Origin: Streptomyces fagopyri
Lineage (GTDB): Bacteria; Actinomycetota; Actinomycetes; Streptomycetales; Streptomycetaceae
DNA length: 64,000 bases
Reading direction: 5' to 3'
Assembly (NCBI RefSeq): GCF_009498275.1
Contig: NZ_CP045643.1
Span: 620,001 to 684,000, forward strand
The notes beneath the pieces are model-generated. The model had not been told where the DNA came from, did no database searches, and worked only from the letters and a program-made list of their open reading frames with translations. The first letter of the stretch is position 1. Each line of letters opens with the position of its first letter. The position numbers and the translations under genes were made by a program. Below, piece after piece: positions 1 through 64,000 of the stretch.

Positions 1-1
1 G

Positions 2-526
2 TCGGTGGGGGCGGCGTACGGGACGCTGGTAGCGGTGTTCCAGCACGGCTGGGGCGCGTCCCTGGTGGGTGCCGAGGGCGTCGGCGCGATCGTCGCCTGG
101 CTGCCCCTGTTCCTGTTCGTGATCCTCTTCGGCCTCTCGATGGACTACCACGTGTTCGTGGTCTCCCGGATCAAGGAGGCGCGGACGCGTGGCCTGAGCA
201 CCAAGGACGCGATCACCCGGGGCGTGGTCACCACGGCGGGCGTCGTCACCGGCGCGGCGGCCATCATGGTCGCGGTGTTCGCCATTTTCGGTACGTTGTC
301 CATGCAGTCCATGAAGCAGATGGGCGTCGGCCTGGCCGCGGCGGTCCTCATCGACGCGACCGTCATCCGGGGGGTCCTGTTGCCCGCGGTGATGGCGCTG
401 CTCGGCGAGCGCAATTGGTACCTGCCGCGCTGGCTGCGGTGGCTGCCGGACCTGGACCACGACGTGATCGCCCTCGCACCTGACCAGGAGCCGTCGCCCG
501 ACGTGGCGGTGCCCGCGCGAGGTTGA
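2..526 (+). CDS. MMPL/RND-family membrane transporter, C-terminal part (5' end outside window)
   Basis: Only the last ~174 residues are visible; the frame is open to the left edge, so the true start lies outside. The fragment holds four or so hydrophobic segments and the family signature of actinobacterial MMPL exporters: a 'FGLSMDYHVF' stretch at about residues 45-54, followed by the RIKEA(R) loop, and an 'LIDATVIRG' motif near the last membrane helix. MMPL proteins are inner-membrane RND-type pumps for lipids or drugs. It ends in a short hydrophilic tail. Substrate cannot be inferred. It is followed 130 bp later by a tRNA gene on the same strand. Confidence 0.9.
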   Translation, partial: SVGAAYGTLVAVFQHGWGASLVGAEGVGAIVAWLPLFLFVILFGLSMDYHVFVVSRIKEARTRGLSTKDAITRGVVTTAGVVTGAAAIMVAVFAIFGTLSMQSMKQMGVGLAAAVLIDATVIRGVLLPAVMALLGERNWYLPRWLRWLPDLDHDVIALAPDQEPSPDVAVPARG

Positions 527-656
527 GGGAGGGCGCGCCGGTGCGGCAGTCACGGGAGGCCGGTGCGTGCCGTCCTTCCGGATCACCAGGCCGCACCCGT
601 CCGTAGCGGAAAATGTCTGCCAGGCCGCTCCGTCTGTCGTACGATGGAACCACCGA

Positions 657-730
657 CGCGGGGTGGAGCAGCTCGGTAGCTCGCTGGGCTCATAACCCAG
701 AGGTCGCAGGTTCAAATCCTGCTCCCGCTA
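657..730 (+). tRNA. Initiator tRNA-fMet (anticodon CAT)
   Basis: The 74-nt sequence folds as a cloverleaf: acceptor strand CGCGGGG against TCCCGCT with discriminator A, D-arm GAGCAGCTCGGTAGCTC, anticodon loop CTCATAA, and T-arm GCAGG-TTCAAAT-CCTGC. Three consecutive G:C pairs (GGG/CCC) close the anticodon stem, and base 1 is unpaired with base 72 (C1 opposite U72). Both are hallmarks of bacterial initiator tRNA rather than elongator tRNA-Met. The CCA end is not encoded (CGA follows). Confidence 0.95.
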
Positions 731-736
731 CGAAAA

Positions 737-769
737 CCCGGCCCCCCGACTTCGTGTCGGGGGGCCGGG
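737..769 (+). terminator. Strong stem-loop terminator after tRNA-fMet
   Basis: A perfect 14-bp GC-rich stem (737-750 with 756-769) closes a 5-nt loop (TTCGT), starting 6 nt after the tRNA discriminator base. It is followed by a CTGTTTGT stretch. It very probably terminates tRNA transcription. The rest of the 734-1063 gap shows nothing else recognisable. Confidence 0.85.
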
Positions 770-1063
770 GCTGTTTGTGGCGCCGCTGCACCATCGGAAG
801 TGGAACACGCACGTCACCGACAAGCAGCTCAACCTGCCGGTGGCCAGGACTAGCGCCGTCTGTACCCGCCCGCGGCATCCGGACGACGGGAGCCGCAGGA
901 ACGCGCGGGCGTCATCGAGGGCGCCGAGTGCCGGCCCGTACACGTCCGACGAGTCCCCTTCCGCGCGCCGCCGACGTCTCCGCCGGCGCCAGGGCCTGAT
1001 CGCTGAGTCACCGGCCGGGCGGGTTCGCCGGGTTGGCGGTCGGTGGTCGGTTCGAGCCCTGTG

Positions 1064-1708
1064 TCATTTCCGCCAGAACAGGTGGTGCGCGACGCCGCTG
1101 GCGCTGGGCACGATCTCCAGGTGGAATCGGTCGAGCAGTTCGTCGGGTGTTTTCCAGAGCCGGATCCCGGAACCGAGTTCCACCGGCGCGACCGCCACGT
1201 GCAGGGTGTCGACGAGGTCGGCATCAAGGAACTGCCGGATCGTGCTGACCCCGCCGCCGAGGCGGACGTCCTTGCCCTGCGCCGCCTTCCGCGCCCGTTC
1301 GAGGACCGTGCCGGGGTCGTCGTCGACAAAGTGGAACGTGGTGTCGGAGAGCGTGATCGCCGGGCGAATGTGGTGGGTCATGACGAACACAGGGGTGTGG
1401 AACGGGGGCTCCTCCCCCCACCAACCGAGCCAGTCATGGTCGAGCCAGGGCCCGCGCTGGGGGCCGAACTTGTTGCGGCCCATGATCTCGGCGCCGATGT
1501 TGTGTGCGAAGTCCCGCGTGAAGTAGTCGTCAAGGCCCCGGCTCCCACCGGGGTCCGTGCGCATGGGCCAGCTGGCGGTGGCACCGGCCCAGGCGAACAG
1601 CCGCTCGGGATGGGCGTGCCCGAACGGGCTCTCGAGGGTCTGGTGCTCACCGGCACCGATACCGTCCCTTGAGACGTTGAAATTCATCACTCGCAGTAGC
1701 TGTTCCAC
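1064..1708 (-). CDS. Dihydrofolate-reductase-like (RibD C-terminal domain) protein
   Basis: A 214-residue protein with the layout of the RibD-C/DHFR-like family common in Streptomyces: N-terminal 'MNFNVSRDG' strand, 'AEIMGRNKFGP' near residues 92-102, a glycine-rich 'LGGGVSTIRQFL' nucleotide-binding segment, and a C-terminal 'LHVAVAPVELGSGIRLW' strand. Family members are presumed NADPH-dependent reductases, mostly of unknown substrate. The GTG start at 1708 has a GAGGAG ribosome-binding site a few bases upstream. It is a single gene; the upstream 1709-2050 gap has no gene. Confidence 0.88.
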   Translation of the reverse strand: MEQLLRVMNFNVSRDGIGAGEHQTLESPFGHAHPERLFAWAGATASWPMRTDPGGSRGLDDYFTRDFAHNIGAEIMGRNKFGPQRGPWLDHDWLGWWGEEPPFHTPVFVMTHHIRPAITLSDTTFHFVDDDPGTVLERARKAAQGKDVRLGGGVSTIRQFLDADLVDTLHVAVAPVELGSGIRLWKTPDELLDRFHLEIVPSASGVAHHLFWRK

Positions 1709-2050
1709 GTGTCTCCTCGTCAGGTCCTGTCGCGTCCTTGTGTGGCGAGGTGCCCCACATCAGTACGTCGAACGGCACTCGGCCGGATCGACGGCCGCTG
1801 ATGGTTTTTTTCAAGACGCGCACGGATGGACAGTTCACCCCGCGACCCGCCTGATCACCCACCGACACGTCCAATGCCGCGGCCAGGGTTTCCCCAGGGT
1901 GCCGCGGGCGCCCGTGTGGGGCGAGGCTGTAGCGCCGACGGGACCCTGAGGGATGGGGATGGGCCGGTCCGTGTGGACCGGCCCATCCCTTCTTCGCCGC
2001 TCTGATCCGTTCCGGAGCGGTATCGGTGCGCGAGTGCGATCAGCCAGGGA
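1709..2050. other. Gene-free stretch with one hairpin
   Basis: 342 bp between two leftward genes. Apart from the 15-bp stem-loop at 1956-1989 I see no coding potential and no clear regulatory repeat. It should contain the promoter of the DHFR-like gene. Confidence 0.6.
1956..1989 (-). terminator. Stem-loop terminator below the secreted-protein gene
   Basis: A perfect 15-bp inverted repeat (1956-1970 with 1975-1989) closes a GTGT loop. It lies 61 bp beyond the stop codon of the leftward gene ending at 2051. There is no real U-run, as is usual for Streptomyces terminators. Confidence 0.75.
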
Positions 2051-2635
2051 TCAGTACGCTTCCTCTCCCTGGCCCAGTCCGAGCCCGGTGGTCCAGGAGG
2101 TGAACGAGACGCCTGCCTGGTAGATCTCGCTGACGCCCGGCGTGTAGAAATACGTGCCGCGGCTGCTGTGGTCGGGCATGCTCAGCGTCATGGAGCTGAC
2201 CTTGAGGGTGTGCTCGGCCGCGTCGGGGATGTTGTAGATCGCGGTGGTGTGCAGCGGGGAGTCGGGCCTCAGTACGAGGGTGCCGCCTCGGCCGTTGACA
2301 GTGACCGGGATGGGCTTGTCCTCGTCGGGAGAGCCCTTGACGGTGATCAGCGGTGTGTCCTTGAGCGTGCAGACCACACCGTCATGGGCGAGCAGCGTCA
2401 GGTCGAAACTGCGCCGGCTGAGGCTGGCGGTGTAGCCACCGAAGTAGAACGAGACGTCGTCCGTGGTGCACGGACGGGGTGCCGCCGCCTTCGCCGCCTT
2501 CGCGGGCGCCTGCCGCGCGGTGGTCCTGCCGGCCGCCGCGCTGTCGCCGATGGTCGCGTTCGCCACCGCCGTACCGCTCAGGACGATGGCGGCGACGGCT
2601 GCCCCGACAGCCGCCGCACGGGAGTTGAGACGCAT
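2051..2635 (-). CDS. Secreted DUF4232-like protein
   Basis: A 194-residue protein starting at the ATG at 2635. GGAGG lies 6 nt upstream, which decides this start over one 18 bases further up. An N-terminal signal peptide (Arg, then an Ala/Val-rich core ending in a TAVANA-like cleavage region at about residues 25-28) and an Ala/Lys-rich linker precede a beta-rich domain. That domain has two cysteines ('PCTTDD' and 'VVCTLKD') and the pattern of DUF4232, a family of actinobacterial extracellular domains of unknown function. It lies 60 bp downstream of the S53 protease gene on the same strand and may be co-transcribed with it. Confidence 0.8.
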   Translation of the reverse strand: MRLNSRAAAVGAAVAAIVLSGTAVANATIGDSAAAGRTTARQAPAKAAKAAAPRPCTTDDVSFYFGGYTASLSRRSFDLTLLAHDGVVCTLKDTPLITVKGSPDEDKPIPVTVNGRGGTLVLRPDSPLHTTAIYNIPDAAEHTLKVSSMTLSMPDHSSRGTYFYTPGVSEIYQAGVSFTSWTTGLGLGQGEEAY

Positions 2636-2695
2636 GAGGTACCTCCACAACACTTAGGGAATCCGTGGCCGACGTGGCCTGGGGGAACGGCCCGG

Positions 2696-4108
2696 TCAGA
2701 ACGCGCCGAGGCCGTGCGGGACGCCGAGACCTGTCGGTCCGTCCCAGCCCGGACCCGCGTTGCACAGGGCGGTGCTGATGCCGGGATACGAGGCGCACTG
2801 GTGGTAGGCCTCGTTGTTGCCGGCCGTGACGTCCGTGAAGTCGGCCTTCGGGGCGCGGTAGAGACTCCCGGGACCGTCGACCGCCGAGAGGTGGCCGGCG
2901 CGGGCGAACAACCCGGCCACGTAGGGCGCCGACGCGCTGGTGCCTCCGGTCACGACCCAGTTGTAGGGGTCGTCGCCGCTGGGCGCGTAGGTGTCGTACA
3001 CGGCCACACCGGTGGCAGGATCGGCGTCCGCGGAGATGTCGGACGCTGCCCGGTGGCCGCCGCAGGCCGATGTGACCGAGGACGGCTGCCCGGTGGCGGC
3101 GGGAAACGCCTGTTCGCAACCGCTGCCCGCGGCGTACCAGGCGGTGGCCTTCCCTCCGTCCGCGGGCAGACTGACACCGCCCACGCTGATCACGGAGGGC
3201 AGCGCGGACGGCCAGGACTGGTGAACGCCGCCGTTGAAGCCCGCGTCGCCCGTGGAGGCGGTGATGGCTACGCCCTTGTGGTCCAGTGCGGTGCGTCGGG
3301 TGCCGTGCGTGTTCTGGACATCGGCGCTGTAGCCGTAGCTGACGCTGACCGCCGACGCGCCCTCGCCCACGGCGGTGTTCACCGCTCGGGCGAAGTCGGC
3401 GGTGGAGACGTCGTTGTCGTCCTGGGCGTCCTGCCACGGAATGGAGATCTCGAGAAGGCGGCAGGAGGGGCAGGCCGCGGAGGCCATGTCGAGATCGAGT
3501 GCCGTCTCGAGCGCGACCTGCTCCTCCAGGTACCGGCCCTGGGTCCCGGTCTGCGGGGCCGGCTGCTTGCCCCCGTCGTAGTTCCTCAGCGTGAGACAGC
3601 CGGAGGCCGTGGTGCAGGCCGGCAGTCCGAACGTCTTGCGGTAGGCGGCGAGATCCTTCTCCAGTGTCGGATAGACACCAGCGTCGATGATGGCGATGGT
3701 CCGTGTGCTCCGGGAGGTGGCGGGCAGCCCGTAGGCCGCCCCCAGTTCGGCCGGGCCGTAGCCGGCCGGTGCGGGCGACCGCAACGGCGTCTTCCCGTCC
3801 GCGTCCTCGGTGACGACCTTCGCGTGACACCGTGGGCAGACAGCCCGTGCCCCGTGGTGGTCGAGCAGCGTTCCGTCCTTCACCTCCTGGTGCAGACGGG
3901 CGACACTCTCACCGGAACTCGCTGTTCCGGTCAGTCGCACGACAGGGGGTTGGGGCGTGCCCGCGTCCGCTGCGGCGGGCACGGCCGCCGACGACGACGT
4001 ATTCGCCGTGAGCATGGCGCACACCAGCACGGTGACCGCTGCTGCCACCCCTGCCACCCGACGTCTCCCGGGCACGCTTCCCGCCCATATCCATCCTCGT
4101 CGTCTCAC
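2696..4108 (-). CDS. Secreted S53-family (sedolisin-type) serine-carboxyl protease
   Basis: A protein of ~470 residues, exported. After a basic region and an Ala/Val-rich hydrophobic signal segment comes the sedolisin catalytic domain. Using the GTG at 4108 as residue 1, E201 and D205 sit in 'ALETALDLD', the oxyanion aspartate is D288 in 'ASTGDAGF', and the nucleophile is S391 in 'GGTSASAP'. Sedolisins are acid endopeptidases, normally with an N-terminal propeptide; residues 45-110 here could serve as a short one. The start is uncertain: the frame stays open to 4198, another GTG lies at 4075, and none has a strong ribosome-binding site. The DUF4232-like gene follows 60 bp downstream. Confidence 0.88.
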   Translation of the reverse strand: MRRRGWIWAGSVPGRRRVAGVAAAVTVLVCAMLTANTSSSAAVPAAADAGTPQPPVVRLTGTASSGESVARLHQEVKDGTLLDHHGARAVCPRCHAKVVTEDADGKTPLRSPAPAGYGPAELGAAYGLPATSRSTRTIAIIDAGVYPTLEKDLAAYRKTFGLPACTTASGCLTLRNYDGGKQPAPQTGTQGRYLEEQVALETALDLDMASAACPSCRLLEISIPWQDAQDDNDVSTADFARAVNTAVGEGASAVSVSYGYSADVQNTHGTRRTALDHKGVAITASTGDAGFNGGVHQSWPSALPSVISVGGVSLPADGGKATAWYAAGSGCEQAFPAATGQPSSVTSACGGHRAASDISADADPATGVAVYDTYAPSGDDPYNWVVTGGTSASAPYVAGLFARAGHLSAVDGPGSLYRAPKADFTDVTAGNNEAYHQCASYPGISTALCNAGPGWDGPTGLGVPHGLGAF

Positions 4109-4269
4109 ATGCACTCGATCCACTCGGTGGGTACACGGTCCGCCACATGTCGAAGGACGAACCACTGACAACCCGTTAACGGAGTTGCCCACGAGCACAG
4201 TTCACGGTTCACCGGTGTCATTTTGTGCAGCGCGGACTTTGGGCCGGCCACGCTGCTCCGGGCGAGGAC

Positions 4270-4711
4270 ATGATCGATCAGCCGGCAGGCGCGCACAGGT
4301 CCTGGGGGTTCGGCTCGGCGGACCGGTGGGGACTCGACCAGCGAACCGGCATCATCACCTGGACGTTCCCCGACAGGACTGCCGGCGCGCCTGCGCGGAT
4401 CCTCGGCAGCCACAGCCCGTCGTCGGAATCCTGGCTGCGGGCTTGGGCCGACGTGAGCGTCCCGCCCGGGACGAGTCGCGACGCGCGCACCGTTCGCGAC
4501 GGGGCCCTGGCCAATGGCCACCCCGCTCTCGCGGAGCCGAAGGCCGAGGCCGACGAGCAGAAGGCAGCCGCTCTCGCGGCACTGGCGGTCCGGAGCGACG
4601 GGCTTCTGTCGAGGGCCCGGTAACGGGTCGAACGCGATCATCACCTTCGGACCGGTCACCCTGACCACCCGCGACGGCAGCACCTCGACGTGCAGGATCG
4701 ATGTCGGCGGG
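4270..4711 (+). pseudogene. DUF6882-like gene interrupted by a frameshift
   Basis: The first frame (4225/4270-4623) encodes a domain resembling DUF6882: 'WGLDQRTGIITWTFPDR', then 'ARILGSHSP..ESWLRAWADVSVP', with the typical Trp-rich core. That frame stops at 4623. The expected family C-terminus ('GATGFCRGPGNGSNAIITFG') continues in the next frame from about 4590 to 4710, so one frame change has occurred around 4580-4600. The second frame runs into the (GGCAGC)n repeat. The N-terminal helix of the family also seems to be missing. Function of the family is unknown. It is probably a decaying gene; a sequencing error would give the same picture. Confidence 0.6.
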
Positions 4712-4727
4712 CAAGGGCCGAGGCGGC

Positions 4728-4779
4728 GGCAGCGGCAGCGGCAGCGGCAGCGGCAGCGGCAGCGGCAGCGGCAGCGGCA
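4728..4779. repeat. (GGCAGC)n hexanucleotide tandem repeat
   Basis: Eight perfect copies plus a 4-base partial copy of GGCAGC. Hexamers keep the reading frame, giving Gln-Arg or Ser-Gly type runs on the plus strand and Cys-Arg on the minus strand. It lies at the end of the broken DUF6882-like gene and 175 bp before the ABC permease operon. Copy number is likely variable between strains. Confidence 0.9.
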
Positions 4780-4953
4780 ATGATCAACTTGCCGGATTTC
4801 GCGCTTCCCTGCCCCGATTCTGTTCATAGAACGCCGATTTTCGGTCACAATCCGGCCAAGCCCGCTCCCCTGCCACTGACCCCGCCGCATCCGATCTGAC
4901 AAGATCACCGAGGGTCTGGGTCATGGAGACGACGGAGTTTCGGGGGAAGCCGG

Positions 4954-7900
4954 GTGACGACGTACGGGGTGCGTTCGGGGCGTGCCACGCTCGTCCTCGT
5001 GAGGGCGCGCGCGCATCGCCTGCTGATCACCGCCGCGCTCGTCACCGTCCTGCTGACCACGTCCGTGCTGGCGGCCCTGGCCGCCTACTCGACCGCGATC
5101 GGCGACGCGGCCCTGCGCCACTCGCTCACCGAGCCGCGCAACGCCGCCGATGCCGCGCTGGTCGTCAAGGCCGAGGTAACGACCGGCGCCCGCCGGGCCG
5201 TCGACACCGCCGTTCGCGACGGAGCGCGCCGGACCTTCGACGGGCTGCCGGTGACCGTGCGGACACTGGTGCGCTCCGGCCCGTACGCCCTGCCCGCGAG
5301 CACGCGCGCCTCGACCGCCCGGCGCGGCGACGACCCCGACCTCACGCACTTCGCGGCGCTCGACTCCACCCAGGTGCGGCTCAGCGAGGGGCGTATGCCC
5401 CGCGCGGGCACGCGGGACGTCGAGGTGGCGTTGCCCGAGACCGCCGCGCGGCGGCTGCGGCTGGCGCCGGGCGCCCGTCTCACCGTCACCGACCGGCTCG
5501 ACGGACCAGCCGTGCGGATCCTCGTCACCGGCGTGTACCGGCCCGCCGACCCCGCCTCCACCTACTGGCTGCTGGACGAACTGGGCGGCAGGGGCGTACG
5601 GACCTCCGCCTTCACCACGTACGGCCCCTTGCTGACGGCGCCCTCCGTCGTCACCGGCGGCCGGCTGAGCCTCGGACCGTCGGCGTGGCTCGCCGGCGCC
5701 GACTTCACGCGCCTCACCGCCGACCGCGTCGACGCCCTGCGCACCGCCGCGCGCACCGGGCCGTCCACCCTTCTCAGACTGCCCACCGGGGACAGCGGCA
5801 AGGGCGGTACGACCGGCAGGGCGACCGCGCGCACCGCCCTCCCCGACGCCCTCGACCGGGTCGAGCGCTCCCTGCTCGTCTCCCGCTCCACCCTGCTGAT
5901 AGTCGCCCTCCAGCTCGCCCTGCTCGCCGCCTGCGCGCTGCTGCTCGTGGCCCGGCTGCTGGCTGCCGAACGCACCGGCGAGACCCGGCTGTTGCGCGCT
6001 CGCGGCGCCTCCCGCGCCGCCCTCGCCGGCCTCGCCGCCCGGGAGGCCCTCCTGCTGGCCGTGCCCGCGCTGCTGATCGCCCCGTGGCTGGCCGGCCCGC
6101 TGATCCGGCTGCTGGCCGAACAGGGGGCGCTGGCCCGGATCGGACTGGAGCTGGAGGTGCCGGCCGGCGGACAGCCCGGGGTGTGGCTGACGGCGGCCGG
6201 CGTGGCGCTGGGGTGCGCGCTGGCGGTGACCCTCCCGGCGGTCGCGTCGACCGGGTTCCGCACGTCCCGCGCCCGCGCCCTGTCCGCTCCCCTGCGGGCA
6301 GGGGCGGACCTCGGGCTGGTGGCGGTGGCCGGGGTCGCCTACTGGCAACTGAACCGCCGTACGTCGGGCGCGGTGAGCGCGGACCTGACCGGTGCCTGGG
6401 GAATCGACCCGCTGCTGGTCGCCGCGCCCGCCCTCGCGCTGCTGGCCGGCGCGGTCCTGACCCTGCGCCTGCTGCCGGTCGCCGCCCGGCTCGTCGAGCG
6501 CCGTACGACGGGCGGGCAGGGCCTGGCCCCGGCGCTGACCGGCTGGCAGCTCAGCCGGCGCCCGGGACGCGGCGCAGGTCCCGTACTGCTGCTCGTCCTG
6601 GCCGTCGCGCTCGGTGTACTGGCGATCGGACAGGGCTCCTCGTGGGAACGCTCGCAGGACGACCAGGCCGACTTCGCGGCGGGCGCGCCGGTACGGGTCA
6701 TGGGCAACGGCCCCGGCGAGCTCGGCCGCACACAGGATTACGGGGCCGTGCCCCACGTGCGTGAGGCCGTCCCCGCCGTACGGACGACCCTGCCGCTGTC
6801 CGGGGGCCGCACGGCGACGGTGCTGGCGCTGGACACCGCGCACGCGGCGGACACCGTCCTGCTGCGCCCCGACCTGGCGCCCGCCCCGGCGAAGCAGCTG
6901 CTGGCGGGGCTGGTTCCGTCCGGTGAGTCGGTGGGCGCGCACGTTCCCGCGGGAGCGACCCGGCTGAAGCTGACGGCGACGCTGCTCAGTTCGGTGCGCG
7001 GCACGGATGGCGCGGCGACCGTGACCCAGACGCTGGAGGACGATCACGGCGTCCCCTACCAGTTGCCGTCCGGCGACCTCCCCGTCGACGGGCGCGCCCA
7101 CACCCTCACTGTTGAACTCCCGCGCGAACACGGGCCGTTGGAACTCACCGGGGTACAGCTCGTACTGCCCGTACCGCCCCGCCACGCCGAACAGCACACC
7201 CTGACCCTCGACGCCCTGACCGCGACGACCGCCACCGGCACGGCACAGCGGGTGCCCCTGCCGGCGGCGTCCTGGACTGCGGTCTCCGACACCTACGGCG
7301 AGGGCGCGGCCGCCCCCGGAACCGCGCCGACCCGCCCGCGCGTCCGCCCCGCCGCGCACCCGACCGTGGTGTACGACACGGGTTACGTCCCGTCCGACCA
7401 GTCCTGGCTCACCCCGTCGCTGGCGCTGCGTATGCAGGTGGCGCAGCCCAGGACCACCGCGGTGGCCGCCCTCGCCACCGACCGTTTCCTCGCCTCCGGC
7501 GGCGCCCGCCCCGGTCAGACGTTGGACCTCACCTTCGAGGGGCAGAACGTGCCCGTGCGCATCGTGCGTGCCGTGCGGCAGCTGCCGACGGCCCAGGGCG
7601 GCGGCGAGTCGGACGGCGGCGCCGTGCTCGTCGATCTGCACGCTGTGAACCGGGTCCTCCAGGCGCGTTACGGGGCCGCCGTCGGGCCCACGGAGTGGTG
7701 GCTGCGGCCGGACTCGCCGTCGGACACCGCGGGCATCGCCTCCGCCCTGCGCGCCCGACCCGACCTCGATCCCGGGCACGTCGTCGTGCGCGACGAGATC
7801 GCCGCCGAGCTGCGCGACGACCCGTTCGGCGCCGCCCCGCAGGCCGCGTTCACCGCGGCGGCCGGCGCGGCGGCGGTCCTGGCCGCGCTCGGGTTCGCGG

Positions 7901-8250
7901 TCAGCGCGGCCGGAGCGCTGCGGGAGCGGAACGCCGAGTTCGCGATCCTGCGTGCCCTGGGCGCCTCACGCCGCCGGCTGGCCGGTGCCGTCGCCGCCGA
8001 GCACGGCGTGCTCGTCGCGCTGGCGCTGGCCGTGGGTACGGGCCTGGGCGTCGCCCTGACCCGAGCGGTGCTGCCGCTCATCGTCCTGACCGGCGTGGCC
8101 ACCCGCCCGGTGCCGGATCTGCTGGTGGAACTGCCGCCGCTGCGGGTGGCCGCCCTGCTGGCGGCCGTGGCCGCCGTCCCGGTCGTCGTCGTGGCGCTGC
8201 TGGCGGTGCGACAGGCCGATCCGGCGCGGGTACTGCGGGAGGGGACGTGA
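4954..8250 (+). CDS. Large FtsX-like ABC transporter permease (MacB/LolE type)
   Basis: A 1098-residue inner-membrane protein with two FtsX domains. Membrane segments lie near residues 22-44 and about 305-445. A second half (about 475-540) has more helices and a large extracytoplasmic region between, and three C-terminal helices (about 965-1090) end in the family signature 'AVRQADPARVLREGT'. FtsX-type permeases are mechanotransducers that work with a dedicated ATPase to export lipids, peptides or antibiotics. The GTG start has a GGGGGAAG site upstream. It is followed 1 bp later by a second permease and then an ATPase, so the three form an operon (4954-12191). Confidence 0.92.
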   Translation: MTTYGVRSGRATLVLVRARAHRLLITAALVTVLLTTSVLAALAAYSTAIGDAALRHSLTEPRNAADAALVVKAEVTTGARRAVDTAVRDGARRTFDGLPVTVRTLVRSGPYALPASTRASTARRGDDPDLTHFAALDSTQVRLSEGRMPRAGTRDVEVALPETAARRLRLAPGARLTVTDRLDGPAVRILVTGVYRPADPASTYWLLDELGGRGVRTSAFTTYGPLLTAPSVVTGGRLSLGPSAWLAGADFTRLTADRVDALRTAARTGPSTLLRLPTGDSGKGGTTGRATARTALPDALDRVERSLLVSRSTLLIVALQLALLAACALLLVARLLAAERTGETRLLRARGASRAALAGLAAREALLLAVPALLIAPWLAGPLIRLLAEQGALARIGLELEVPAGGQPGVWLTAAGVALGCALAVTLPAVASTGFRTSRARALSAPLRAGADLGLVAVAGVAYWQLNRRTSGAVSADLTGAWGIDPLLVAAPALALLAGAVLTLRLLPVAARLVERRTTGGQGLAPALTGWQLSRRPGRGAGPVLLLVLAVALGVLAIGQGSSWERSQDDQADFAAGAPVRVMGNGPGELGRTQDYGAVPHVREAVPAVRTTLPLSGGRTATVLALDTAHAADTVLLRPDLAPAPAKQLLAGLVPSGESVGAHVPAGATRLKLTATLLSSVRGTDGAATVTQTLEDDHGVPYQLPSGDLPVDGRAHTLTVELPREHGPLELTGVQLVLPVPPRHAEQHTLTLDALTATTATGTAQRVPLPAASWTAVSDTYGEGAAAPGTAPTRPRVRPAAHPTVVYDTGYVPSDQSWLTPSLALRMQVAQPRTTAVAALATDRFLASGGARPGQTLDLTFEGQNVPVRIVRAVRQLPTAQGGGESDGGAVLVDLHAVNRVLQARYGAAVGPTEWWLRPDSPSDTAGIASALRARPDLDPGHVVVRDEIAAELRDDPFGAAPQAAFTAAAGAAAVLAALGFAVSAAGALRERNAEFAILRALGASRRRLAGAVAAEHGVLVALALAVGTGLGVALTRAVLPLIVLTGVATRPVPDLLVELPPLRVAALLAAVAAVPVVVVALLAVRQADPARVLREGT

Positions 8251-8251
8251 C

Positions 8252-11011
8252 ATGGTGAACCCGTTCAGGCGTGTGGACCGCGCCCCCGCTCCCTGGGTCC
8301 GCACCCGGCTGCGGTCGGCGCCCGGGGCTTCCCTCTTCCTCGCGCTGCTGGTGGTGCTGACCGCCTGTCTGGCCGCCGCGTTCCCGCGCGCGCTGGAGCG
8401 GTACGAGGACGCGGGCCTGCGCCACGCCGTCGAGCAGGTGTCCCCCTCCCGGAGCGTCGTCAGTCTGTCCGCCCCGGCTCCCCTGCCGAGTCTGTCGCAG
8501 GACCTGCGCGAGCGAGCACTGCGTCCCGCCTCTGTGAAGAGCCAGTACGACAGCATCCTCGGCACGGTCCGGCGCCCCTTCGTCCCCGACCGGAACCAGT
8601 CGTCGTACGGCGTGACCACCACCGTCAACCAACTGGTGCCCGACCCCTGGCTGCCCCGGCCGGACGCACTGCCGGCCCAGGTCGCCCTCGTCGCACCGGC
8701 AGGTCTCGCCGGTCACGCCCGGCTGAGCGAGGGCCGTCTGCCCCGCGCGTCCGGCACGGTCACCACCACGACGCCGGAGGTGGAGGCGGCGGTCACCACC
8801 GACACCGCCGGGATCCTGCACATCAAGGTGGGGTCGGTCCTGCACGTCCCCGGAGCGGGCCGCGGCCCGCTCGCCGTCCGGGTCACCGGGATCGTCGCCC
8901 CGCGCGAGCGCGACGGTGCCTACTGGGCGACGGACCCGCTGCTGCGTACGCCCGTGCTGAAGCGGATAACGCCCGCCGACCCGTACTCGGCTCGGTACTG
9001 GCTCGGCGCCGTGCTGCTGCCACCCGAGGCGGCCCCCGCGCTCCTGGGCACCGAGGGGCGGCCCAACCGCTACTGGCGGCTGGCCCCCTCCCCGGACGCC
9101 CTTCACCACCGTGACCTGGGCGCGCTCCAGTCCGCGCTCGCGTCCCTGGTGTCGGGTCCCGGCCTCCACCAGGTGAGCACGGTCACCGGGTCCCTCACGG
9201 AGGCCGACACCGGCCTCGACGACGTACTCGCCTCCTACTCCCACCTGTTCTCCGGCGTCTCGGCGCTGATCTCGGTCGCGGCGTTCGGCAGCGGGACGGT
9301 CGCCGCCGTCGTCCTGGCGATGGCGGCGGGCCTGTCCGCCGACCGCCGCCGCACCGAACTGGCCCTGCTGCGCGCCCGCGGCGCCTCATTGCCGGGCCTC
9401 ACCGCCCGTCTGCTCGCGGAGACTGCGGTGATCGCCGTCCCGGCGGGGACGGTCGGCCTGGCCGTGGCCGTGTGGGCCCTCCCCGGCGCCCGGGCCCTTC
9501 CCGCCGCACTGGCCGCCCTCGCGGTCACGGTCGTCGCCTGCGTCGCTCTGCCCCTGCGCGCGGCGGGCGCCCACCGGCTCGTCCGCAGCTCCGTGCTGCG
9601 CCAGGACGTGACATCGGTACGACCGTCCCGGCGCCGAACGGTCGCGGAGCTGACGCTGGTGACGGTGGCCGCCGGCGCGTTGGTGACCCTGCGCCGGCAG
9701 GGTACGTCCGGCGGCTCCGGCAATCAGCTGATCTCGGCGGCGCCCGTACTGGTGGGAGTCATCGCCGCGCTGCTGCTGGTCCGCGTCTACCCGCTTCCCC
9801 TGCGTGGCATGGCCGGTCCCGCCGGGCGGCTGCGCGGTGTGGTGAGCCATCTGTCCCTGGCCCGGGCGGGCCGCGGTTCCGCGTCCGCGGTACTGCCGCT
9901 GCTCGCTCTGCTCACCGCTCTGACCACGGCCTCGTTCGGCGGCTCGGTCCTCGCGGGTATCGGCGAGGCACGGGACCACTCGGCGCTCCTCGCCGTCCGT
10001 GCCGACGCCCGGCTGGAGTCGGCGATGGATCCCTTGCCCGCGGGGCTGACCGACCGGGTGCGCCGTGTCTCCGGTGTGCGGGACGTGACGGCGGTGAGCG
10101 TCGACTACCGGGCGAGGCCGAACGACGGACGCCAGACGGTGCCGGTGGTGGGCGTGGATCCCGGTGACTACGCGGGGCTGACGAGACGGACGGGGCTCGG
10201 AGCCTTCCCCGAGGGAGTGCTGAGGACGGGCCGCGGAAACCTGGGTTCCGGCGCCGTGCTGCCCGCCGTGGCCTCTCCTGGCGTGGCTCACACCTACGGC
10301 TCCGCCCCGTTCCCCGTCGGCATGGTGGACGGCAGCATCGTCAGGGTCCGCATCATCGCCGTCCGGGACATCACCCCGGCCGTGCTGGGCGCCGACTTCC
10401 TGGTGGTGGATCGCGCCGGTCTCAGCGCCACGGCCGTCAAGCCGACGACCCTGCTGGTGACGGGCCCGGAAGCGGACGGCCGTGTCCTGCGTGAGGCGGC
10501 CGGTAACGCGGTGTCGGTCCGCCTCCGCGCGGAGGAGAGAGCCCGGTACGTCGACTCCCCTCTCCAGACCGGCGTGACGCACCTGTACACGGCGGCGGTG
10601 GCGGCGGGTGCCGGCTACGCCGTACTCGCGCTGCTCCTGTCACTCCTGCGCGCCGCTCCCGAACGCATCGCGCTGCTCGCACGCCTGCGCACCATGGGCC
10701 TCACCCGTCCGCAGGGCCGCCGCCTGCTCGTCCTGGAGTCCCTGCCCCAGGCCGTGCTCGCCGCGGTCGGCGGTGTCCTGACCGGCTGGGCCGCGATCCA
10801 CCTGCTCTCCCCCGGCATGGACCTGACCGCCGTTGCCCTGCCGCCCTCGCTCGCGCCCCTGGAGCAGACCCCGCTGCACACCGACGCCTGGTCGCTGGCC
10901 GTGCCGGCGCTGACCGTGGTGGCGGTGACGGTGGGAATCGCCGGCGTGCAGGCGTGGTGGGCGGGGAGGAGAGGAGCGGTACGGGAGTTGAGGGCAGGTG
11001 ACACAGGGTGA
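8252..11011 (+). CDS. Second FtsX-like ABC transporter permease
   Basis: A 919-residue paralogue-like partner of the preceding permease. One N-terminal membrane helix (about residues 25-45) is followed by an extracytoplasmic domain. A core of helices spans about 335-450, with further helices around 500-565, then a second extracellular domain and three C-terminal helices (about 775-910). The ATG lies 1 bp after the stop of the first permease, with GGAGGGG as ribosome-binding site, indicating translational coupling. Probably forms a heterodimer with it. Substrate unknown. Confidence 0.92.
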   Translation: MVNPFRRVDRAPAPWVRTRLRSAPGASLFLALLVVLTACLAAAFPRALERYEDAGLRHAVEQVSPSRSVVSLSAPAPLPSLSQDLRERALRPASVKSQYDSILGTVRRPFVPDRNQSSYGVTTTVNQLVPDPWLPRPDALPAQVALVAPAGLAGHARLSEGRLPRASGTVTTTTPEVEAAVTTDTAGILHIKVGSVLHVPGAGRGPLAVRVTGIVAPRERDGAYWATDPLLRTPVLKRITPADPYSARYWLGAVLLPPEAAPALLGTEGRPNRYWRLAPSPDALHHRDLGALQSALASLVSGPGLHQVSTVTGSLTEADTGLDDVLASYSHLFSGVSALISVAAFGSGTVAAVVLAMAAGLSADRRRTELALLRARGASLPGLTARLLAETAVIAVPAGTVGLAVAVWALPGARALPAALAALAVTVVACVALPLRAAGAHRLVRSSVLRQDVTSVRPSRRRTVAELTLVTVAAGALVTLRRQGTSGGSGNQLISAAPVLVGVIAALLLVRVYPLPLRGMAGPAGRLRGVVSHLSLARAGRGSASAVLPLLALLTALTTASFGGSVLAGIGEARDHSALLAVRADARLESAMDPLPAGLTDRVRRVSGVRDVTAVSVDYRARPNDGRQTVPVVGVDPGDYAGLTRRTGLGAFPEGVLRTGRGNLGSGAVLPAVASPGVAHTYGSAPFPVGMVDGSIVRVRIIAVRDITPAVLGADFLVVDRAGLSATAVKPTTLLVTGPEADGRVLREAAGNAVSVRLRAEERARYVDSPLQTGVTHLYTAAVAAGAGYAVLALLLSLLRAAPERIALLARLRTMGLTRPQGRRLLVLESLPQAVLAAVGGVLTGWAAIHLLSPGMDLTAVALPPSLAPLEQTPLHTDAWSLAVPALTVVAVTVGIAGVQAWWAGRRGAVRELRAGDTG

Positions 11012-11228
11012 GGCGAGCAGCACGTGCCGTCTCGGGCGGCCCCGGCGGCAGGGCCCGGTGGCTCCGGCGTCAGGCTCTGGGGCGTCGGCGCCTCAGGTCA
11101 TGGCACCGGACTCCGGAGGCTCCGGCGACGCCGGTCCCTGTCCCCGGCCGCCCCGGCACCGCTCCGGTGGCCCCCGGCCGCCCCGGCGCGCACCGGGCCG
11201 GCCGCGCACCCCTTGACCAAGGAGCCCG

Positions 11229-12191
11229 ATGACGATGACGACGAATCCCACCCTCGCCGAACTGACCGACAAGGCGACCGCCACCCGCGCTCGGCCCGCT
11301 TATGGACACGACGCTCTCATCGCCTGCGACCGTCTGGTGCGAATCTTCTCGGCGGACGGCGTGGAGGTGCAGGCACTCCAGGGTCTCGACCTGCTCGTCC
11401 GCAAGGGCGAACTGATGGCTCTGGTGGGCGCGTCGGGCAGCGGCAAGTCCACCCTGATGAACATCCTGGCCAGCCTGGACACGCCCACCGCCGGAGCGGC
11501 CCAGGTCGCCGGCCACAACCTGCTGGCCATGACCGCGAAGGACCGCCTCCACTACCGGCGCAAGGTGGTCGGCTTCATCTGGCAGCAGACCTCCCGCAAC
11601 CTGCTTCCGTATCTCACCGCGGCCCAGAACGTCGCCCTGCCCCTCCAGTTCGCGGGCGGCCGCCGCCGCTCCCGGGCCCGCGCCGAACGTGCCCTGGAAC
11701 TGCTGGAGTTGCTCCGGGTCGCCGATTGCAGGGACCGCCGCCCGCATGAGATGTCCGGCGGTCAGCAGCAGCGGGTCGCCATCGCCGTGGCCCTCGCCTG
11801 CGACCCGGCGGTGCTGCTCGCCGACGAACCCACCGGCGAACTCGACTCCCACACCGCCCAGCAGATCTTCGCCGCCTTCCGCACGGCGAACGAGGAGTTG
11901 GGCACGACGATCGTCATCGTCACCCATGACCGCGCCGTGGCGGGCGAGGTGCGCCGCACGGTCGCCATCCGTGACGGCCGCACCTCCACGGAGGTCCTGC
12001 GCCGGAGCGAGGTCGACGAGACCACCGGCCACGAGACGCTGGTGGCCCGCGAGTACGCGATGCTCGACCGGGCCGGCCGGCTCCAGTTGCCCGCCGAGTA
12101 CACGGGGGCGCTGGGCATGCGCGACCGGGTGGCGCTGGATCTGGAGGAGGACCACATCACCGTATGGCCGGACGACAGCGGACACGACTGA
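11229..12191 (+). CDS. ABC transporter ATP-binding protein with C-terminal extension
   Basis: A 320-residue MacB/LolD-type ATPase. It shows Walker A 'GASGSGKS' (about residue 75), signature 'MSGGQQQRVAIA', Walker B 'VLLADEPTGELD' and H-loop 'VIVTHDRA'. About 60 extra residues after the ATPase core include an AbrB-like short strand pattern ('LQLPAEYTGALGMRDRVALDLE'-type), seen in Streptomyces ATPases paired with large FtsX permeases. Start ATG at 11229 with AAGGAG. It lies 217 bp downstream of the second permease and most likely energises it. Confidence 0.93.
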   Translation: MTMTTNPTLAELTDKATATRARPAYGHDALIACDRLVRIFSADGVEVQALQGLDLLVRKGELMALVGASGSGKSTLMNILASLDTPTAGAAQVAGHNLLAMTAKDRLHYRRKVVGFIWQQTSRNLLPYLTAAQNVALPLQFAGGRRRSRARAERALELLELLRVADCRDRRPHEMSGGQQQRVAIAVALACDPAVLLADEPTGELDSHTAQQIFAAFRTANEELGTTIVIVTHDRAVAGEVRRTVAIRDGRTSTEVLRRSEVDETTGHETLVAREYAMLDRAGRLQLPAEYTGALGMRDRVALDLEEDHITVWPDDSGHD

Positions 12192-12392
12192 TCGCCGGCT
12201 GTGACCGAACAGCAGGGACGCGGGCCGCTCACCCCGCCTCGGTGGCACGGTCGACGGTGAACCCGCCGGTCCTGATCAGCGGGTCGCCCTCTTCCCCAAG
12301 GCGCCGGCCTCGTGCTCGACGATCCCGGCCCGGGTGCCGAGGAGCAGCCCCGGGGACTTCCGCGCCGCGAGCCGGACCGGTGACGGCTGGGC

Positions 12393-13094
12393 CTACTCCC
12401 CCGTCACGTCCCGTATCTCTCCATCGCGCATTTCGAGGACCCGGTCGGCCAGGTCGAGCAGCGTCGCGTCGTGCGTGGCCACCAGGGCGGTGACCTGTTC
12501 GCTGCGCACGACCGCCCGCAGCAGTTCCATCACGGCATGGCCGGTCTCGGCGTCCAGCTGGCCGGTGGGCTCGTCGGCGATCAGCAACGAGGGGCTGTTG
12601 GCCAGGGCGCGGGCGATGGCGACCCGCTGCTGTTGGCCGCCGGAGAGCTCGCCGGGCCGCTGCGCCGCGTGGTCGGCGAGGCCCACCAGGGACAGCAGCA
12701 GCTCGACCCGCTCCTCGCGCTCCCGCACGTCGGCCCGGCGCAAGCGCATCGGCACACCCACGTTCTCCGCGGCCGTCAGGATCGGGATGAGGCCGAAGGA
12801 CTGGAAGACGAAGCCGATACGGTCCCGGCGCAGCGCCAGCAGGCCGTCCTCGCCGAGCTCCGACAGGTCCATGCCCTCCACGGTGACCCGGCCACGGTCC
12901 GGGGCGTCAAGTCCGCCGACGATGTTCAGCAGGGTGGTCTTCCCTGAACCCGAACGCCCCTTGAGCGCGATGAGCTCACCACGAGGGATGTCGAAGGAGA
13001 CGCCGCGCAGAGCGTGGACGGCGGCGGCTCCCTGACCGTGCGACTTGTGGATGTCCTCGACGCGCACCATGGCCCCTGTGACGACCTGGCTCAT
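12393..13094 (-). CDS. ABC transporter ATP-binding protein (LolD/MacB type), orphan
   Basis: A 233-residue ATPase: Walker A 'GRSGSGKTT', 'FQSFGLIPILTAAENV' Q-loop region, signature 'LSGGQQQRVAIARAL', Walker B 'LLIADEPTGQLD', H-loop 'VATHD'. The ATG at 13094 has AGGGAGAAC upstream. It is encoded convergently to the preceding permease-ATPase operon, with 200 bp between the two stop codons, and has no permease of its own. It may supply a second ATPase for the two nearby permeases, giving an asymmetric exporter with two different motors. This is inference. Confidence 0.9.
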   Translation of the reverse strand: MSQVVTGAMVRVEDIHKSHGQGAAAVHALRGVSFDIPRGELIALKGRSGSGKTTLLNIVGGLDAPDRGRVTVEGMDLSELGEDGLLALRRDRIGFVFQSFGLIPILTAAENVGVPMRLRRADVREREERVELLLSLVGLADHAAQRPGELSGGQQQRVAIARALANSPSLLIADEPTGQLDAETGHAVMELLRAVVRSEQVTALVATHDATLLDLADRVLEMRDGEIRDVTGE

Positions 13095-13823
13095 GTGTTC
13101 TCCCTTGATCCCCGTGGGCCAGGCATCAGTATCGCCGCCTTCGGCCCGGCCCTCAACGCTTCTGAGGACCTTCATGGGACACGGGTGGGCCGAGGCCACG
13201 AAGTTCCGCCGGTGTCCCGAGCCCGCCCAGGGCGATCCATTCCGGGATTGCGCTCTGGATCGTGAGTTCGCAGCTCGGGGGGGTGCTGTGCCGACGTAGG
13301 TAGGAATATGGATCACTGTGCCGTCTTCGGCTGGGAGTGCCCGTGGTGGAGGCTGGTTCCCGGTCCGGCGCCGGACGCGCAAGGTCTCGCTGAGTCCGCG
13401 TGGGCCGGTGCGGGCGCAGGGGCATGGCGCTCATCCCCGTGAAACCGACGTCCTGCCGCCCCGCGGGCTCCCGTGGGAATCCCGTCGGCCAACTCCATCT
13501 GCCGGCCGGGGCGTGTTGATCAGAGGGAGGTGCCGGGACGACTCCCGGACGAGCGGGGCATCGGCAGTCACGAGGTGGTCCTGCGGATGCAACTTCCCGA
13601 CAGGGCGTGGACTTCACGCGCCCCGTTCACCACGGCTCCCCCGCCGACTCCAGCGGAGTCACGCGGTGCACCGCCTACGGGACTGGAGTGGCGGGACCTC
13701 TTCCCGCCCCGTACACAGAGCTGACCGCCGCCACCGATGCCACCGATGCCGTCGCTTCGACGGCCGGCGCGAGAGTCGCGGCGCGGGCGCTGCGGGTGTG
13801 ATGGGCGGCGGCCGTCTCGCCGG
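13095..13823. other. Gene-free stretch
   Basis: 729 bp between two leftward genes. All open frames here lack a ribosome-binding site, family resemblance or Streptomyces-like third-position bias. No repeat or hairpin of note was seen. Confidence 0.5.
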
Positions 13824-14201
13824 TCACGCGGTGTCCCGGGTGTCGTCGTCGAGCTGGTCGAGGACGCGCTGCTCCGCGTCGCGGAGTATGGTGCGCGCGG
13901 CCGGGGGCCGGGTGCAGTCGGCCCCGTGTGCGGCACCTTCGGAGGACTTCCAGATCCGGCAGCAGGGACCAGGGAGCGGTGCGGGGCCCCGGGTGGCCAG
14001 CTCGGCACGCTCCGCCTCGATGCGGGCTCGGCGTTCCCGGCCGTGGCGTGCGCGGCGTTCCCGGATGGCGCCCGGGACCAGAACCAGCGCGAGGGCCCAG
14101 AACACACCGGTCTCCCACCACAGATGGTGGAAGGCGGTGACGGCGCCCGCGGTGGTGAGGACGGTGGCGCCCAGGGCGCGGGCGGTTTCGTGTCGGGTCA
14201 C
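13824..14201 (-). CDS. Small membrane protein with conserved Cys-rich motif (unknown function)
   Basis: 125 residues. The GTG at 14201 is preceded by GGGGAG at a good distance, which fixes the start although the frame is open further up. There are two short hydrophobic segments (about residues 8-25 and 28-42), then a highly charged Arg/Glu helix. Next comes a conserved-looking cluster 'CCRIWKSSEGAAHGADCTRPP' with a Cys-Cys pair and a third Cys, and a short acidic tail. I recognise the CC..W..S.GA.HG..C.RPP pattern as recurrent in hypothetical Streptomyces proteins but know no function; the cysteines may bind metal. Confidence 0.65.
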   Translation of the reverse strand: MTRHETARALGATVLTTAGAVTAFHHLWWETGVFWALALVLVPGAIRERRARHGRERRARIEAERAELATRGPAPLPGPCCRIWKSSEGAAHGADCTRPPAARTILRDAEQRVLDQLDDDTRDTA

Positions 14202-14799
14202 AAGTACTCCCCGCAGGGCTGAAGGCAGGTCACCTAGGGAGCTTTCCCCACGTGCGGCCTTGGCCACGGATGTCGCGGGAGATTTTGGCGGGGCCGCGTG
14301 CGGCCGTGTCCGCGGACAGCGGGCCGCGTGTCGTGAAGAGGGGGACCGTTCCCGGGCGCGCCGGGACGGTCCCCCGACGTCGGAACCGGCAAGACGCACG
14401 TCCGCCGCCCCTCCGGGCAGTTCGCCGTCCACAAGGGCGCCACCGTCGGCTTCGCGAGAACCGGCCGGATCCGATCCTCACGGGCTCGCCGGTGACCACC
14501 CCGACCGCACTTGAACCGCGGCCTCAGCAGGGGTGATCCCGCCGCGCCGTGTGCGGAGGAAGCCGCGATCTCCCGGCGGCAATCTCCCGGCCGTGATTCA
14601 TGGCCGTGATTCATGACCCCGGTCCGACCCGGGCACCCCCGGCCGGCGGTCCAGGTGGGTGGTCCTGGTGGTTCCTGTCCCACCGGTACCGGTCCGGCGC
14701 CGCATGAGACGGCCCGCCCGATGCTCTGCTGGAGGGCGGAGAGCGGCGGTCGGGCCGCCGCTCCGCGAAAGATCCGCCATTCCTGGAAGGTGCGCCCCC
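14202..14799. other. Gene-free stretch with a short tandem duplication
   Basis: 598 bp between divergent genes. Near 14588-14614 a 13-bp unit (TGGCCGTGATTCA-like) is duplicated in tandem. No convincing coding frame was found. It should hold the promoters of the small membrane protein gene and the SDR gene. Confidence 0.5.
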
Positions 14800-15573
14800 A
14801 TGACCACTGCCTCTGTACACCCTCTCGACGGCCGGGTCGCCGTCATCACCGGTGCCTCCAGCGGTATCGGTGAGGCATCCGCCGAACACCTGGCATCGCT
14901 GGGCGCGAAGGTCGTCGTCCTCGCGCGACGGGCGGGGCGTCTGGAGGACCTGGTCACACGGATCGAGGAGAACGGCGGGAACGCGCTCGCGATCGGTGCC
15001 GACGTCACCGACGCCACAGCCGTCCAGGCCGCGGCGGACCGGGTGGAGGCGGAACTCGGCGGCGCCGACCTGCTGTTCAACAACGCGGGTGTGATGCTTC
15101 CGGCCCCGGTGGAGGAACGTGCCACCGACCAGTGGCAGCGCCAGATCGACCTGAACGTGACCGGCCTGATGAACGTGATCGGGGCGTTCGTACCGCAGTT
15201 GGTCAAGAGCGCGGGCGAGCGCGGCGTGGCCGACCTGATCAACACGTCCTCGATCGCCGCGCAGAACATCTTCCCGAACTTCGCCGTCTACTCCGGTACC
15301 AAGGCCTACGTCACCCACCTGTCCCGTCACCTGCGGACCGAGCTGGGGCCGAAGAAGGTCCGGGTCTCCGCGATCGAGCCGGGAATCGTCGGTACCGAAC
15401 TCCAGAGCCACGTCACCGACGCCGGCGCACTCGCATGGCTCGACGGGTCGAAGGACACGATGGACTGGCTCACCCCGCAGGACATCGCCCGGACCATCGG
15501 CTTCCTCGCCTCGCTGCCCCCACGGGTGAATCTCCAGCAGGTCACGATCATGCCCACCGGCCAGACCGGCTGA
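14800..15573 (+). CDS. Short-chain dehydrogenase/reductase (classical SDR)
   Basis: 257 residues, NAD(P)-dependent oxidoreductase. Glycine motif 'TGASSGIG' lies at about residues 19-26, 'NNAG' follows the fourth strand, the catalytic Ser is in 'NTSSIAA', and the catalytic Tyr/Lys pair is in 'YSGTKAY'. The ATG at 14800 has GGAAGG upstream. Substrate is unknown. The gene stands alone and converges on an HxlR regulator. Confidence 0.93.
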   Translation: MTTASVHPLDGRVAVITGASSGIGEASAEHLASLGAKVVVLARRAGRLEDLVTRIEENGGNALAIGADVTDATAVQAAADRVEAELGGADLLFNNAGVMLPAPVEERATDQWQRQIDLNVTGLMNVIGAFVPQLVKSAGERGVADLINTSSIAAQNIFPNFAVYSGTKAYVTHLSRHLRTELGPKKVRVSAIEPGIVGTELQSHVTDAGALAWLDGSKDTMDWLTPQDIARTIGFLASLPPRVNLQQVTIMPTGQTG

Positions 15574-15797
15574 CCGGACCGTTCGCGCGGCGTGGGCCCT
15601 GGGCCGTCACAGCGGCGGTCGTACAGGTCGCCTACGAACGCGGATGCTGACACCTCTGAGCAGGAGGAACCTTCACCGCCCTCCCGCCGCCGCGACGTTC
15701 CGTCACACCACTGCTCAGCCGGGGGTGCGCACGGGCGCGGGTCGGACCTGACTTCGCCGGCGCGCGGAAAGGACCGGCGCCGGTTCGGACGACAGCA

Positions 15798-15831
15798 CGC
15801 CCCTCGCTGACGGGGGAGACGGCGAGGGGCG
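15798..15831. terminator. Bidirectional stem-loop terminator
   Basis: A perfect 10-bp GC stem (15798-15807 with 15822-15831) closes a 14-nt loop. It lies between the convergent SDR (ends 15573) and HxlR (ends 15985) genes. The rest of the 15574-15984 gap holds nothing recognisable. Confidence 0.65.
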
Positions 15832-15984
15832 CGTCAACAGTCTGACGTGACCGGTGATCCTCGCGCAGCCGCTTCGCAAAGTAGGGGCCCGGCATTCGCC
15901 GACGACATGCGGCCGCGGACCGCGGAGGACGCCGTCGGTGACGTAGCCCGTCACCTGTTCCGTCAGATCCGCGATCTTCAGGAC

Positions 15985-16350
15985 TCAGTCCTGGGCGAGT
16001 TCAGCGCGGTCGCGGGCCTCCAGGACCTCGTCGGCGTGCGCTTCGGCCCATGCCCGGACCGCCGTGATCGATTCCAGCAGACTCCGGCCGAGGTCCGTGA
16101 GGCGGTACTCGACCTTGGGCGGAACCACCGGGTGGACCGTGCGGTCCACCAGCCCGTCCCGCTCCAGCGCGCGGAGCGTCTGGGTCAGGACCTTCGGTGT
16201 GATGATCGCAATCCGGTCCCGCAGTTCCGAGAAGCGATGCACGCCCGAACTGAGGGCGAAAATGATCAGCATCGTCCACTTGTTGCCCAGAATGCCCAGA
16301 GCTACCTGGGAGGGACAGGTCGGGTCCAGTACATCCCTGACAGTATCCAT
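15985..16350 (-). CDS. HxlR-family winged-helix transcriptional regulator
   Basis: 121 residues with the HxlR signature: a single Cys near the N-terminus ('PTCPSQVALGILGNKWT'), 'HRFSELRDRI..ITPKVLTQTLRALERDGLVDR' recognition helix, and a beta-wing 'VEYRLTDLGRSLL'. Such proteins often sense thiol-reactive or aldehyde stress through the Cys. The start taken is the ATG at 16350; one more ATG lies upstream. Divergent from the NAD-dependent reductase gene at 16450, which it probably controls through the inverted repeat in between. Confidence 0.9.
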   Translation of the reverse strand: MDTVRDVLDPTCPSQVALGILGNKWTMLIIFALSSGVHRFSELRDRIAIITPKVLTQTLRALERDGLVDRTVHPVVPPKVEYRLTDLGRSLLESITAVRAWAEAHADEVLEARDRAELAQD

Positions 16351-16354
16351 CAGG

Positions 16355-16379
16355 TGAGTATGGCACTTTGAAGTACTCA
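16355..16379. promoter_or_regulatory. Inverted repeat, probable HxlR operator
   Basis: TGAGTA-N13-TACTCA: a perfect 6-bp inverted repeat in the 99-bp divergent region between the HxlR gene and the reductase gene. HxlR regulators usually bind such imperfect palindromes between themselves and a divergent target. Confidence 0.5.
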
Positions 16380-16449
16380 GTATCGAATGCATACCGTCCA
16401 GTCCACGAGACGCCCACGGTGAGCGTCTCCGGAACTCGGAGAAGACGAC

Positions 16450-17331
16450 ATGCATGTTTTCCTGACAGGTGGCACCGGCTTCGTCGGCTCGGCGGTACTG
16501 CGCCGGCTGCTCGACGAGGGACACCGTGTGACCGCGCTGGTGCGCAGCGAAGCGTCGGCCGCCCGGGTCGCCGCCGCGGGGGCCGCCGCACTGCCCGGCG
16601 ACATCACCGACGCGGCGTGGCTGGCGCGGCGGATGGCGGAGGCGGACGCGGCCATTCACACGGCCGCCACCGGTGACGCGACGAGCGCGCAGGTCGACGC
16701 GTCGATCGCCGCGGCCGCGCGGGAGGCGTTCGCCGGGACGGAGAAGTCCTACGTTCACACCAGTGGTGTGTGGATGTACGGCAGCGGTGACGCCGTCACC
16801 GAGCGGACCCCCTTCGCCCCGGTGGCGCCGCTCGCCTGGCGGCAGCCGATCGAACGGGACGTGCTGGCCGTCCCCGCCCGCACCGCCATCGTGGTCCCCG
16901 GGGTCGTCTACGGATACGGCGTCGGAATTCCCCTCGTCATAGCCGGAGCTCCGCGCACCGCCTCAGGTGCGCTCACCCTGCCCGGTGACGGCACCCAGCG
17001 CTGGATCACCGTACACGTGGACGACCTGGCCGACCTGTACTCCCGCCTCCTGGAACGCGGCGAGGGGGGCTCGTACTGGATCGCGTCCGACGGCGCCAAC
17101 CCGAACGTCCGTACACTCGGCGAAGCCGCCTCCCGTGCTGCCGGGACGGATGGCGCCGTGGCCCCCGAGAGCGCCGAGGAGACCCGCCGCCGGCTCGGCG
17201 CGTTCGCGGAAGGGCTCCTGCGCAGCCAGTCGGCCACCGGGGCCAAAGCCCGCTCCGAACTCGGCTGGAACCCCACCCGGCCCTCTCTCGCGGAGGAACT
17301 GGAACACGGCAGCTACGCCCCTGGCCGGTAG
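16450..17331 (+). CDS. NAD-dependent epimerase/dehydratase-family (extended/atypical SDR) protein
   Basis: 293 residues. N-terminal Rossmann motif 'LTGGTGFVGSAVLRRLL' at about residues 5-21, 'HTAATGD' after strand four, 'YVHTSGVWMYG' with the catalytic Ser region, and a 'VVPGVVYGYGVG..L' substrate strand. It resembles the NmrA/extended SDR proteins that accompany HxlR regulators. The usual YxxxK is not obvious, so the catalytic mode is uncertain. ATG at 16450 with GGAGAAG. Confidence 0.88.
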   Translation: MHVFLTGGTGFVGSAVLRRLLDEGHRVTALVRSEASAARVAAAGAAALPGDITDAAWLARRMAEADAAIHTAATGDATSAQVDASIAAAAREAFAGTEKSYVHTSGVWMYGSGDAVTERTPFAPVAPLAWRQPIERDVLAVPARTAIVVPGVVYGYGVGIPLVIAGAPRTASGALTLPGDGTQRWITVHVDDLADLYSRLLERGEGGSYWIASDGANPNVRTLGEAASRAAGTDGAVAPESAEETRRRLGAFAEGLLRSQSATGAKARSELGWNPTRPSLAEELEHGSYAPGR

Positions 17332-17608
17332 CACCGGGCACGACGCGCGGTGGGTGCGCCAGACACCCACCCGACGCGACCGGTCGCCACCTGTGCGCGC
17401 CGTGGCCGCGGTGAGGATCGGGGAAGGGAGAGCGAGAGTGCCCGGGACGGTTGTACGCCGGGCAGTCGCCCGGCTCCGGGCCAGGCACCGGTGTTGTCCA
17501 CTCCCTGGAGCGGGCACATGTTCGCGGATGTCGAGAAAGTGGAGCTGGCTCCGTCCTGGGTGTACCAGTGGCCACAACAGGCTGCGCAACGAAGAAGGAG
17601 AACCACCG

Positions 17609-18049
17609 ATGACGGTTCAGCGCATGGACAATGTCGGCATCGTCGTCGACGACCTGGACGCCGCCGTCGCCTTCTTCACCGAACTCGGCATGGAGCTGGA
17701 AGGCACAGCGGAGATCGAGGGCCTCTGGGCGGACCGCACCGTGGGAATCGACGGCGTCCGCAGCGCCATCGCGATGATGCGGACACCCGACGGCCACAGC
17801 AAGCTGGAGCTGACGAGGTTCCACGCCCCGACGGCCATCGACTCCGGACCGCTCGCCCCTCCGCCCAACACTCTGGGCCTGCACCGTGTCATGTTCGCCG
17901 TCGACGACATCGACGCCACCGTCGCCCGCCTGCGTCCCCACGGCGCCGAACTCCTCGGCGACATCGCGCAGTACGAGGACAGCTACCGGCTCTGCAACCT
18001 CCGGGGCCCCGCGGGCATCATCGTCGCTCTGGCCGAACAGCTCGGCTGA
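17609..18049 (+). CDS. VOC-superfamily (glyoxalase/bleomycin-resistance fold) protein
   Basis: 146 residues with two beta-alpha-beta-beta-beta modules: 'MDNVGIVVDDLDAAVAFFTELG' at the start and 'LGLHRVMFAVDDIDATVARLRPHG' from about residue 90. A terminal 'NLRGPAGIIVALAEQLG' strand carries the usual Glu. Members are metal-dependent lyases, dioxygenases or antibiotic-binding proteins. ATG at 17609 preceded by GAAGGAGAA. No functional partner is visible. Confidence 0.9.
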   Translation: MTVQRMDNVGIVVDDLDAAVAFFTELGMELEGTAEIEGLWADRTVGIDGVRSAIAMMRTPDGHSKLELTRFHAPTAIDSGPLAPPPNTLGLHRVMFAVDDIDATVARLRPHGAELLGDIAQYEDSYRLCNLRGPAGIIVALAEQLG

Positions 18050-18142
18050 CGGCCCGTCTCGGTCGCGCGCCACCCAACCGGAACGATCCAGGGAGATACG
18101 CAGACGCGTCTCATGACCCTCCAGAGAATTCGGGCGACAGTT

Positions 18143-18292
18143 GTCCGTCGCGGGCAGCCCCGGCGTGATGTCCATGAGTGCCTCACCGACCTTCTCGGCG
18201 TCGAACACCCGTGAATCCGGGATCAGCGGCTGCACGAGAGCACTGGTCGTCGTCTTGCCCGCGCCATGGGTACCGTTGAGCCATACGATCAT
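18143..18292 (-). pseudogene. Truncated TmrB-like P-loop kinase (5' fragment)
   Basis: From an ATG at 18292 the first ~50 residues match the start of TmrB-like ATP-binding/tunicamycin-resistance-type kinases: 'MIVWLNGTHGAGKTTTSAL' with a P-loop, then '..LIPDSRVFDAEKVGEALMDITPG'. After 'LPATD' the resemblance stops. The expected 'PPWRPLVVE' segment is absent and the frame runs on antisense through the VOC gene. This is the head of a gene whose remaining two thirds have been lost. Confidence 0.65.
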
Positions 18293-18502
18293 GGCACCCG
18301 AGGCTAACGGTGCGCGGTGGCCACGCGGTCGAACCGCTCCTACGAGTCCTCGACCGCGTACCGGCGCTGAGGGCTGACCCGAACCGCCCGTCACCGAGCT
18401 GACAGGCTCCCGGAAACTCCGTGGCCGCCGAGTTCCCGGCACCGCTATCGTGCGGTCTCCCGATCCGCCGTACCCGCGTCCTACGTTCAGAGAGCGATTA
18501 CG

Positions 18503-18856
18503 ATGACCAGCCGTCGAGCGACGACGACCCTGTGGCGCCCCACCGGCCCCAAGGAGCTCGACCTGGTCAGGGAGTTGAACTGGCGTGCCTGGCCACCCCG
18601 GCTGCCCGAGCAGCCGATCTTCTACCCGGTCCTCAACGAGGACTACGCGGTCAGGATCGCGCGGGACTGGAACGTGAAGCACGATGGCGCCGGCTTCGTC
18701 ACCCGTTTCGAGGTCGAGTCGGAGTTCTTGAGCCGGTATCCCGTCCGGCAGGCCGGAGGGCGGACGATCCTCGAACTCTGGGTGCCGGCCGAGGAGCTGG
18801 ACGACTTCAACGCTCACGTCGTCGGCGAGATCCAGTTGGTGCACGAGTTCCACTGA
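18503..18856 (+). CDS. Conserved hypothetical protein (often named ADP-ribosylation/crystallin J1)
   Basis: 117 residues, cytoplasmic, no signal. The 'LWRPTGPKELDLVRELNWRAWPPRLPEQPIFYPVLNEDYA' type of N-terminus and 'ELWVPAEELDDFNAHVVGEI' end match a common actinobacterial family that databases label ADP-ribosylation/crystallin J1, apparently without biochemical support. No catalytic motif can be named. The ATG at 18503 has only a weak purine-rich site upstream. It is isolated between the TmrB remnant and a leftward ABC operon. Confidence 0.75.
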   Translation: MTSRRATTTLWRPTGPKELDLVRELNWRAWPPRLPEQPIFYPVLNEDYAVRIARDWNVKHDGAGFVTRFEVESEFLSRYPVRQAGGRTILELWVPAEELDDFNAHVVGEIQLVHEFH

Positions 18857-19140
18857 GGCGGGCGGACCCGTTGAAGTGGCATGTACGCATGCCGAGTTGA
18901 CTGGATGTCCACTCGGTGTCGGACCGCGTGATCGGCCATCGCCGACCGTTGGTCGCGCTCCGGTCCCGCACACGGCTCGCCAAGGGCACGGGGCTCGTCG
19001 TGGACGACGCCTTCGTGCCTGGCCGAACCGAACCGTCGCCGAGCAGGCGCGGGCCCCCTCCCCCGCGCCGCCGGCCTCCACCTCCGTGTGTCTCATGCCC
19101 CGCGCCCCGGCGTGCGCCGTACGGCGCCGACCGATGTCGG

Positions 19141-21564
19141 TCACTCCGTGCGCAACGCCGTGGCCGTACGGACCTTGGCCGCCCAGCCCGCCGGGGCCGT
19201 CGCGCCCAGCAGGGCGACGAGCACCCCTGCCAGGCCCAAAAGAACCAACTGTGGGACGTCGTACACGTCGAGGACCGACGGCGGCAGGCGGGTGCCCGCG
19301 GCTTCTCCCATGACCGGCAGCACGTAGCCGTGCAGCGCGAACCCGGCCGGGACACCGATCAGCGCACCGACCACGCCGATCGCGGCCACGGACGCGAGCA
19401 CCAGTCCCACCGTCTGCCGCGGGGACATGCCGAGCGCCTTGCACACTCCCAGGTCGTGGACACGCTCGCGGGTGTCCAGGACAACGGAGTTGAGCACCCC
19501 GAGGCCCGCCACGGAGACCAGCATCAGGGTGAGCAGCGCGGCCATCGCCTCCAGCAGGAGGATCATGTTCTCCCCCTGCGGAGCGGAGTCGACGAAGACG
19601 TCGCCGCCCAGCGGCGAGACCACCTCACCGAGTTCACGGGCGTAGTCGGCCGGGGAAACCCCCGCCTTCACCTCGATGTTGAAGGCTCCGGGCTCCGCCG
19701 AGGGGAAGCTGTCGAGATCCGCGTGGACCTGCATGCCGTCGTCCGACGTGTCGAAGGCCTCGCCGACGATCCGCAGGCGCACCGTCTCCTTCTCGAAGGT
19801 CACCCGCACGAAGTCGCCGATCCTGGTACCGGTCCTCTCCAGGAAGCGGGTGGGCACCACGACCTGGCCCCGCCCGTCGATCCAGCGGCCGGCGATCATC
19901 TCGTAAGCGCCGGAGCTCGAATCGCCCTGGTACAAGCTGGCCCGCACGGTGCCCGAGATCCCGGACACCGTGGCGTCCCCGTGCGCCATCCCGTAGTACG
20001 AGGCGGTGCCGGGCTGGGCCGCGATCGCGGCGCGCACCGCGTCCGGGTCGGCCGACGGCTGCTGCTGGTCCGGTCCTGAGGCGGCTGTCGTCCGCTGCGG
20101 GCCGGCCGAGGGCTGTTTCGGTTTCTTCTCCACCCGGAGGGGCCCGGAGCCCGAGTCGTGGGCGCCACTGACGGCGGTGACGTCGGCGCGGTTCTCGGGG
20201 TCCTGCGCGCCGGCCACCGCGTCGAGGGACTGGGTCAGCCCCACGGCGAACGTCGCGGCCACCGTCCCGAAGGTCACCGCGAGCACCATCGCGAGGGCAC
20301 GCACGGGGTGCGCGAACGGACTCGCGAGGCCGTACGTCACCGGCCTCGGCAGCGGAAGCCGGCCGGCCGCGCGGTGCGCCCACTGGCCGCGTGTGGAGCG
20401 CGGCGCCCGGCCGACGGCGATCGCCTCGACCGTACGCAGCCTCCCGGCCCGCAGCGCGGGCACCAGGGCCGCGATCCCGACCACGAGCAGCGCGCAGGCC
20501 GGCACCACGACATCCACCCACCAGGCCACCGTGAGCGACACGGTCCCGTACACGGATTCGGTGTCCTCGAGCAGCGGCACGGCCAGCAGGTTGCCCAGGA
20601 CGACTCCCAGCGCGATACCCGCCCCTGCCGGGATCAACGCCTGGGCCACATAGGCCCTTACGACTTCGCGCGGGGTGAATCCGATGGCCTTGAGGATGCC
20701 GATGCGGCGCAGGCTCGTGCCGACGGCGCCGCTGATCACGCTGCCGACGATGATCACCGACATGACGATCCCGAGCACGCCGAAGGCGAACAGGAACGGG
20801 ATCGTCGCCGCCGCGCCCTGATCGGCGGCACGCTTGGTGTCCAGCCATGACTGGGTACCGATCAGTGCTCCGGCGGGCAGGGCGGCGGTGAGCTTCTTCC
20901 GGTCCTCCGCGATCCGGGCCTTCGTCCCCGCGGAGTCGAAGCGGTAGAGCATCTGGCTCGTGAGGCGGCTGTCCCCGGTGACGAGGGACCTGACCTGGGC
21001 GGGGGTCGCCCAGACGTCGGCGCTCGCGCCCGCGGACAGCGCGAAGCCGACCACCGTCAGCGTCGGCGCGTTCGCGGTGTCCGAACTCCTCAGCGTCGCA
21101 CCGAGCTTGAGGAACGGGCCGGAGAACGAGGCGGACAGCACGATCTCGCCGGGCTTGCGCGCCCACCGGCCGGACTTCAGGTCCAGTTCGTCCACGTCAC
21201 CTCCCGGACCGGGCCGTCCGACCAGCGTCAGCGCGGGCAGGTGTCCCCCGTCCCGGCCCACCGGGCTGATCGTCGTGGACGGGAAGGGTCCCGCGCTCGC
21301 CGCGACCTCGTCCAGGCGGCCGGTGCTCGCCAGTCGGGCCGCGCTCACCCGGTTCGGGGCGAACTGTGCGGTGATGTGCGCTCCGTGCTGCCGCGCGAAG
21401 GCGTGGTCGAAGGGAGCGTTCGTGGCGACCATGAGGGACCCGGCGACCACGGCCGAGGCCACCGCCATCATCGTGGCCACGGCGATGACCAAGGTCTGGA
21501 CGCGTCGTCTGGCGACGCCGGAGCGTACGACCCGTCCCAGGGCACCGCTGCCGAACGGGCTCAT
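19141..21564 (-). CDS. FtsX-like ABC transporter permease
   Basis: 807-residue inner-membrane permease. An N-terminal helix (about residues 20-45) and a long extracytoplasmic region lead to the first FtsX core ('VISGAVGTSLRRIGILKAIGFTPREV', about 290-320). A second helix group sits near 395-480, and the C-terminal FtsX core ends in 'AAKVRTATALRTE'. The start ATG overlaps the ATPase stop codon (ATGA at 21561-21564), so the two are translationally coupled. A NarL-type two-component system is encoded divergently. This is the usual layout for a cell-envelope or antimicrobial-peptide exporter switched on by its own sensor. Confidence 0.93.
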   Translation of the reverse strand: MSPFGSGALGRVVRSGVARRRVQTLVIAVATMMAVASAVVAGSLMVATNAPFDHAFARQHGAHITAQFAPNRVSAARLASTGRLDEVAASAGPFPSTTISPVGRDGGHLPALTLVGRPGPGGDVDELDLKSGRWARKPGEIVLSASFSGPFLKLGATLRSSDTANAPTLTVVGFALSAGASADVWATPAQVRSLVTGDSRLTSQMLYRFDSAGTKARIAEDRKKLTAALPAGALIGTQSWLDTKRAADQGAAATIPFLFAFGVLGIVMSVIIVGSVISGAVGTSLRRIGILKAIGFTPREVVRAYVAQALIPAGAGIALGVVLGNLLAVPLLEDTESVYGTVSLTVAWWVDVVVPACALLVVGIAALVPALRAGRLRTVEAIAVGRAPRSTRGQWAHRAAGRLPLPRPVTYGLASPFAHPVRALAMVLAVTFGTVAATFAVGLTQSLDAVAGAQDPENRADVTAVSGAHDSGSGPLRVEKKPKQPSAGPQRTTAASGPDQQQPSADPDAVRAAIAAQPGTASYYGMAHGDATVSGISGTVRASLYQGDSSSGAYEMIAGRWIDGRGQVVVPTRFLERTGTRIGDFVRVTFEKETVRLRIVGEAFDTSDDGMQVHADLDSFPSAEPGAFNIEVKAGVSPADYARELGEVVSPLGGDVFVDSAPQGENMILLLEAMAALLTLMLVSVAGLGVLNSVVLDTRERVHDLGVCKALGMSPRQTVGLVLASVAAIGVVGALIGVPAGFALHGYVLPVMGEAAGTRLPPSVLDVYDVPQLVLLGLAGVLVALLGATAPAGWAAKVRTATALRTE

Positions 21565-22253
21565 CGGACGGCCTCCACCTGGGTGTCGACGGCGACGCGG
21601 CCGTCCACCAGATGGATCGTGCGGTGCGCGCACGCCCGGGCGAGTTCCAGGTCGTGCGTGACGAGGACGACGGTCTGGCCGCCGCGGTGCAGATCCACGA
21701 GCAGCTCCCGTACTTCCTGTCCCGACGCGGTGTCCAGTGCGCCGGTCGGCTCGTCGGCGAGCAGGAGCGCGGGCCGGTTCACCAAGGCCCGTGCCACCGC
21801 GACCCGTTGGCGTTCGCCGCCGGACAACCGCCCCGGGTAGGCGCGGGCGTGCTTGTGGATGCCGAGCACCTCCATCAGCTCCCCGGCACGCGACGCGGCC
21901 GTCCGGCGGGCGGTTCCGGTCAGTTGGGCGGGAAGCTGGATGTTGTCGGCGACGGTGAGGTCGTCGAGCAGGTTGAAGAACTGGAAGACCATGCCGATCT
22001 GTTCACGGCGGAACCGGGCCAGCGCGTGCTCGCTCAGCCGGTCGATGCGCTGTCCGGCCACGGTCACGGTGCCCTCGCTCGGCCGGTCCAGACCGGCGAC
22101 GAGGTTGAGGAGCGTGGACTTGCCGCTGCCGGACGGCCCCGTCACGGCGAGGGCTTCGCCCTCGGCCACGCGGAGGTCGACCGGTCCGAGCGCCGCGGCG
22201 TCGGTGCCGCCGTACCGCTTGGCCACGCCCTCCAGTTCGATCACCTGAGTCAT
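21561..22253 (-). CDS. ABC transporter ATP-binding protein (LolD/MacB type)
   Basis: 230 residues. Walker A 'GPSGSGKSTL', Q-loop 'VFQFFNLLDDLTVADNI', signature 'LSGGERQRVAVARAL', Walker B 'LLLADEPTGALD', H-loop 'LVTHD'. Starts at the ATG at 22253 and overlaps the permease gene by 4 bp. Motor of the adjacent FtsX permease. The gap of 213 bp to the divergent histidine kinase holds both promoters. Confidence 0.95.
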   Translation of the reverse strand: MTQVIELEGVAKRYGGTDAAALGPVDLRVAEGEALAVTGPSGSGKSTLLNLVAGLDRPSEGTVTVAGQRIDRLSEHALARFRREQIGMVFQFFNLLDDLTVADNIQLPAQLTGTARRTAASRAGELMEVLGIHKHARAYPGRLSGGERQRVAVARALVNRPALLLADEPTGALDTASGQEVRELLVDLHRGGQTVVLVTHDLELARACAHRTIHLVDGRVAVDTQVEAVR

Positions 22254-22466
22254 GGGTGTGTCCGTCCTTCGTGGTCGAGGAGCCGATGCCCTGTGCGGGC
22301 CCGGTGAACGTACGGGCGGACGCCGGCACGGCGCGTCGGCCACGGCACCGACATCGGGCCCTCCCCCCGGAGGACCCGCCGCGGGGTCATCCCCGAGGAG
22401 TACTCCTGCCGGACAGGGGTCCGGCCGTCCAGACGGACGCGGACCCGTGCCGCGGGGCCACACAAT

Positions 22467-23849
22467 GTGCGGATGAAGACGGAGGACCCGTACGGGCGGC
22501 CACGCGACGTGCGGCGGCCGGGCACATGGCGGGAGCGGGCCGGCGACGTGTTGCGGCCCGGGACGTGGTGGGCTCACGTCGGCGACGCGATGCGGCCGGA
22601 GGGCAGGCCCGCCCCGCTGTCCCGGCGGGCGGCGCGCGTGGACGTGGTGCTGGCGGTCGTGCTGACCGTCGTCGCGCTGATCGTCGCGGCGCGCTACCCC
22701 GGCGACGGGCCGGTGCGGATCAGCTCCAGGGCCGTGTCCGAGAGCCGGGGATCACTCCCCCACCCGCCGGCCGTTCCCCGTCCCGGGTTCGGGTACGAAC
22801 CGGAGCCCTCCGCGCCTCCCTGGGTGCTGGTCGTGCTGTCGGCCCTGCCGCTCGTGGCCCGGCGCAGGTATCCGTTGCTCGCGTTCGCGGTGGTCGCCGC
22901 CGCGGCACTCGCCATTGGTGACCGCGTCTCCTGGATCAACGTGCTGACCTGCAGTATCGGGGCGTACGGAGCCGTCGTGCACAGCCGCTACCGGACGCGG
23001 GCGATGGCCGCGCTGATCGTCACCGCGGTGCTGGCGGGTGTCGCGTTCCGGGACTCGGACCCCGTGCTGCCCGGCTGGTCAAGCCCGGCGGTCGTGCTCC
23101 TGGTCGCCGGGGTGCTGGCCAGTCTCGTCCGCTTCGGGCGCCTGCGGCTGGAGGCCAGCCGGAAGCGCTTCACGGACCTCCAGCAGGACCAGGAGAAGGC
23201 CATGCGCAGGGCCGTCGAGGAGGAGCGTGCCCGGATAGCCGCCGAACTGCACGACGTCGTCACCCACAATGTGAGCGTGATGGTCATTCAGGCCGGCGCG
23301 GCGCGCAAGGTGATGGACGCGGCCCCGGAGCGGTCCAGACAAGCACTGCTGGCGGTGGAGGCCGGCGGCCGCGCCGCCATGGCCGAACTCCGCCATGTGA
23401 TGGGCCTGCTCGCCGGCCCGGACGCGGGCGCCGGCAGCCCCGCCGACGGCCTGGAACCGCAGCCCGGCCTGGGACAGCTCGACGGCCTCGCCGAACGGGT
23501 GCGGGCCGCCGGGACACCGGTGGACCTGACGGTGTCGCTGCCGCCCGGCACGCTGCCGCCCGGCGTGGAACTCACGGCGTACCGCGTCGTCCAGGAGGCG
23601 CTCACCAACACGATCAAGCACGCGGCGGGCGCCGGGGCGACGGTGACGATCGGCCTCGCCGGCTCCTGGCTGGAGATCGAGGTGACCGACACGGGAGCCG
23701 TCCGCGACTCGCCGCCGGTGGACGGCAACGGCCGCGGCCTGATCGGGCTGCGCGAGCGCCTCGCGGTCTACGGCGGCGAGCTCACGGCCGGGCCCACGCT
23801 CGCGGGCGGATACCGGGTCACGGCCCACATCCCGTGGGAGGCGGTGTGA
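22467..23849 (+). CDS. NarL-type sensor histidine kinase
   Basis: 460 residues. The N-terminus has an odd duplicated 'RPGTW' segment (residues ~17-35), then about four membrane helices between residues 57 and 222. A HisKA_3 dimerisation domain carries the phospho-acceptor H262 in 'ERARIAAELHDVVTHNVS', followed by a HATPase domain ('EALTNTIKHA', 'GRGLIGLRERL'). The start is either GTG 22467 or ATG 22473; neither has a clear ribosome-binding site, so translation may be leaderless. Coupled to the response regulator by a GTGA overlap. Likely controls the divergent ABC exporter. Confidence 0.92.
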   Translation: MRMKTEDPYGRPRDVRRPGTWRERAGDVLRPGTWWAHVGDAMRPEGRPAPLSRRAARVDVVLAVVLTVVALIVAARYPGDGPVRISSRAVSESRGSLPHPPAVPRPGFGYEPEPSAPPWVLVVLSALPLVARRRYPLLAFAVVAAAALAIGDRVSWINVLTCSIGAYGAVVHSRYRTRAMAALIVTAVLAGVAFRDSDPVLPGWSSPAVVLLVAGVLASLVRFGRLRLEASRKRFTDLQQDQEKAMRRAVEEERARIAAELHDVVTHNVSVMVIQAGAARKVMDAAPERSRQALLAVEAGGRAAMAELRHVMGLLAGPDAGAGSPADGLEPQPGLGQLDGLAERVRAAGTPVDLTVSLPPGTLPPGVELTAYRVVQEALTNTIKHAAGAGATVTIGLAGSWLEIEVTDTGAVRDSPPVDGNGRGLIGLRERLAVYGGELTAGPTLAGGYRVTAHIPWEAV

Positions 23850-24541
23850 ACGGGCCCGCCCTGCGCGCCGTCATCGCGGACGACCAGGCCCTGGTGCGTA
23901 CGGGATTCGGAATGATCCTCGCCGCGGACGGGATCGAGGTGACGGCCGAGGCGGCGGACGGGGCCGAGGCGGTCGACGCGGTGAGGCGCACCCGGCCCGA
24001 CGTCGTCCTCATGGACATCCGGATGCCGCGGATGGACGGCATCGAGGCCACCCGGCACATTCTCGGCAGCGGGGTCCAGGGCGGTGAAGGCACCCGGGTC
24101 ATCATCCTCACCACGTACGACCTCGACCACTATGTGTACGCGGCGCTCACCGCCGGAGCGAGCGGCTTCCTGCTCAAGGACGTCACCCCCGAGCACCTCG
24201 TGGCGGCCGTGCGGCTCGTGCGCTCCGGCGACGCGCTGCTGGCGCCCACGATCACCCGCAGGCTGATCGAGCGCTTCGCACACCGCCAGGAGTCGCCGCC
24301 GAACGGCCTCCACCACGACCTGTCCGGGCTGACCCCGCGCGAACTCGAAGTGCTGCGCCTGCTGGCGACCGGCCTCAGCAACGCCGAACTCGCCGACCGC
24401 CTGTTCCTCAGCCCGACCACGGTCAAGACGCATGTCGGCCGCATCCTGTCGAAGCTCGACCTCCGAGACCGCGTCCAGGCCGTCGTACTCGCCTACGAGA
24501 GCGGCCTGATCTCCCCGCAACACCCACCCGGCACCAACTGA
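23846..24541 (+). CDS. NarL/LuxR-family response regulator
   Basis: 231 residues. Receiver domain with phospho-acceptor D57 ('VVLMDIRMPRMDG'), acidic pair in 'IADDQ', and Lys in 'FLLKDVTPEHL'. A C-terminal LuxR helix-turn-helix follows ('LTPRELEVLRLLATGLSNAELADRLFLSPTTVKTHVGRIL'). The GTG at 23846 overlaps the kinase stop codon. Partner of the preceding kinase. Confidence 0.95.
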   Translation: MNGPALRAVIADDQALVRTGFGMILAADGIEVTAEAADGAEAVDAVRRTRPDVVLMDIRMPRMDGIEATRHILGSGVQGGEGTRVIILTTYDLDHYVYAALTAGASGFLLKDVTPEHLVAAVRLVRSGDALLAPTITRRLIERFAHRQESPPNGLHHDLSGLTPRELEVLRLLATGLSNAELADRLFLSPTTVKTHVGRILSKLDLRDRVQAVVLAYESGLISPQHPPGTN

Positions 24542-24576
24542 ACCCCATGGCAGGGGCTTGGTCACGAGGCCGGATG

Positions 24577-25190
24577 TCAGCCCCGCGACGGTCCACCGGG
24601 CGGCGCCGGAGAAGGATCTTCCGCGCCAGGTCTCCCGGCACGCCCTCGCTCACGCGGCCTGCCGCGTGGTGGCGGCGATGGGGCCTGCCGGGGTCGGCCG
24701 CATCCCTGCGGAAGCCCCCTCCCCTCACCGGTGCCGCCGGTGGCGGTCTCGCGGTCTTCGGCGGTCTGCCGCCGTTCACCGCGCACGCCGCTCCCGAGCG
24801 TCCCGCCGACGTGACCCTCGTTCCGGAGACCGAGGCGACCAGCCTCTGGTATCGCACGCCCGCCGCCGAGTCACGCATCATTCAGGAGGCTCTGCCGCTG
24901 GGAAACGGCCGCCTGGGGGCTCTGATCGGCTGCGACCCGGCGGACGACTTCCTCTACCTCACCGACGGCTCGTTCTGGACCGGCGGACGCAGTGACACCC
25001 CAACCGACGACGGGCAACTCCCCTACGGACCCGATGACTTCGGAAGTCTCGGCCTCCTGGCCAAGCTCCGGATCACGCTGCCGGACCACACAGCCCAGAC
25101 GATCAGTGACTACAGACGCGGCCTCGACCTGAGCAACGGTGTCGTGTCCGCGACCTACCGGCACCGTGGAGTCCGCTTCCGCCGGGAGGC
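24577..25190 (+). pseudogene. Truncated glycoside hydrolase family 95 (alpha-L-fucosidase-like) N-terminus
   Basis: After an Arg-rich, possibly Tat-type leader and a hydrophobic stretch ending near 'TAHAAP', the frame shows the GH95 N-terminal signature. It reads 'LWYRTPAAES..QEALPLGNGRLGALIG', then 'LTDGSFWTGG', 'LGLLAKLRITLPDH' and 'YRRGLDLSNGVVSATYRHRGVRFRREAV'. GH95 enzymes have 700-800 residues; here only the first ~150 domain residues survive. At about 25190 the sequence switches abruptly to an unrelated sigma-factor fragment. No catalytic residues of GH95 remain, so it is not functional. Confidence 0.75.
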
Positions 25191-25586
25191 CGTCAGTGGC
25201 CGCTGGAGCAGGCCGGCAGCGGGGGTGACCCCGCACTGGGAGCCGTGGACGGCGAGGCGCTGGAAGTCGCGGTGCTGATACTCATGGAAAGACTCACGCC
25301 GGCGCAGCGGGCGGCGTATGTGCTCCGAGAGGCATTCGATTACCCGTACGGGCGGATCGCCGAAGTGCTCGGCCAGTCCCAGACCAACGCGCGCCAACTC
25401 GTCAGCCGGGCGCGAAGGCATCTGGCCGCGGAGAAGCGTGCCACTGTCACGGCCGCCGACCACCGCCAGTTCTTGACGGCATTCTCCACGGCCTCCCAGG
25501 AAGGAAATGTGGCCGTACTGGAGGAACTGCTCAGGGAAGAGATCGTCTCGTACTCCGACTGCATGGGCGCCGCGCAGGCCGCGTAA
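25191..25586 (+). pseudogene. ECF41/SigJ-type sigma factor fragment (region 4 and start of SnoaL tail)
   Basis: In the third frame, from about 25191, a fragment of an ECF41-type sigma factor is readable. It has a linker with 'WPLEQ...DPAL', region 4 'LMERLTPAQRAAYVLREAFDYPYGRIAEVLGQSQTNARQLVSRARRHL', then 'HRQFLTAFSTASQEGNVAVLEELL' which begins the SnoaL-like C-terminal domain. Region 2, needed for promoter opening, is missing. The tail stops after 'SYSDCMG' at 25586. An internal ATG at 25245 could start a 113-residue protein, but it would lack core binding. The fragment is fused directly to the GH95 remnant. Confidence 0.75.
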
Positions 25587-25718
25587 TTCCCTGACTTCCG
25601 CCGTCAGCGGTCAACCGTCAGGCACGTGACCCGGCCGGCTCCCCGTCTCGCTCCTTCCGAGCAATCCCGTTCCGGGCGGCCCATTCCGAGGGAATGGTCC
25701 GCCCGGTCACCGTCGGTT

Positions 25719-26321
25719 TCAGGGCGTCGCGGGGTCCGGCCAGAGCGCGCGCAAGGCGTCCGGGACCCCCTCCAGCGTCTTGGAGTCCCCCATGGCCAGC
25801 TGGAGAATGTAGCCGGGCAGCATGCACATCAACGTGGCGGCGATCGCCTCCGGGGACACCGCGCCCGTGAGGCTGCCGCGCTGCTGGTGCTCCCGGATGA
25901 CATCGGTCAGCGCGTTGCGCATCTGAGCCATCAGATCGTCGAACTGCGCGGCCAGGGAGGGGTTCCGCAGAGATTCGGACCAGGCCAGTACGGACAGCCC
26001 GGCGATGTTCTGCTCAGCCGTCTTGGTCTTCACGATTTCCAGGACATCGGCGATGAGATCACCGATGGAACTGCTGGGCCTGTTCCTCGCGACACTGTTG
26101 ACCATCGCGAGAACGTCGCGCATGTTCTCCTCGACGATCGCCGTGATCATTTCGTTCTTGCTGGCGAAATGCCGATACACCGCACCGGCCGAGAGGCCCG
26201 ATTCCGCGAAGAGGTCCTGCATGGACGTCGAATGGAATCCGTCGCGCAGAAAGCAGCGGCGCGCCGCGTCCAGGATCTGCGCCCGGCGGGCGTCCATGTA
26301 CTCCTGCGTGACCTTGGGCAT
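25719..26321 (-). CDS. TetR-family transcriptional regulator
   Basis: 200 residues. N-terminal helix-turn-helix 'RRAQILDAARRCFLRDGFHSTSMQDLFAESGLSAGAVYRHFASKNEM' at about residues 12-58, followed by an all-helical ligand domain. The ATG at 26321 lies 30 bp from a perfect 17-bp palindrome. No exporter or enzyme gene sits divergently next to the palindrome, so it may be autoregulated only, or its neighbour target has been lost. Confidence 0.94.
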   Translation of the reverse strand: MPKVTQEYMDARRAQILDAARRCFLRDGFHSTSMQDLFAESGLSAGAVYRHFASKNEMITAIVEENMRDVLAMVNSVARNRPSSSIGDLIADVLEIVKTKTAEQNIAGLSVLAWSESLRNPSLAAQFDDLMAQMRNALTDVIREHQQRGSLTGAVSPEAIAATLMCMLPGYILQLAMGDSKTLEGVPDALRALWPDPATP

Positions 26322-26351
26322 GGGCCATCCTCAGCGAAAAAAACGAACCTT

Positions 26352-26368
26352 CATGTTAACTTAACATG
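26352..26368. promoter_or_regulatory. Perfect 17-bp palindrome, probable TetR operator
   Basis: CATGTTAACTTAACATG: 8-bp arms around one central base, unusually AT-rich for this genome, 30 bp upstream of the TetR start. The remaining 26369-26721 stretch up to the methyltransferase gene shows no gene. Confidence 0.75.
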
Positions 26369-26721
26369 CCGCGTGCTTATGCGCCGGTCCGTCGGCCCGC
26401 AATTCGTGATGCACGGCCGTCCATACCGGGTACCCCCGGCGGGACCGCGGCAGACCTCGACGACATCCCGTTCTGCCCGGACCGCGGCGCCCGGGCGCGG
26501 CGGCCGGGCGCGGCGGCCGAAGGGCCGGCGGGTGACCCGGCCGCGTGACCTGCCGGCCGGTGGCCTCCGACCACGGCTGGTGCGGGCCATGCGTCGCCGG
26601 CGCTACGACGAGCCTCAAGGCCCGCTGATCTCGTTGAGCCCGCACCCTGCGATCATGTTGGCCGGCGGCATCGAACCGTCAGTACAGCAGGTGTCCGCTC
26701 GGCTGTAGCAGGGAGTTGAAC

Positions 26722-27513
26722 ATGCCGGACATTGCCGTAGACCCGGTTGCCCACAATCGAGCAGCCTGGGACAAATACGTCCAAGAGGGCAACGAGTGGT
26801 CGAGGCCGGTGAGTTCGGAGGATGTCGAGCGCGCCCGCACGGGCGACTGGTCGATCGTTCTCGTTGGGCATGAGCCAGTCGACCGCTCCTGGCTGCCGAC
26901 GGACCTGACCGGCAAGGACGTGTTGTGCCTGGCCTCCGGCGGTGGCCAGCAGGGTCCGATCCTCGCCGCCGCAGGGGCGCGGGTCACCGTATTCGACAAC
27001 TCACCCCGCCAGCTCGGCCAGGACCAGATGGTGGCGGCGCGGGACGGACTCGAACTGCGCACCGTCCTGGGCGACATGCGCGACCTCAGCGCCTTCGGCG
27101 ACGCGACATTCGACGTCGTGTTCCAGCCGGTCTCCAACCTGTTCGTACCAGACCTGGCAGCGGTGTGGCGTGAGTGCTTCCGCACCCTGCGACCGGGCGG
27201 AACCCTGCTCGTGGGATTCCTCAACCCTGATGTGTACTTGTTCGACCACGAGGCGCTCGACGAGCGCGGCGAGCTGATCGTCGTGCACAAGCTGCCCTAC
27301 AGCGATGTCACGCACTACTCCGCCGAGGAACGCGCCACGAGGTTCGGCGCGGATGCCCCTCTTGAATACAGCCACACCCTCACCGACCAGATCGGCGGGC
27401 AACTCGCCGCGGGGTTCGTCCTCACCGGCTTCGCGGAAGCGCCGCACCATTCCAACGCATCCGCTCCATACATGTCGAACTATTTCGCGACGTTGGCGGT
27501 CAAGCCGGGCTGA
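26722..27513 (+). CDS. Class I SAM-dependent methyltransferase
   Basis: 263 residues. SAM-binding motif I is modified to 'VLCLASGGGQQGPILAAAGARVTVFDNS' (residues ~70-97), motif II 'DATFDVVFQPVSNLFVPDL', and 'LRPGGTLLVGFLNP' post-motif. N-terminal 'NRAAWDKYVQEGNEWSRPVS' is typical of small-molecule/unknown methyltransferases in this branch. ATG at 26722 with GGGAG upstream; a TTG at 26716 is less likely. Substrate unknown. Confidence 0.92.
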   Translation: MPDIAVDPVAHNRAAWDKYVQEGNEWSRPVSSEDVERARTGDWSIVLVGHEPVDRSWLPTDLTGKDVLCLASGGGQQGPILAAAGARVTVFDNSPRQLGQDQMVAARDGLELRTVLGDMRDLSAFGDATFDVVFQPVSNLFVPDLAAVWRECFRTLRPGGTLLVGFLNPDVYLFDHEALDERGELIVVHKLPYSDVTHYSAEERATRFGADAPLEYSHTLTDQIGGQLAAGFVLTGFAEAPHHSNASAPYMSNYFATLAVKPG

Positions 27514-28105
27514 CCCAGCCCAGGGCCGGCCGAGACGGCCGCGTCTCCGAAGGGCCAGGTGGAGCACTGTGCCGGCCCGGCCCCCCACTGACGCCACTGA
27601 GCCCCGAACCCTGGATCGTGGTGAGCGGACGTTCGCGAGGCGGTCCCTCCGGCGGTGCGGTCATCGATCGGCGGCGGGTTCGGCGGGACGCTCTCGGCCC
27701 GCTGTCATCAGCACGCGGTCGGTACGGGCACCGGTCGCCCGCCATCTTCGCGCGCCGTCCGAGGAAGGTGCTCGCGGGGGCTGTCACAACCAGAGACCGG
27801 CTCCGGTCCTTATCCGCGAAACGGCGACGGTCATGCGACGGCCCGCCTCGTGGCAATTCCTTCCGGCCGTCGGCAAGCCCGGTGAAGCCGTCAGCGCGAC
27901 CGCGGCCCATTGCTTCTCGTCCGCACCCGCTCGCTCAAGCCCACGCAGGTCGCCCACTGGACACTGCCCGGCGACCGGACCGCCGTCCGTGCGGCCCGCG
28001 ACCTGACGGCTCGTCAGCTGTTTCTGGATGCGGGGGGCGCGTGTATCGCGGGTGTATCGCACATCGCATACGCCGCCGCAACGGCCCTGCGCCTCCAATG
28101 GGGGC
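27514..28105. other. Gene-free stretch before the VanZ gene
   Basis: 592 bp with no convincing coding frame. Its last 70 bp carry two 9-bp direct repeats described separately. Confidence 0.5.
28041..28060 (+). promoter_or_regulatory. Two direct repeats 11 bp apart upstream of vanZ-like gene
   Basis: GTGTATCGC occurs at 28041-28049 and 28052-28060, one helical turn apart, 46 bp before the VanZ start. OmpR-type response regulators bind such tandem sites, and one is encoded just downstream (28897). A related CGCATACG element follows at 28065, and CCGCATACG recurs before the regulator gene at about 28855. Confidence 0.45.
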
Positions 28106-28828
<723 letters not shown>

Positions 28829-28896
28829 GTGGCGTGTCCGGCGTGCGCACGTCTCCGCATACGTCGGCGATATGGCGTGCTGCTTAGGCTTCGGGC

Positions 28897-29613
28897 ATGC
28901 GCGTACTGATCGTGGAGGACGAGCCCTACCTGGCCGAAGCCGTGCGGGACGGTCTCCGGCTGGAGGCGATCGCCGCCGACATCGCCGGCGACGGCGACTC
29001 CGCCCTGGAACTGCTCAGTGTGAACTCCTACGACCTCGCGGTCCTCGACCGTGACATCCCCGGCCCCTCCGGTGACGACGTGGCCCGGCGCATCGTCGCC
29101 TCCGGCAGCGGCATCCCGATCCTCATGCTGACCGCCGCCGACAGGATCGACGACAAGGCTTCCGGGTTCGGGCTCGGCGCCGACGACTACCTCACCAAAC
29201 CGTTCGATCTGCGGGAGCTCGTCCTGCGGCTGAGGGCGCTCGACCGCAGACGCGCGTACGCCCGGCCTCCGGTCCGCGAGATCGCGGGCCTGCGGCTCGA
29301 CCCCTTCCGCCGGGAGGTCTTCCGCGACGGACGCTACGTCGCGCTCACCCGCAAACAGTTCGCCGTGCTGGACGTCCTCGTCGCCGCCGAGGGCGGGGTC
29401 GTCAGCGCCGAAGAGCTGCTGGCACGGGCCTGGGACGAGAACGCCGACCCCCTCACCAACGCGGTGCGCATCACCGTCTCCGCGCTGCGCAAACGGCTCG
29501 GCGAGCCATGGGTCATCGCCACGGTGCCCGGTGTCGGCTACCGGATCGGCACCGGCACGGGCTCCATCACCCCGGGCAGGGACACCCCGGACCCCGGCGC
29601 CACACATGCGTAG
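28897..29613 (+). CDS. OmpR-family response regulator
   Basis: 238 residues. Receiver with E7-D8 and phospho-acceptor D51 ('LAVLDRDIPGPSGDD'), Lys in 'DDYLTKPFDLREL', and a C-terminal winged helix ('LTRKQFAVLDVLVAAEGGVVSAEELLARAW...VRITVSALRKRLG...IATVPGVGYRI'). No ribosome-binding site is visible before the ATG at 28897, and a possible -10 element lies about 11 bp upstream, so a leaderless transcript is possible. Overlaps the kinase gene by 8 bp. Confidence 0.95.
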   Translation: MRVLIVEDEPYLAEAVRDGLRLEAIAADIAGDGDSALELLSVNSYDLAVLDRDIPGPSGDDVARRIVASGSGIPILMLTAADRIDDKASGFGLGADDYLTKPFDLRELVLRLRALDRRRAYARPPVREIAGLRLDPFRREVFRDGRYVALTRKQFAVLDVLVAAEGGVVSAEELLARAWDENADPLTNAVRITVSALRKRLGEPWVIATVPGVGYRIGTGTGSITPGRDTPDPGATHA

Positions 29614-30685
29614 ACGCCCGGGGCTCAGCGCCCGCCTGAAACTCACCCTCAGCTATGCCGGGTTCCTCGCCGTCGCCGGCGCTCTCCTCATGGCCGTGGT
29701 GTGGGTGTTCCTGCTGCGCTACGTACCCGACAACTCCCGGGGCCTTCTCGGGATCGCGCCCAATCGCTACCTCCTTGTGCGCATGTTCGCCCCCGCCGCG
29801 GCCGTGGCGATGGTCCTCCTGCTCGTGTTCGGGCTCGTCGGCGGGTGGATCCTCGCCGGCCGGATGCTCGCGCCGCTCACCCAGATCACGCATGCGGCAC
29901 GGATGGCCGGCAGCGGGTCGCTGTCCCACCGGATCCGCATGAAGGGCCGCAAGGACGAATTCCGTGAACTCGCCGACACCTTCGACCTGATGCTCGAACA
30001 ACTCGATTCCCACGTCGCCGGACAGCGGAGGTTCGCCGCGAACGCCTCCCATGAACTGCGTACCCCACTGGCGATCTCGCGGACGCTCCTCGACGTCGCC
30101 CGCAAGGACCCCACACGGGACCGGGGTGAACTCATCGAGCGCCTGCACGCCGTCAATACGCGGGCGATCGACCTCATCGAGGCCCTCCTGCTGCTCGGTC
30201 GCGGCGACCGCGGATCCTTCACCCGGAAGAGCGTCGACCTCTCCCTCGTCGCCGAGGAAGCCGGCGAGACGCTGCTTCCCCTCGCCGAACAGCGCCGCGT
30301 CGCGCTCGACGTCACCGGCGAGACGGCCCGGACCAGCGGCTCCGTGGAGCTCCTCCAGCAGATGGTGACGAACCTCGTCCAGAACGCCGTCGTCCACAAC
30401 CTCCCCGCCGGCGGCACCGTGACGGTCCACACCGAGGCGCGCGGCGACACGAGCGTGCTGCGGGTCGAGAACACCGGCCGTCGGCTCCCACCGGAACTGG
30501 TACCGACCCTCACCGAACCCTTCCAGCGCGGAACGGAACGCGTACGCACGGACGAGCACGCCGGCGTCGGCCTCGGCCTGGCCATCGTGCACAGCATCGT
30601 CCGCGCCCATGGCGGAACCCTCGACCTCGCCGCTCGCTCCGCCGGCGGTCTCCTCGTCACGGTCCGGCTTCCCGCCAGGCCGTAG
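29606..30685 (+). CDS. Sensor histidine kinase (EnvZ/PhoR type)
   Basis: 359 residues. Two membrane helices (about residues 14-37 and 62-84) flank a very short extracytoplasmic loop of ~25 residues. A HAMP domain (85-138) and HisKA with H149 ('FAANASHELRTPLAISRTLL') follow, then HATPase ('NLVQNAVVHN', 'GVGLGLAIVHSIVRAHGG'). The short loop suggests sensing within the membrane, as in antibiotic-sensing kinases. Pairs with the overlapping response regulator; VanZ upstream is the likely target. Confidence 0.95.
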   Translation: MRRRPGLSARLKLTLSYAGFLAVAGALLMAVVWVFLLRYVPDNSRGLLGIAPNRYLLVRMFAPAAAVAMVLLLVFGLVGGWILAGRMLAPLTQITHAARMAGSGSLSHRIRMKGRKDEFRELADTFDLMLEQLDSHVAGQRRFAANASHELRTPLAISRTLLDVARKDPTRDRGELIERLHAVNTRAIDLIEALLLLGRGDRGSFTRKSVDLSLVAEEAGETLLPLAEQRRVALDVTGETARTSGSVELLQQMVTNLVQNAVVHNLPAGGTVTVHTEARGDTSVLRVENTGRRLPPELVPTLTEPFQRGTERVRTDEHAGVGLGLAIVHSIVRAHGGTLDLAARSAGGLLVTVRLPARP

Positions 30686-30864
30686 ACATCGTCTCCGGGC
30701 AACCGTGCGGCGAGATTGCCCTCTGCCGTGCCCAGCGCGCCACGAGGCGCTCGAACCGGTGTACCGGCTCGAAACTCCGTCGCCTGGGCATGACTTCTCA
30801 GGGCGATGGCCTGACCGGTGCTGTGACCGGAACGGTTCACCGCCTCGCGGTGTCCGGCACGGCG

Positions 30865-31806
30865 CTAGCCGATGACACGGATCGGCCGGCCGGCTCGGAA
30901 CGCGGCGATGTCCTCCACGGCGTCGCGGTAGAAGACCTCGTACAGTTCGCGGGTCACGTAGCCGATGTGCGGGGTCAGCACGGTGTTCGTCAGCGTACGG
31001 AGCGGGTGGTCAGGAGGCAGCGGCTCGGTGTCGTAGACGTCGAGTGCGGCGCATCTGATCGCCTCGCGCCGCAGGGCGTCCAGGAGCGCGTCCTGGTCGA
31101 CGAGCGGGCCACGCGAGGTGTTCACCAGGATCGCGGACGGCTTCATCGCGGCGAGCTCGGCGCTGCCGACCAGCCCGCGGGTGCGAGGGCTGAGCACCAG
31201 GTGCACCGACAACACGTCCGCGCCGGCGAAAAGCTCTTCTTTGGTGACTGCCCTCACCCCGTGCTCGGCCGCACGTCCGGGCGTGAGGTTCTCGCTCCAG
31301 GCGATGGTGTCCATGCCGAAGGCCTGGCCGATCCTCGCCACCCGGCTGCCCAGGTTTCCCAGTCCGAGGAGGCCGAGAGTCTTTCCGCGGACCTCGGTGC
31401 CGACCGTGCGCTGCCAGCCCCCGTCCCGCATCGATCGTTCTTCCACCGGCAGGTTGCGTGCGGCGGCGAGGATCAGCGCCCAGGTGAGTTCGACCGTGGG
31501 CTCGGGGTAGTAGCCGGTTCCACAGACGACGACGCCCTGCCGGGCGGCGGCCATCAGGTCGATCGCGGCGTTGCGTGGCCCGGTGGTGACCAGCAGTTTG
31601 AGATCGGGCAGCCGGCCCAGAACATCGGCGGTGAACCAGGTGCGTTCACGCATCGCGACGATCGCCTCGAACCCGGCGAGCCCGCGAACCAACTCCTCGA
31701 CGTCCGGGATGTAACGGTTGAACACCTCCACCTCGGCGTTCAGACCGCTCCAGTCGGCACAGTCGAGAGCCACGTTCTGGTAGTCGTCAAGCACCGCGAT
31801 CTTCAT
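30865..31806 (-). CDS. D-isomer-specific 2-hydroxyacid dehydrogenase
   Basis: 313 residues. NAD-binding motif 'LGLLGLGNLGSRVARIGQAFGM' about residue 150, catalytic Arg in 'NTSRGPLVDQ', Glu in 'DVYDTEPLPPDHP' and His in 'LTPHIGYVT'. It reduces a 2-keto acid to the D-2-hydroxy acid or the reverse; substrate unknown. ATG at 31806. Converges on the histidine kinase gene with 179 bp between. Confidence 0.94.
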   Translation of the reverse strand: MKIAVLDDYQNVALDCADWSGLNAEVEVFNRYIPDVEELVRGLAGFEAIVAMRERTWFTADVLGRLPDLKLLVTTGPRNAAIDLMAAARQGVVVCGTGYYPEPTVELTWALILAAARNLPVEERSMRDGGWQRTVGTEVRGKTLGLLGLGNLGSRVARIGQAFGMDTIAWSENLTPGRAAEHGVRAVTKEELFAGADVLSVHLVLSPRTRGLVGSAELAAMKPSAILVNTSRGPLVDQDALLDALRREAIRCAALDVYDTEPLPPDHPLRTLTNTVLTPHIGYVTRELYEVFYRDAVEDIAAFRAGRPIRVIG

Positions 31807-31942
31807 GAAAGCGATGGTAGGGGCTGGACCGACGCCGGTGCGGCCCGGCACGACCGGCCATCCGGTGCCCCACGGGGCACCGCCGGCCGTCCACGAACCC
31901 CTCGGGGAAAGCTCGGTCCGTCCACGAACCCATCGGGAGGAT

Positions 31943-32602
31943 TCAGTAACGCATCAGCTCGTGCTGCCATTCGGTCTCGGGCTGGTTGTGCAGTTCGAGG
32001 TATGCCTGGGCCAGTACCGCCGGGTCGAAGCGCGTCTCCCCGCCGCCGATCTCGTCGGTGATCGTGACGCTGGTCGCGTGCACACCCGTGCCCGCCAACT
32101 GGTCGTGCAGTACCTGTACGTACGCACGCAGCGCGGCCTTGCCGACGGACAGGGACGCGAAGTCCTTGGAGGGGTGCAGCGCGTAGCCGCCTCCGGTGAA
32201 CAGAAGGCTCCCGCGGCCGTCGCGCAGCTCGGGCAGGACGGCCTCGGCCGCGACCCTGGCACCCAGGACATTCATGGCCGTGACCCGGGCCCAGTCCTGG
32301 TCGTCACCACCGGTCGGCGAGTCCCTGCGGAGCACCCCGACGTTGTACACGAGCACATCGGGGGCGCCCAGTTCGGTGATCGCGGAGTGGAGCGCGGCGC
32401 GCAGGTTGCCGGGGTCACCGGCATCCGTGGCGTAACCGCGGACGTCATGTCCGGCGGCGGCCAGCTCGCCGGCGTAGGAGTCGAGCCTCGCCCTGTCGCG
32501 GGCGAGCAGGGCGACCGGGTGTCCGGCATCGGCGAAGGTGCGGGCAAGCGCGAGGCCGAGGCCAGGTCCGACGCCGACGATCACTGCGGTTCCGAGGGCC
32601 AT
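31943..32602 (-). CDS. SDR-family protein with altered active site
   Basis: 219 residues. Rossmann fold with 'GVGPGLGLALARTFADAGHPVALLAR' at the start and the structural motif changed from NNAG to 'VYNVGVL'. Where the catalytic Tyr-x-x-x-Lys is expected, 'FASLSVGKAALRAYV' has the Lys but no Tyr. It probably belongs to the branch of SDRs that bind NAD(P) without classical catalysis, or that use another acid. ATG at 32602 with an AGGA site. Divergent from the MmyB-like regulator at 33143, which likely controls it. Confidence 0.88.
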   Translation of the reverse strand: MALGTAVIVGVGPGLGLALARTFADAGHPVALLARDRARLDSYAGELAAAGHDVRGYATDAGDPGNLRAALHSAITELGAPDVLVYNVGVLRRDSPTGGDDQDWARVTAMNVLGARVAAEAVLPELRDGRGSLLFTGGGYALHPSKDFASLSVGKAALRAYVQVLHDQLAGTGVHATSVTITDEIGGGETRFDPAVLAQAYLELHNQPETEWQHELMRY

Positions 32603-33142
32603 GACGGTCCTTTCTTCGATGGGAGGGGGAGTCATGCCATGGGTCATCTTTCGACCTGCTGTCCAGGTGTTGGGGGTGGTGGTCACCCTGGGTGTCCCTC
32701 TCGTCACCGGCTACCCGTGCCGGTACGACGCCGGTGTCGGTGAGCGCTCGACCGGTACGGCCCGTCGACGACTCCGCCGTACCGGTCCTCGCGGGTCGAG
32801 TCACCCGCGGCCGGCGTCGACGGCTGCCCGGCCTCCGTGGTCGTCCTGAGCACGGCCGCCGTCACGGCGAGGTTCGGTGCCGCGGGCCGCCGGCGACGGA
32901 CGAGCAGGAACGCGGGGACGAGCAGGCGCCGGTTCAGTCAGTGGCCGGGCGGCGACGTGAGGAATGCCCGGCCGCGCGGCCGGTCCCTGTCAGGGTGACG
33001 AGCCGGGGCCGCATCACCGGGAGCTGTTCTTGCTGGTCATGGCGTCGAGTCAAGCAGCATGACCGGCGGTGTGGCAGGACACGTCGAAGGGGGTACTGCC
33101 GAGCCCTCCATAACCGTCTCACCCGCGCCTACCGTGGAGGAC
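32603..33142. other. Divergent intergenic region, no gene seen
   Basis: 540 bp between the SDR gene and the MmyB-like regulator gene, longer than usual for such pairs. It must contain both promoters; I see no clear operator repeat. Confidence 0.5.
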
Positions 33143-34045
33143 ATGGACCATCGCCGGCAGATTCAGGAGTTCCTGGTCTCCCGCCGGGCACGGATCAGCC
33201 CCCAGTCGGTCGGACTGCCCGTGGCCGGCCGCAAGCGGCGGGTGCCCGGGCTGCGGCGCGAGGAGGTCGCGGCCCTGGCCGGGCTGAGCATCGACTACTA
33301 CATCCGGCTGGAGCGCGGAGCGCTCACCAACGCCTCCGACAGCGTCCTGCGGGCCATTTCCGGTGCGCTGCGACTCGACGCCGCCGAGCAGGCGTATCTG
33401 CTCGACCTCACCCGCGCCGACAGACCGTCCGCCGCGTCCCGGTCCCGCCGCACCTCGCCGGAGGCGATCGCGCCGCAATTGCAGACGGTCCTCGACGCCC
33501 TCGTCGGCGTCCCCGCCCTGGTCCGCACCCCCACCCTCGACATGATCGCGGCCAATCCCCTCGGGCGTGCCCTGTACAGCGTGCTCTACACCGACACGCG
33601 CACGGCGCCGAACCTCGCCCGGTTCACGTTCCTCACTCCCCGCGCCCACGAGTTCTGGCGCGACTGGGACCAGGTCGCCGACGACCTCACCGCCCAACTA
33701 CGCGCCGCCGCCAACCCCTTGGACCGCGCACTCACCGACCTCGTCGGCGAGCTGTCCACCCGCAGCGACACCTTCCGCGAGCTGTGGGCCCGCCACGACG
33801 TGCGCGCCCACGGCCGAGGGACGAAACGCTTCCAGCACCCCGTCGTGGGCGCACTGGAACTGCGCTACGACCTCCTCCGACCGGCCGCCGAACCCGGCCT
33901 GACGATGATCACCTACAGTGCCGAACCGGGAACGCCCTCGCACGACAGCCTCGCTCTCCTCGCTTCCTGGGCCGCCGGCCAACAGAGCGACGGCGACGAG
34001 CGGAACCAGCCCGCTCCCTCACACCAGGATGGATGGCGTACCTGA
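33143..34045 (+). CDS. MmyB-like XRE-family transcriptional regulator
   Basis: 300 residues. N-terminal XRE helix-turn-helix with the MmyB lead-in 'FLVSRRARISPQSVGLPV..RRRVPGLRREEVAALAGLSIDYYIRLERG', then the C-terminal MmyB ligand-binding domain ('PTLDMIAANPLGRALY', 'FWRDWDQVADDLTAQLR', 'ELWARHDVRAHGRGTKRFQHPVVGALEL'). Such proteins commonly repress a divergent SDR gene in Streptomyces, which matches here. ATG at 33143 with GGAGG fixes the start. Confidence 0.94.
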   Translation: MDHRRQIQEFLVSRRARISPQSVGLPVAGRKRRVPGLRREEVAALAGLSIDYYIRLERGALTNASDSVLRAISGALRLDAAEQAYLLDLTRADRPSAASRSRRTSPEAIAPQLQTVLDALVGVPALVRTPTLDMIAANPLGRALYSVLYTDTRTAPNLARFTFLTPRAHEFWRDWDQVADDLTAQLRAAANPLDRALTDLVGELSTRSDTFRELWARHDVRAHGRGTKRFQHPVVGALELRYDLLRPAAEPGLTMITYSAEPGTPSHDSLALLASWAAGQQSDGDERNQPAPSHQDGWRT

Positions 34046-34229
34046 GCCGGGCCGGATCTCGGCGATCGCTTGGTGCGGGCCGACCTCGGACGCCCTGGCA
34101 GGGCGACACCCGCGACAACCCCTCGGCGGCCGGCCGCCCCCGGCTCCGCGACGCGCCCCTGGACGAGGTGGTCGCCCAATTGGTCGGGTGGCCAAGGAAG
34201 TTCCGCCCCGACCTCGTGCCGATCCACGG

Positions 34230-34516
34230 CGCCCTCGCCGGCGGGGGCGGTGTTCTTCGGGCCAGGGAGGGCGATGTGGACGAACAGCACACCCATGACG
34301 GCGACGCCCGCCCACATCGCCTGCCGCCATCCGTCGACGAAGGACTGCTGGGCGGTGTGGACCGGGTCCGGTGCGCGGGAGCCCGCGCCGTCCGCGGCCT
34401 CGACAGCGTTGGCGACGCCTTCGCGCGCGGTGTCCGCGGTCCCCCGCGGGATGCCGTGCAGCCTGTCGTCGACGGCGTCGCGGTAGCCGGCGCTGGTTCG
34501 TCCGGTTCGTGCTCAT
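34230..34516 (-). pseudogene. Remnant of an MFS (DHA2/EmrB-QacA-type) drug exporter
   Basis: A good start (ATG at 34516 with GAGAGGA) begins 'MSTNRTN'. From 34494, one frame off, the sequence reads like the last periplasmic loop and final helix of a DHA2-type exporter: 'SAGYRDAVDDRLHGIP..TADTAREGVANAVEAAD', then 'QQSFVDGWRQAMWAGVAVMGVLFVHIALPGPKN'. Thirteen of the expected 14 helices are missing. The simplest reading is a large internal deletion that joined the first few codons to the tail out of frame. Confidence 0.65.
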
Positions 34517-35091
34517 GGGTTCCTCTCGAACGGGCATGTGGGGTGGCGCCGGAGCATGGCCGGTCGCCGGGTGAAGGGGTTGGCTCCGCCCCGCCACCGG
34601 ACGCGTCGTTCGACGTGGTCACGCGGTGGTCGGGCTCGATGGGGTGGGGCGTGGGCCGGCGAAGGCCCGTGTGTCGGAGCGTGGTGGTATCGCCCGCGCC
34701 AGGGCGAAGGCGTGCGCGACGTCGGGGTCGCCGTCCGCGGTGCCATGGACGGCGTTGCCGTGGAATCCGGTCGGGGCTCCAGCCGCGCGAGCACCGGCCC
34801 GGGTGATCGGTCCGTGCCGTTGCCGGTCCCCCGCACTCCCGCCACGTCGGCGGTGCCGGGATGCCGGTAGGCGCAGCCGCGGCCGATGGTGCCGGGCGTG
34901 TCCTCCATCGACGGCTTCAGGCCGTCGAGGCCATCGGTGCGCGACCGCGTCGGGGCGGCGACCTCCAGGACGCGGCGGGCCACGAAGGCGCCGTCACCGG
35001 CATGTCCTCTCTTCGCCCGAACGTGGCACCAGCTGTTCCGGATCACCACGAGGACCACCCCGTATTGCACCTAGGGCATAAGATGTTGCCT
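34517..35091. other. Stretch without recognisable gene
   Basis: 575 bp between the MFS remnant and the XRE-cupin gene. Frames are open because of the high GC, but none shows a family pattern. The last 25 bp contain the imperfect palindrome noted next. Confidence 0.5.
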
Positions 35092-35093
35092 AT
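35071..35093 (+). promoter_or_regulatory. Imperfect palindrome over the XRE-cupin start
   Basis: CTAGGGCATAAGATGTTGCC, running on into TATG, has dyad symmetry (TAGGGCAT against ATGTTGCCTA) immediately upstream of and overlapping the start of the XRE gene. It is a candidate autoregulatory operator. Confidence 0.35.
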
Positions 35094-35730
35094 GACGCAA
35101 GATGATGGAGAGCTGGACAGCCTCGTACGCAGACGGATCCGGGCTCTGCGGGTGGCACAGGGTTGGTCGCTGGAGGAACTGGCCACCCGGGCCAAGGTCA
35201 GCCAGTCCACGCTCTCGCGCATCGAGAACGGTCAGCGCCGCCTCGCACTGGATCAGCTCGTCACCCTCGCTCGCGCCCTGGACACGTCCCTGGACCAGCT
35301 GGTGGAGACCGCCTCCGACGATGTCGTCACCAGCCCGGTGATCGACGGGGCTCACGGCCTGATGCGCTGGCCCGTCAAGGGCGACCCGGGCATGAGCGTC
35401 GTACGCCAGCGCATGACCGAGCCGCCGCCGGACAATCCCGCGCGCCTGCGCGCTCATCCCGGCCGGGAATGGCTCGTCGTCCTGTCCGGCACCGCGATCC
35501 TGCTGCTGGGCCACCGCCGCTTCCGGATCGAGACCAACCAGGCCGCCGAGTTCCCCACCATGCTCCCGCACGCCATCGGAACCGAGACGGGCCCCTGCGA
35601 GATCCTGGGCATCTTCGACCGCGACGCCCGCCGCGGCCACCAACGCGACCCCATCGGCAAGGGTGCCGGCGGAGACTCCGAGACCACGAACCAGACATCG
35701 TCTCGCGGGAGTGACATCCCGCCGAGGTAG
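35092..35730 (+). CDS. XRE-family regulator with C-terminal cupin sensor domain
   Basis: 212 residues. XRE helix-turn-helix at residues ~9-65 ('IRALRVAQGWSLEELATRAKVSQSTLSRIENGQRRLALDQLVTLARAL') followed by a cupin_2 domain (about 105-185, 'HPGREWLVVLSGTAILLLGHRRFRIE...FPTMLPHAIG'). Regulators of this build often sense amino acids or polyamines. Start taken at ATG 35092; an in-frame ATG lies 9 bp upstream. The methyltransferase gene follows on the same strand after 93 bp. Confidence 0.93.
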   Translation: MTQDDGELDSLVRRRIRALRVAQGWSLEELATRAKVSQSTLSRIENGQRRLALDQLVTLARALDTSLDQLVETASDDVVTSPVIDGAHGLMRWPVKGDPGMSVVRQRMTEPPPDNPARLRAHPGREWLVVLSGTAILLLGHRRFRIETNQAAEFPTMLPHAIGTETGPCEILGIFDRDARRGHQRDPIGKGAGGDSETTNQTSSRGSDIPPR

Positions 35731-35823
35731 TCATGTTGCGTACCGAGCCCCTCAGTGAGGCATCTCTTTGCGCTTTCGGCAACCTTTCATGCCCAGTACG
35801 CATATTCTCCCTACTGTGGATCC

Positions 35824-36687
35824 ATGAGCCACACACACCCGCACGCCTCCCCTCACGGCCGCCGGCACGTCGCCGACTCCGACAGCCAGACCGAGATCCT
35901 CGACCTGGACGCGGAGGTTCTCGCCGAGCACATCGCCGCCATCACCGCATGGCTGCCCATCACGTCGGCTCCTGGTCGCATCGTGGACCTGGGCTGCGGG
36001 ACAGGCACCGGCACTTTCGCGCTCCTCGACCGCTTCCCCGACGCGGACGTCACCGCCGTCGACTCCTCAGCCGAACACCTTCACCGCCTGCGGGAGAGGG
36101 CGCGCACCGAGGGAGTGCAGGACCGCGTGCGTACCGTGCGGGCCGACCTCGGCGCCGCGAACTGGCCGGACCTCGGCTCACCCGACCTCGTATGGGCCTC
36201 GGCCTCGATGCACCACATGGCGGACCCCGGCAGTGCGCTGCGCAAGGTCTACGACACGCTCGCACCGGGCGGACTGTTCGCCGTCGTCGAGCTGGCCGGC
36301 TTCCCCCGCTTCCTGCCCGAGAACGCCCCGGAAGACCGGCCCGGTCTGGAAGAACGCTGCCATGAGGCGAGCGATCGTTTTCACGCCGAGCACGTGTCCC
36401 ACCGCGGCGCCGACTGGGGCGCCTTGCTGACCGCCGCCGGATTCGCGATCGAGGGCGAGCGCACCGTCTCCGTGCATATCGAGGGCGCGGGCAGCGAGGC
36501 GGTCGGCCGTTACGCGTCGGCCACCCTGCGGCGCCTGCGCGGCAGCGTGGCCGACGCGCTGTCCGCCGAAGACCTGGCCTCGCTCGACCAACTGCTCGAC
36601 GTCGACGGCCCGCACAGCGTCCTGCGCCGCGACGACCTGGTGGTGCGCACCGAACGCGACGTCTGGGCGGCGCGCGCCAAGGCCTGA
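35824..36687 (+). CDS. Class I SAM-dependent methyltransferase (Methyltransf_11/25 type)
   Basis: 287 residues. Motif I 'IVDLGCGTGTGTFALLDRFPDADVTAVDSS' around residues 58-87, motif II 'PDLVWASASMHHMADPGSALRKVYDTLAPGGLFAVVEL', and a His-rich N-terminus ('MSHTHPHASPHGRRH') that might bind metal. It resembles methyltransferases commonly found next to XRE-cupin regulators. No clear ribosome-binding site before ATG 35824. Substrate unknown. Confidence 0.93.
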   Translation: MSHTHPHASPHGRRHVADSDSQTEILDLDAEVLAEHIAAITAWLPITSAPGRIVDLGCGTGTGTFALLDRFPDADVTAVDSSAEHLHRLRERARTEGVQDRVRTVRADLGAANWPDLGSPDLVWASASMHHMADPGSALRKVYDTLAPGGLFAVVELAGFPRFLPENAPEDRPGLEERCHEASDRFHAEHVSHRGADWGALLTAAGFAIEGERTVSVHIEGAGSEAVGRYASATLRRLRGSVADALSAEDLASLDQLLDVDGPHSVLRRDDLVVRTERDVWAARAKA

Positions 36688-36746
36688 ACCGGAAGCCCGC
36701 CCGGACCCGGGCCCGGGGGATCGCCGCCGCGTTGTTCAGCGGCAGT

Positions 36747-36770
36747 CCAGCAGACCAGCAGACCAGCAGA
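36747..36770. repeat. (CCAGCAGA)3 octamer tandem repeat
   Basis: Three perfect copies of CCAGCAGA, 22 bp before a second, different octamer array. Non-coding. Confidence 0.85.
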
Positions 36771-36792
36771 CAGCCCGAACGGCGGGCGGGCG

Positions 36793-36844
36793 GGCGGGCA
36801 GGCGGGCAGGCGGGCAGGCGGGCAGGCGGGCAGGCGGGCAGGCA
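36793..36844. repeat. (GGCGGGCA)6.5 octamer tandem repeat
   Basis: Six perfect copies of GGCGGGCA plus a half copy, preceded by a GGCG tetranucleotide run from 36781. As an 8-bp unit it would shift frames, consistent with a non-coding location. Not a CRISPR: there are no spacers. Confidence 0.9.
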
Positions 36845-36925
36845 ACGGCGAACCCTCTTGCCGCGAACGGCGCGCCCACAGACTGCGAAGCCCGACGCCA
36901 GGGAACGGCGGAGGAAGATCGCGAG

Positions 36926-36966
36926 CGCCTCCGGCAAGGCCGAGAAACGCGGCTTTGCCGGAGGCG
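36926..36966. terminator. Long GC-rich hairpin, probable terminator
   Basis: A 17-bp stem (36926-36942 with 36950-36966, one G-U-type position) closes the 7-nt loop AGAAACG. It lies 240 bp downstream of the methyltransferase stop and 980 bp upstream of the cluster regulator, so it may insulate the cluster from upstream transcription. No U-run follows. Confidence 0.55.
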
Positions 36967-37183
36967 GGGACGGAGCCCTTGGGACCGGCGGTCGCACCGC
37001 ATCCGACGCGCTCGTACGGGACGGAAAGCGCACCCGTCCCGACGCCGGACAACAGTGGACTCAGCAGCGATCTCAGGGTGACACGACGATCGTGGCGCCG
37101 GCCCCCACGCGCAACAGAAGCGTGCCCCTACCACACGATCCACTCGCAGGAGAACAACCTGGCCGGGCTTCGGTCGACATTCT

Positions 37184-37195
37184 TGGAACGTTCCA
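37184..37195. promoter_or_regulatory. Perfect 12-bp palindrome TGGAACGTTCCA
   Basis: It lies in the least GC-rich part of this intergenic region, 750 bp upstream of the SARP gene. Candidate operator; the binding protein is unknown. Confidence 0.35.
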
Positions 37196-37943
37196 TTGTT
37201 TCCCCTACCACCTGTCTGCCGAGGTATCCAGGCGGCATCTGCGGAGGTCAGAATTCCCGTTGTCCGGAGGCGGTGCCTCCGGACGTGACCCAAGAGCCCG
37301 GCGATGCCGCGTGTCCCGAGCGACGATTCAACGCGCAGAGAGGCGGCCATGATGGAGCCGGTACGGCTTGAGCCCAGCGCCCAAGGCGGCCCCGAGGCCG
37401 GGCACTTCACCGCCGCCGAGCCGACCGCCGCTCCCTCTCCCCGCGTCGGAGGACCCGCCGGCATCCCCGGGCTCGTCCCGCCGGGCGGGGCCGACATCGA
37501 TGTCCACACCCCCTGGGCGGTCGCCGGGTCCGAGTTCCCTGGTGTGCGCGAGCCGCTGCTGGCGCATGGTCACGTGCCGCGGTCGGCGCGGGCCCAACCG
37601 TCCCGGCCTTTCCTGGCGGTGCGGCCGCGCAACGTGTACGGCCGCACCGGGGCGAACGGCAGCGTGGCCCACGCCATCCGCGGCGCCGAGGCGGCCGACC
37701 ACGAGGTGCCGCCTCTGGGCCCTCTGCCGGACGCGCTGGTGGATTCCGTCTCTCCCGACCGGTTCGGTGAGCGAGCCCCCGCGCACAGATGCCGTGGGGC
37801 TCCGGCGGCATCCGGTACTCGGACCGCGGGCCGCCCCGCGTCCACGAGTCGGGCCACCACCAGCGGTCCCGACCAGGGGCCGCGGCGCCCGCGAAAGCAC
37901 CGGACAGGCGACGACCACGACATACACGGAAGGTGGAGGCGCT

Positions 37944-39416
37944 ATGAAATTCGAGGTTCTGGGGGGACTGAACATCACGCGGGCGGGCGAGCCGGTGCCC
38001 TTGGGCGGCTTCGTCAAGCGCGGTCTGCTGAGCCTGCTGCTCCTCTACTCCAACCGTGTGGTGCCGACCAGTCATCTGCTGAACGCCCTGTGGCCCTCGG
38101 GCGCCCCCGCGACCGCGCGCAAGATGCTGCAGAACGCCGTGTCCGATTTACGGCGGACCATGAACGAAGGCCAACCGCAGGCCGATGAGCCGATCCTGCT
38201 GACCCATCCGCCCGGCTACCTTCTGCGGGTCGCCGCCAAGGACGTCGATCTGTCGCGTTTTCAGCAACTCGCCGCGACCGGCCGGGCGTCCCTCGCCGAA
38301 GGCGCCCATGAACCGGCACGTCAGGCACTGCGAGCCGCGCTCAGCCTGCCGAGGGGGCCGATTCTTTCGGAGTTGGTGGAGGAGGGCATCGTCTGGCCCG
38401 AGATCGAGGCTCTGGAGAACTTCGTCCTGAACGTCCGCGAGGACTGTTTCGAGGCGGAGCTGGCGCTGGGTCGCCACCGCGCGGTTCTCGAGGAAATGGA
38501 GAACCTCCACATGAGCCACCCGTCACGCGAACGGCTGTCGGGACAGCTCATGGTCGGCCTCTACCGATGCGGCCGACAACTCGACGCGCTCGCTCTGTAC
38601 CAGCGCATCCGGTCGTTGCTCGACGACGAATTCGGCCTGGAGCCCGGTCACGACCTCAAAGCCCTCCAGACGGCCATCATCACTCAGGACCCGGCGCTCT
38701 CGCCGCTGTCCACCATCCCCTCGGCCCACCCGGCGTCCTCCCGCGACGTGCTGCTGCACCCTTCGGCGGGCGGCTCCGCTCCCCGGCAGCAGCGCCACGA
38801 CGGAGTCATTCCGCTCCCCCTGCTGCCGGCGGACCGCAAGCCGGAGCTGATCAGCGTCGTCATGGTGAAAGTCCAGGTCGGTTCATGGGACGGCGAGCCG
38901 ACGCCCGAGGAAACCGCCGAGCTGACCCACAGCGCCTCCCTGAGGATTCACCGTGAATTCGAGAGGAACCACGGGACGATCCGCATGCGCATGGGAGAGG
39001 TTTCCTTCAGCTTCTTCCGGGGCGCCGATCTGCCCAGGGACCATGCGAAGCGCGCGATGCGTGCGGCGATGGCGATCCACCGGCATTTCAACCCCGGAAT
39101 CCAGCCTGGTGCCACCGGTCCCCGATGTACCGTGAGCGCCAGAATCGCCGTGGCCACCGGCGAGGCGGTCCTGCAGTACGGAACGGACGGCGGGGCCGAG
39201 TTGGGGATGACCGTGATCGGCGGTGTGATGGACCGGTGCACGCAGCTTCTGCGATTCACGTCCGCCGGGGAGATCCGGGTCTGCAGGGCGACGCACCAAG
39301 CCACCCGGTCCGAGTATTCCGTGGCCCACGAACCCGACAGCGGCTGGAAAGTGCTCACTTCACTCTCGGCCCGCGGTGAGGCACGCGTCGACGACGGGCT
39401 GCACGAAGCGGGCTGA
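37944..39416 (+). CDS. SARP-family pathway regulator with degenerate nucleotide-cyclase tail
   Basis: 490 residues. A winged-helix DNA-binding domain (residues ~1-95, 'FEVLGGLNITRAGEPVPLGG', 'LLNALWPSGAPATARKMLQNAVSDLRR') is followed by the bacterial transcriptional activation domain (about 100-245, ending 'LYQRIRSLLDDEFGLEPGHDLKALQ'), a linker, then a class III cyclase-like domain (about 310-470). In that tail the metal-binding Asp sites are replaced ('VVMVKVQVG', 'MRMGEVSFSFF'), so cyclase activity is unlikely; it may be a ligand sensor. The usual NB-ARC ATPase is absent. Codon 69 (38148-38150) is TTA, making translation depend on the rare bldA-type tRNA. GGTGGAGG precedes ATG 37944. Probable activator of the cluster to its right. 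Confidence 0.93.
   Translation: MKFEVLGGLNITRAGEPVPLGGFVKRGLLSLLLLYSNRVVPTSHLLNALWPSGAPATARKMLQNAVSDLRRTMNEGQPQADEPILLTHPPGYLLRVAAKDVDLSRFQQLAATGRASLAEGAHEPARQALRAALSLPRGPILSELVEEGIVWPEIEALENFVLNVREDCFEAELALGRHRAVLEEMENLHMSHPSRERLSGQLMVGLYRCGRQLDALALYQRIRSLLDDEFGLEPGHDLKALQTAIITQDPALSPLSTIPSAHPASSRDVLLHPSAGGSAPRQQRHDGVIPLPLLPADRKPELISVVMVKVQVGSWDGEPTPEETAELTHSASLRIHREFERNHGTIRMRMGEVSFSFFRGADLPRDHAKRAMRAAMAIHRHFNPGIQPGATGPRCTVSARIAVATGEAVLQYGTDGGAELGMTVIGGVMDRCTQLLRFTSAGEIRVCRATHQATRSEYSVAHEPDSGWKVLTSLSARGEARVDDGLHEAG
38148..38150 (+). promoter_or_regulatory. TTA codon (bldA-type control) in the SARP gene
   Basis: In-frame TTA for Leu69. I scanned the recognised genes for in-frame TTA on both strands and found no other. 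In Streptomyces, TTA codons are read by the bldA tRNA, available mainly in late growth. Confidence 0.85.
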
Positions 39417-39438
39417 GGCGCATACGCCTCGCCGTGAC

Positions 39439-39479
39439 CGCTGCCGGCGCCGGACGCGATCGAGCGCTGCCGGCGCCGG
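39439..39479. repeat. 15-bp direct repeat between convergent genes
   Basis: CGCTGCCGGCGCCGG occurs at 39439-39453 and 39465-39479, each copy containing the self-complementary CCGGCGCCGG. It lies in the 219-bp gap between the stop codons of the SARP and SIS genes, and the copies could pair to form a terminator for both. Confidence 0.5.
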
Positions 39480-39635
39480 GTGCGACCAAGTAGCGCGGTA
39501 GCGGCCCGCGGTGGCCGGTCCGCGTGCCACGCCCTCGGCGCACCTCTCGCACCGCCACCGCGATGTCGTATCCCGGCCGCCCCGGACTCGGTGCCGGGCG
39601 TGCCGCCATGAGGGTCCGTCACGGGCCGGGGCCGG

Positions 39636-40736
39636 TCAGCGTCGGGCGGACTCGGCGGCGGCCGGTCCGGCGCGGAACGGCGTACGCCCCAGGAGTTGTG
39701 CCGTACGACAGGCGAGCAGCGCGGAGAAAGGGTGGTAGAGCAAGGGTGAGAACTCCTCTCGGGAGCACACCGCCACGGGCAGCACGGCACTCGCGTGCCG
39801 GACCACCTCCACGTCGTCCCGGTGCGTCACGGCGATGACCCGCCTGCCGAGTTCCCGGGCCTTGGCCGCGATCTCCACCGCTCGCCAGTGGGAGCGGCCC
39901 GGTGGCGCGATGACGAACACGGGCATGTCGTGGGGCGTGGCGAACCGCTCCACGTGGTGCCACTCCTCCAGGTCCTGACCGCGGGCGAAGACACCGGCGC
40001 CCTCGATGAGTTTGGCGGCACAGAACGAGGCGGTGCCGAACCCCGGCCCACTGCCGGCCATCACCACCACGGGTGCGTCGCCGACCACGGCCGCGACATC
40101 CCGGCACCGGTCGCCCAGCAGCTCGACGGTGGCGGCGAGGCCCTCGTGCAACGAGGCCAGCTCCCGGTCCAAGTCCCGCGTCTCATCCGCGGAGTGCCGG
40201 CCCCGGGCCTCTCCGAGCCGTACCGCCAGCAGCAACAGACCCAGCAGACTGGCCTGATACGTACGGATCCCGGGGGATCTCTCGGGCCGAGACAGGCCGA
40301 GCGGGAGCGTGTGGTCGGCGGCCTGCGTCAACGGGCTGCCGGGCACGCCGGTCAGCGCGAGGGTCAGCGCGCCGTGCTGCCGTGCCCGGGTGACCGACTG
40401 GACGACCCGGGGTGTGGAACCCGAGGACGAGATGCCGACGACCAGGGGTCTGCCGGGACCGGCCAGACGCAGCCACGGAGCCTCGTACTCCAGAAATCCG
40501 AGCGCGGCCGTCGCTACGCAACTGGTCCCCGCGAGCGAGCGGAACGCCAGTTCCGTCGCCTGGGCGGCGTAGTAGGAGTCGCCGTCACCGACGAGGTGGA
40601 CCGATCCCACCGACGCCCAGTCCGCCGAGGCGAACAAGGCGTCCCTCCGGCGGCTCACCGGGCCGACGAGTTCCCTCAGATCGTCGGCGAGGCTGCCGAC
40701 CTGGCGCAGCATCACCTCGGGTTCAAGCGCCTCCAC
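39636..40736 (-). CDS. Double-SIS-domain sugar isomerase-like protein
   Basis: 366 residues, related to the isomerase half of glucosamine-6-phosphate synthase (GlmS) without the glutaminase part. First SIS domain has 'VGDGDSYYAAQATELAFRSL' and the phosphosugar loop 'GISSSGSTPRVVQSV'. The second has 'MAGSGPGFGTASFCAAKLIEGAGVFARGQDLEEWHHVERF', the region that carries catalytic Glu/His in GlmS and FrlB-like deglycases. It likely isomerises, aminates or deglycates a phosphosugar. GTG start at 40736 with GAGGGGGG. Last gene of a leftward operon (44075-39636). Confidence 0.9.
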   Translation of the reverse strand: MEALEPEVMLRQVGSLADDLRELVGPVSRRRDALFASADWASVGSVHLVGDGDSYYAAQATELAFRSLAGTSCVATAALGFLEYEAPWLRLAGPGRPLVVGISSSGSTPRVVQSVTRARQHGALTLALTGVPGSPLTQAADHTLPLGLSRPERSPGIRTYQASLLGLLLLAVRLGEARGRHSADETRDLDRELASLHEGLAATVELLGDRCRDVAAVVGDAPVVVMAGSGPGFGTASFCAAKLIEGAGVFARGQDLEEWHHVERFATPHDMPVFVIAPPGRSHWRAVEIAAKARELGRRVIAVTHRDDVEVVRHASAVLPVAVCSREEFSPLLYHPFSALLACRTAQLLGRTPFRAGPAAAESARR

Positions 40737-40786
40737 GGGTGTGTCCCCCTCTGCTGTCCTGCGACGTGGGCACGGTCATGGTGTGG

Positions 40787-41596
40787 TCACCGCTCCAAGC
40801 CTCGGACGATCTCCACGTACGCCTTCACCCGGTCGATGTCGATGAGGCCTCCCCAGCCGTCCCGTTCCAGACAGGTGCCCACGAAGGCTCCGTCCGCGAC
40901 GGCCAGCAGTCGCGCCGCGTTCTCGTGGGTGGTGTTGCCGGCGAGCAGTACGGGCACGGCCGGCGCGGACGCGCGGGCCGAGGCGACCATGTCGAACATC
41001 CGCTGCTCCTCGGCGTGGGAGACGCAGACCGCGGTGGCGCCCGCCTGCTGCGCGTCCTTGACCACGCGGCCGGTGGGCCTGCCGCCGCCCAGCCAGCTGA
41101 AGTGCATCGAGTCCGCGTCCGCGACGATCGCCACGTCCTGCGCGTTGATCTTCCGGCGGTACTCCATGACGTCCAGCGGGTCGGCCTGCACCAGGCCCTG
41201 CGCGGTGAGTGTGGCCCCCACCAGCGACCCGGCACGGACGAAGTCGGCTCCGGTCACCTTGGCCACCGCCAGGGACGCCCGTACGGCATTGCGCATCAGT
41301 TGGACGCCGACCCGGAAGCCGTTCCCGTGGGTGGACTCGACGACCGCCCGCACGATGAGAGCCATGGCGGCGGTGCGGGCCGGGTCGGACTCGTCCTTGA
41401 CGCTGTAGACCCGGTCCACCGTCTGGATCAGGCAGCCGTCCGCGCCTCCGTCCCGCAGGGCGGTCGCGGAGCGGACGGCGTCATCGAGGATCTCCCGGAG
41501 GCTGCCCTCGGAATGGAACGGGGTCCCGGGCAGAGGCTTGAGATGGACCATCCCCAGAATGGTCTTGTGGCCGTCGACGTGGAAAAGCTCGGTCAT
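40787..41596 (-). CDS. BtpA/SgcQ-family TIM-barrel protein
   Basis: 269 residues. The BtpA pattern is clear: 'ILGMVHLKPLPGTP' N-terminus, 'DGGADGCLIQ' strand, 'GVQLMRNAVRASLAVAKVTGADFVRA', 'VAIVADADSMHFSWLGGG', and 'VPVLLAGNTTHENAARLLAVADGAFVGTCLE' phosphate-binding end. The family forms TIM barrels found near photosystem, sugar-PTS (SgcQ) and some antibiotic genes; no member has a firmly known reaction to my knowledge. ATG at 41596. Between the aminotransferase and SIS genes in the operon, suggesting phosphosugar chemistry. Confidence 0.9.
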   Translation of the reverse strand: MTELFHVDGHKTILGMVHLKPLPGTPFHSEGSLREILDDAVRSATALRDGGADGCLIQTVDRVYSVKDESDPARTAAMALIVRAVVESTHGNGFRVGVQLMRNAVRASLAVAKVTGADFVRAGSLVGATLTAQGLVQADPLDVMEYRRKINAQDVAIVADADSMHFSWLGGGRPTGRVVKDAQQAGATAVCVSHAEEQRMFDMVASARASAPAVPVLLAGNTTHENAARLLAVADGAFVGTCLERDGWGGLIDIDRVKAYVEIVRGLER

Positions 41597-41613
41597 GTCT
41601 GCTTCCCTCCCGG

Positions 41614-43182
41614 TCATCCCACGGGCACCGCGAGATAGGAGCCGATGCGGGTGATCGCGTCGGACAGCTGGTCCCAGGGGCGCGCGGTGGTGACCCGGAC
41701 CGCTCCCCCGGACAGGCCGAAGGTCAGGATGGTGGGGAACACGGAGACACCCGTCTCGCGCAGGATGTCGCGGAAGCACAGGTAGGAGTCCGTCCAACCG
41801 GCGAACTCCACCGTGGTGTTGATGGAGCAGCGCGGCACGATCACCGCTCCCGAGGCATCGCTGAGGCGAGTGGTGGTCGCCTCACGCAGGGTGGTCAGGG
41901 ACTCCTGTCTGAGGAGCCGCTCGCTCCGGTATGTCTGATAGGCGCTCTGCAATCGGTCCAGGTCTATCTCGTACGCCTTCTCGAACTCGGCGGCCTGGCC
42001 GGCTCCCGGGGTACCCACCCCTTCGAGCAGCCAGCGTTCCATCCGGGCCACGACCTCCACCAGGGTGTAGAAGAAGGACGGCGGGCCGCCGAAGGCCGTC
42101 GAGGCGTACTCGTAGTACTCGGAGACGAAGTCCTGGTCCGCGAGGAACCAGCCGATCTTCAGGCCGGGCGCCGACCATGCCTTGGACAGGCTCGACACGC
42201 GGATGACGTTCGGGGCGGCGCGTGCGGCCGATCGTGACTCGGACGGGCCGAGCCACTCATGACACTCGTCCAGCACGATCATCGTCGTGGGTGCGGCGGC
42301 GCGGATCAGTTCGGTCAGTTCCCGCTCGGACACGACGGCACCGGTGGGATTGGCCGCGGTCTGGAGCATGACCATGGGGGTGTTCGGGGTGAGTGCCGCG
42401 ATGAGCGGACCCAGTGACATCTGGCCGTCCTCGCAGGGGAGCGGTACGAGCCGTACCTCTCGCCGCCGTGCGATGGACTCCACCAGCGGTGGATAGTTCG
42501 GGGTGCCGCAGAGCACGGGCTCCCCGAGATCCGGGGCGTTGTGCAGGATGAAGTCGGCCAGAGAGCTGATGGCGAAGGTTCCGCCCATGGTCATCGCCAC
42601 GTTGTCGGCGGTGTACCCGGCCCCGGTGATGCGGGCGGTCTCGTACGCCGCGATGGCCTCGCGGGCCGGGACCCGCCCTCGTGAGTCCGAGTACCCGTAC
42701 CAGTCCCGGTCCAGGGCGAATTGGACGGCGTGTTTCAACGCGGACGGCAGGCCCCATCGCTCTTCGTCGACCGATCCGCTGGACAGGATGAGATGGCTGT
42801 CCGAGTGGAGGTCCCCGTACAGGTCGTCACGGAAGTACCAGTTGAACATCTCCTTGACGAATCGCACCGTGGCGCGGGACGAGAGGACCTCGGCCGGGTC
42901 GGCCACACGGTGCTGCCGCGCGGTCCGCCACTTCTGTGCGAGCCAGGGCCGGTGCGAGTGCTGCCCCAGCTCGTGCTCGATCCGCCCCAGCCACAGATCC
43001 CGCAGCTCGAAGGGATCACGGGGGTCGCGGGCCCGCGAGAACACTTCGAGGGCCCGTTCGTCGACACCGGGATCGAAGGTGCGGCGAACGCCGTCGGCCG
43101 AGTGCGAGAGGGCGGCGGCGTGGCGGGCCTCCTCGGGGACGACGCTGAGCCGGGGTCTGGGGACAGCGGCGAAAAGCTGCAT
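41614..43182 (-). CDS. PLP-dependent class I/II aminotransferase with N-terminal extension
   Basis: 522 residues, about 120 longer than typical fold-type I aminotransferases; the extra part precedes 'YGYSDSRGRVPAREAIAAYE'. PLP motifs: Asn278 in 'AANPTGAVV', Asp305 in 'IVLDECHEW', Lys334 in 'SSLSKAWSAPGLKIGW'. Aromatic stacking region 'CGTPNYPPLVES'. It could transaminate a keto acid made by the cluster, or a keto sugar, given the SIS and BtpA genes downstream. ATG at 43182 with AAGGAGAAG. Confidence 0.9.
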   Translation of the reverse strand: MQLFAAVPRPRLSVVPEEARHAAALSHSADGVRRTFDPGVDERALEVFSRARDPRDPFELRDLWLGRIEHELGQHSHRPWLAQKWRTARQHRVADPAEVLSSRATVRFVKEMFNWYFRDDLYGDLHSDSHLILSSGSVDEERWGLPSALKHAVQFALDRDWYGYSDSRGRVPAREAIAAYETARITGAGYTADNVAMTMGGTFAISSLADFILHNAPDLGEPVLCGTPNYPPLVESIARRREVRLVPLPCEDGQMSLGPLIAALTPNTPMVMLQTAANPTGAVVSERELTELIRAAAPTTMIVLDECHEWLGPSESRSAARAAPNVIRVSSLSKAWSAPGLKIGWFLADQDFVSEYYEYASTAFGGPPSFFYTLVEVVARMERWLLEGVGTPGAGQAAEFEKAYEIDLDRLQSAYQTYRSERLLRQESLTTLREATTTRLSDASGAVIVPRCSINTTVEFAGWTDSYLCFRDILRETGVSVFPTILTFGLSGGAVRVTTARPWDQLSDAITRIGSYLAVPVG

Positions 43183-43205
43183 GCCTTCTCCTTGGGACAC
43201 GGGCG

Positions 43206-44075
43206 CTACTTGATCCGGAGGCGCTTGAGGTGGCGGCGCCGGGCGGGGACGGAGAATGTGCCGGCTCTCCTGCCGTGGAAGTAGAAGGTGTTGTCGATGA
43301 CCAGGAGCAGACCGCGCTCCCATCGCACACCGGAGTGGCCGCCCGGCGCGTACATGGCCGTCAGCAGGGCACGCAGCGCGCTGTCGACCGTGTCGGGCGC
43401 GGTGCCGGTCCCGCTGTCGGTGCCGCCGTACGTCCACTCCAGTGACTCCTCGAGGAAGTCCCGGAAGGAGAAGACCTGCCGTCCGTCGATGTTCCTGAGG
43501 ATCGGGGGCCCCTGGGGATTGCGCCGGTACCTCGTCCGGGACAGCGTTTCCAGGTCAGGGGGTGTGAGCCGGCTCCCGATCGCGTCCATCGGGGCCAGCA
43601 CGGTCTGGGCCGCGACCCTGTCGTCCCCCGGATCGCAGCACATCAGCACGATGTAGCGGGGCTGCTCCGCCACCGGCCGGCCACTGCCCTCGGTGTGCAG
43701 GGACAGGGGGTTGGCGGCGAACGGCTGCAGGGACACGTTCTCGGTCCGGGACCGTTCGCCGACGAGGTTGAGCACGACGTCCAGCGAGACGTTGGGGAGC
43801 ACGGCGGGGTCGGTTTCCGGCAGTGGGGTGCCCAGCGCCTCTCCGAAGGCGCGGAAGCCCTCGTCCGAGAGGGGCCGATCGAGCAGCAGCCCGGCCAGCC
43901 CGGCCTCGCCCAGCCGCCCGAGGAAGTCGTCGAGCGCCCGGCCGGAGAAGTCCTCCGCGCGCACCTCCGGGACGGGCACCAAGGGCGGTGCGAGCTCGGA
44001 GCCACCTTCCAGAAGATTCGCCCTGGAAGCGATATGCGCGTCTGTGGGCCGGCTCACAAAAATTCCTTGCATCAT
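43206..44075 (-). CDS. Clavaminate-synthase-like Fe(II)/2-oxoglutarate oxygenase (TauD fold)
   Basis: 289 residues. The iron triad is of the His-x-Glu type: H127 and E129 in 'LSLHTEGSGRP', distal H267 in 'VIDNTFYFHGRRAG', with Arg in 'RRAGTFSVPARRRHLKRLR' for 2-oxoglutarate. The HxE variant is characteristic of clavaminate synthase, AsnO and VioC, which hydroxylate or desaturate amino acids. Start chosen at ATG 44075 (GGAG 8 nt upstream). First gene of the leftward operon, divergent from the cupin gene. Confidence 0.88.
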   Translation of the reverse strand: MMQGIFVSRPTDAHIASRANLLEGGSELAPPLVPVPEVRAEDFSGRALDDFLGRLGEAGLAGLLLDRPLSDEGFRAFGEALGTPLPETDPAVLPNVSLDVVLNLVGERSRTENVSLQPFAANPLSLHTEGSGRPVAEQPRYIVLMCCDPGDDRVAAQTVLAPMDAIGSRLTPPDLETLSRTRYRRNPQGPPILRNIDGRQVFSFRDFLEESLEWTYGGTDSGTGTAPDTVDSALRALLTAMYAPGGHSGVRWERGLLLVIDNTFYFHGRRAGTFSVPARRRHLKRLRIK

Positions 44076-44450
44076 CTGCTGCGCTCCGAATTCCTCGACC
44101 GGTGAACGGCGCTCCGGCACAGGGCGGTGGATCGGGCAACCTGGCCCGTGAGGCTCGTAAAACGCCGTCGCCGTATTCAAGGTATGCGGCGCGGTCGCCC
44201 AGACAATCCCCCTGTCTCATTCTCCGGTAACCGTCGGGTAATGAGTGGTCAGATGCTATGGGCGGCCAACGACCTGACAGTGGAAGGAGGAATTCTCCGG
44301 CCCTTGCACCGGTACCACGCAATCGCCCTATCGTGGCAGCAGCGAGAAGGGCAAATCTTGCCTTCCCGAGGAGCAGGGCTGTGGACGGCCCCGCTTTCCA
44401 TTTGCCGAGGAACCTGTATCAGAAGTTCCGGCGTGCTGGAAAGGGCTGAC
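44076..44450. promoter_or_regulatory. Divergent promoter region of the cluster
   Basis: 375 bp between the divergent oxygenase and cupin operons, less GC-rich than its surroundings. A possible rightward promoter is TTGCAC (44304-44309) and TATCGT (44329-44334), with a rather long 19-bp spacer. Likely target for the SARP; I could not recognise a clean SARP repeat here. Confidence 0.4.
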
Positions 44451-45131
44451 GTGAGCGATACAGTAGAGAAAACCCTAGCGACAACGCTGCTACAGCGACT
44501 GGAGGAGGCCCTCCAGGACCCGGATCCGGTATGCCGGCAGCGCAAGGCCGACCGGATCAGCGCGGTCCTCGACAGCCAGCGGACCCAGAGCCCGGACACC
44601 GGCACCACGCCGCTGCTGATCTGCGACTGGGCCGACGACCTGGGATCCGAGGGAGCGACCCAGCGCCTCGGCATCGAGTCGGTGCCGGGCCCGACGAAGG
44701 TGGCCAAGACCAGTGCCGCCACCGGGCGTTCGCTGCTGTCCAACGGACACCTGGGAGCGGACATCCTCCATGTACCCGCCGGTGAGGGGTTCGCCCCGCA
44801 CACCCACCCCGGGGACCACCTGCTGTTCGTCCTGGCGGGCGAGGGCACCATCTCGGTGAACGGTCAGATCGTGCCGACCGGTCCGGGGCGGGCGTACATG
44901 GTCGACGGTTCGGTCGTCCACGCGGTGGGGGCGATCACCGACCACACGATCCTCTCGATCGGTACACCTCACCGGGCTCTGGACAGCGAGGACCGGCAGT
45001 CGCTGACCGCCTACGCCGCCCTGCTCAACCCGTTCGGTTCCATCCACTGCCTGATCTGTGACCTCTCGGCCGACGGCGGCGAGGAGTTGGAGTCTCTGGG
45101 CTGCACACACTCCCCGCACCGGTTCGGCTGA
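44451..45131 (+). CDS. Cupin-domain protein with C-terminal Cys/His cluster
   Basis: 226 residues. Single cupin barrel: motif 1 'APHTHPGDHLLFVLAGEG' with H117, H119 and D122/H123, motif 2 around H157 in 'GSVVHAVG'. The C-terminus holds C200-x2-C203 ('HCLICD') and C218-x-H220-x2-H223 ('GCTHSPH'), a probable zinc site. Cupins of this type can be iron dioxygenases. GTG at 44451 with GGAAAGG. First gene of the rightward operon and only 3 bp before the AMP ligase, so the two are coupled. Confidence 0.85.
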   Translation: MSDTVEKTLATTLLQRLEEALQDPDPVCRQRKADRISAVLDSQRTQSPDTGTTPLLICDWADDLGSEGATQRLGIESVPGPTKVAKTSAATGRSLLSNGHLGADILHVPAGEGFAPHTHPGDHLLFVLAGEGTISVNGQIVPTGPGRAYMVDGSVVHAVGAITDHTILSIGTPHRALDSEDRQSLTAYAALLNPFGSIHCLICDLSADGGEELESLGCTHSPHRFG

Positions 45132-45134
45132 CCG

Positions 45135-46772
45135 ATGACTGCGGTGATTGCGCCCGAAGGCGTTCGGCAGGAGGACTTCGAGCGCGTCCACACCTACGGC
45201 GGCGTCGCCTTCGGCCCCTCCCTGAGCACCGGGGCCACCATGCCCGGCCGGCTCGCCGCGCGTGCCCGTGCCCGGGGCGACGATCCCTTTCTCACCACCT
45301 TCTCCGAGAAGGGGGAGGAACACACGCTCTCCTACCGCGAGTTCGACCTGCTCAGCCGTCAGGTGGGCGCGTGGATCGCGCGGACGGTGGGTGTCGGCGC
45401 CGGCGACGTCGCCGCGCTGCTGCCCGCCAACGACGCCCTCTCGATCGCGGCCCTCTTCGCCCTTCAGCGCTCCGGCTGCGCGGTGCTGTTGCTCAACCCC
45501 GGTGACCCGCCGGACCGCCTGCGGCAGCAGACCGGCCGGCTCACGGCCAAGGCGGTCCTCAGGTCCCCTTCCGTCGCGGACACGGTCCTCACGGAGGCTG
45601 TCGAACTGCCGACGGCTCCCCACTCGCGCACGGACGCGGCAGCGGCGCACCCGACCTCCGCTCCCCTCGACCCGTGGTCGGACGCGCTGTTCTTCGGGAC
45701 CTCGGGTTCGACGGCCGCCGCCAAGCTCGTCGCCCAGTCGCACTACAACGCGGCTGCGAACGCGGACGCCCTGGTCCGCCACCACGCCCTGCGGCCCGGT
45801 GACCGCCTGCTGGGCTGCCTGCCGGTCCACCATGTCAACGGACTGCACTTCACCGTCTTCGGAACGCTGACGGCCGGGGCGCATCTGGTCCTGGCCCGCG
45901 AGTTCGATCCGTTCGGCTATCCGGAGCTCGTCGAACGGTTCCGGCCCCGTATGGCGAGCGTGGTCCCGAGCATCCTCGAAACGATGCTCGCCGTCCGGCA
46001 GCCGACCCTGCCGTCCACCTTCGACTACTTCGTCACGGCTGCCGCGCCGTTGACCGCGGCGACCGCGCGGGCGATGGCGCGCCAGGTGGGAGCCCGCGTC
46101 CTGCAGGGCTACGGCCTCACCGAGACGACCAACTTCTCCACGACCATGCCGGCGGACCTTCCTGAGGACACCTACCGCCGCATGATGCTGGACACCGACA
46201 TCCCGTCGATCGGCACCCCCTTCCCCGGCAACGACGTGGCCGTGCTGACCGACCGCGGTGATCGTGCCGCGCCCGGGGAGACGGGTGAGATCTGCATGCG
46301 CGGGACCAATGTCATGACGCGGTACGCCGGCAACCCGGAGGCGACGGCGCGGGCGTTCGCCGGCGGCTGGTTCCACTCCGGCGACACCGGCTTTCACCAC
46401 GTGGACGCGGAGACCGGCCGGACCTTCCTCGTCATCACCGGCAGACGGAAGAACATCGCGAAGGTACGCGGAGAATCGGTGTCCCTCGACGAGATGGACC
46501 GCGTCCTGCGGTCGGTCCCCCTGGTGGTGGACGCCGCCGCGGTCGCCGTGCCCCACCGGTTCCTCGGCGAGGAGATCGTGGCCGCGGTGGTACTGGCGCC
46601 CGGCACGTCGGACGTCGACCTCCGCCCGGCCCTGTCCGCCGTCTTCTCGCCCGCGGTGCACCCCAGCCGGGTGGCGAGACTCGAAGCGATCCCACGGACA
46701 CGGACCGGCAAGGTCCTGCGACCCGAACTCACCCGGCAGCTGATGGGCTCCGGACCCGACACACAGCCCTGA
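45135..46772 (+). CDS. AMP-dependent acyl/aryl ligase (ANL superfamily)
   Basis: 545 residues. Core motifs: 'FFGTSGSTAAAKLVAQS' (P-loop-like, ~187-203; the usual Gly-x-Pro-Lys is Ala-Ala-Ala-Lys), 'GYGLTETTNFS', 'FHSGDTGFHHVD', 'GRRKNIAKVRGESVSLDEMDRVL' hinge, and catalytic Lys526 in 'RTRTGKVLRPEL'. It activates a carboxylic acid as acyl-AMP and loads it on CoA or a carrier protein. The free carrier at 49792 is the obvious acceptor. Substrate cannot be read reliably. Confidence 0.92.
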   Translation: MTAVIAPEGVRQEDFERVHTYGGVAFGPSLSTGATMPGRLAARARARGDDPFLTTFSEKGEEHTLSYREFDLLSRQVGAWIARTVGVGAGDVAALLPANDALSIAALFALQRSGCAVLLLNPGDPPDRLRQQTGRLTAKAVLRSPSVADTVLTEAVELPTAPHSRTDAAAAHPTSAPLDPWSDALFFGTSGSTAAAKLVAQSHYNAAANADALVRHHALRPGDRLLGCLPVHHVNGLHFTVFGTLTAGAHLVLAREFDPFGYPELVERFRPRMASVVPSILETMLAVRQPTLPSTFDYFVTAAAPLTAATARAMARQVGARVLQGYGLTETTNFSTTMPADLPEDTYRRMMLDTDIPSIGTPFPGNDVAVLTDRGDRAAPGETGEICMRGTNVMTRYAGNPEATARAFAGGWFHSGDTGFHHVDAETGRTFLVITGRRKNIAKVRGESVSLDEMDRVLRSVPLVVDAAAVAVPHRFLGEEIVAAVVLAPGTSDVDLRPALSAVFSPAVHPSRVARLEAIPRTRTGKVLRPELTRQLMGSGPDTQP

Positions 46773-46866
46773 CGGCCATCGAGCAGCTCCCGCCGTCATG
46801 AGAAGCAGACGCGACAGCGGGGCCGGTGTACGACGACACACACCGCGCTCCAGGACAGGAGTCCCC

Positions 46867-48237
46867 ATGTCCTTGCGACAGGACACGACCAGGCTGACCG
46901 ACCCGCGTACCGGGATCCAGCGGCAGGAGATACCGGTCAGCGACGCACACACGGTGGCCGGCGCGGCGGCCCGCGCCCGGCAGGCACAACCGGCCTGGGC
47001 GGCACTGACCCCGGCACGGCGGTCCCGGCTGCTGCTCCGGCTCGCGGACTCGATCGAGGACCACGCCGACGAGTACGTCGCCGCCGAGCGGGCCGGTACC
47101 GGCAAACCCGAGGCGGAGGCCCGGGGCGAGGTCGAGCAGAGCGCCGATGTACTGCGCTTCTTCGCGGGGGCCCTGCGGACCGGGACCAGCCCGGCCGCCG
47201 GCCATCTGCTGCCCGGACGCGAGAGCTGGGTCCGGTGGGAACCGCTGGGCGTGGTCGCCGCGATCGTGCCCTGGAACTATCCGTTCCTGATGACCATGTG
47301 GCGGGCCGCGCCGGCTCTCGCGGCCGGGAACACCGTGGTCGTCAAGCCTGCCGAGACCACACCCGACTCGGCCTTGACGCTCGGCCGGTACTGCGAGGAG
47401 ATCCTCGGGCCGGGGGTTCTGACCGTGGTGCCGGGAGACCGGGAGACCGGGCGTCTGCTGGTCGGCACCCCCGTGGACGCGGTGGCCTTCACCGGAAGCA
47501 CCGCGGGAGGCCTGGACGTGGTGCGGAGGGCGGGCCTGCGCCGGGTGAGCCTGGAACTGGGCGGCAACGGCCCCGCGGTGGTGCTCCCCGACGCGGACGA
47601 GGACACGTACCGGGCACTCGTCCAGGCCTGCACCTACAACGCCGGCCAGAGCTGCGCCTCCCCCGCCCGGGTCATCACCCTGCGCGAGAACTACGAGGAG
47701 GTCGTCGAGGGCCTGGCGAAGGCGATGGCGGCCCGATCCGCCGGAACGGACTTCGGTCCGCTCAACAACCCGGACCAGGCGGCCCGGTACGACCGGGTCC
47801 TGGAGAGCAGCGCGGCCGGTGTCCGGCACGTCGGCGACATCGCCACGCGGCCCGGCGAGGCCGGCGGGTACTGGCGTCCGGGCCAGATCCTGGCAGACCT
47901 GCCGCCCCAGGACCCCGCCGTCCAGGAGGAGATCTTCGGACCGGTGCTGACCGTCCAGGCGGTGGCCGGGCACGACGAAGCGGTCGCGATGGCCAACGGC
48001 GTCCCGCAGGCCCTCGGCGCCAGTGTGTGGAGCGCGTCGGTGGACACGGCCCTGGCCCTGGCGGGTTCACTCGACGCCGGGGAGGTCTGGGTGAACTGCC
48101 ACCTGGAGCAGACCCCGGAGCTTCCGCACGGCGGGCGCCGAGGCTCGGGGCACGGCACCGATCTGAGCGTGCTCGCGCTGTCCGACTACCAGCGGCCCAA
48201 GACCGTCACGGTCCGCCGCCCGGGGCCGGAGCGATGA
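46867..48237 (+). CDS. NAD(P)-dependent aldehyde dehydrogenase
   Basis: 456 residues, slightly shorter than usual at the C-terminus. Catalytic C263 in 'NAGQSCASPAR', Glu230 in 'LELGGNGP', N137 in 'PWNYPF', cofactor Lys160 in 'VVVKPAE', 'FTGSTAGG' turn. It oxidises an aldehyde to an acid, possibly the substrate of the upstream ligase. ATG at 46867 with AGGAG. The GNAT gene starts inside its stop codon (ATGA). Confidence 0.93.
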   Translation: MSLRQDTTRLTDPRTGIQRQEIPVSDAHTVAGAAARARQAQPAWAALTPARRSRLLLRLADSIEDHADEYVAAERAGTGKPEAEARGEVEQSADVLRFFAGALRTGTSPAAGHLLPGRESWVRWEPLGVVAAIVPWNYPFLMTMWRAAPALAAGNTVVVKPAETTPDSALTLGRYCEEILGPGVLTVVPGDRETGRLLVGTPVDAVAFTGSTAGGLDVVRRAGLRRVSLELGGNGPAVVLPDADEDTYRALVQACTYNAGQSCASPARVITLRENYEEVVEGLAKAMAARSAGTDFGPLNNPDQAARYDRVLESSAAGVRHVGDIATRPGEAGGYWRPGQILADLPPQDPAVQEEIFGPVLTVQAVAGHDEAVAMANGVPQALGASVWSASVDTALALAGSLDAGEVWVNCHLEQTPELPHGGRRGSGHGTDLSVLALSDYQRPKTVTVRRPGPER

Positions 48238-48785
48238 CCGGGAGCACGGCCGTGGACTGGACCTGGGAAACGGCCGAGGACCCGGACGAGGTGCACGCCC
48301 TGCTCCGCGCCTGCGACGCGTACCAGGCGCGGCGGTACGGGTCGCCGGCCCCCGTACGGAACACCGGCACGACCGAACGCCGGGTCCGCTCGGGCGAGGT
48401 CCACCTGCTGCGTCACGACGGTGAGGTCGCCGGGATGTTCACCCTGTCCTGGGACCCGCCGTTCACCCTGGCCGCGGACGCCTTTCCACCGGCGGTCAGG
48501 CCGGCCTACCTCGGTCGTCTCGCCGTCGCGCCGCGGTTGCTGGCCGACAGCGCGCCGACCGGGGCGACCTGTGTGCGCCGCGCCGCGGAACTGGCCTCGG
48601 CCCGAGGCGCCGACGCCCTACGGTCCGAGGCAAATCCGGATCTGGCCGGCACCGTGAAGCTGCTGGAACTGCTCGGCTTCCGCCGGCACGGCGACGTCCT
48701 GACGGACGCTGCGGGACGTCGCACCGTGCGCCTCCAGAAGAGCTTCGGACCTGGCCCGGCCGCCAGGTCGGAGGAGAGCCGATGA
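48234..48785 (+). CDS. GNAT-family N-acyltransferase
   Basis: 183 residues. GNAT fold: 'EDPDEVHALLRACD' first helix, 'GEVHLLRHDGEVAGMFTLSWDPPF' strands, 'AYLGRLAVAPRLL' (beta4, pantetheine binding), a shortened P-loop region, and 'DALRSEANPDLAGTVKLLELLGFRRHGDV' C-terminal part. It would transfer an acyl group from CoA or from a carrier protein to an amine. It overlaps both neighbours by 4 bp, with the aldose epimerase behind and the aldehyde dehydrogenase ahead. Confidence 0.85.
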   Translation: MTGSTAVDWTWETAEDPDEVHALLRACDAYQARRYGSPAPVRNTGTTERRVRSGEVHLLRHDGEVAGMFTLSWDPPFTLAADAFPPAVRPAYLGRLAVAPRLLADSAPTGATCVRRAAELASARGADALRSEANPDLAGTVKLLELLGFRRHGDVLTDAAGRRTVRLQKSFGPGPAARSEESR

Positions 48786-49780
48786 ACATTCGGAAGGAGA
48801 CGGTGGGCAGCACTCGGGGGCACGCCGGCCAGTCCCCGACCCCCGTCGACTCCTACACCCTGGACACGGGCGAGGGCCTCACCGTGGTGGTCTGGACCTA
48901 CGGAGCGTCCACGATCGAGGTCCTGACACCGGATCGCTCCGGCCGGGTCGACAACACCGTGGTCCGGCTCCCGGATCTGAGCAGCTACCAGGACAGGCGA
49001 CGCAACCCCTACGTCGGGGCGACGCTCGGACGCTACTGCCGGGTCGTCGGAGACGGGACGATCCGGCTGGACGGCGTCGAGCACGAGCTCGACCGGAACG
49101 AGGGCAAGCACCATGTGCACGGCGGCGGCATCGGGTTCGACCGCTATGTGTGGGAGGCCGACGCCGAGCGCCGGGACGACGAACTGCTCCTCCACCTCAG
49201 CCTGGTCACCCCCGACGGTGACCAGGGCTATCCGGGGACGCTGTCCGCCGAGGTGATCTACCGCGTGGACCGCCACCGGCGGCTCACCTTCGAGTACCAG
49301 GCCACCTCGACGGCCCCCACGGTGGTAGGGCTGACCAACCACGCCTTCTGGAATCTGGCCGGTTCGGGCACCGTGGACCAGCAGCGGCTCGCCGTCAACG
49401 CCGATCGGGCCATGGTGTTCGACGGTGATCTGGTGCCGCTCCCCGGACCGCCCGCCCCCATCGCCGGTACCGCGCTCGACTACCGCGAACCGCGCCCGAT
49501 CGGGGATGCCCTGATCGACAACTGCTTCGTGCTCGACGACCCGGCCTGGGCCGCGGAACTGTACGACCCGGCCGGCGGGCGCGCCATGAGGGTGACCACC
49601 GACCAGCCGGGTCTGGGCGTGTACTCGGCGGACAAATTCACCGACCGTCCGCGCGCCGGCCTCTGTCTGGAAGCCGGCGCCCTCCCCGACCCGCCCGGCC
49701 GCAACGCCTCGCCCTTCTCACGGCTCGATCCGGGCGAGGTCTACCGGCACCGGACGACGCACGAGTTCCTGATCCGCTGA
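48782..49780 (+). CDS. Aldose 1-epimerase (GalM family)
   Basis: 332 residues. Catalytic residues of the family are present: His in 'EGKHHVHGGGIGFDRYVWEA', His in 'LTNHAFWNLAG', and Glu in 'GLCLEAGALPDPP'. It interconverts the anomers of a free sugar, so its presence in the operon suggests a sugar intermediate. ATG at 48782, 4-bp overlap with the GNAT gene, GGAGGAG upstream. The carrier protein gene follows after 11 bp. Confidence 0.92.
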   Translation: MNIRKETVGSTRGHAGQSPTPVDSYTLDTGEGLTVVVWTYGASTIEVLTPDRSGRVDNTVVRLPDLSSYQDRRRNPYVGATLGRYCRVVGDGTIRLDGVEHELDRNEGKHHVHGGGIGFDRYVWEADAERRDDELLLHLSLVTPDGDQGYPGTLSAEVIYRVDRHRRLTFEYQATSTAPTVVGLTNHAFWNLAGSGTVDQQRLAVNADRAMVFDGDLVPLPGPPAPIAGTALDYREPRPIGDALIDNCFVLDDPAWAAELYDPAGGRAMRVTTDQPGLGVYSADKFTDRPRAGLCLEAGALPDPPGRNASPFSRLDPGEVYRHRTTHEFLIR

Positions 49781-49791
49781 GGAGGCCAGAC

Positions 49792-50064
49792 ATGGACCCG
49801 ACTCTCGCCACCGTGACCCAGATCGTCCGGCGTGTACTGCCCGAGGAACGGGCCGCTGAGCTGTCAAGTCCCGACAGCGAGCTCCACACGCTCCGGCTCG
49901 GGTCGCTGGAACTGGTGAGCCTGCTGGTCGCACTCGAGGACACGTTCTCCGTACGGTTCCCCGCGGACGCGATGCACCGCGACACCTTCGAAAGCGTGCG
50001 CACCATCACCGAAGCCCTCCGGGCGACGCTCCGGACGGAGGGTCCCGATGCCGGTACACGGTGA
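49792..50064 (+). CDS. Free-standing acyl/peptidyl carrier protein
   Basis: 90 residues with a typical four-helix carrier pattern and phosphopantetheine attachment at S38 in 'LRLGSLELVSLLVALEDTFSV' (LGS instead of the more common DS). It carries a thioester-bound intermediate, probably loaded by the AMP ligase at 45135. GAGGAGG upstream of ATG 49792. Overlaps the next gene by 17 bp. Confidence 0.9.
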   Translation: MDPTLATVTQIVRRVLPEERAAELSSPDSELHTLRLGSLELVSLLVALEDTFSVRFPADAMHRDTFESVRTITEALRATLRTEGPDAGTR

Positions 50065-51049
50065 AGCCGTCCGGTTCGGTGTCCATTCCGGCCAGCAGAA
50101 CCACACGTTCGGGGAATCCCTGGAGCTGTGGCAGCGCGCCGAGGCACTCGGGTATCAATGGGCGTCCGTCTTCGACCACTTCAGGCCTCCGCTGGGCGGC
50201 CCCGGCGGTCCCTGCCTCGACGGGATGACGCTGCTGGCCGCGCTGGCGGCTCGGACCAGCCGCATCCGGTGCGCCCTGCTGGTCTCCGCCCCCACCTGGC
50301 GTCACCCGGCGGTCGCGGCCGTCATGGCCGCGACCATCGACCACATCTCCGGCGGGCGCCTGGAGTTCGGCCTGGGCGCGGCGGGCCCCGATCTCGGCTA
50401 CACGCAGTACGGCATTCCGTTCCCTCCGGCCGGAGCGCGTATGGATCTGCTGGACGAGGCGTGCCGGGTGACGCGGGCGCTGTGGACGGAGGAGGTCTCC
50501 GACTTCTCCGGGCGGTATGTCCAGCTGAGTTCGGCCCATTTGGCGCCCAAGCCCGTGCAGCCGAGGATTCCGCTGGTGATAGGCGGCGACGGCGAACGGC
50601 GGCTGCTGCGGATCGTGGCCGAGCACGCCGATATCTGGAACACACTGGCCGGCACCCCCGAGTCCTATCGGCGCAAGTGCGAGGCGCTCGCGCGGCATTG
50701 CGCCGCGGTCGGTCGAGCCCCGGAGGAGATCCGCAGGTCCGTCACCTTCCGGGCGGTACTGGCCGAGGACGAGCGGGAGGCGAGGGCCCGCAAGGCCGAA
50801 CTGCTGCGACGTCTCCCCGCGGACTCGCCGCTGCTGGACGAGTACGTGACGTTCGGGACGCCCGAACAGTGTGTCGCCGACCTGCTTCGATTCCGCGAAC
50901 TGGGCGTCACGGACTTCGTGCTCGGGGTCCGGCCGCCGATCGACTGGCAGACCGTCGAACTGGTGGCCCGGCACGTGATGCCCGCCGTGGCCTCCTCCCC
51001 GCCACCGGAAAGGTACGCCTCCGGGACCGGAGCGGTTACCGCCCAATGA
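50048..51049 (+). CDS. Luciferase-like (LLM) flavin-dependent oxidoreductase
   Basis: 333 residues, TIM barrel of the F420/FMN luciferase-like family: 'FGVHSGQQNHTFGESLELWQRAEALGYQWASVFDHF' start, 'HPAVAAVMAATIDHISGGRLEFGLGAA' core, 'PLVIGGDGERRLLRIVAEHADIWN' cofactor-binding strand. In carrier-protein pathways such enzymes hydroxylate or oxidise tethered intermediates. The overlap with the carrier gene fits that role. ATG at 50048 with GGAGGG. Confidence 0.92.
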   Translation: MPVHGEAVRFGVHSGQQNHTFGESLELWQRAEALGYQWASVFDHFRPPLGGPGGPCLDGMTLLAALAARTSRIRCALLVSAPTWRHPAVAAVMAATIDHISGGRLEFGLGAAGPDLGYTQYGIPFPPAGARMDLLDEACRVTRALWTEEVSDFSGRYVQLSSAHLAPKPVQPRIPLVIGGDGERRLLRIVAEHADIWNTLAGTPESYRRKCEALARHCAAVGRAPEEIRRSVTFRAVLAEDEREARARKAELLRRLPADSPLLDEYVTFGTPEQCVADLLRFRELGVTDFVLGVRPPIDWQTVELVARHVMPAVASSPPPERYASGTGAVTAQ

Positions 51050-51095
51050 GCCTGAGATGGATTCTGGCCATTCGCCGGGTGAGGCGCGCAGCGTA

Positions 51096-51133
51096 ATCTC
51101 GGACACGGATCATCTCGGAGTCGGAATCTCGGA
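51096..51133 (+). promoter_or_regulatory. Three direct repeats ATCTCGGA, probable activator site
   Basis: Perfect copies at 51096-51103, 51112-51119 and 51126-51133 (start-to-start 16 and 14 bp), 64 bp before the ABM-fold gene. Short direct repeats upstream of an operon are the usual binding pattern of SARP activators. This is the only gap over 140 bp within the first rightward gene run. Confidence 0.5.
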
Positions 51134-51196
51134 AGAATCCCAGTTCTCCGCAGTGCGTGAACAGGCTGATGAACTAGACCAGGAGGCACTGAATCA

Positions 51197-51526
51197 ATGG
51201 TCACCGTAGTTGAGACCTGGCGGCTCAGAGACGAATTCGCCGGTCAGGCCCTGGAACTCATGCAGGACATGGACGAACTGGTCGGGCCGCCGGCTCACGT
51301 GGATCCGGGATGGTGCGAGCACGGTCGCTTCTTCCAGCGTCAGAGCAGTCCGGGCGAGATCTGGATGATGTACGCGTGGCGGAGCAGGTCCGAGCACGAG
51401 GAGTTCATCAGGAACGAGGAGCTTCTCCTCGCCGATTTCTACGCCAAGTACTGCGTCGGGCCTCGCGAGATAACGTACTTCACCGAGCTTCCGGTGGACG
51501 TGGATGCCGCCGACGGCGGCTCCTGA
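51197..51526 (+). CDS. ABM-fold (antibiotic biosynthesis monooxygenase-like) small protein
   Basis: 109 residues with a ferredoxin-like alpha+beta pattern: 'VTVVETWRLRDEFAGQALELMQDMDELV', 'RFFQRQSSPGEIWMMYAWRSRSEHEEFIRNEELLLADF', 'YFTELP'. Members are cofactor-free monooxygenases, heme-related proteins or cyclase-like dimers; no catalytic residue can be assigned. ATG 51197 with AGGAGG. It starts a new run of genes behind the ATCTCGGA repeats, 16 bp upstream of the decarboxylase gene. Confidence 0.75.
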   Translation: MVTVVETWRLRDEFAGQALELMQDMDELVGPPAHVDPGWCEHGRFFQRQSSPGEIWMMYAWRSRSEHEEFIRNEELLLADFYAKYCVGPREITYFTELPVDVDAADGGS

Positions 51527-51542
51527 GAACTGGGGGGAGAAG

Positions 51543-53054
51543 ATGGCTGAGGAAGCAGGGGATTGGGATCCGGCCGCCTTCGAGGAGTACGGCCGTGAGG
51601 TGATCTCCCTGATCCGGGAGCACTTCGAGACCATCCGGGACATTCCCGTGGCCGTCCCGCGGGATCCGCGGGAACTGCGGACTTCGCTGCACGCGGAACT
51701 GCCCGAGGCGGGTGAGGACTTCTCGCGCATCCTTGCCGATACGCGCGAGAAGGTGATTCCCGGTCTCGTGCAATGGAACCACCCGTCGTTCCACGGCTAT
51801 TTTCCCACCTCCGCGAGCCTGCCAGGTGTCCTGGCGGAGACCCTGACGGCGGCACTGAACGTCAACTCCATGCTGTGGCAGACCAGTCCCGCCGCGTCCG
51901 CTCTCGAAGAGGTGGTGCTGCGCTGGATCGCCCGCATGGCCGGCTACCCGGAGGACGCGGACGGCCTCCTGGTCAGCGGTGCTTCGCTGGCGAATCTCTA
52001 CGCCCTGACGGCCGCGCGGGACCACGCTCTCGACTTCGACGTCAGGGAACGGGGAACGGCGGGACCCGGTGTGCCGACGCTGCGCATCTACACGTCGGAC
52101 CAGGCCCACAGCTCGGTCGAGAAGGCCGCGATCACACTGGGGACAGGGCTCGCCAACGTCGTCCGGGTGCCGTCCGACGAGCGGTACCGCATGCGACCGG
52201 ATCTGCTGGACGAGGCGATCCGGCGCGACCTGGCCGCCGGGCTGCGGCCGTTGGCGGTGGTGGCGACGGTGGGGACCACCTCGGTGGGCGCGGCGGATCC
52301 CCTCGGTCCCATCGCGGAGGTCTGTGCCAGGCACGACGTCTGGCTGCACGTGGACGCCGCGTACGGTGGCCTCTACCGCATCGCGCCGTCACTGGCCGGC
52401 ACCCTCGAAGCTCCCGCGGTCGGCGACTCGCTGGTGGTCAACCCGCAGAAGACCCTGTTCGTGCCACTGGACGCCACCGCGCTCTACTGCCGTCGCCGGG
52501 GTGCGCTGGCGAACACCTTCCGGCTCGTGCCCGAGTATCTGAGAACCGCTCACGAGGGCGACACGCGCGACTTCATGGACCTGTCGCCCCAGCTCGGCCG
52601 CGGATTCCGGGCCCTGAAGCTGTGGTGGGTGATCAGGTCCTTCGGACGTGCGGGTCTGGCCTCCCGGCTCGACCGGTCCGTCGGGATCGCGGACTGGCTG
52701 CGGGCGTCCGTCTCACGGCATCCCGACTGGAGGTGCCCTGTCTCGTCGTCCTATCCCTTGGTGTGTCTGCGCTACGAACCCGAGGTGATCCGTGACGACG
52801 ACCGGCTCTCCGAAGTCCGGAGACGAGAAGTCACCGATGCGCTCAATGCCCGGATCCTCAGGGCGGTCAACGCGTCGGGAACCACTTTCCTGTCACACGC
52901 CGTGATCCGCGACGGCTATGTGATGCGGCTGTCCATCGGCAATATCCGCACGGTCCGTGGCGATGTGGAGCGAGCCTGGGGCGAGATCAACCGGATTGCC
53001 GAGAAGGAGTTGGCGGAGTTGATGTCGCTAGAAGCATGGACGGAATCAGCATGA
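51543..53054 (+). CDS. PLP-dependent group II (aromatic) amino-acid decarboxylase
   Basis: 503 residues. Motifs of the aromatic amino-acid decarboxylase family: 'HPSFHGYFPTSASLPGVLAETL', H189 in 'QAHSSVEKAA', D271 in 'HVDAAYGG', and PLP-binding K303 in 'VVNPQKTLFVPLDAT' (the family usually has NPHKW). It may decarboxylate tyrosine, homotyrosine or hydroxyphenylglycine, all plausible given the neighbours, or act as an aldehyde synthase. ATG 51543, strong G-rich site. The PhyH gene starts within its stop codon. Confidence 0.92.
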   Translation: MAEEAGDWDPAAFEEYGREVISLIREHFETIRDIPVAVPRDPRELRTSLHAELPEAGEDFSRILADTREKVIPGLVQWNHPSFHGYFPTSASLPGVLAETLTAALNVNSMLWQTSPAASALEEVVLRWIARMAGYPEDADGLLVSGASLANLYALTAARDHALDFDVRERGTAGPGVPTLRIYTSDQAHSSVEKAAITLGTGLANVVRVPSDERYRMRPDLLDEAIRRDLAAGLRPLAVVATVGTTSVGAADPLGPIAEVCARHDVWLHVDAAYGGLYRIAPSLAGTLEAPAVGDSLVVNPQKTLFVPLDATALYCRRRGALANTFRLVPEYLRTAHEGDTRDFMDLSPQLGRGFRALKLWWVIRSFGRAGLASRLDRSVGIADWLRASVSRHPDWRCPVSSSYPLVCLRYEPEVIRDDDRLSEVRRREVTDALNARILRAVNASGTTFLSHAVIRDGYVMRLSIGNIRTVRGDVERAWGEINRIAEKELAELMSLEAWTESA

Positions 53055-53968
53055 CGGCGAACACATGGGAATTCACGCTGACCGAGGAGGAGATCGAACT
53101 CCTCCCCTCGGACAGTGACGTCGAGTTCTACGCGGAACACGGGTGGTACCTGTCGAAGAAACTCTTCACCGACGGGGAGGTGGAGCGGTTGGAGGCGGCG
53201 AGCGAGGCCTTCTACGCCGGCCGTGTGGACCGCCCGCTGCCGGGCCGGCCTCCGCGCCTGGCCTACTGGAAGCCGGAGAAGGGCCCGGTTCAGCGGCACA
53301 ACGACTACATCCACTACGAGAGCGCCGACATCGGTGCCACTCTGCGGAAGCCGTTGCTGGGAGCGGTGGCGGCACGCCTCTGCGGCGCGACGGAGATCCG
53401 GATATTCCAGTCCACGCTCATCTTCAAGCCGCCGCGCCCGGACGAGCCGAGCAATATCGTCCCCTGGCACTTCGACGGAGACTACTGGGCCACGTCGGCA
53501 TCGGAACGGATGCTCACCGCTTTCATTCCGTTTCACGACTGCGACGAGCGCATGGGGACGATCACGATGATCGACGGCAGCAACCGGTGGCAGGAGGCGA
53601 GCGAGGACAACGTCACCTCGATGCACTTCGCCGACCGCGACCGGAACGACCTCGAATCCATTCTGGCGCGGAACGCCAGGTTCAATGGAACCGAGGTGCG
53701 GAAGGTGCCCATGATCATCCCCAAGGGGCACGCCAGCTTCCATCACAGCCACACGTACCACGGGAGCGGCGAGAACCGTTCCGCCGCGCCGAGGCGTGCC
53801 GTGTCCCTGCACCTTCAGGACGGCGAGAACGCCTACCAGGAATACCGCCTGCCCGACGGCGGGACAGCCTCGTACAACCATGACTTCCTGGTCCGCCGAA
53901 CACCGGAGGGAACACCCGATTACGCCGATCCGGAGTTCTGCCCGGTGATGTGGAGGGGGAAGGCGTGA
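53051..53968 (+). CDS. Phytanoyl-CoA dioxygenase (PhyH)-family Fe(II)/2-oxoglutarate oxygenase
   Basis: 305 residues. Iron ligands H140 and D142 in 'VPWHFDGDYW', distal His probably H237 in 'HTYHGSGENRS', and a downstream Arg in 'APRRAVSLH' for 2-oxoglutarate. PhyH-type enzymes hydroxylate or rearrange amino acids and other small substrates in secondary metabolism. Start taken at ATG 53051, overlapping the decarboxylase stop (ATGA); an in-frame ATG at 53036 is the alternative. Confidence 0.9.
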   Translation: MTANTWEFTLTEEEIELLPSDSDVEFYAEHGWYLSKKLFTDGEVERLEAASEAFYAGRVDRPLPGRPPRLAYWKPEKGPVQRHNDYIHYESADIGATLRKPLLGAVAARLCGATEIRIFQSTLIFKPPRPDEPSNIVPWHFDGDYWATSASERMLTAFIPFHDCDERMGTITMIDGSNRWQEASEDNVTSMHFADRDRNDLESILARNARFNGTEVRKVPMIIPKGHASFHHSHTYHGSGENRSAAPRRAVSLHLQDGENAYQEYRLPDGGTASYNHDFLVRRTPEGTPDYADPEFCPVMWRGKA

Positions 53969-54056
53969 AGGTCCACCGCGAGGCAGAGCACACGACCCGG
54001 CCGTCTCTCCGGTTCGCACCCCGGATCATCGGCCACTGAATTTTAGGAGTTCCCCC

Positions 54057-55160
54057 ATGGTCCGCGCTTCCCGACCCGCTGTGGTCCCCGACCTGACGGT
54101 CAATCACGTCGAGTTCTATGTGGCCGACGCCCTGCAGCAGGCCGCCCGGTTCGCCGCGGAGTACGGCTTCGACCCCTTCGCCACATCGGGGGCGCTGGGT
54201 GGACACAGCGATCACTTCTCCGTCGCCCTGCGCCAGGGGGACATCGTCCTGGTGGTCACCGAGCCTCGCTCCGCAGGGCATCCCGCCCACGCCTACGTCT
54301 CGGCACACGGTGACGGCGTCGCCGACATCGCCCTGCGCACCACCGACGCGCGCGCCGCGTTCGGCCGGGCGGTCGACGGCGGTGCCAGGCCCCTGACTCC
54401 GCCCGGACAGCCGGAGGGCTCCCCCGGCGCTCTCACAGCCGCGATCCACGGGTTCGGCGATGTGCGGCACACCTTCGTCCAGGCTCCGGACCGGGCCGGC
54501 GACAAGATCTTCCTCCCCGGCTTCCCGGACACCCCGGACCTCTCCCCGCACACCGGCACGGCACTGCTCGACATCGACCACTTCGCGGTCTGCCTGCATC
54601 CCGGGACCATAGACGCGGCGGTGAAGTTCTACGAGTCGGCGCTCGGCTTCCGCCTGGTCTTCGAGGAGCAGATCGGCGTGGGCACCCAGGCCATGCGTTC
54701 CCGGGTGGTGCAGAGCGAGTCGCGCGCCGTCACCCTGACCCTGATCGAGCCCGACCCCACGGGGGATCCCGGCCAGATCGACGCCTTCCTCGACAGCCAT
54801 CTCGGCGAAGGCGTCCAGCACATCGCGTTCCGCACCGAGGACGTGGTGCACACCGTCGCGACGCTGGGCGAGCGAGGGGTGCGGTTCCTGCAGACCCCGG
54901 ACTCCTACTACGAGTTGCTCGGCCGCCGGCTCACTCCCACCGGACACACCACCGAGGATCTGCGGGAGCTCAACGTGCTCGCGGACGAGGACCACGGCGG
55001 GCAGCTGTTCCAGATCTTCACGCAGTCCACGCACCCACGCCGTACGTTCTTCCTGGAGATCATCGAGCGGCTCGGCGCGCGCACCTTCGGCAGCAGCAAC
55101 ATCAAGGCACTGTACGAGGCCGTCGAAGCCGAGCGGATCAAGACCGGGATTCTGTCGTGA
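54057..55160 (+). CDS. hmaS: 4-hydroxymandelate synthase (HPPD-family dioxygenase)
   Basis: 367 residues, two VOC-type halves. The iron ligands of the HPPD/HmaS family are present: H175 ('DIDHFAVCL'), H255 ('GVQHIAF') and E334 ('FFLEIIERLG'), followed by the substrate helix 'FGSSNIKALYEAVEAERI'. HmaS converts 4-hydroxyphenylpyruvate with O2 to 4-hydroxymandelate; HPPD makes homogentisate instead. Sequence alone leaves some doubt, but the overlapping hydroxymandelate oxidase and the aminotransferase next to it argue for HmaS. AGGAG before ATG 54057. Confidence 0.88.
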   Translation: MVRASRPAVVPDLTVNHVEFYVADALQQAARFAAEYGFDPFATSGALGGHSDHFSVALRQGDIVLVVTEPRSAGHPAHAYVSAHGDGVADIALRTTDARAAFGRAVDGGARPLTPPGQPEGSPGALTAAIHGFGDVRHTFVQAPDRAGDKIFLPGFPDTPDLSPHTGTALLDIDHFAVCLHPGTIDAAVKFYESALGFRLVFEEQIGVGTQAMRSRVVQSESRAVTLTLIEPDPTGDPGQIDAFLDSHLGEGVQHIAFRTEDVVHTVATLGERGVRFLQTPDSYYELLGRRLTPTGHTTEDLRELNVLADEDHGGQLFQIFTQSTHPRRTFFLEIIERLGARTFGSSNIKALYEAVEAERIKTGILS

Positions 55161-56305
55161 TCTCCTCGGCCTCGGGCTCCCGAGCGCTGTTCGACATCGG
55201 TGATGCCGAGCGGGCGGCGTTCCGGGCGCTCCCGAGGCACGTGTGGGACTTCATCGACGGCGGCAGCGGCAGCGAGTCGACACTCAGGGCCAACCGCACG
55301 GCTCTCGACCAGGTGTGCCTGACACCACGGGCACTGACCGGTGTCACGCACGGCGACTGCGCCGGCGAACTGCTCGGCAGCCCGGTGTCCATGCCGGTCG
55401 CCGTCGCCCCCATGGCGTACCAGCGGCTCGTCCACCCGGACGGCGAACTCGCGCTGGCCCGCGCGGCCCGGTCCGCCGGAGTGGTGTTCATCGCGAGCAT
55501 GCTCAGCAGTCGGACCATCGAGGCGATCGCCGGCGTGGGCGCCGAGACCTGGTTCCAGCTCTACTGGCTGCGCGACCGGGACCGGACCGAGGAACTCATC
55601 AAGCGCGCCGAGGCCTCGGGCTGTCGCGCGCTCGTCCTGACGGTGGACGTTCCCCGGATGGGCCGGCGGCTGCGCGACATGCGCAACGCCTTCACGCTGC
55701 CGAACACGGTGACCGCCGCGAACCTGCCCGAATCGCCGGCCGCCGGGCCTGGGTCCACCGCCCACCGCGAGCAGCCGGGCGGTTCGGCCGTGATGGTGCA
55801 TACGGCCGAGGCTCTGGATCCGGCCCTGAGCTGGGCCGACCTGGAGTGGATTCGCGACCGGACCGGTCTCCCGTTGGTGCTCAAGGGGATCATGGATCCC
55901 GCCGACGCGTCCCGCGCGGTCGACGCCGGGGTGGACGCGATGGTGGTCTCCAACCATGGCGGCCGGCAACTGGACGGTGCGCTGCCGAGCGTCACCGCTC
56001 TGTCCTCGGTGGTGCGAGAGGTGTCCGGTCGTTGCCCCGTCCTGGTGGACAGCGGTATCCGCAGTGGCACGGACGTGCTCAAGGCGCTGGCGCTGGGTGC
56101 CTCGGGAGTGCTGGTCGGCCGGCCCGCGTTGTGGGGTCTCGCGGCGGGCGGCCGGGACGGCGCCTCGGAGGTGCTTCACCTGTTGCACACCGAGCTGGAG
56201 CAGGCGATGACCCTCGCCGGATGCGCGGATCTGTCATCGGCCGGCCGGCTCACCACGACGGTACCGGCCGGTGTCCTCGCGGCTCGCACGGGAACAACAC
56301 CATGA
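55157..56305 (+). CDS. hmo: 4-hydroxymandelate oxidase (FMN-dependent alpha-hydroxyacid oxidase)
   Basis: 382 residues. FMN/alpha-hydroxyacid oxidase fold: 'APMAYQRLVHPDGELALARAA', K243 in 'PLVLKGIMDP', catalytic H267 and R270 in 'VSNHGGRQLDGA', and 'VLVDSGIRSGTDVLKALALGASGVLVGRP' phosphate-binding strand. It oxidises 4-hydroxymandelate to 4-hydroxyphenylglyoxylate, second step of the hydroxyphenylglycine pathway. The GTG start at 55157 overlaps the HmaS stop, and its own stop overlaps the aminotransferase start. Confidence 0.9.
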   Translation: MISSASGSRALFDIGDAERAAFRALPRHVWDFIDGGSGSESTLRANRTALDQVCLTPRALTGVTHGDCAGELLGSPVSMPVAVAPMAYQRLVHPDGELALARAARSAGVVFIASMLSSRTIEAIAGVGAETWFQLYWLRDRDRTEELIKRAEASGCRALVLTVDVPRMGRRLRDMRNAFTLPNTVTAANLPESPAAGPGSTAHREQPGGSAVMVHTAEALDPALSWADLEWIRDRTGLPLVLKGIMDPADASRAVDAGVDAMVVSNHGGRQLDGALPSVTALSSVVREVSGRCPVLVDSGIRSGTDVLKALALGASGVLVGRPALWGLAAGGRDGASEVLHLLHTELEQAMTLAGCADLSSAGRLTTTVPAGVLAARTGTTP

Positions 56306-57642
56306 CCACCGCGGTGCGGGAGGGCCCGGGCCCCGGTGCCGCCGAGCCGGCGGCCTTGCGGATCGACACGCTGCACGGTTCCCTCGACGACCCCTCGCTG
56401 GACTCCATGAACCTGCTCAACGAGGTGGCGCAGCGGTTCCCGGACGCGGTCTCCTTCGCGGCCGGCCGGCCCTACGAGGGTTTCTTCGAGGTCGAGGAGG
56501 TCCATCGTCATCTGCGCGCCTTCTGCGACCACTTGAGCCTGGACCGTGGTTGGCCCGAGGAGGAGGTCCGCCGGCTGCTCTTCCAGTACGGCCGTACCAA
56601 GGGCGTGATCAACGACCTGGTGGCCAGGAATCTCACGGTCGACGAGGGCATCGAGGCCGACCCGGAGGCCATCGTGGTCACCGTCGGCTGCCAGGAAGCG
56701 ATGTTCCTGGTGCTGCGCGCGCTGCGGACGGACGACCGCGACGCGGTGCTCGCCGTGTCGCCCACCTATGTCGGTCTCAACGGCGCCGCCCAGCTGGCCG
56801 ATCTGCCGGTGCTGCCGGTGCGCGCCGGGGAGTACGGCGTGGACCTCGACGACCTCGCCCGTACGGTACGGCGGGCGAGAGCCGAGGGACTGCGGCCGCG
56901 GGCCCTGTACGTGATCCCCGACTTCTCCAATCCGCTGGGGATCAGCCTGGACCTGGACACCCGGCGCCGGTTGCTCGACCTGGCCTCGCGGCTCGATCTG
57001 CTCCTGCTGGAGGACAATCCGTACGGCCTGTTTCCCGCGGGCACCGCGCGGTTGCCCACCCTGAAGGCTCTCGACACGGGCCGGCGTGTCGTCTATCTCG
57101 GGTCGTTCGCCAAGACGGCACTGCCTGGTGCCCGGGTCGGGTACGTCGTCGCCGACCAGGTGGTCACCGACGGGACCGGCCGGCGGCTGGGCCTGCTGGC
57201 CGACCAACTGGCCAAGGTCAAAAGCATGCTGACGGTGAACACCTCACCGCTGGCCCAGGCGGTCGTCGCGGGCAAACTGCTGGAGAACGACCACAGTCTG
57301 GTCCGCGCCAACGCGCGGCAGGCGGATCTGTACCGTGGCAACCTGCGGATGATGTCGGACGGTCTCGCCCGACGATTCCCCGCCGGCTCCGGAGTCACCT
57401 GGAACACACCCGGCGGCGGGTTCTTCCTCGTCCTGACGGTGCCGTTCCGCACCGACGACACGCTGCTGGAGCATTCGGCGCGGCAGCACCGGGTGATCTG
57501 GACTCCCATGCACCATTTCTATGCCGGACGCCGGCACACCCACCAGATACGTCTGTCGTACAGCCTCCTTCAGCCCGAGCAGATCAGCGCGGGCCTGGAC
57601 GGGCTCGCGGCTCTCGTCGATGAACAGCGGTCCGGGCTCTGA
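56302..57642 (+). CDS. hpgT: 4-hydroxyphenylglycine aminotransferase-like PLP enzyme
   Basis: 446 residues, fold-type I aminotransferase of the HpgT/MocR-related group: 'SFAAGRPYEGFF', 'QYGRTKGVINDLVARNL', 'VIPDFSNPLGISL', 'LLEDNPYGLF', and PLP Lys271 in 'GSFAKTALPGARVGY'. HpgT transaminates 4-hydroxyphenylglyoxylate to (S)-4-hydroxyphenylglycine, usually with tyrosine as donor, which regenerates hydroxyphenylpyruvate. ATG 56302 in a 4-bp overlap. The three Hpg genes form one coupled unit. Confidence 0.88.
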   Translation: MTTAVREGPGPGAAEPAALRIDTLHGSLDDPSLDSMNLLNEVAQRFPDAVSFAAGRPYEGFFEVEEVHRHLRAFCDHLSLDRGWPEEEVRRLLFQYGRTKGVINDLVARNLTVDEGIEADPEAIVVTVGCQEAMFLVLRALRTDDRDAVLAVSPTYVGLNGAAQLADLPVLPVRAGEYGVDLDDLARTVRRARAEGLRPRALYVIPDFSNPLGISLDLDTRRRLLDLASRLDLLLLEDNPYGLFPAGTARLPTLKALDTGRRVVYLGSFAKTALPGARVGYVVADQVVTDGTGRRLGLLADQLAKVKSMLTVNTSPLAQAVVAGKLLENDHSLVRANARQADLYRGNLRMMSDGLARRFPAGSGVTWNTPGGGFFLVLTVPFRTDDTLLEHSARQHRVIWTPMHHFYAGRRHTHQIRLSYSLLQPEQISAGLDGLAALVDEQRSGL

Positions 57643-57799
57643 GGGCTCGGAATCCACGCACGCTTACCTGACAATGTGCGGCGAATGGAACGAGACCGCT
57701 GTGACACCACGCTCAATTCCCCTACATTCGATGTGACCTCGGAGATCGACGCACCGCGCGGACTCGAACAGGTAATCAACCCGAACGGCGGTAGGAACA
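57643..57799 (+). promoter_or_regulatory. Intergenic region, probable internal promoter
   Basis: 157 bp of lower GC between hpgT and the chain-extension genes, the clearest break in the second rightward run. It contains an ACCTCGGAGATCG stretch near 57738 that resembles the ATCTCGGA element at 51096. Confidence 0.35.
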
Positions 57800-58972
57800 A
57801 TGCGCCGGATACGCATTTTTGACGCCACGCTTCGTGACGGGGAACAAGCCCCCGGAAACGCGATGTCCCCCCAGCAGAAGCTGGCGCTCGCTCTGAAACT
57901 TGAGGAACTCGGAGTCGACACGGTCGAGACCGGCTATCCCGGCTCCTCCGCGGCTGATTTCGAAGCCACCCGGTTGATCGCGAAATCCCTCACCACAGCC
58001 GGATTCGCCACGTTCAACCGCTGCTCGCGTGAGGACATCCGCCTGTCGATGGAGGCGGCCGGGGGCAACCCGCGGCACCAGGTGCAGGTCTGCTGCACCG
58101 GCAGCGACATCCATCTGCGCCACAAGCGTGGCATCACCAGGGCGCAGGCCCTCAGTGAGGTCGACGACTCCGTCCGGTACGCCCGGTCCCTGGGTGCCGT
58201 CGACATCAACCTCGCGGTCGAGGACGCCAGTCGCGGGGAGCACGAGTGGATCCGCGCCCTGGTCGGCACCGCGGTGGAGGCCGGGGCCACGGCCGTGACC
58301 CTCGCCGACACCACCGGTTTCGCGATTCCCCAGGAGTTCGGCGAGCTCATCGCCGCGGTGCGTGCCTGCGTACCCCGTGACATCGTGCTCGCGACCCACT
58401 GCCACGACGATCTCGGCCTCTCCCTGGCCAACGCTCTGGCCGGTCTCGCGGCCGGGGCCGACGAGGTCCAGGCGACACTCGCCGGCATCGGCGAGCGCTC
58501 CGGGAACACCTCGCTGGAGGAACTGGCGGCGGTGCTGTCGTACAAGGGCACCGAACTCGGCATGGACACCGGCGTTCGCACCGAACTCCTCGACGAGGCG
58601 TTCGAACTCCTCTCCGGCGCCATCTCGCTGGAGCGCCCGCGCAACAAGGCGATCTTCGGAACGAACTCTTTCGCCACACAAGCGGGAATTCACCAGGCGG
58701 CCATGCTGCAGAACCCCGTCACGTACGAATTCATCAGGCCCGAGAGCTTCGGGCGTCAACGCGCCCTGCTCGTCGGACGGCATTCCGGGCGGTCGATCCT
58801 TCGGCACCTCCTGGGGCAGCTCGGGATACCCGCCGACGACGGCCTGGTGAGCGAGCTGTACGAGGAGTACATCGCGAACCGGCCGAACGGCGACTGCGAC
58901 GAACTGGACGTGCTCCGCGACCGGTTGGCCGACAGGCTCGGCGTGCCGCGGACCGCCGGAGCCACGGCGTGA
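57800..58972 (+). CDS. 2-isopropylmalate synthase-like (acyl-CoA:2-keto acid) condensing enzyme
   Basis: 390 residues: the TIM-barrel DRE-TIM metallolyase domain with D8, R12 and Q16 in '[13 protein letters not shown]', metal ligands H200 and H202 in 'ATHCHDDLG', and N236 in '[12 protein letters not shown]'. The LeuA regulatory (dimer) domain, ~130 residues long in leucine enzymes, is missing, as in homocitrate and benzylmalate synthases. It should condense acetyl-CoA with a 2-keto acid; aromatic keto acids such as (4-hydroxy)phenylpyruvate are candidates. First of four coupled genes that complete a one-carbon extension cycle. Confidence 0.9.
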
Positions 58973-60372
58973 GCACGGCTGCGACGACGCTCATCGACAA
59001 GCTCTGGCGGAACGCGGTCGTGTGCACGGAGCCGGACGGTCCCGATCTCCTCTACGTCGACCTGCACCTGGTCCACGAGGCGACGTCACCGCAGGCGTTC
59101 GACGGGCTGCGGCTGGCCGGCCGCGGGGTGCGAAGGCCGGATCTGACGCTGGCGGTCGAGGATCACAACGTGCCGACCGACTCGCTCACCGTCTCCGACG
59201 CGCTCAGCCGGGAGCAGTTGCAGGCGCTGCGCCGCAACTGCGCCGAGCACGGCGTCGGTCTGTTCCCGCACGGTCACCGCCGACAGGGCGTGGTCCATGT
59301 CGTCGGCCCCGAACTCGGCCTCGTCCAGCCGGGCATGACCGTGGTGTGCGGAGACAGTCACACGTCCACCCACGGCGCCTTCGGTGCGCTCGCCTTCGGT
59401 GTGGGGACAAGCGATGTCGAGCACGTGCTCGCGACCCAGACCGTGGCGATCCAGCAGCCGAGGACGATGTCGGTGGAGTTCACCGGCACCCCCGCCCACG
59501 GCGTCACCGCCAAGGACTTGATGCTCGCCCTGATCACGGAGATCGGCGCCAACGGCGCGCACGGCCACATCGTGGAGTACCGCGGCGAGGCGGTGCGCTC
59601 GCTCTCCATGGAGGGCCGTATGACGATGTGCAACCTCAGTGTGGAAGCCGGTGCCAGAGCCGGGCTGATAGCGCCTGACGAGACGACCTTCGCCTACCTC
59701 GCGGACCGGCCCGGCAGTCCGTCGGGACCGGCCTGGGAGGATGCGCTCGCCCATTGGCGCACCTTGACGACGGACGCCTCCGCCCTCTTCGACCGTACCG
59801 TCACCGTCGACGTGTCGGGGCTGACCCCCTGGGTGACCTGGGGAACCAATCCCGGCCAGGCGGTGCCGCTCGGCGGGGCCGTCCCCGATCCCGAGACCCT
59901 CGCCGACCCGCAGGAACGGGCTTCGGCGCGACGGGCGCTCGCCTACATGGACCTCGTTCCGGGCACACCGATGCGGGAGATCGGTATCGACACCGTCTTC
60001 ATCGGCTCGTGCACCAACGGCCGCCTGGAGGACCTCAGAGCCGCCGCGGACGTGCTCCGCGGCCGTCGGGTCGCCGACGGCGTACGCGTGCTGGTGGTCC
60101 CCGGCTCCATGGATGTCCGCACCCGGGCGGAAGAAGAGGGCCTCAACGAGGTCTTCACCCGGGCGGGAGCCGAGTGGCGTCTGCCGGGCTGCTCCATGTG
60201 CCTGGGCATGAACTCCGACCGGCTCCCCGGCAGACAGCGCTGCGCGTCGACCAGCAATCGCAATTACGAGGGACGGCAGGGACCGCAGGCCCGGACGCAT
60301 CTGGTGTCTCCCGCCATCGCCGCGGCGACCGCGGTGGCCGGCAGGCTCGCCCTCCCCGCAGACCTGCCTTGA
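58969..60372 (+). CDS. 3-isopropylmalate dehydratase-like large subunit (LeuC family)
   Basis: 467 residues, same length as LeuC. The 4Fe-4S cluster cysteines C348 ('IGSCTNGR'), C408 and C411 ('[11 protein letters not shown]') are all present, with '[32 protein letters not shown]' in the substrate region. Isomerises the alkylmalate by dehydration and rehydration together with the small subunit. GTG 58969 overlaps the synthase stop codon. Confidence 0.93.
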
Positions 60373-60382
60373 GGAGACCTCC

Positions 60383-61003
60383 GTGGAACCGCTGAGCACC
60401 CACACCGGGAAGTGTCTGCCGCTGCCCCGCAGCAACGTGGACACCGATCAGATCATCCCCGCCGAACACTGCAGGAGTCTGTACCGCACCGGGTACGCCG
60501 GCGCGCTGTTCGCCAGATGGCGCTCGGACCCCGGCTTCGTCCTGGAACAGCCCGAACGGTCCGGCGCCACGGTCCTGTTGGCGGGCCCGCACTTCGCCAC
60601 CGGCAGTTCGCGTGAGCATGCCGTCTGGGCGCTGCGGGACTGGGGCTTCGCCGCTGTCATAGCGCCCAGCTTCGGTGACATCTTCGGCCGCAACGCGCTC
60701 AAGAACGGTCTGCTGGCGGTCACGTTGCCGGAACCGGATGTCGCTTGGCTGCTCCAACACGCCGAGGAGGACGCCGAGTTCGAGGCGACGGTCGATCTGC
60801 TGCACTGCCGGGTCTCGGCCGGCGGACGGAGCTGGGACTTCGACATCGACGGGCGCGCACGGCGGATGCTGCTCGCGGGACACGACGACATCACCGCCAC
60901 CCTGACGAGGGAGGCCGACATCGCCGCCCACGAGAAATCACGCCGGCCCTGGTTGCCCGTGCTGACGCCCGGCATGGCACCGGTTCCCGCGGAATCCGGC
61001 TGA
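60383..61003 (+). CDS. 3-isopropylmalate dehydratase-like small subunit (LeuD family)
   Basis: 206 residues. 'RSNVDTDQIIPAEHC' near residue 15, 'FATGSSREHAVWALRDWGFAAVIAPSFGDIFGRNALKNGLLAV' swivelling domain. Partner of the preceding large subunit. The segment just after DTDQIIPA differs from leucine-pathway LeuD and decides substrate shape in this family. GTG 60383 with GAGGAG. Confidence 0.92.
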   Translation: MEPLSTHTGKCLPLPRSNVDTDQIIPAEHCRSLYRTGYAGALFARWRSDPGFVLEQPERSGATVLLAGPHFATGSSREHAVWALRDWGFAAVIAPSFGDIFGRNALKNGLLAVTLPEPDVAWLLQHAEEDAEFEATVDLLHCRVSAGGRSWDFDIDGRARRMLLAGHDDITATLTREADIAAHEKSRRPWLPVLTPGMAPVPAESG

Positions 61004-61012
61004 GGACCGAAC

Positions 61013-62038
61013 ATGTCAGTCATCACTGTCATTCCAGGCGACGGTATCGGGCCCGAGGTGATCGAGCAGGCCATGCTGACGCTGGACCGGCTCCAGCTCG
61101 GCCTCGAATTCGACGTCCTCGACCACGTCAACGCCGACACGTTCCTCCGTACCGGAGTCGCTCTCTGCGACGAGGACTTCGAGCGGGTGAGGTCCAGCCG
61201 CTCGGTGTTGCTCGGGGCGATCGGTGACCCTCGGGTCGGCTCGCCGGCCTACGGGCGCGGTGTCCTGCTCCGTCTGCGCTTCGAGTTGGACCTGTACGTC
61301 AACCACCGCCCGGCGAAGCTGCTCCACGACCGGCTGAGCCCGCTCAGGGCGGACAGCGCGCGGGCGGTGGACTGCATCGTCATCAGGGAGAACACCGAGG
61401 GCCTCTACACGGGCGCGGGCGGTTCGGTGCACCCCGGTTCGGAGCACGAGATCGCACTGGACGTCGATCTCAGCACCTACCACGGTACGGCCCGCATCGT
61501 GGAGTACGCGTTCTCCATCGCCCGCCGTGAGGTGTGCATGGTGGACAAGGCGAACGCGGTGGAATTCGGCGGGGGTCTGTGGCAGCGGTGCTGGCGGGCA
61601 GCCGCGGCGCGCCACCCCGACAAGGCCTCCCGGCACCTCTACGTCGACGCCGCCGCCATGCAGATGGTCACCGATCCCACCGGATTCGATGTGATCGTGA
61701 CCAACAACTCCTACGGTGACATCCTCAGCGACATCGCGTCCGCGGTCGCCGGCGGGATCGGCACGGCCGCGTCGGCCAATCTCAACCCGGAACGCGGGTT
61801 CGGCCTCTACGAGCCGGTCCACGGCAGCGCGCCGGACATCGCCGGCAAGGACATCGCCAATCCGGTCGGGGCCATCCTCAGCGCCGGGCTGCTCATCGGC
61901 GACCTGGGCCACCACGAGGCGGCCGCCGCGCTGCGAGCCGCGATCTCGCAGGCGGTGGCAGCCGGGGAGACCACCCCGGATCTCGGCGGCTCGCTGGACA
62001 CCCGTGGTGCCGGTGAGGCGATTCGAGCCCGGTTGTGA
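61013..62038 (+). CDS. 3-isopropylmalate dehydrogenase-like NAD-dependent decarboxylating dehydrogenase (LeuB family)
   Basis: 341 residues. 'VIPGDGIGPEVIEQ' at the N-terminus, 'CIVIRENTEGLYTG', substrate-site 'DKANAVEFGGGLWQR', metal site 'VTNNSYGDILSDIAS', and NAD-binding 'FGLYEPVHGSAPDIAGKDIANP'. It oxidises and decarboxylates the isomerised alkylmalate to the one-carbon-longer 2-keto acid. 'TNNSYGDILSD' replaces the usual 'TxNLFGDILSD', consistent with another substrate. ATG 61013. Confidence 0.93.
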   Translation: MSVITVIPGDGIGPEVIEQAMLTLDRLQLGLEFDVLDHVNADTFLRTGVALCDEDFERVRSSRSVLLGAIGDPRVGSPAYGRGVLLRLRFELDLYVNHRPAKLLHDRLSPLRADSARAVDCIVIRENTEGLYTGAGGSVHPGSEHEIALDVDLSTYHGTARIVEYAFSIARREVCMVDKANAVEFGGGLWQRCWRAAAARHPDKASRHLYVDAAAMQMVTDPTGFDVIVTNNSYGDILSDIASAVAGGIGTAASANLNPERGFGLYEPVHGSAPDIAGKDIANPVGAILSAGLLIGDLGHHEAAAALRAAISQAVAAGETTPDLGGSLDTRGAGEAIRARL

Positions 62039-62100
62039 ACCCATCGGCCGCGGCGCGCGGCGACAGACATCCACCAGGACACTCAACGACAGGAGTGACA

Positions 62101-63156
62101 ATGTCCAGCAGGACCGAGTCGGTCGAGGTGCTCGACGCGTCGGTGCAGGAGCAGTGGAAGGCGGTGGCCGCGACCGGCGCCGCCGAACTCGCTTCGTCCT
62201 ATGTGCTGTCCAGCGCGGTGCTGGGACTGGCACGGGCCGGGGTCACGGCCCGGCTGTCCGGCGAGTGGACGCCCCTCGCGGACCTCGTCCCGCCGGGCGG
62301 CTACACCGAGCTGGCGCGGAACGTGCTGCGCTTCGTGCAGGTGCGCGGCCTGGTCGAGTCGCAGGGTGACTCCTGGCGGCTGACTCCGCGTGGCGCCTCC
62401 CTGCTCGGGGAGGTACCCGAGGCGGTGATCGGCTATTACGCCGAAGCCTACGGGCCGGTGCTCAGCAGCATCGAGGGACTCCTCACCGGACGCCTCCGGT
62501 ACGGATCCGACGTGGCGCGTGACACCGAGGCACTCGGCCGCCGTTGCGAGGTGTTGTTCCGGAGCGTCGGCATGAACGTGGTCCGCGAACTGGTCGGGAA
62601 GTACCAGGCCAAGCGGGTGCTGGACCTCGGCTGCGGAACGGGGGGCCTGGTGCTCGATCTGTGCCGGGAGGACCCCGGCCTGCGGGCGGTGGGCCTGGAC
62701 ATCGCCGAGGACGCCGTGGCGCTGGGCTCGAAACGGGCGGCGGAGGAGGGGCTCGACGACCGGGCGTCCTTCGTCGTCGGTGACGCGTTCGCGCCCGACG
62801 ACTGGCCCGAGGCCGCCCGGGAATGCGACCTCTTCATCGCTGTCGGTGCCGTGCACGAGCACTTCCGGGACGGGGAGGCGGCGGTCGTCGAACTGCTGCG
62901 CGCCTACTCGGATCTGCTCGCGAGCAAGCCGGGCAGCGTACTGGTTCTCGCCGAGCCCGAACTGTTCACGGACTCCGTGGACGCGGACTTCTTCCTGGTC
63001 CACGCGCTCACCGAACAAGGTTTCCCGCAGCCCCGGGAGCCGTGGCTGAAGGTCATCGAGGCGGCCGGACTCACCTGCCGGCGGGTCCTTTCGGTGCCCA
63101 ACACCATGTTCCGTTTCGCGTACTACGAGATCACGGCCGGAGCGCCGGTCCGGTGA
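62101..63156 (+). CDS. SAM-dependent methyltransferase with N-terminal dimerisation domain
   Basis: 351 residues. N-terminal winged-helix-like dimerisation part (about 1-120, 'VLRFVQVRGLVESQGDSWRLTPRGASLL'), SAM motif I 'VLDLGCGTGGLVLDLCREDPGLRAVGLDIAEDA' at ~178-210, 'FIAVGAVHEHFRDG' and 'SVLVLAEPELF'. This build is usual for small-molecule O-, N- or C-methyltransferases in biosynthetic clusters; a phenol, an amine, or a keto acid beta-carbon could be the target. ATG 62101 with AGGAG; coupled to the next gene by GTGA. Confidence 0.9.
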   Translation: MSSRTESVEVLDASVQEQWKAVAATGAAELASSYVLSSAVLGLARAGVTARLSGEWTPLADLVPPGGYTELARNVLRFVQVRGLVESQGDSWRLTPRGASLLGEVPEAVIGYYAEAYGPVLSSIEGLLTGRLRYGSDVARDTEALGRRCEVLFRSVGMNVVRELVGKYQAKRVLDLGCGTGGLVLDLCREDPGLRAVGLDIAEDAVALGSKRAAEEGLDDRASFVVGDAFAPDDWPEAARECDLFIAVGAVHEHFRDGEAAVVELLRAYSDLLASKPGSVLVLAEPELFTDSVDADFFLVHALTEQGFPQPREPWLKVIEAAGLTCRRVLSVPNTMFRFAYYEITAGAPVR

Positions 63157-64000
63157 AGCCGTCGCTGCGGGCGCAGGCGGTCGCCCCCATGGAGCTGGCC
63201 AAGCTGCAGCGGCTGGGCCGGTCCGGCTCGCTGGACATCGCGCTGGGCATCCCTCCGGGCGACCCGCCCGCGGCCGTCGTGGAGGCCGCGGTGTCAGCCC
63301 TGCGCAAGGGCCGGCACCAGTACGCCGATACGGCGGGGCTGTCCGAGTTGCGTGCCGTGATCGCGGCGGACGCTCTGCGGACCCATGGGGTCGTGGTGGA
63401 TCCGGACACCGAGATCACGGTGACGGTGGGCGCCACGGAGGCGTTGCTGACCGCGTTGCTGACCGTCACCGATCCCGGTGACGAAGTCCTGCTGTTCGAA
63501 CCGTACTTCGAGCTCTACCCGGGGATCGTCGAGCTCGCCGGCGCGGTACCGCGCTTCGTCCGGCTGGAGGCACCCGACTGGCGCCTGACGGAGGAGGCGC
63601 TGACGCGCGTGCTCTCGCCGCGGACCCGGGCCGTGGTGCTGAACACGCCGCACAACCCCACCGGGCGGGTCTTCGACGCCCAGGAGCTCGACCTCCTGAT
63701 GAACCTCTGCCAGGAGCGGGGCATCGCCTGCGTCACCGACGAGGTCTACGACTGCACGGTCTTCGACGGGCGCCGGCACCTGTCCCCGCTCGCGATGCCG
63801 GGCGCGCGGCCGACCAGCGTGATCGTCGGCAGCCTGTCCAAGAAGGCGCAGATGACGGGGTGGCGTATCGGGTACTGCATCGCCGACCCGGAGATGACAG
63901 AGGTGCTGCGCAGGATTCATGAGCACACCACCGTGGGCACCAACCATCCCCTGCAGTCCGGTGCCTCCGCCCTGAAAGCCTCCGACGTACTGGACGGCCG
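63153..64000 (+). CDS. PLP-dependent class I/II aminotransferase (3' end outside window)
   Basis: About 282 residues are visible and the frame is open at the right edge. 'QYADTAGLSELRAVIA' N-terminal substrate loop, 'NTPHNPTGRVFD', 'ACVTDEVYDCTVFDG', and PLP Lys230 in 'VGSLSKKAQMTGWRIGY'. It resembles aspartate/aromatic aminotransferases and kynurenine aminotransferases. As the gene after the keto-acid extension set and a methyltransferase, it probably converts the extended 2-keto acid to an amino acid. GTG 63153 overlaps the methyltransferase stop. Confidence 0.92.
   Translation, partial: MKPSLRAQAVAPMELAKLQRLGRSGSLDIALGIPPGDPPAAVVEAAVSALRKGRHQYADTAGLSELRAVIAADALRTHGVVVDPDTEITVTVGATEALLTALLTVTDPGDEVLLFEPYFELYPGIVELAGAVPRFVRLEAPDWRLTEEALTRVLSPRTRAVVLNTPHNPTGRVFDAQELDLLMNLCQERGIACVTDEVYDCTVFDGRRHLSPLAMPGARPTSVIVGSLSKKAQMTGWRIGYCIADPEMTEVLRRIHEHTTVGTNHPLQSGASALKASDVLDG

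Follow-up and report, generated by a model that had tools for sequence, protein, structure and literature searches.

Very few natural products are sulfonamides or NAD-derived alkaloids. The closest described system is the sbz cluster of Streptomyces sp. NCIMB 40513, which makes altemicidin, SB-203207 and SB-203208. In the sbz pathway the core is built from beta-NAD and SAM, and mutants in sbzN, sbzO and sbzH still make the sulfonamide acid but not altemicidin; published functions include a methyltransferase (SbzD), two carriers (SbzG and SbzK), a GNAT (SbzI), an aldehyde dehydrogenase (ALDH; SbzJ), a ligase (SbzL), a cupin (SbzM) and a PLP enzyme (SbzP). SB-203207 has an IC50 below 2 nM on several isoleucyl-tRNA synthetases (PMC9113183), and PMC6331615 names a cluster in S. 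antioxidans MUSC 164 as an sbz paralogue.

We compared a 64,000-nucleotide stretch of the Streptomyces fagopyri genome (NZ_CP045643.1, positions 620,001 to 684,000; hereafter the window) with sbz through this S. antioxidans cluster. The eight D-R operon letters with a published function (D, G, K, I, J, L, M and P) all fell in their correct positions there, SbzK as a tblastn match only, and the letters for the SIS, BtpA, TauD, GalM, LLM, MFS and SbzE proteins were taken from gene order. Counterparts of 17 of the 18 sbz genes are present at our locus, sbzE being the exception. We consider it highly probable that the locus is an expanded sbz-type cluster, predicted to make an isoleucyl-tRNA synthetase inhibitor of the SB-203208 class with other decorations.

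Extent of the cluster and its predicted NAD-derived core

When the sequence is extended rightward, the cluster comprises 30 genes including a SARP regulator and runs from 37944 to 73397 (extended coordinates), its right end lying 9.4 kb past the window. The earlier note had delimited it to 39636..64000; its genes are real and amount to about 70% of the larger cluster. It had also described a SARP followed by about 24 genes: 23 do follow, four on the minus strand and 19 on the plus strand, the last spanning the window edge, so the count was right, but the SARP itself lies just left of 39636, and 39636-40736 is occupied by a minus-strand SIS-domain gene. The regulator and the core genes are as follows.

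37944..39416, plus strand, SARP regulator, probable left boundary (BTAD E 4e-42, Trans_reg_C; 68% identical to the G200 orthologue; 37944 is a chosen start codon)
39636..40736, minus strand, SIS-domain protein, inferred SbzN position (PF01380; 55% to S. antioxidans)
40787..41596, minus strand, BtpA family protein, inferred SbzO position (PF03437; 64% to S. antioxidans)
41614..43182, minus strand, SbzP-type PLP enzyme, NAD + SAM annulase (68% to S. antioxidans; PDB 8k3h PseP, E 2e-164)
43206..44075, minus strand, TauD-like dioxygenase, inferred SbzQ position (PF02668; 51% to S. antioxidans)
48782..49780, plus strand, GalM-like aldose epimerase, inferred SbzH position (PF01263; 67% to S. antioxidans)
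50048..51049, plus strand, LLM-class oxidoreductase, inferred SbzF position (PF00296; 69% to S. antioxidans)

The SARP adjoins the SIS gene both here and in G200, a Streptomyces parvulus-type genome. The four minus-strand genes that follow it (39636-44075) diverge from the 19 plus-strand genes (44433-64313), which are spaced at -23 to +157 bp. This TauD-PLP-BtpA-SIS block is divergent from the cupin gene here, whereas the two are codirectional in the S. antioxidans cluster. The MFS, SIS, BtpA, GalM, LLM and TauD genes are common to our locus and the S. antioxidans cluster, and gene order within blocks is kept. Because the SIS, BtpA and GalM proteins occupy the inferred sbzN, sbzO and sbzH positions and the sbz core derives from beta-NAD and SAM, the sugar-derived part once suggested for the product is probably wrong.

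SbzE has no orthologue here: the best E value was 0.13 in the window with 16 kb added and 2e-4 in the whole genome. SbzE also has no match near the SbzP-type genes of G020, G002, G371 and G335, so we do not regard it as defining for the type. A methyltransferase left of the SARP (35755-36687) was considered as a substitute and rejected, its similarity to SbzE reaching only E 0.13. A 48% identical homologue of this gene, together with a homologue of the adjacent HTH-cupin gene (34861-35730), lies just past GNAT2 in G200, so that both genomes have this pair beside the cluster, but not at the same end. Homologues of the methyltransferase at E 1e-40 or better occur in 118 of 392 genomes, many of them closer (up to 76%) than that of G200, and we therefore read the flanking pair as probably a coincidence.

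Sulfonamide module, isoleucyl-tRNA synthetase and acyl transfer

The remaining sbz-like features are the SbzM/SbzJ/SbzL/SbzI sulfonamide module, an SbzA-type isoleucyl-tRNA synthetase (IleRS2) and SbzB/SbzC-type acyl transfer. The AMP ligase, GNAT and free carrier reported earlier are all present, as are the oxygenases.

44433..45131, plus strand, SbzM-type cupin, putatively converting cysteine to sulfamoylacetaldehyde by orthology (61% to S. antioxidans; PDB 9ug7, E 4e-41; start codon uncertain)
45135..46772, plus strand, AMP ligase 1, SbzL type (63% to S. antioxidans; substrate code NGFSVAGNF)
46798..48237, plus strand, aldehyde dehydrogenase, SbzJ type (PF00171; 70% to S. antioxidans)
48234..48785, plus strand, GNAT 1, SbzI type (53% to S. 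antioxidans; weak Pfam GNAT/FeeM match, E 0.01-0.05)
49792..50064, plus strand, free carrier protein 1, SbzG position (PF00550; 40% to S. antioxidans)
beyond 64000 and up to 73397, six genes: P450, MFS, IleRS-like (IleRS2), AMP ligase 2 (SbzB type), carrier protein 2 and GNAT2 (SbzC type)

The nine-residue code of AMP ligase 1 is that of the S. antioxidans protein at the SbzL position and recurs in five of seven related ligases of other clusters, the exceptions differing by one position (L017) and two positions (L045). The AMP ligase 1-ALDH carrier of sbz is absent here, and a carrier adjoins AMP ligase 2 instead.

Identities to S. antioxidans are 61% for IleRS2 (SbzA), 52% for AMP ligase 2 (SbzB) and 54% for GNAT2 (SbzC). 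IleRS2 groups with SbzA-type proteins (58-62%), apart from the housekeeping enzyme (38%), and the first lysine of its KMSKS motif is replaced by alanine, as in all SbzA-type proteins compared. Second target copies often give self-resistance, and SbzA was itself found by this logic; IleRS2 might thus be a resistant target copy only, transferring no isoleucine, and the product an altemicidin-like compound without it. We judge this unlikely in view of the identity of IleRS2 to the S. antioxidans protein at the SbzA position and the shared loss of the lysine, SbzA being an isoleucine transferase in vitro (PMC6331615); the two roles are compatible.

AMP ligase 2 has a code that is altered relative to the SbzB type and resembles those of SbzB-position proteins in S. 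antioxidans, G384 and CB02959, with L014 and L022 differing more. As a ligase for 4-hydroxyphenylglycine (Hpg) it is disfavoured, its code being SbzB-like and unlike what we take to be Hpg codes. Given this code, no Hpg-attaching enzyme was found in the cluster.

Two added blocks

Twelve genes are added relative to sbz: those for X109, the decarboxylase-like protein, PhyH, HmaS, HmO, HpgT, LeuA, LeuC, LeuD, LeuB, the aminotransferase AT2 and the P450. Two blocks, one for Hpg and one of LeuABCD, methyltransferase and aminotransferase genes, are real additions to the sbz type.

51197..51526, plus strand, X109, small protein at the block start (no significant Pfam family; 78% in G200, 69% in G179)
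51504..53054, plus strand, group II PLP decarboxylase-like protein (PF00282; NPQK at the PLP lysine, Phe in the loop column)
53036..53968, plus strand, PhyH-type oxygenase (PF05721)
54057..55160, plus strand, HmaS-like protein (4-hydroxymandelate synthase; top structure PDB 2r5v, 380 bits), followed by HmO
55157..56305, plus strand, HmO, 4-hydroxymandelate oxidase (top structure PDB 5zzp, 387 bits)
56302..57642, plus strand, HpgT-like aminotransferase (adjoins HmaS/HmO in four loci; solved relatives only distant)
57800..58972, plus strand, LeuA-like acyltransferase, 390 aa (HMGL-like and HCS_D2, no other Pfam domain; 86% in S. parvulus)
58969..60372, plus strand, LeuC (683 bits against a leuC cut-off of 560)
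60383..61003, plus strand, LeuD (159 bits against a leuD cut-off of 116)
61013..62038, plus strand, LeuB-like dehydrogenase (PF00180; under the leuB cut-offs)
62035..63156, plus strand, MppJ-like methyltransferase, SbzD position (PDB MppJ, 45 bits; 30% to the S. antioxidans gene)
63153..64313, plus strand, class I/II aminotransferase AT2 (PF00155; crosses the window edge, its end given in extended coordinates)

The HmaS/HmO/HpgT block (54057-57642) claimed earlier is real, its third gene coding for an HpgT-like aminotransferase. The HmaS-like protein exceeds the cut-off of the NCBIfam 4HPPD model (354 against 277) and has a 38% identical homologue at 5.72 Mb of its own genome. The HPPD assignment was nevertheless rejected on structure scores and neighbouring genes: HPPD structures scored 310 (7yvv), 292 (3zgj) and 206 bits (1t47) against 380 for 2r5v, which is named PCZA361.1 and which we take to be HmaS.

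Nothing significant was found for X109 in Pfam or in a profile search of solved structures; judged by eye, our guess is a small monooxygenase-type fold. The catalytic-loop column of the decarboxylase-like protein holds Phe here and Leu in G200. Over 123 aligned rows, the residue before the PLP lysine and the loop column read H/Y in 62, H/F in 25, Q/F in 20, Q/Y in 14 and Q/L in two. An aldehyde synthase assignment based on Phe or Leu in the loop column was not accepted, since the solved decarboxylases 4e1o and 7xin also carry F and L there.

A LeuABCD-like set was also correctly recognised (57800-62038, in the order LeuA/C/D/B). By curated cut-offs LeuC and LeuD pass, and LeuA and LeuB are homologous yet fall below. 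Residues of LeuB were inspected for keto-acid choice, and no assignment was drawn from them. In sbz, SbzD is the methyltransferase that serves beta-methylphenylalanine. The adjoining methyltransferase, MppJ-like but just 30% identical to its counterpart at the SbzD position, was found at E 1e-70 in G000 and G200 only, in a second draw of 324 genomes that overlaps the first by at least G001-G020 and G200.

Occurrence in other genomes and predicted product

Of the 30 genes, 29 recur in G200 at 63-87% identity, identically arranged and with both blocks enclosed, in keeping with the view that the locus is a single cluster. The G200 cluster is uncharacterised; it differs by the absence of SbzM, which is missing from the cluster and from the genome, so a sulfonamide product in G200 is doubtful. 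Outside the G200 span, two of 35 called genes match proteins of the cluster set, at just 28-31%. The Hpg and Leu blocks were found neither in the vicinity of 36 other SbzM loci nor in 10 of 12 sampled SbzP-positive genomes. Among the relatives examined, Hpg synthesis and keto-acid extension occur together only in G200, and no paper on this combination turned up in the literature collection searched. The earlier description of the cluster as unrecognised was wrong for the core, as the 17 of 18 sbz counterparts include SbzP, SbzM, SbzJ, SbzL and SbzA and the backbone is of the described sbz type (PMC6331615).

Operons of HmaS, HmO and HpgT are known as the Hpg supply of NRPS clusters, where they have the same order as here. 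That order is kept in all four loci compared: this cluster, G200, G179 and a second set at 8.27 Mb of the S. fagopyri genome. An sbz cluster interrupted by independent Hpg and keto-acid operons, with two or three unrelated pathways lying side by side, would account for this second set, for the Hpg block of G179, which stands beside NRPS genes with neither sbz core nor Leu block, and for the Hpg and Leu blocks opening at the widest intergenic spacings among the plus-strand genes (147 and 157 bp). The occurrence in G179 indicates that the Hpg block is not tied to sbz chemistry; no Hpg pocket was seen in the G179 A domains (three of four read by rough alignment, the fourth unread, with a script whose reading of AMP ligase 2 deviated by one letter from the other code readings). 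The differing conservation across strains that the earlier note named as evidence for separate pathways is thus seen in part, in the Hpg block of G179. We hold independent operons to be distinctly unlikely, since both species, with proteins that diverge by 13-37%, have the blocks amid the sbz-type genes and in one shared order, and since the cluster contains no NRPS or other acceptor pathway; the reported lack of modular NRPS and PKS genes was supported. The block here differs from the NRPS-cluster operons in being joined to X109, the decarboxylase-like protein and PhyH.

The cluster might also be silent or no longer functional, as the loss of SbzE here and of SbzM in G200 could suggest. This is very unlikely: reading frames are open in all 30 genes of the window strain, 28 G200 counterparts compared match over at least 93% of their length, and the SbzJ-, SbzL- and SbzI-type genes of G200 remain 72-83% identical to ours despite the loss of SbzM.

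The sbz-type steps of the pathway can be outlined by orthology to enzymes tested elsewhere. The SbzP-type enzyme would form the 6-azatetrahydroindane core by joining the NAD nicotinamide ring with a C4 unit that comes from SAM; processing of the core would fall to the proteins at positions F, H, N, O and Q. SbzM and SbzJ would convert cysteine to 2-sulfamoylacetate, for transfer to the core amine by the SbzL-type ligase, carrier 1 and the SbzI-type GNAT. IleRS2 would take isoleucine from its tRNA and load it onto the sulfonamide, with self-resistance as a possible further role. LeuABCD, the methyltransferase and AT2 probably make a chain-extended, beta-methylated amino acid, which would replace beta-methylphenylalanine and be attached by AMP ligase 2, carrier 2 and GNAT2. 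From the six proteins of the Hpg block (X109, decarboxylase-like protein, PhyH, HmaS, HmO and HpgT) would come a further 4-hydroxyphenylglycine-derived unit. N-methylation of the core, the step that by elimination we assign to SbzE, would be missing.

On our best reading, the product would be an aminoacyl sulfonamide of the SB-203208 type that differs in its O-acyl amino acid and in further decorations, in keeping with the amide or amino-acid-derived product proposed earlier. Given its roughly twelve additional genes for uncommon amino-acid units, the cluster probably makes an undescribed relative of altemicidin and SB-203208. A more novel product can be offered only tentatively and is rather unlikely: an altemicidin-class alkaloid in which a non-canonical, beta-methylated and homologated amino acid takes the place of beta-methylphenylalanine and an Hpg unit, reshaped by X109, the decarboxylase-like protein and PhyH, either replaces the lost SbzE methyl or is joined in an undescribed reaction that involves neither AMP ligase.

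Carrying the same core but other amino-acid modules, the larger cluster points to class members not yet described and to two small enzyme sets, LeuABCD-methyltransferase-AT2 and the Hpg block. The absence of SbzM from the sister cluster and of SbzE from ours provides natural comparisons for the contribution of each gene.

Extent and gene content of the cluster

The window corresponds to G000:C1:620001-684000 in the single-contig, 8.88-Mb genome of the window strain (G000). We added 16 kb to its right to the analysis, and reading frames were picked by codon-position G+C and then checked with family searches. Extended coordinates carry the window numbering past 64000. The cluster comprises 30 genes, from SARP through GNAT2, with 4-bp overlaps between many adjacent genes.

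Genes of the cluster
37944-39416: SARP regulator
39636-44075, minus strand: SIS, BtpA, PLP aminotransferase-fold enzyme and TauD
from 44433, plus strand: run of 19 genes, from a cupin to the class I/II aminotransferase AT2 (63153-64313)
64727-65938 (extended), minus strand: P450 (PF00067)
65935-67188 (extended), minus strand: MFS transporter (PF07690)
67352-70504 (extended), plus strand: second IleRS-like gene (IleRS2)
70501-72054 (extended), plus strand: AMP ligase 2
72058-72354 (extended), plus strand: carrier 2 (PF00550)
72351-73397 (extended), plus strand: GNAT2

An earlier note had described hydroxyphenylglycine synthesis combined with 2-keto-acid chain extension at 39636..64000. Its gene observation was confirmed, and the extent is wider: 30 genes, from SARP at 37944 to the end of GNAT2 at 73397 (extended). 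To the right of the cluster lies an IS110-family transposase gene (75869-77236, extended), preceded by a DUF1062 gene (74099-74683, extended) that has no match near the related cluster of G200, a Streptomyces parvulus-type genome. A chance cupin match inside the transposase gene recurs with equal score at 8.52 Mb (G000:C1:8517219-8517623), pointing to another copy of the element there.

Assignment to the sbz family

The extra IleRS, 38-39% identical to a separate IleRS encoded at 6.75 Mb in the same genome, gave the lead towards the altemicidin/SB-203207/SB-203208 (sbz) cluster described in PMC6331615. Our gene set, which beside this IleRS has a pair of AMP ligases together with carriers, GNATs, an MppJ-like methyltransferase, a cupin and an aldehyde dehydrogenase (ALDH), fits that description, and the same paper names S. 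antioxidans MUSC 164 as holder of a paralogous cluster. We reached this strain by a cupin search and a scan of a species-genome collection (36 loci), and compared its cluster with 31 window-strain proteins by BLAST, so that sbz was compared via this paralogue rather than the NCIMB 40513 sequences. Identities were 65% for MFS, 51% for TauD, 68% for the SbzP-like protein, 64% for BtpA, 55% for SIS, 61% for the cupin, 63% for AMP ligase 1, 70% for ALDH, 53% for GNAT1, 67% for GalM, 40% for carrier 1, 69% for LLM, 30% for the methyltransferase, 54% for GNAT2, 52% for AMP ligase 2 and 61% for IleRS. In the D-R operon of S. antioxidans, all eight lettered genes of readable function were at the places expected from the published description; the K carrier was seen solely as a tblastn match. 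In the window cluster, unlike that of S. antioxidans, AMP ligase 1 and ALDH follow each other with no intervening carrier, and carrier 2 stands next to AMP ligase 2 instead. No orthologue of the E-position methyltransferase (260 aa) turned up in the cluster or elsewhere in the genome.

The cluster is best read as an enlarged new member of the sbz family, not as the unrecognised type that the earlier note proposed. A search of freely accessible literature found no published altemicidin-type variant with hydroxyphenylglycine.

Distribution of the core and the added blocks

The variant adds an Hpg block (X109, decarboxylase-like, PhyH, HmaS, HmO and HpgT) and a Leu block (LeuA, LeuC, LeuD and LeuB) to the sbz core. 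In G200, 28 of the 30 cluster genes were found as separate BLAST matches (63-87% identity) in the same arrangement, and GNAT2 (79%) brings the count to 29. The sole gene absent is the SbzM cupin (best E in the whole genome, 0.097); the gap between the AMP ligase 1 and TauD frames, 278 bases, is too short for it. Among 35 genes called outside the SARP-GNAT2 span in G200, two matched cluster-set proteins (a methyltransferase, 28%; a SARP, 31%). This comparison supports the predicted SARP-GNAT2 boundaries and shows that, as judged from gene content, both blocks travel with the sbz core. The G200 LeuA and decarboxylase-like proteins are identical over 369 residues and 99.8% identical, respectively, to database proteins named Streptomyces parvulus. 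An HTH-cupin regulator/methyltransferase pair left of SARP (34861-36687) has 48% homologues just past GNAT2 in G200; it was left out of the cluster because the methyltransferase is present in 118 of 392 genomes, many at higher identity than G200.

Among 392 sampled genomes of the genus, an SbzP-like gene (E <=1e-60) occurred in 12 and an SbzM-like gene (E <=1e-30) in 11, with both in five. The Hpg and Leu blocks lay near the SbzP-like gene in two of the 12 (our strain and G200) and were absent around it in the other ten, in stretches of varying reach: at least 18 kb each side in five, 15-23 kb per side in G384 and G357, 8-9 kb on one side, where the contig stops, in G175 and G191, and, in G002, 5.6 kb on one side and up to 4.6 kb before the contig end on the other. 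At 36 SbzM loci (flanks at most 10 kb; at least 35% identity over half the protein), no locus matched any Hpg-block protein, LeuA, LeuC, LeuD, the methyltransferase MT (62035-63156), P450 or AT2. LeuB matched at one (L042, Amycolatopsis tucumanensis; 46%, with a 31% LeuA match, both 3-5 kb from the SbzM-like cupin), and sub-threshold matches to MT, P450, AT2 and HpgT occurred at a few.

A strict link with the sbz core is counted against by G179, in which the order from X109 to HpgT is kept beside NRPS genes, with neither sbz core nor Leu block in a 60-kb stretch; the predicted Hpg block is therefore a separable module. By eye, two apparent carbamoyltransferases lie near these genes (G179:C1:1158000-1217999; L064, L066, L067). 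The window strain carries a second HmaS-HmO-HpgT set (G000:C1:8268737-8272285, L078; 49, 58 and 61% to the window's), with AMP-ligase-like matches 3-9 kb to its right and no match to X109, decarboxylase-like or PhyH in a 40-kb stretch.

A shorter cupin (31-37% over 38-52% of the SbzM query) lies in or near the cluster in five of seven genomes with SbzP and without SbzM; the fetched stretches of G137 and G200 had none. These cupins (L080-L090; G020, G100, G002, G371, G335) have roughly 140-160 aa, their starts not being fixed, and lack SbzM's C-terminal Cys/His stretch. Non-actinomycete SbzM-like cupins occur in Candidatus Roizmanbacteria and Methylocystis (L024, L038).

Proposed chemistry and enzyme assignments

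In published accounts, SbzP couples NAD with SAM (PMC11610977; PMC10491745). SbzM and SbzJ together turn cysteine into 2-sulfamoylacetate, which SbzL and SbzI attach; SbzA moves Ile from its tRNA, and the pair SbzB and SbzC adds beta-methylphenylalanine (PMC6331615). These steps were shown elsewhere, and the window cluster would carry out the same ones. In a Micromonospora protein (P0030), an SbzM-like cupin is fused to a carrier domain (PF07883 and PF00550), consistent with a sulfonamide acid loaded on a carrier. The KMSK motif of the housekeeping IleRS reads AMSK in IleRS2 and in all five of its relatives.

The nine-letter pocket code of AMP ligase 1, NGFSVAGNF, is identical in G200 and in five of the seven related ligases read from other clusters; L017 departs from it at one position and L045 at two. 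AMP ligase 2 has DGWLFGMIV, also in G200, versus DGWLLGFIA in three SbzB-position proteins, suggesting as substrate an amino acid akin to, but not identical with, beta-methylphenylalanine; other SbzB-position codes are DFWNVGVIA (L014) and DIWFIVVIA (L022). Our best guess is that LeuABCD, MT and AT2 make an amino acid, lengthened by one carbon and methylated at the beta position, that AMP ligase 2 activates; candidates are beta-methylleucine and beta-methylhomotyrosine. LeuC and LeuD score above the curated cut-offs, LeuA and LeuB below them; LeuA has only the Pfam domains HMGL-like and HCS_D2.

HmO is assigned by its best solved relative. The HmaS-like protein scores 380 bits to 2r5v and 206 to HPPD 1t47, but chains named HPPD lie in between (7yvv, 310; 3zgj, 292) and the NCBIfam 4HPPD model matches it above its cut-off, so that the probable HmaS assignment depends in part on the adjacent genes, HmO and HpgT. 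A reading of the decarboxylase-like enzyme, in which Gln precedes the PLP lysine, as an unusual decarboxylase was dropped from the case for novelty after contrary results. The sbz assignment rests on neither this reading nor the HmaS call. Another decarboxylase-like protein, P0305 (872 aa), carries a cupin domain.
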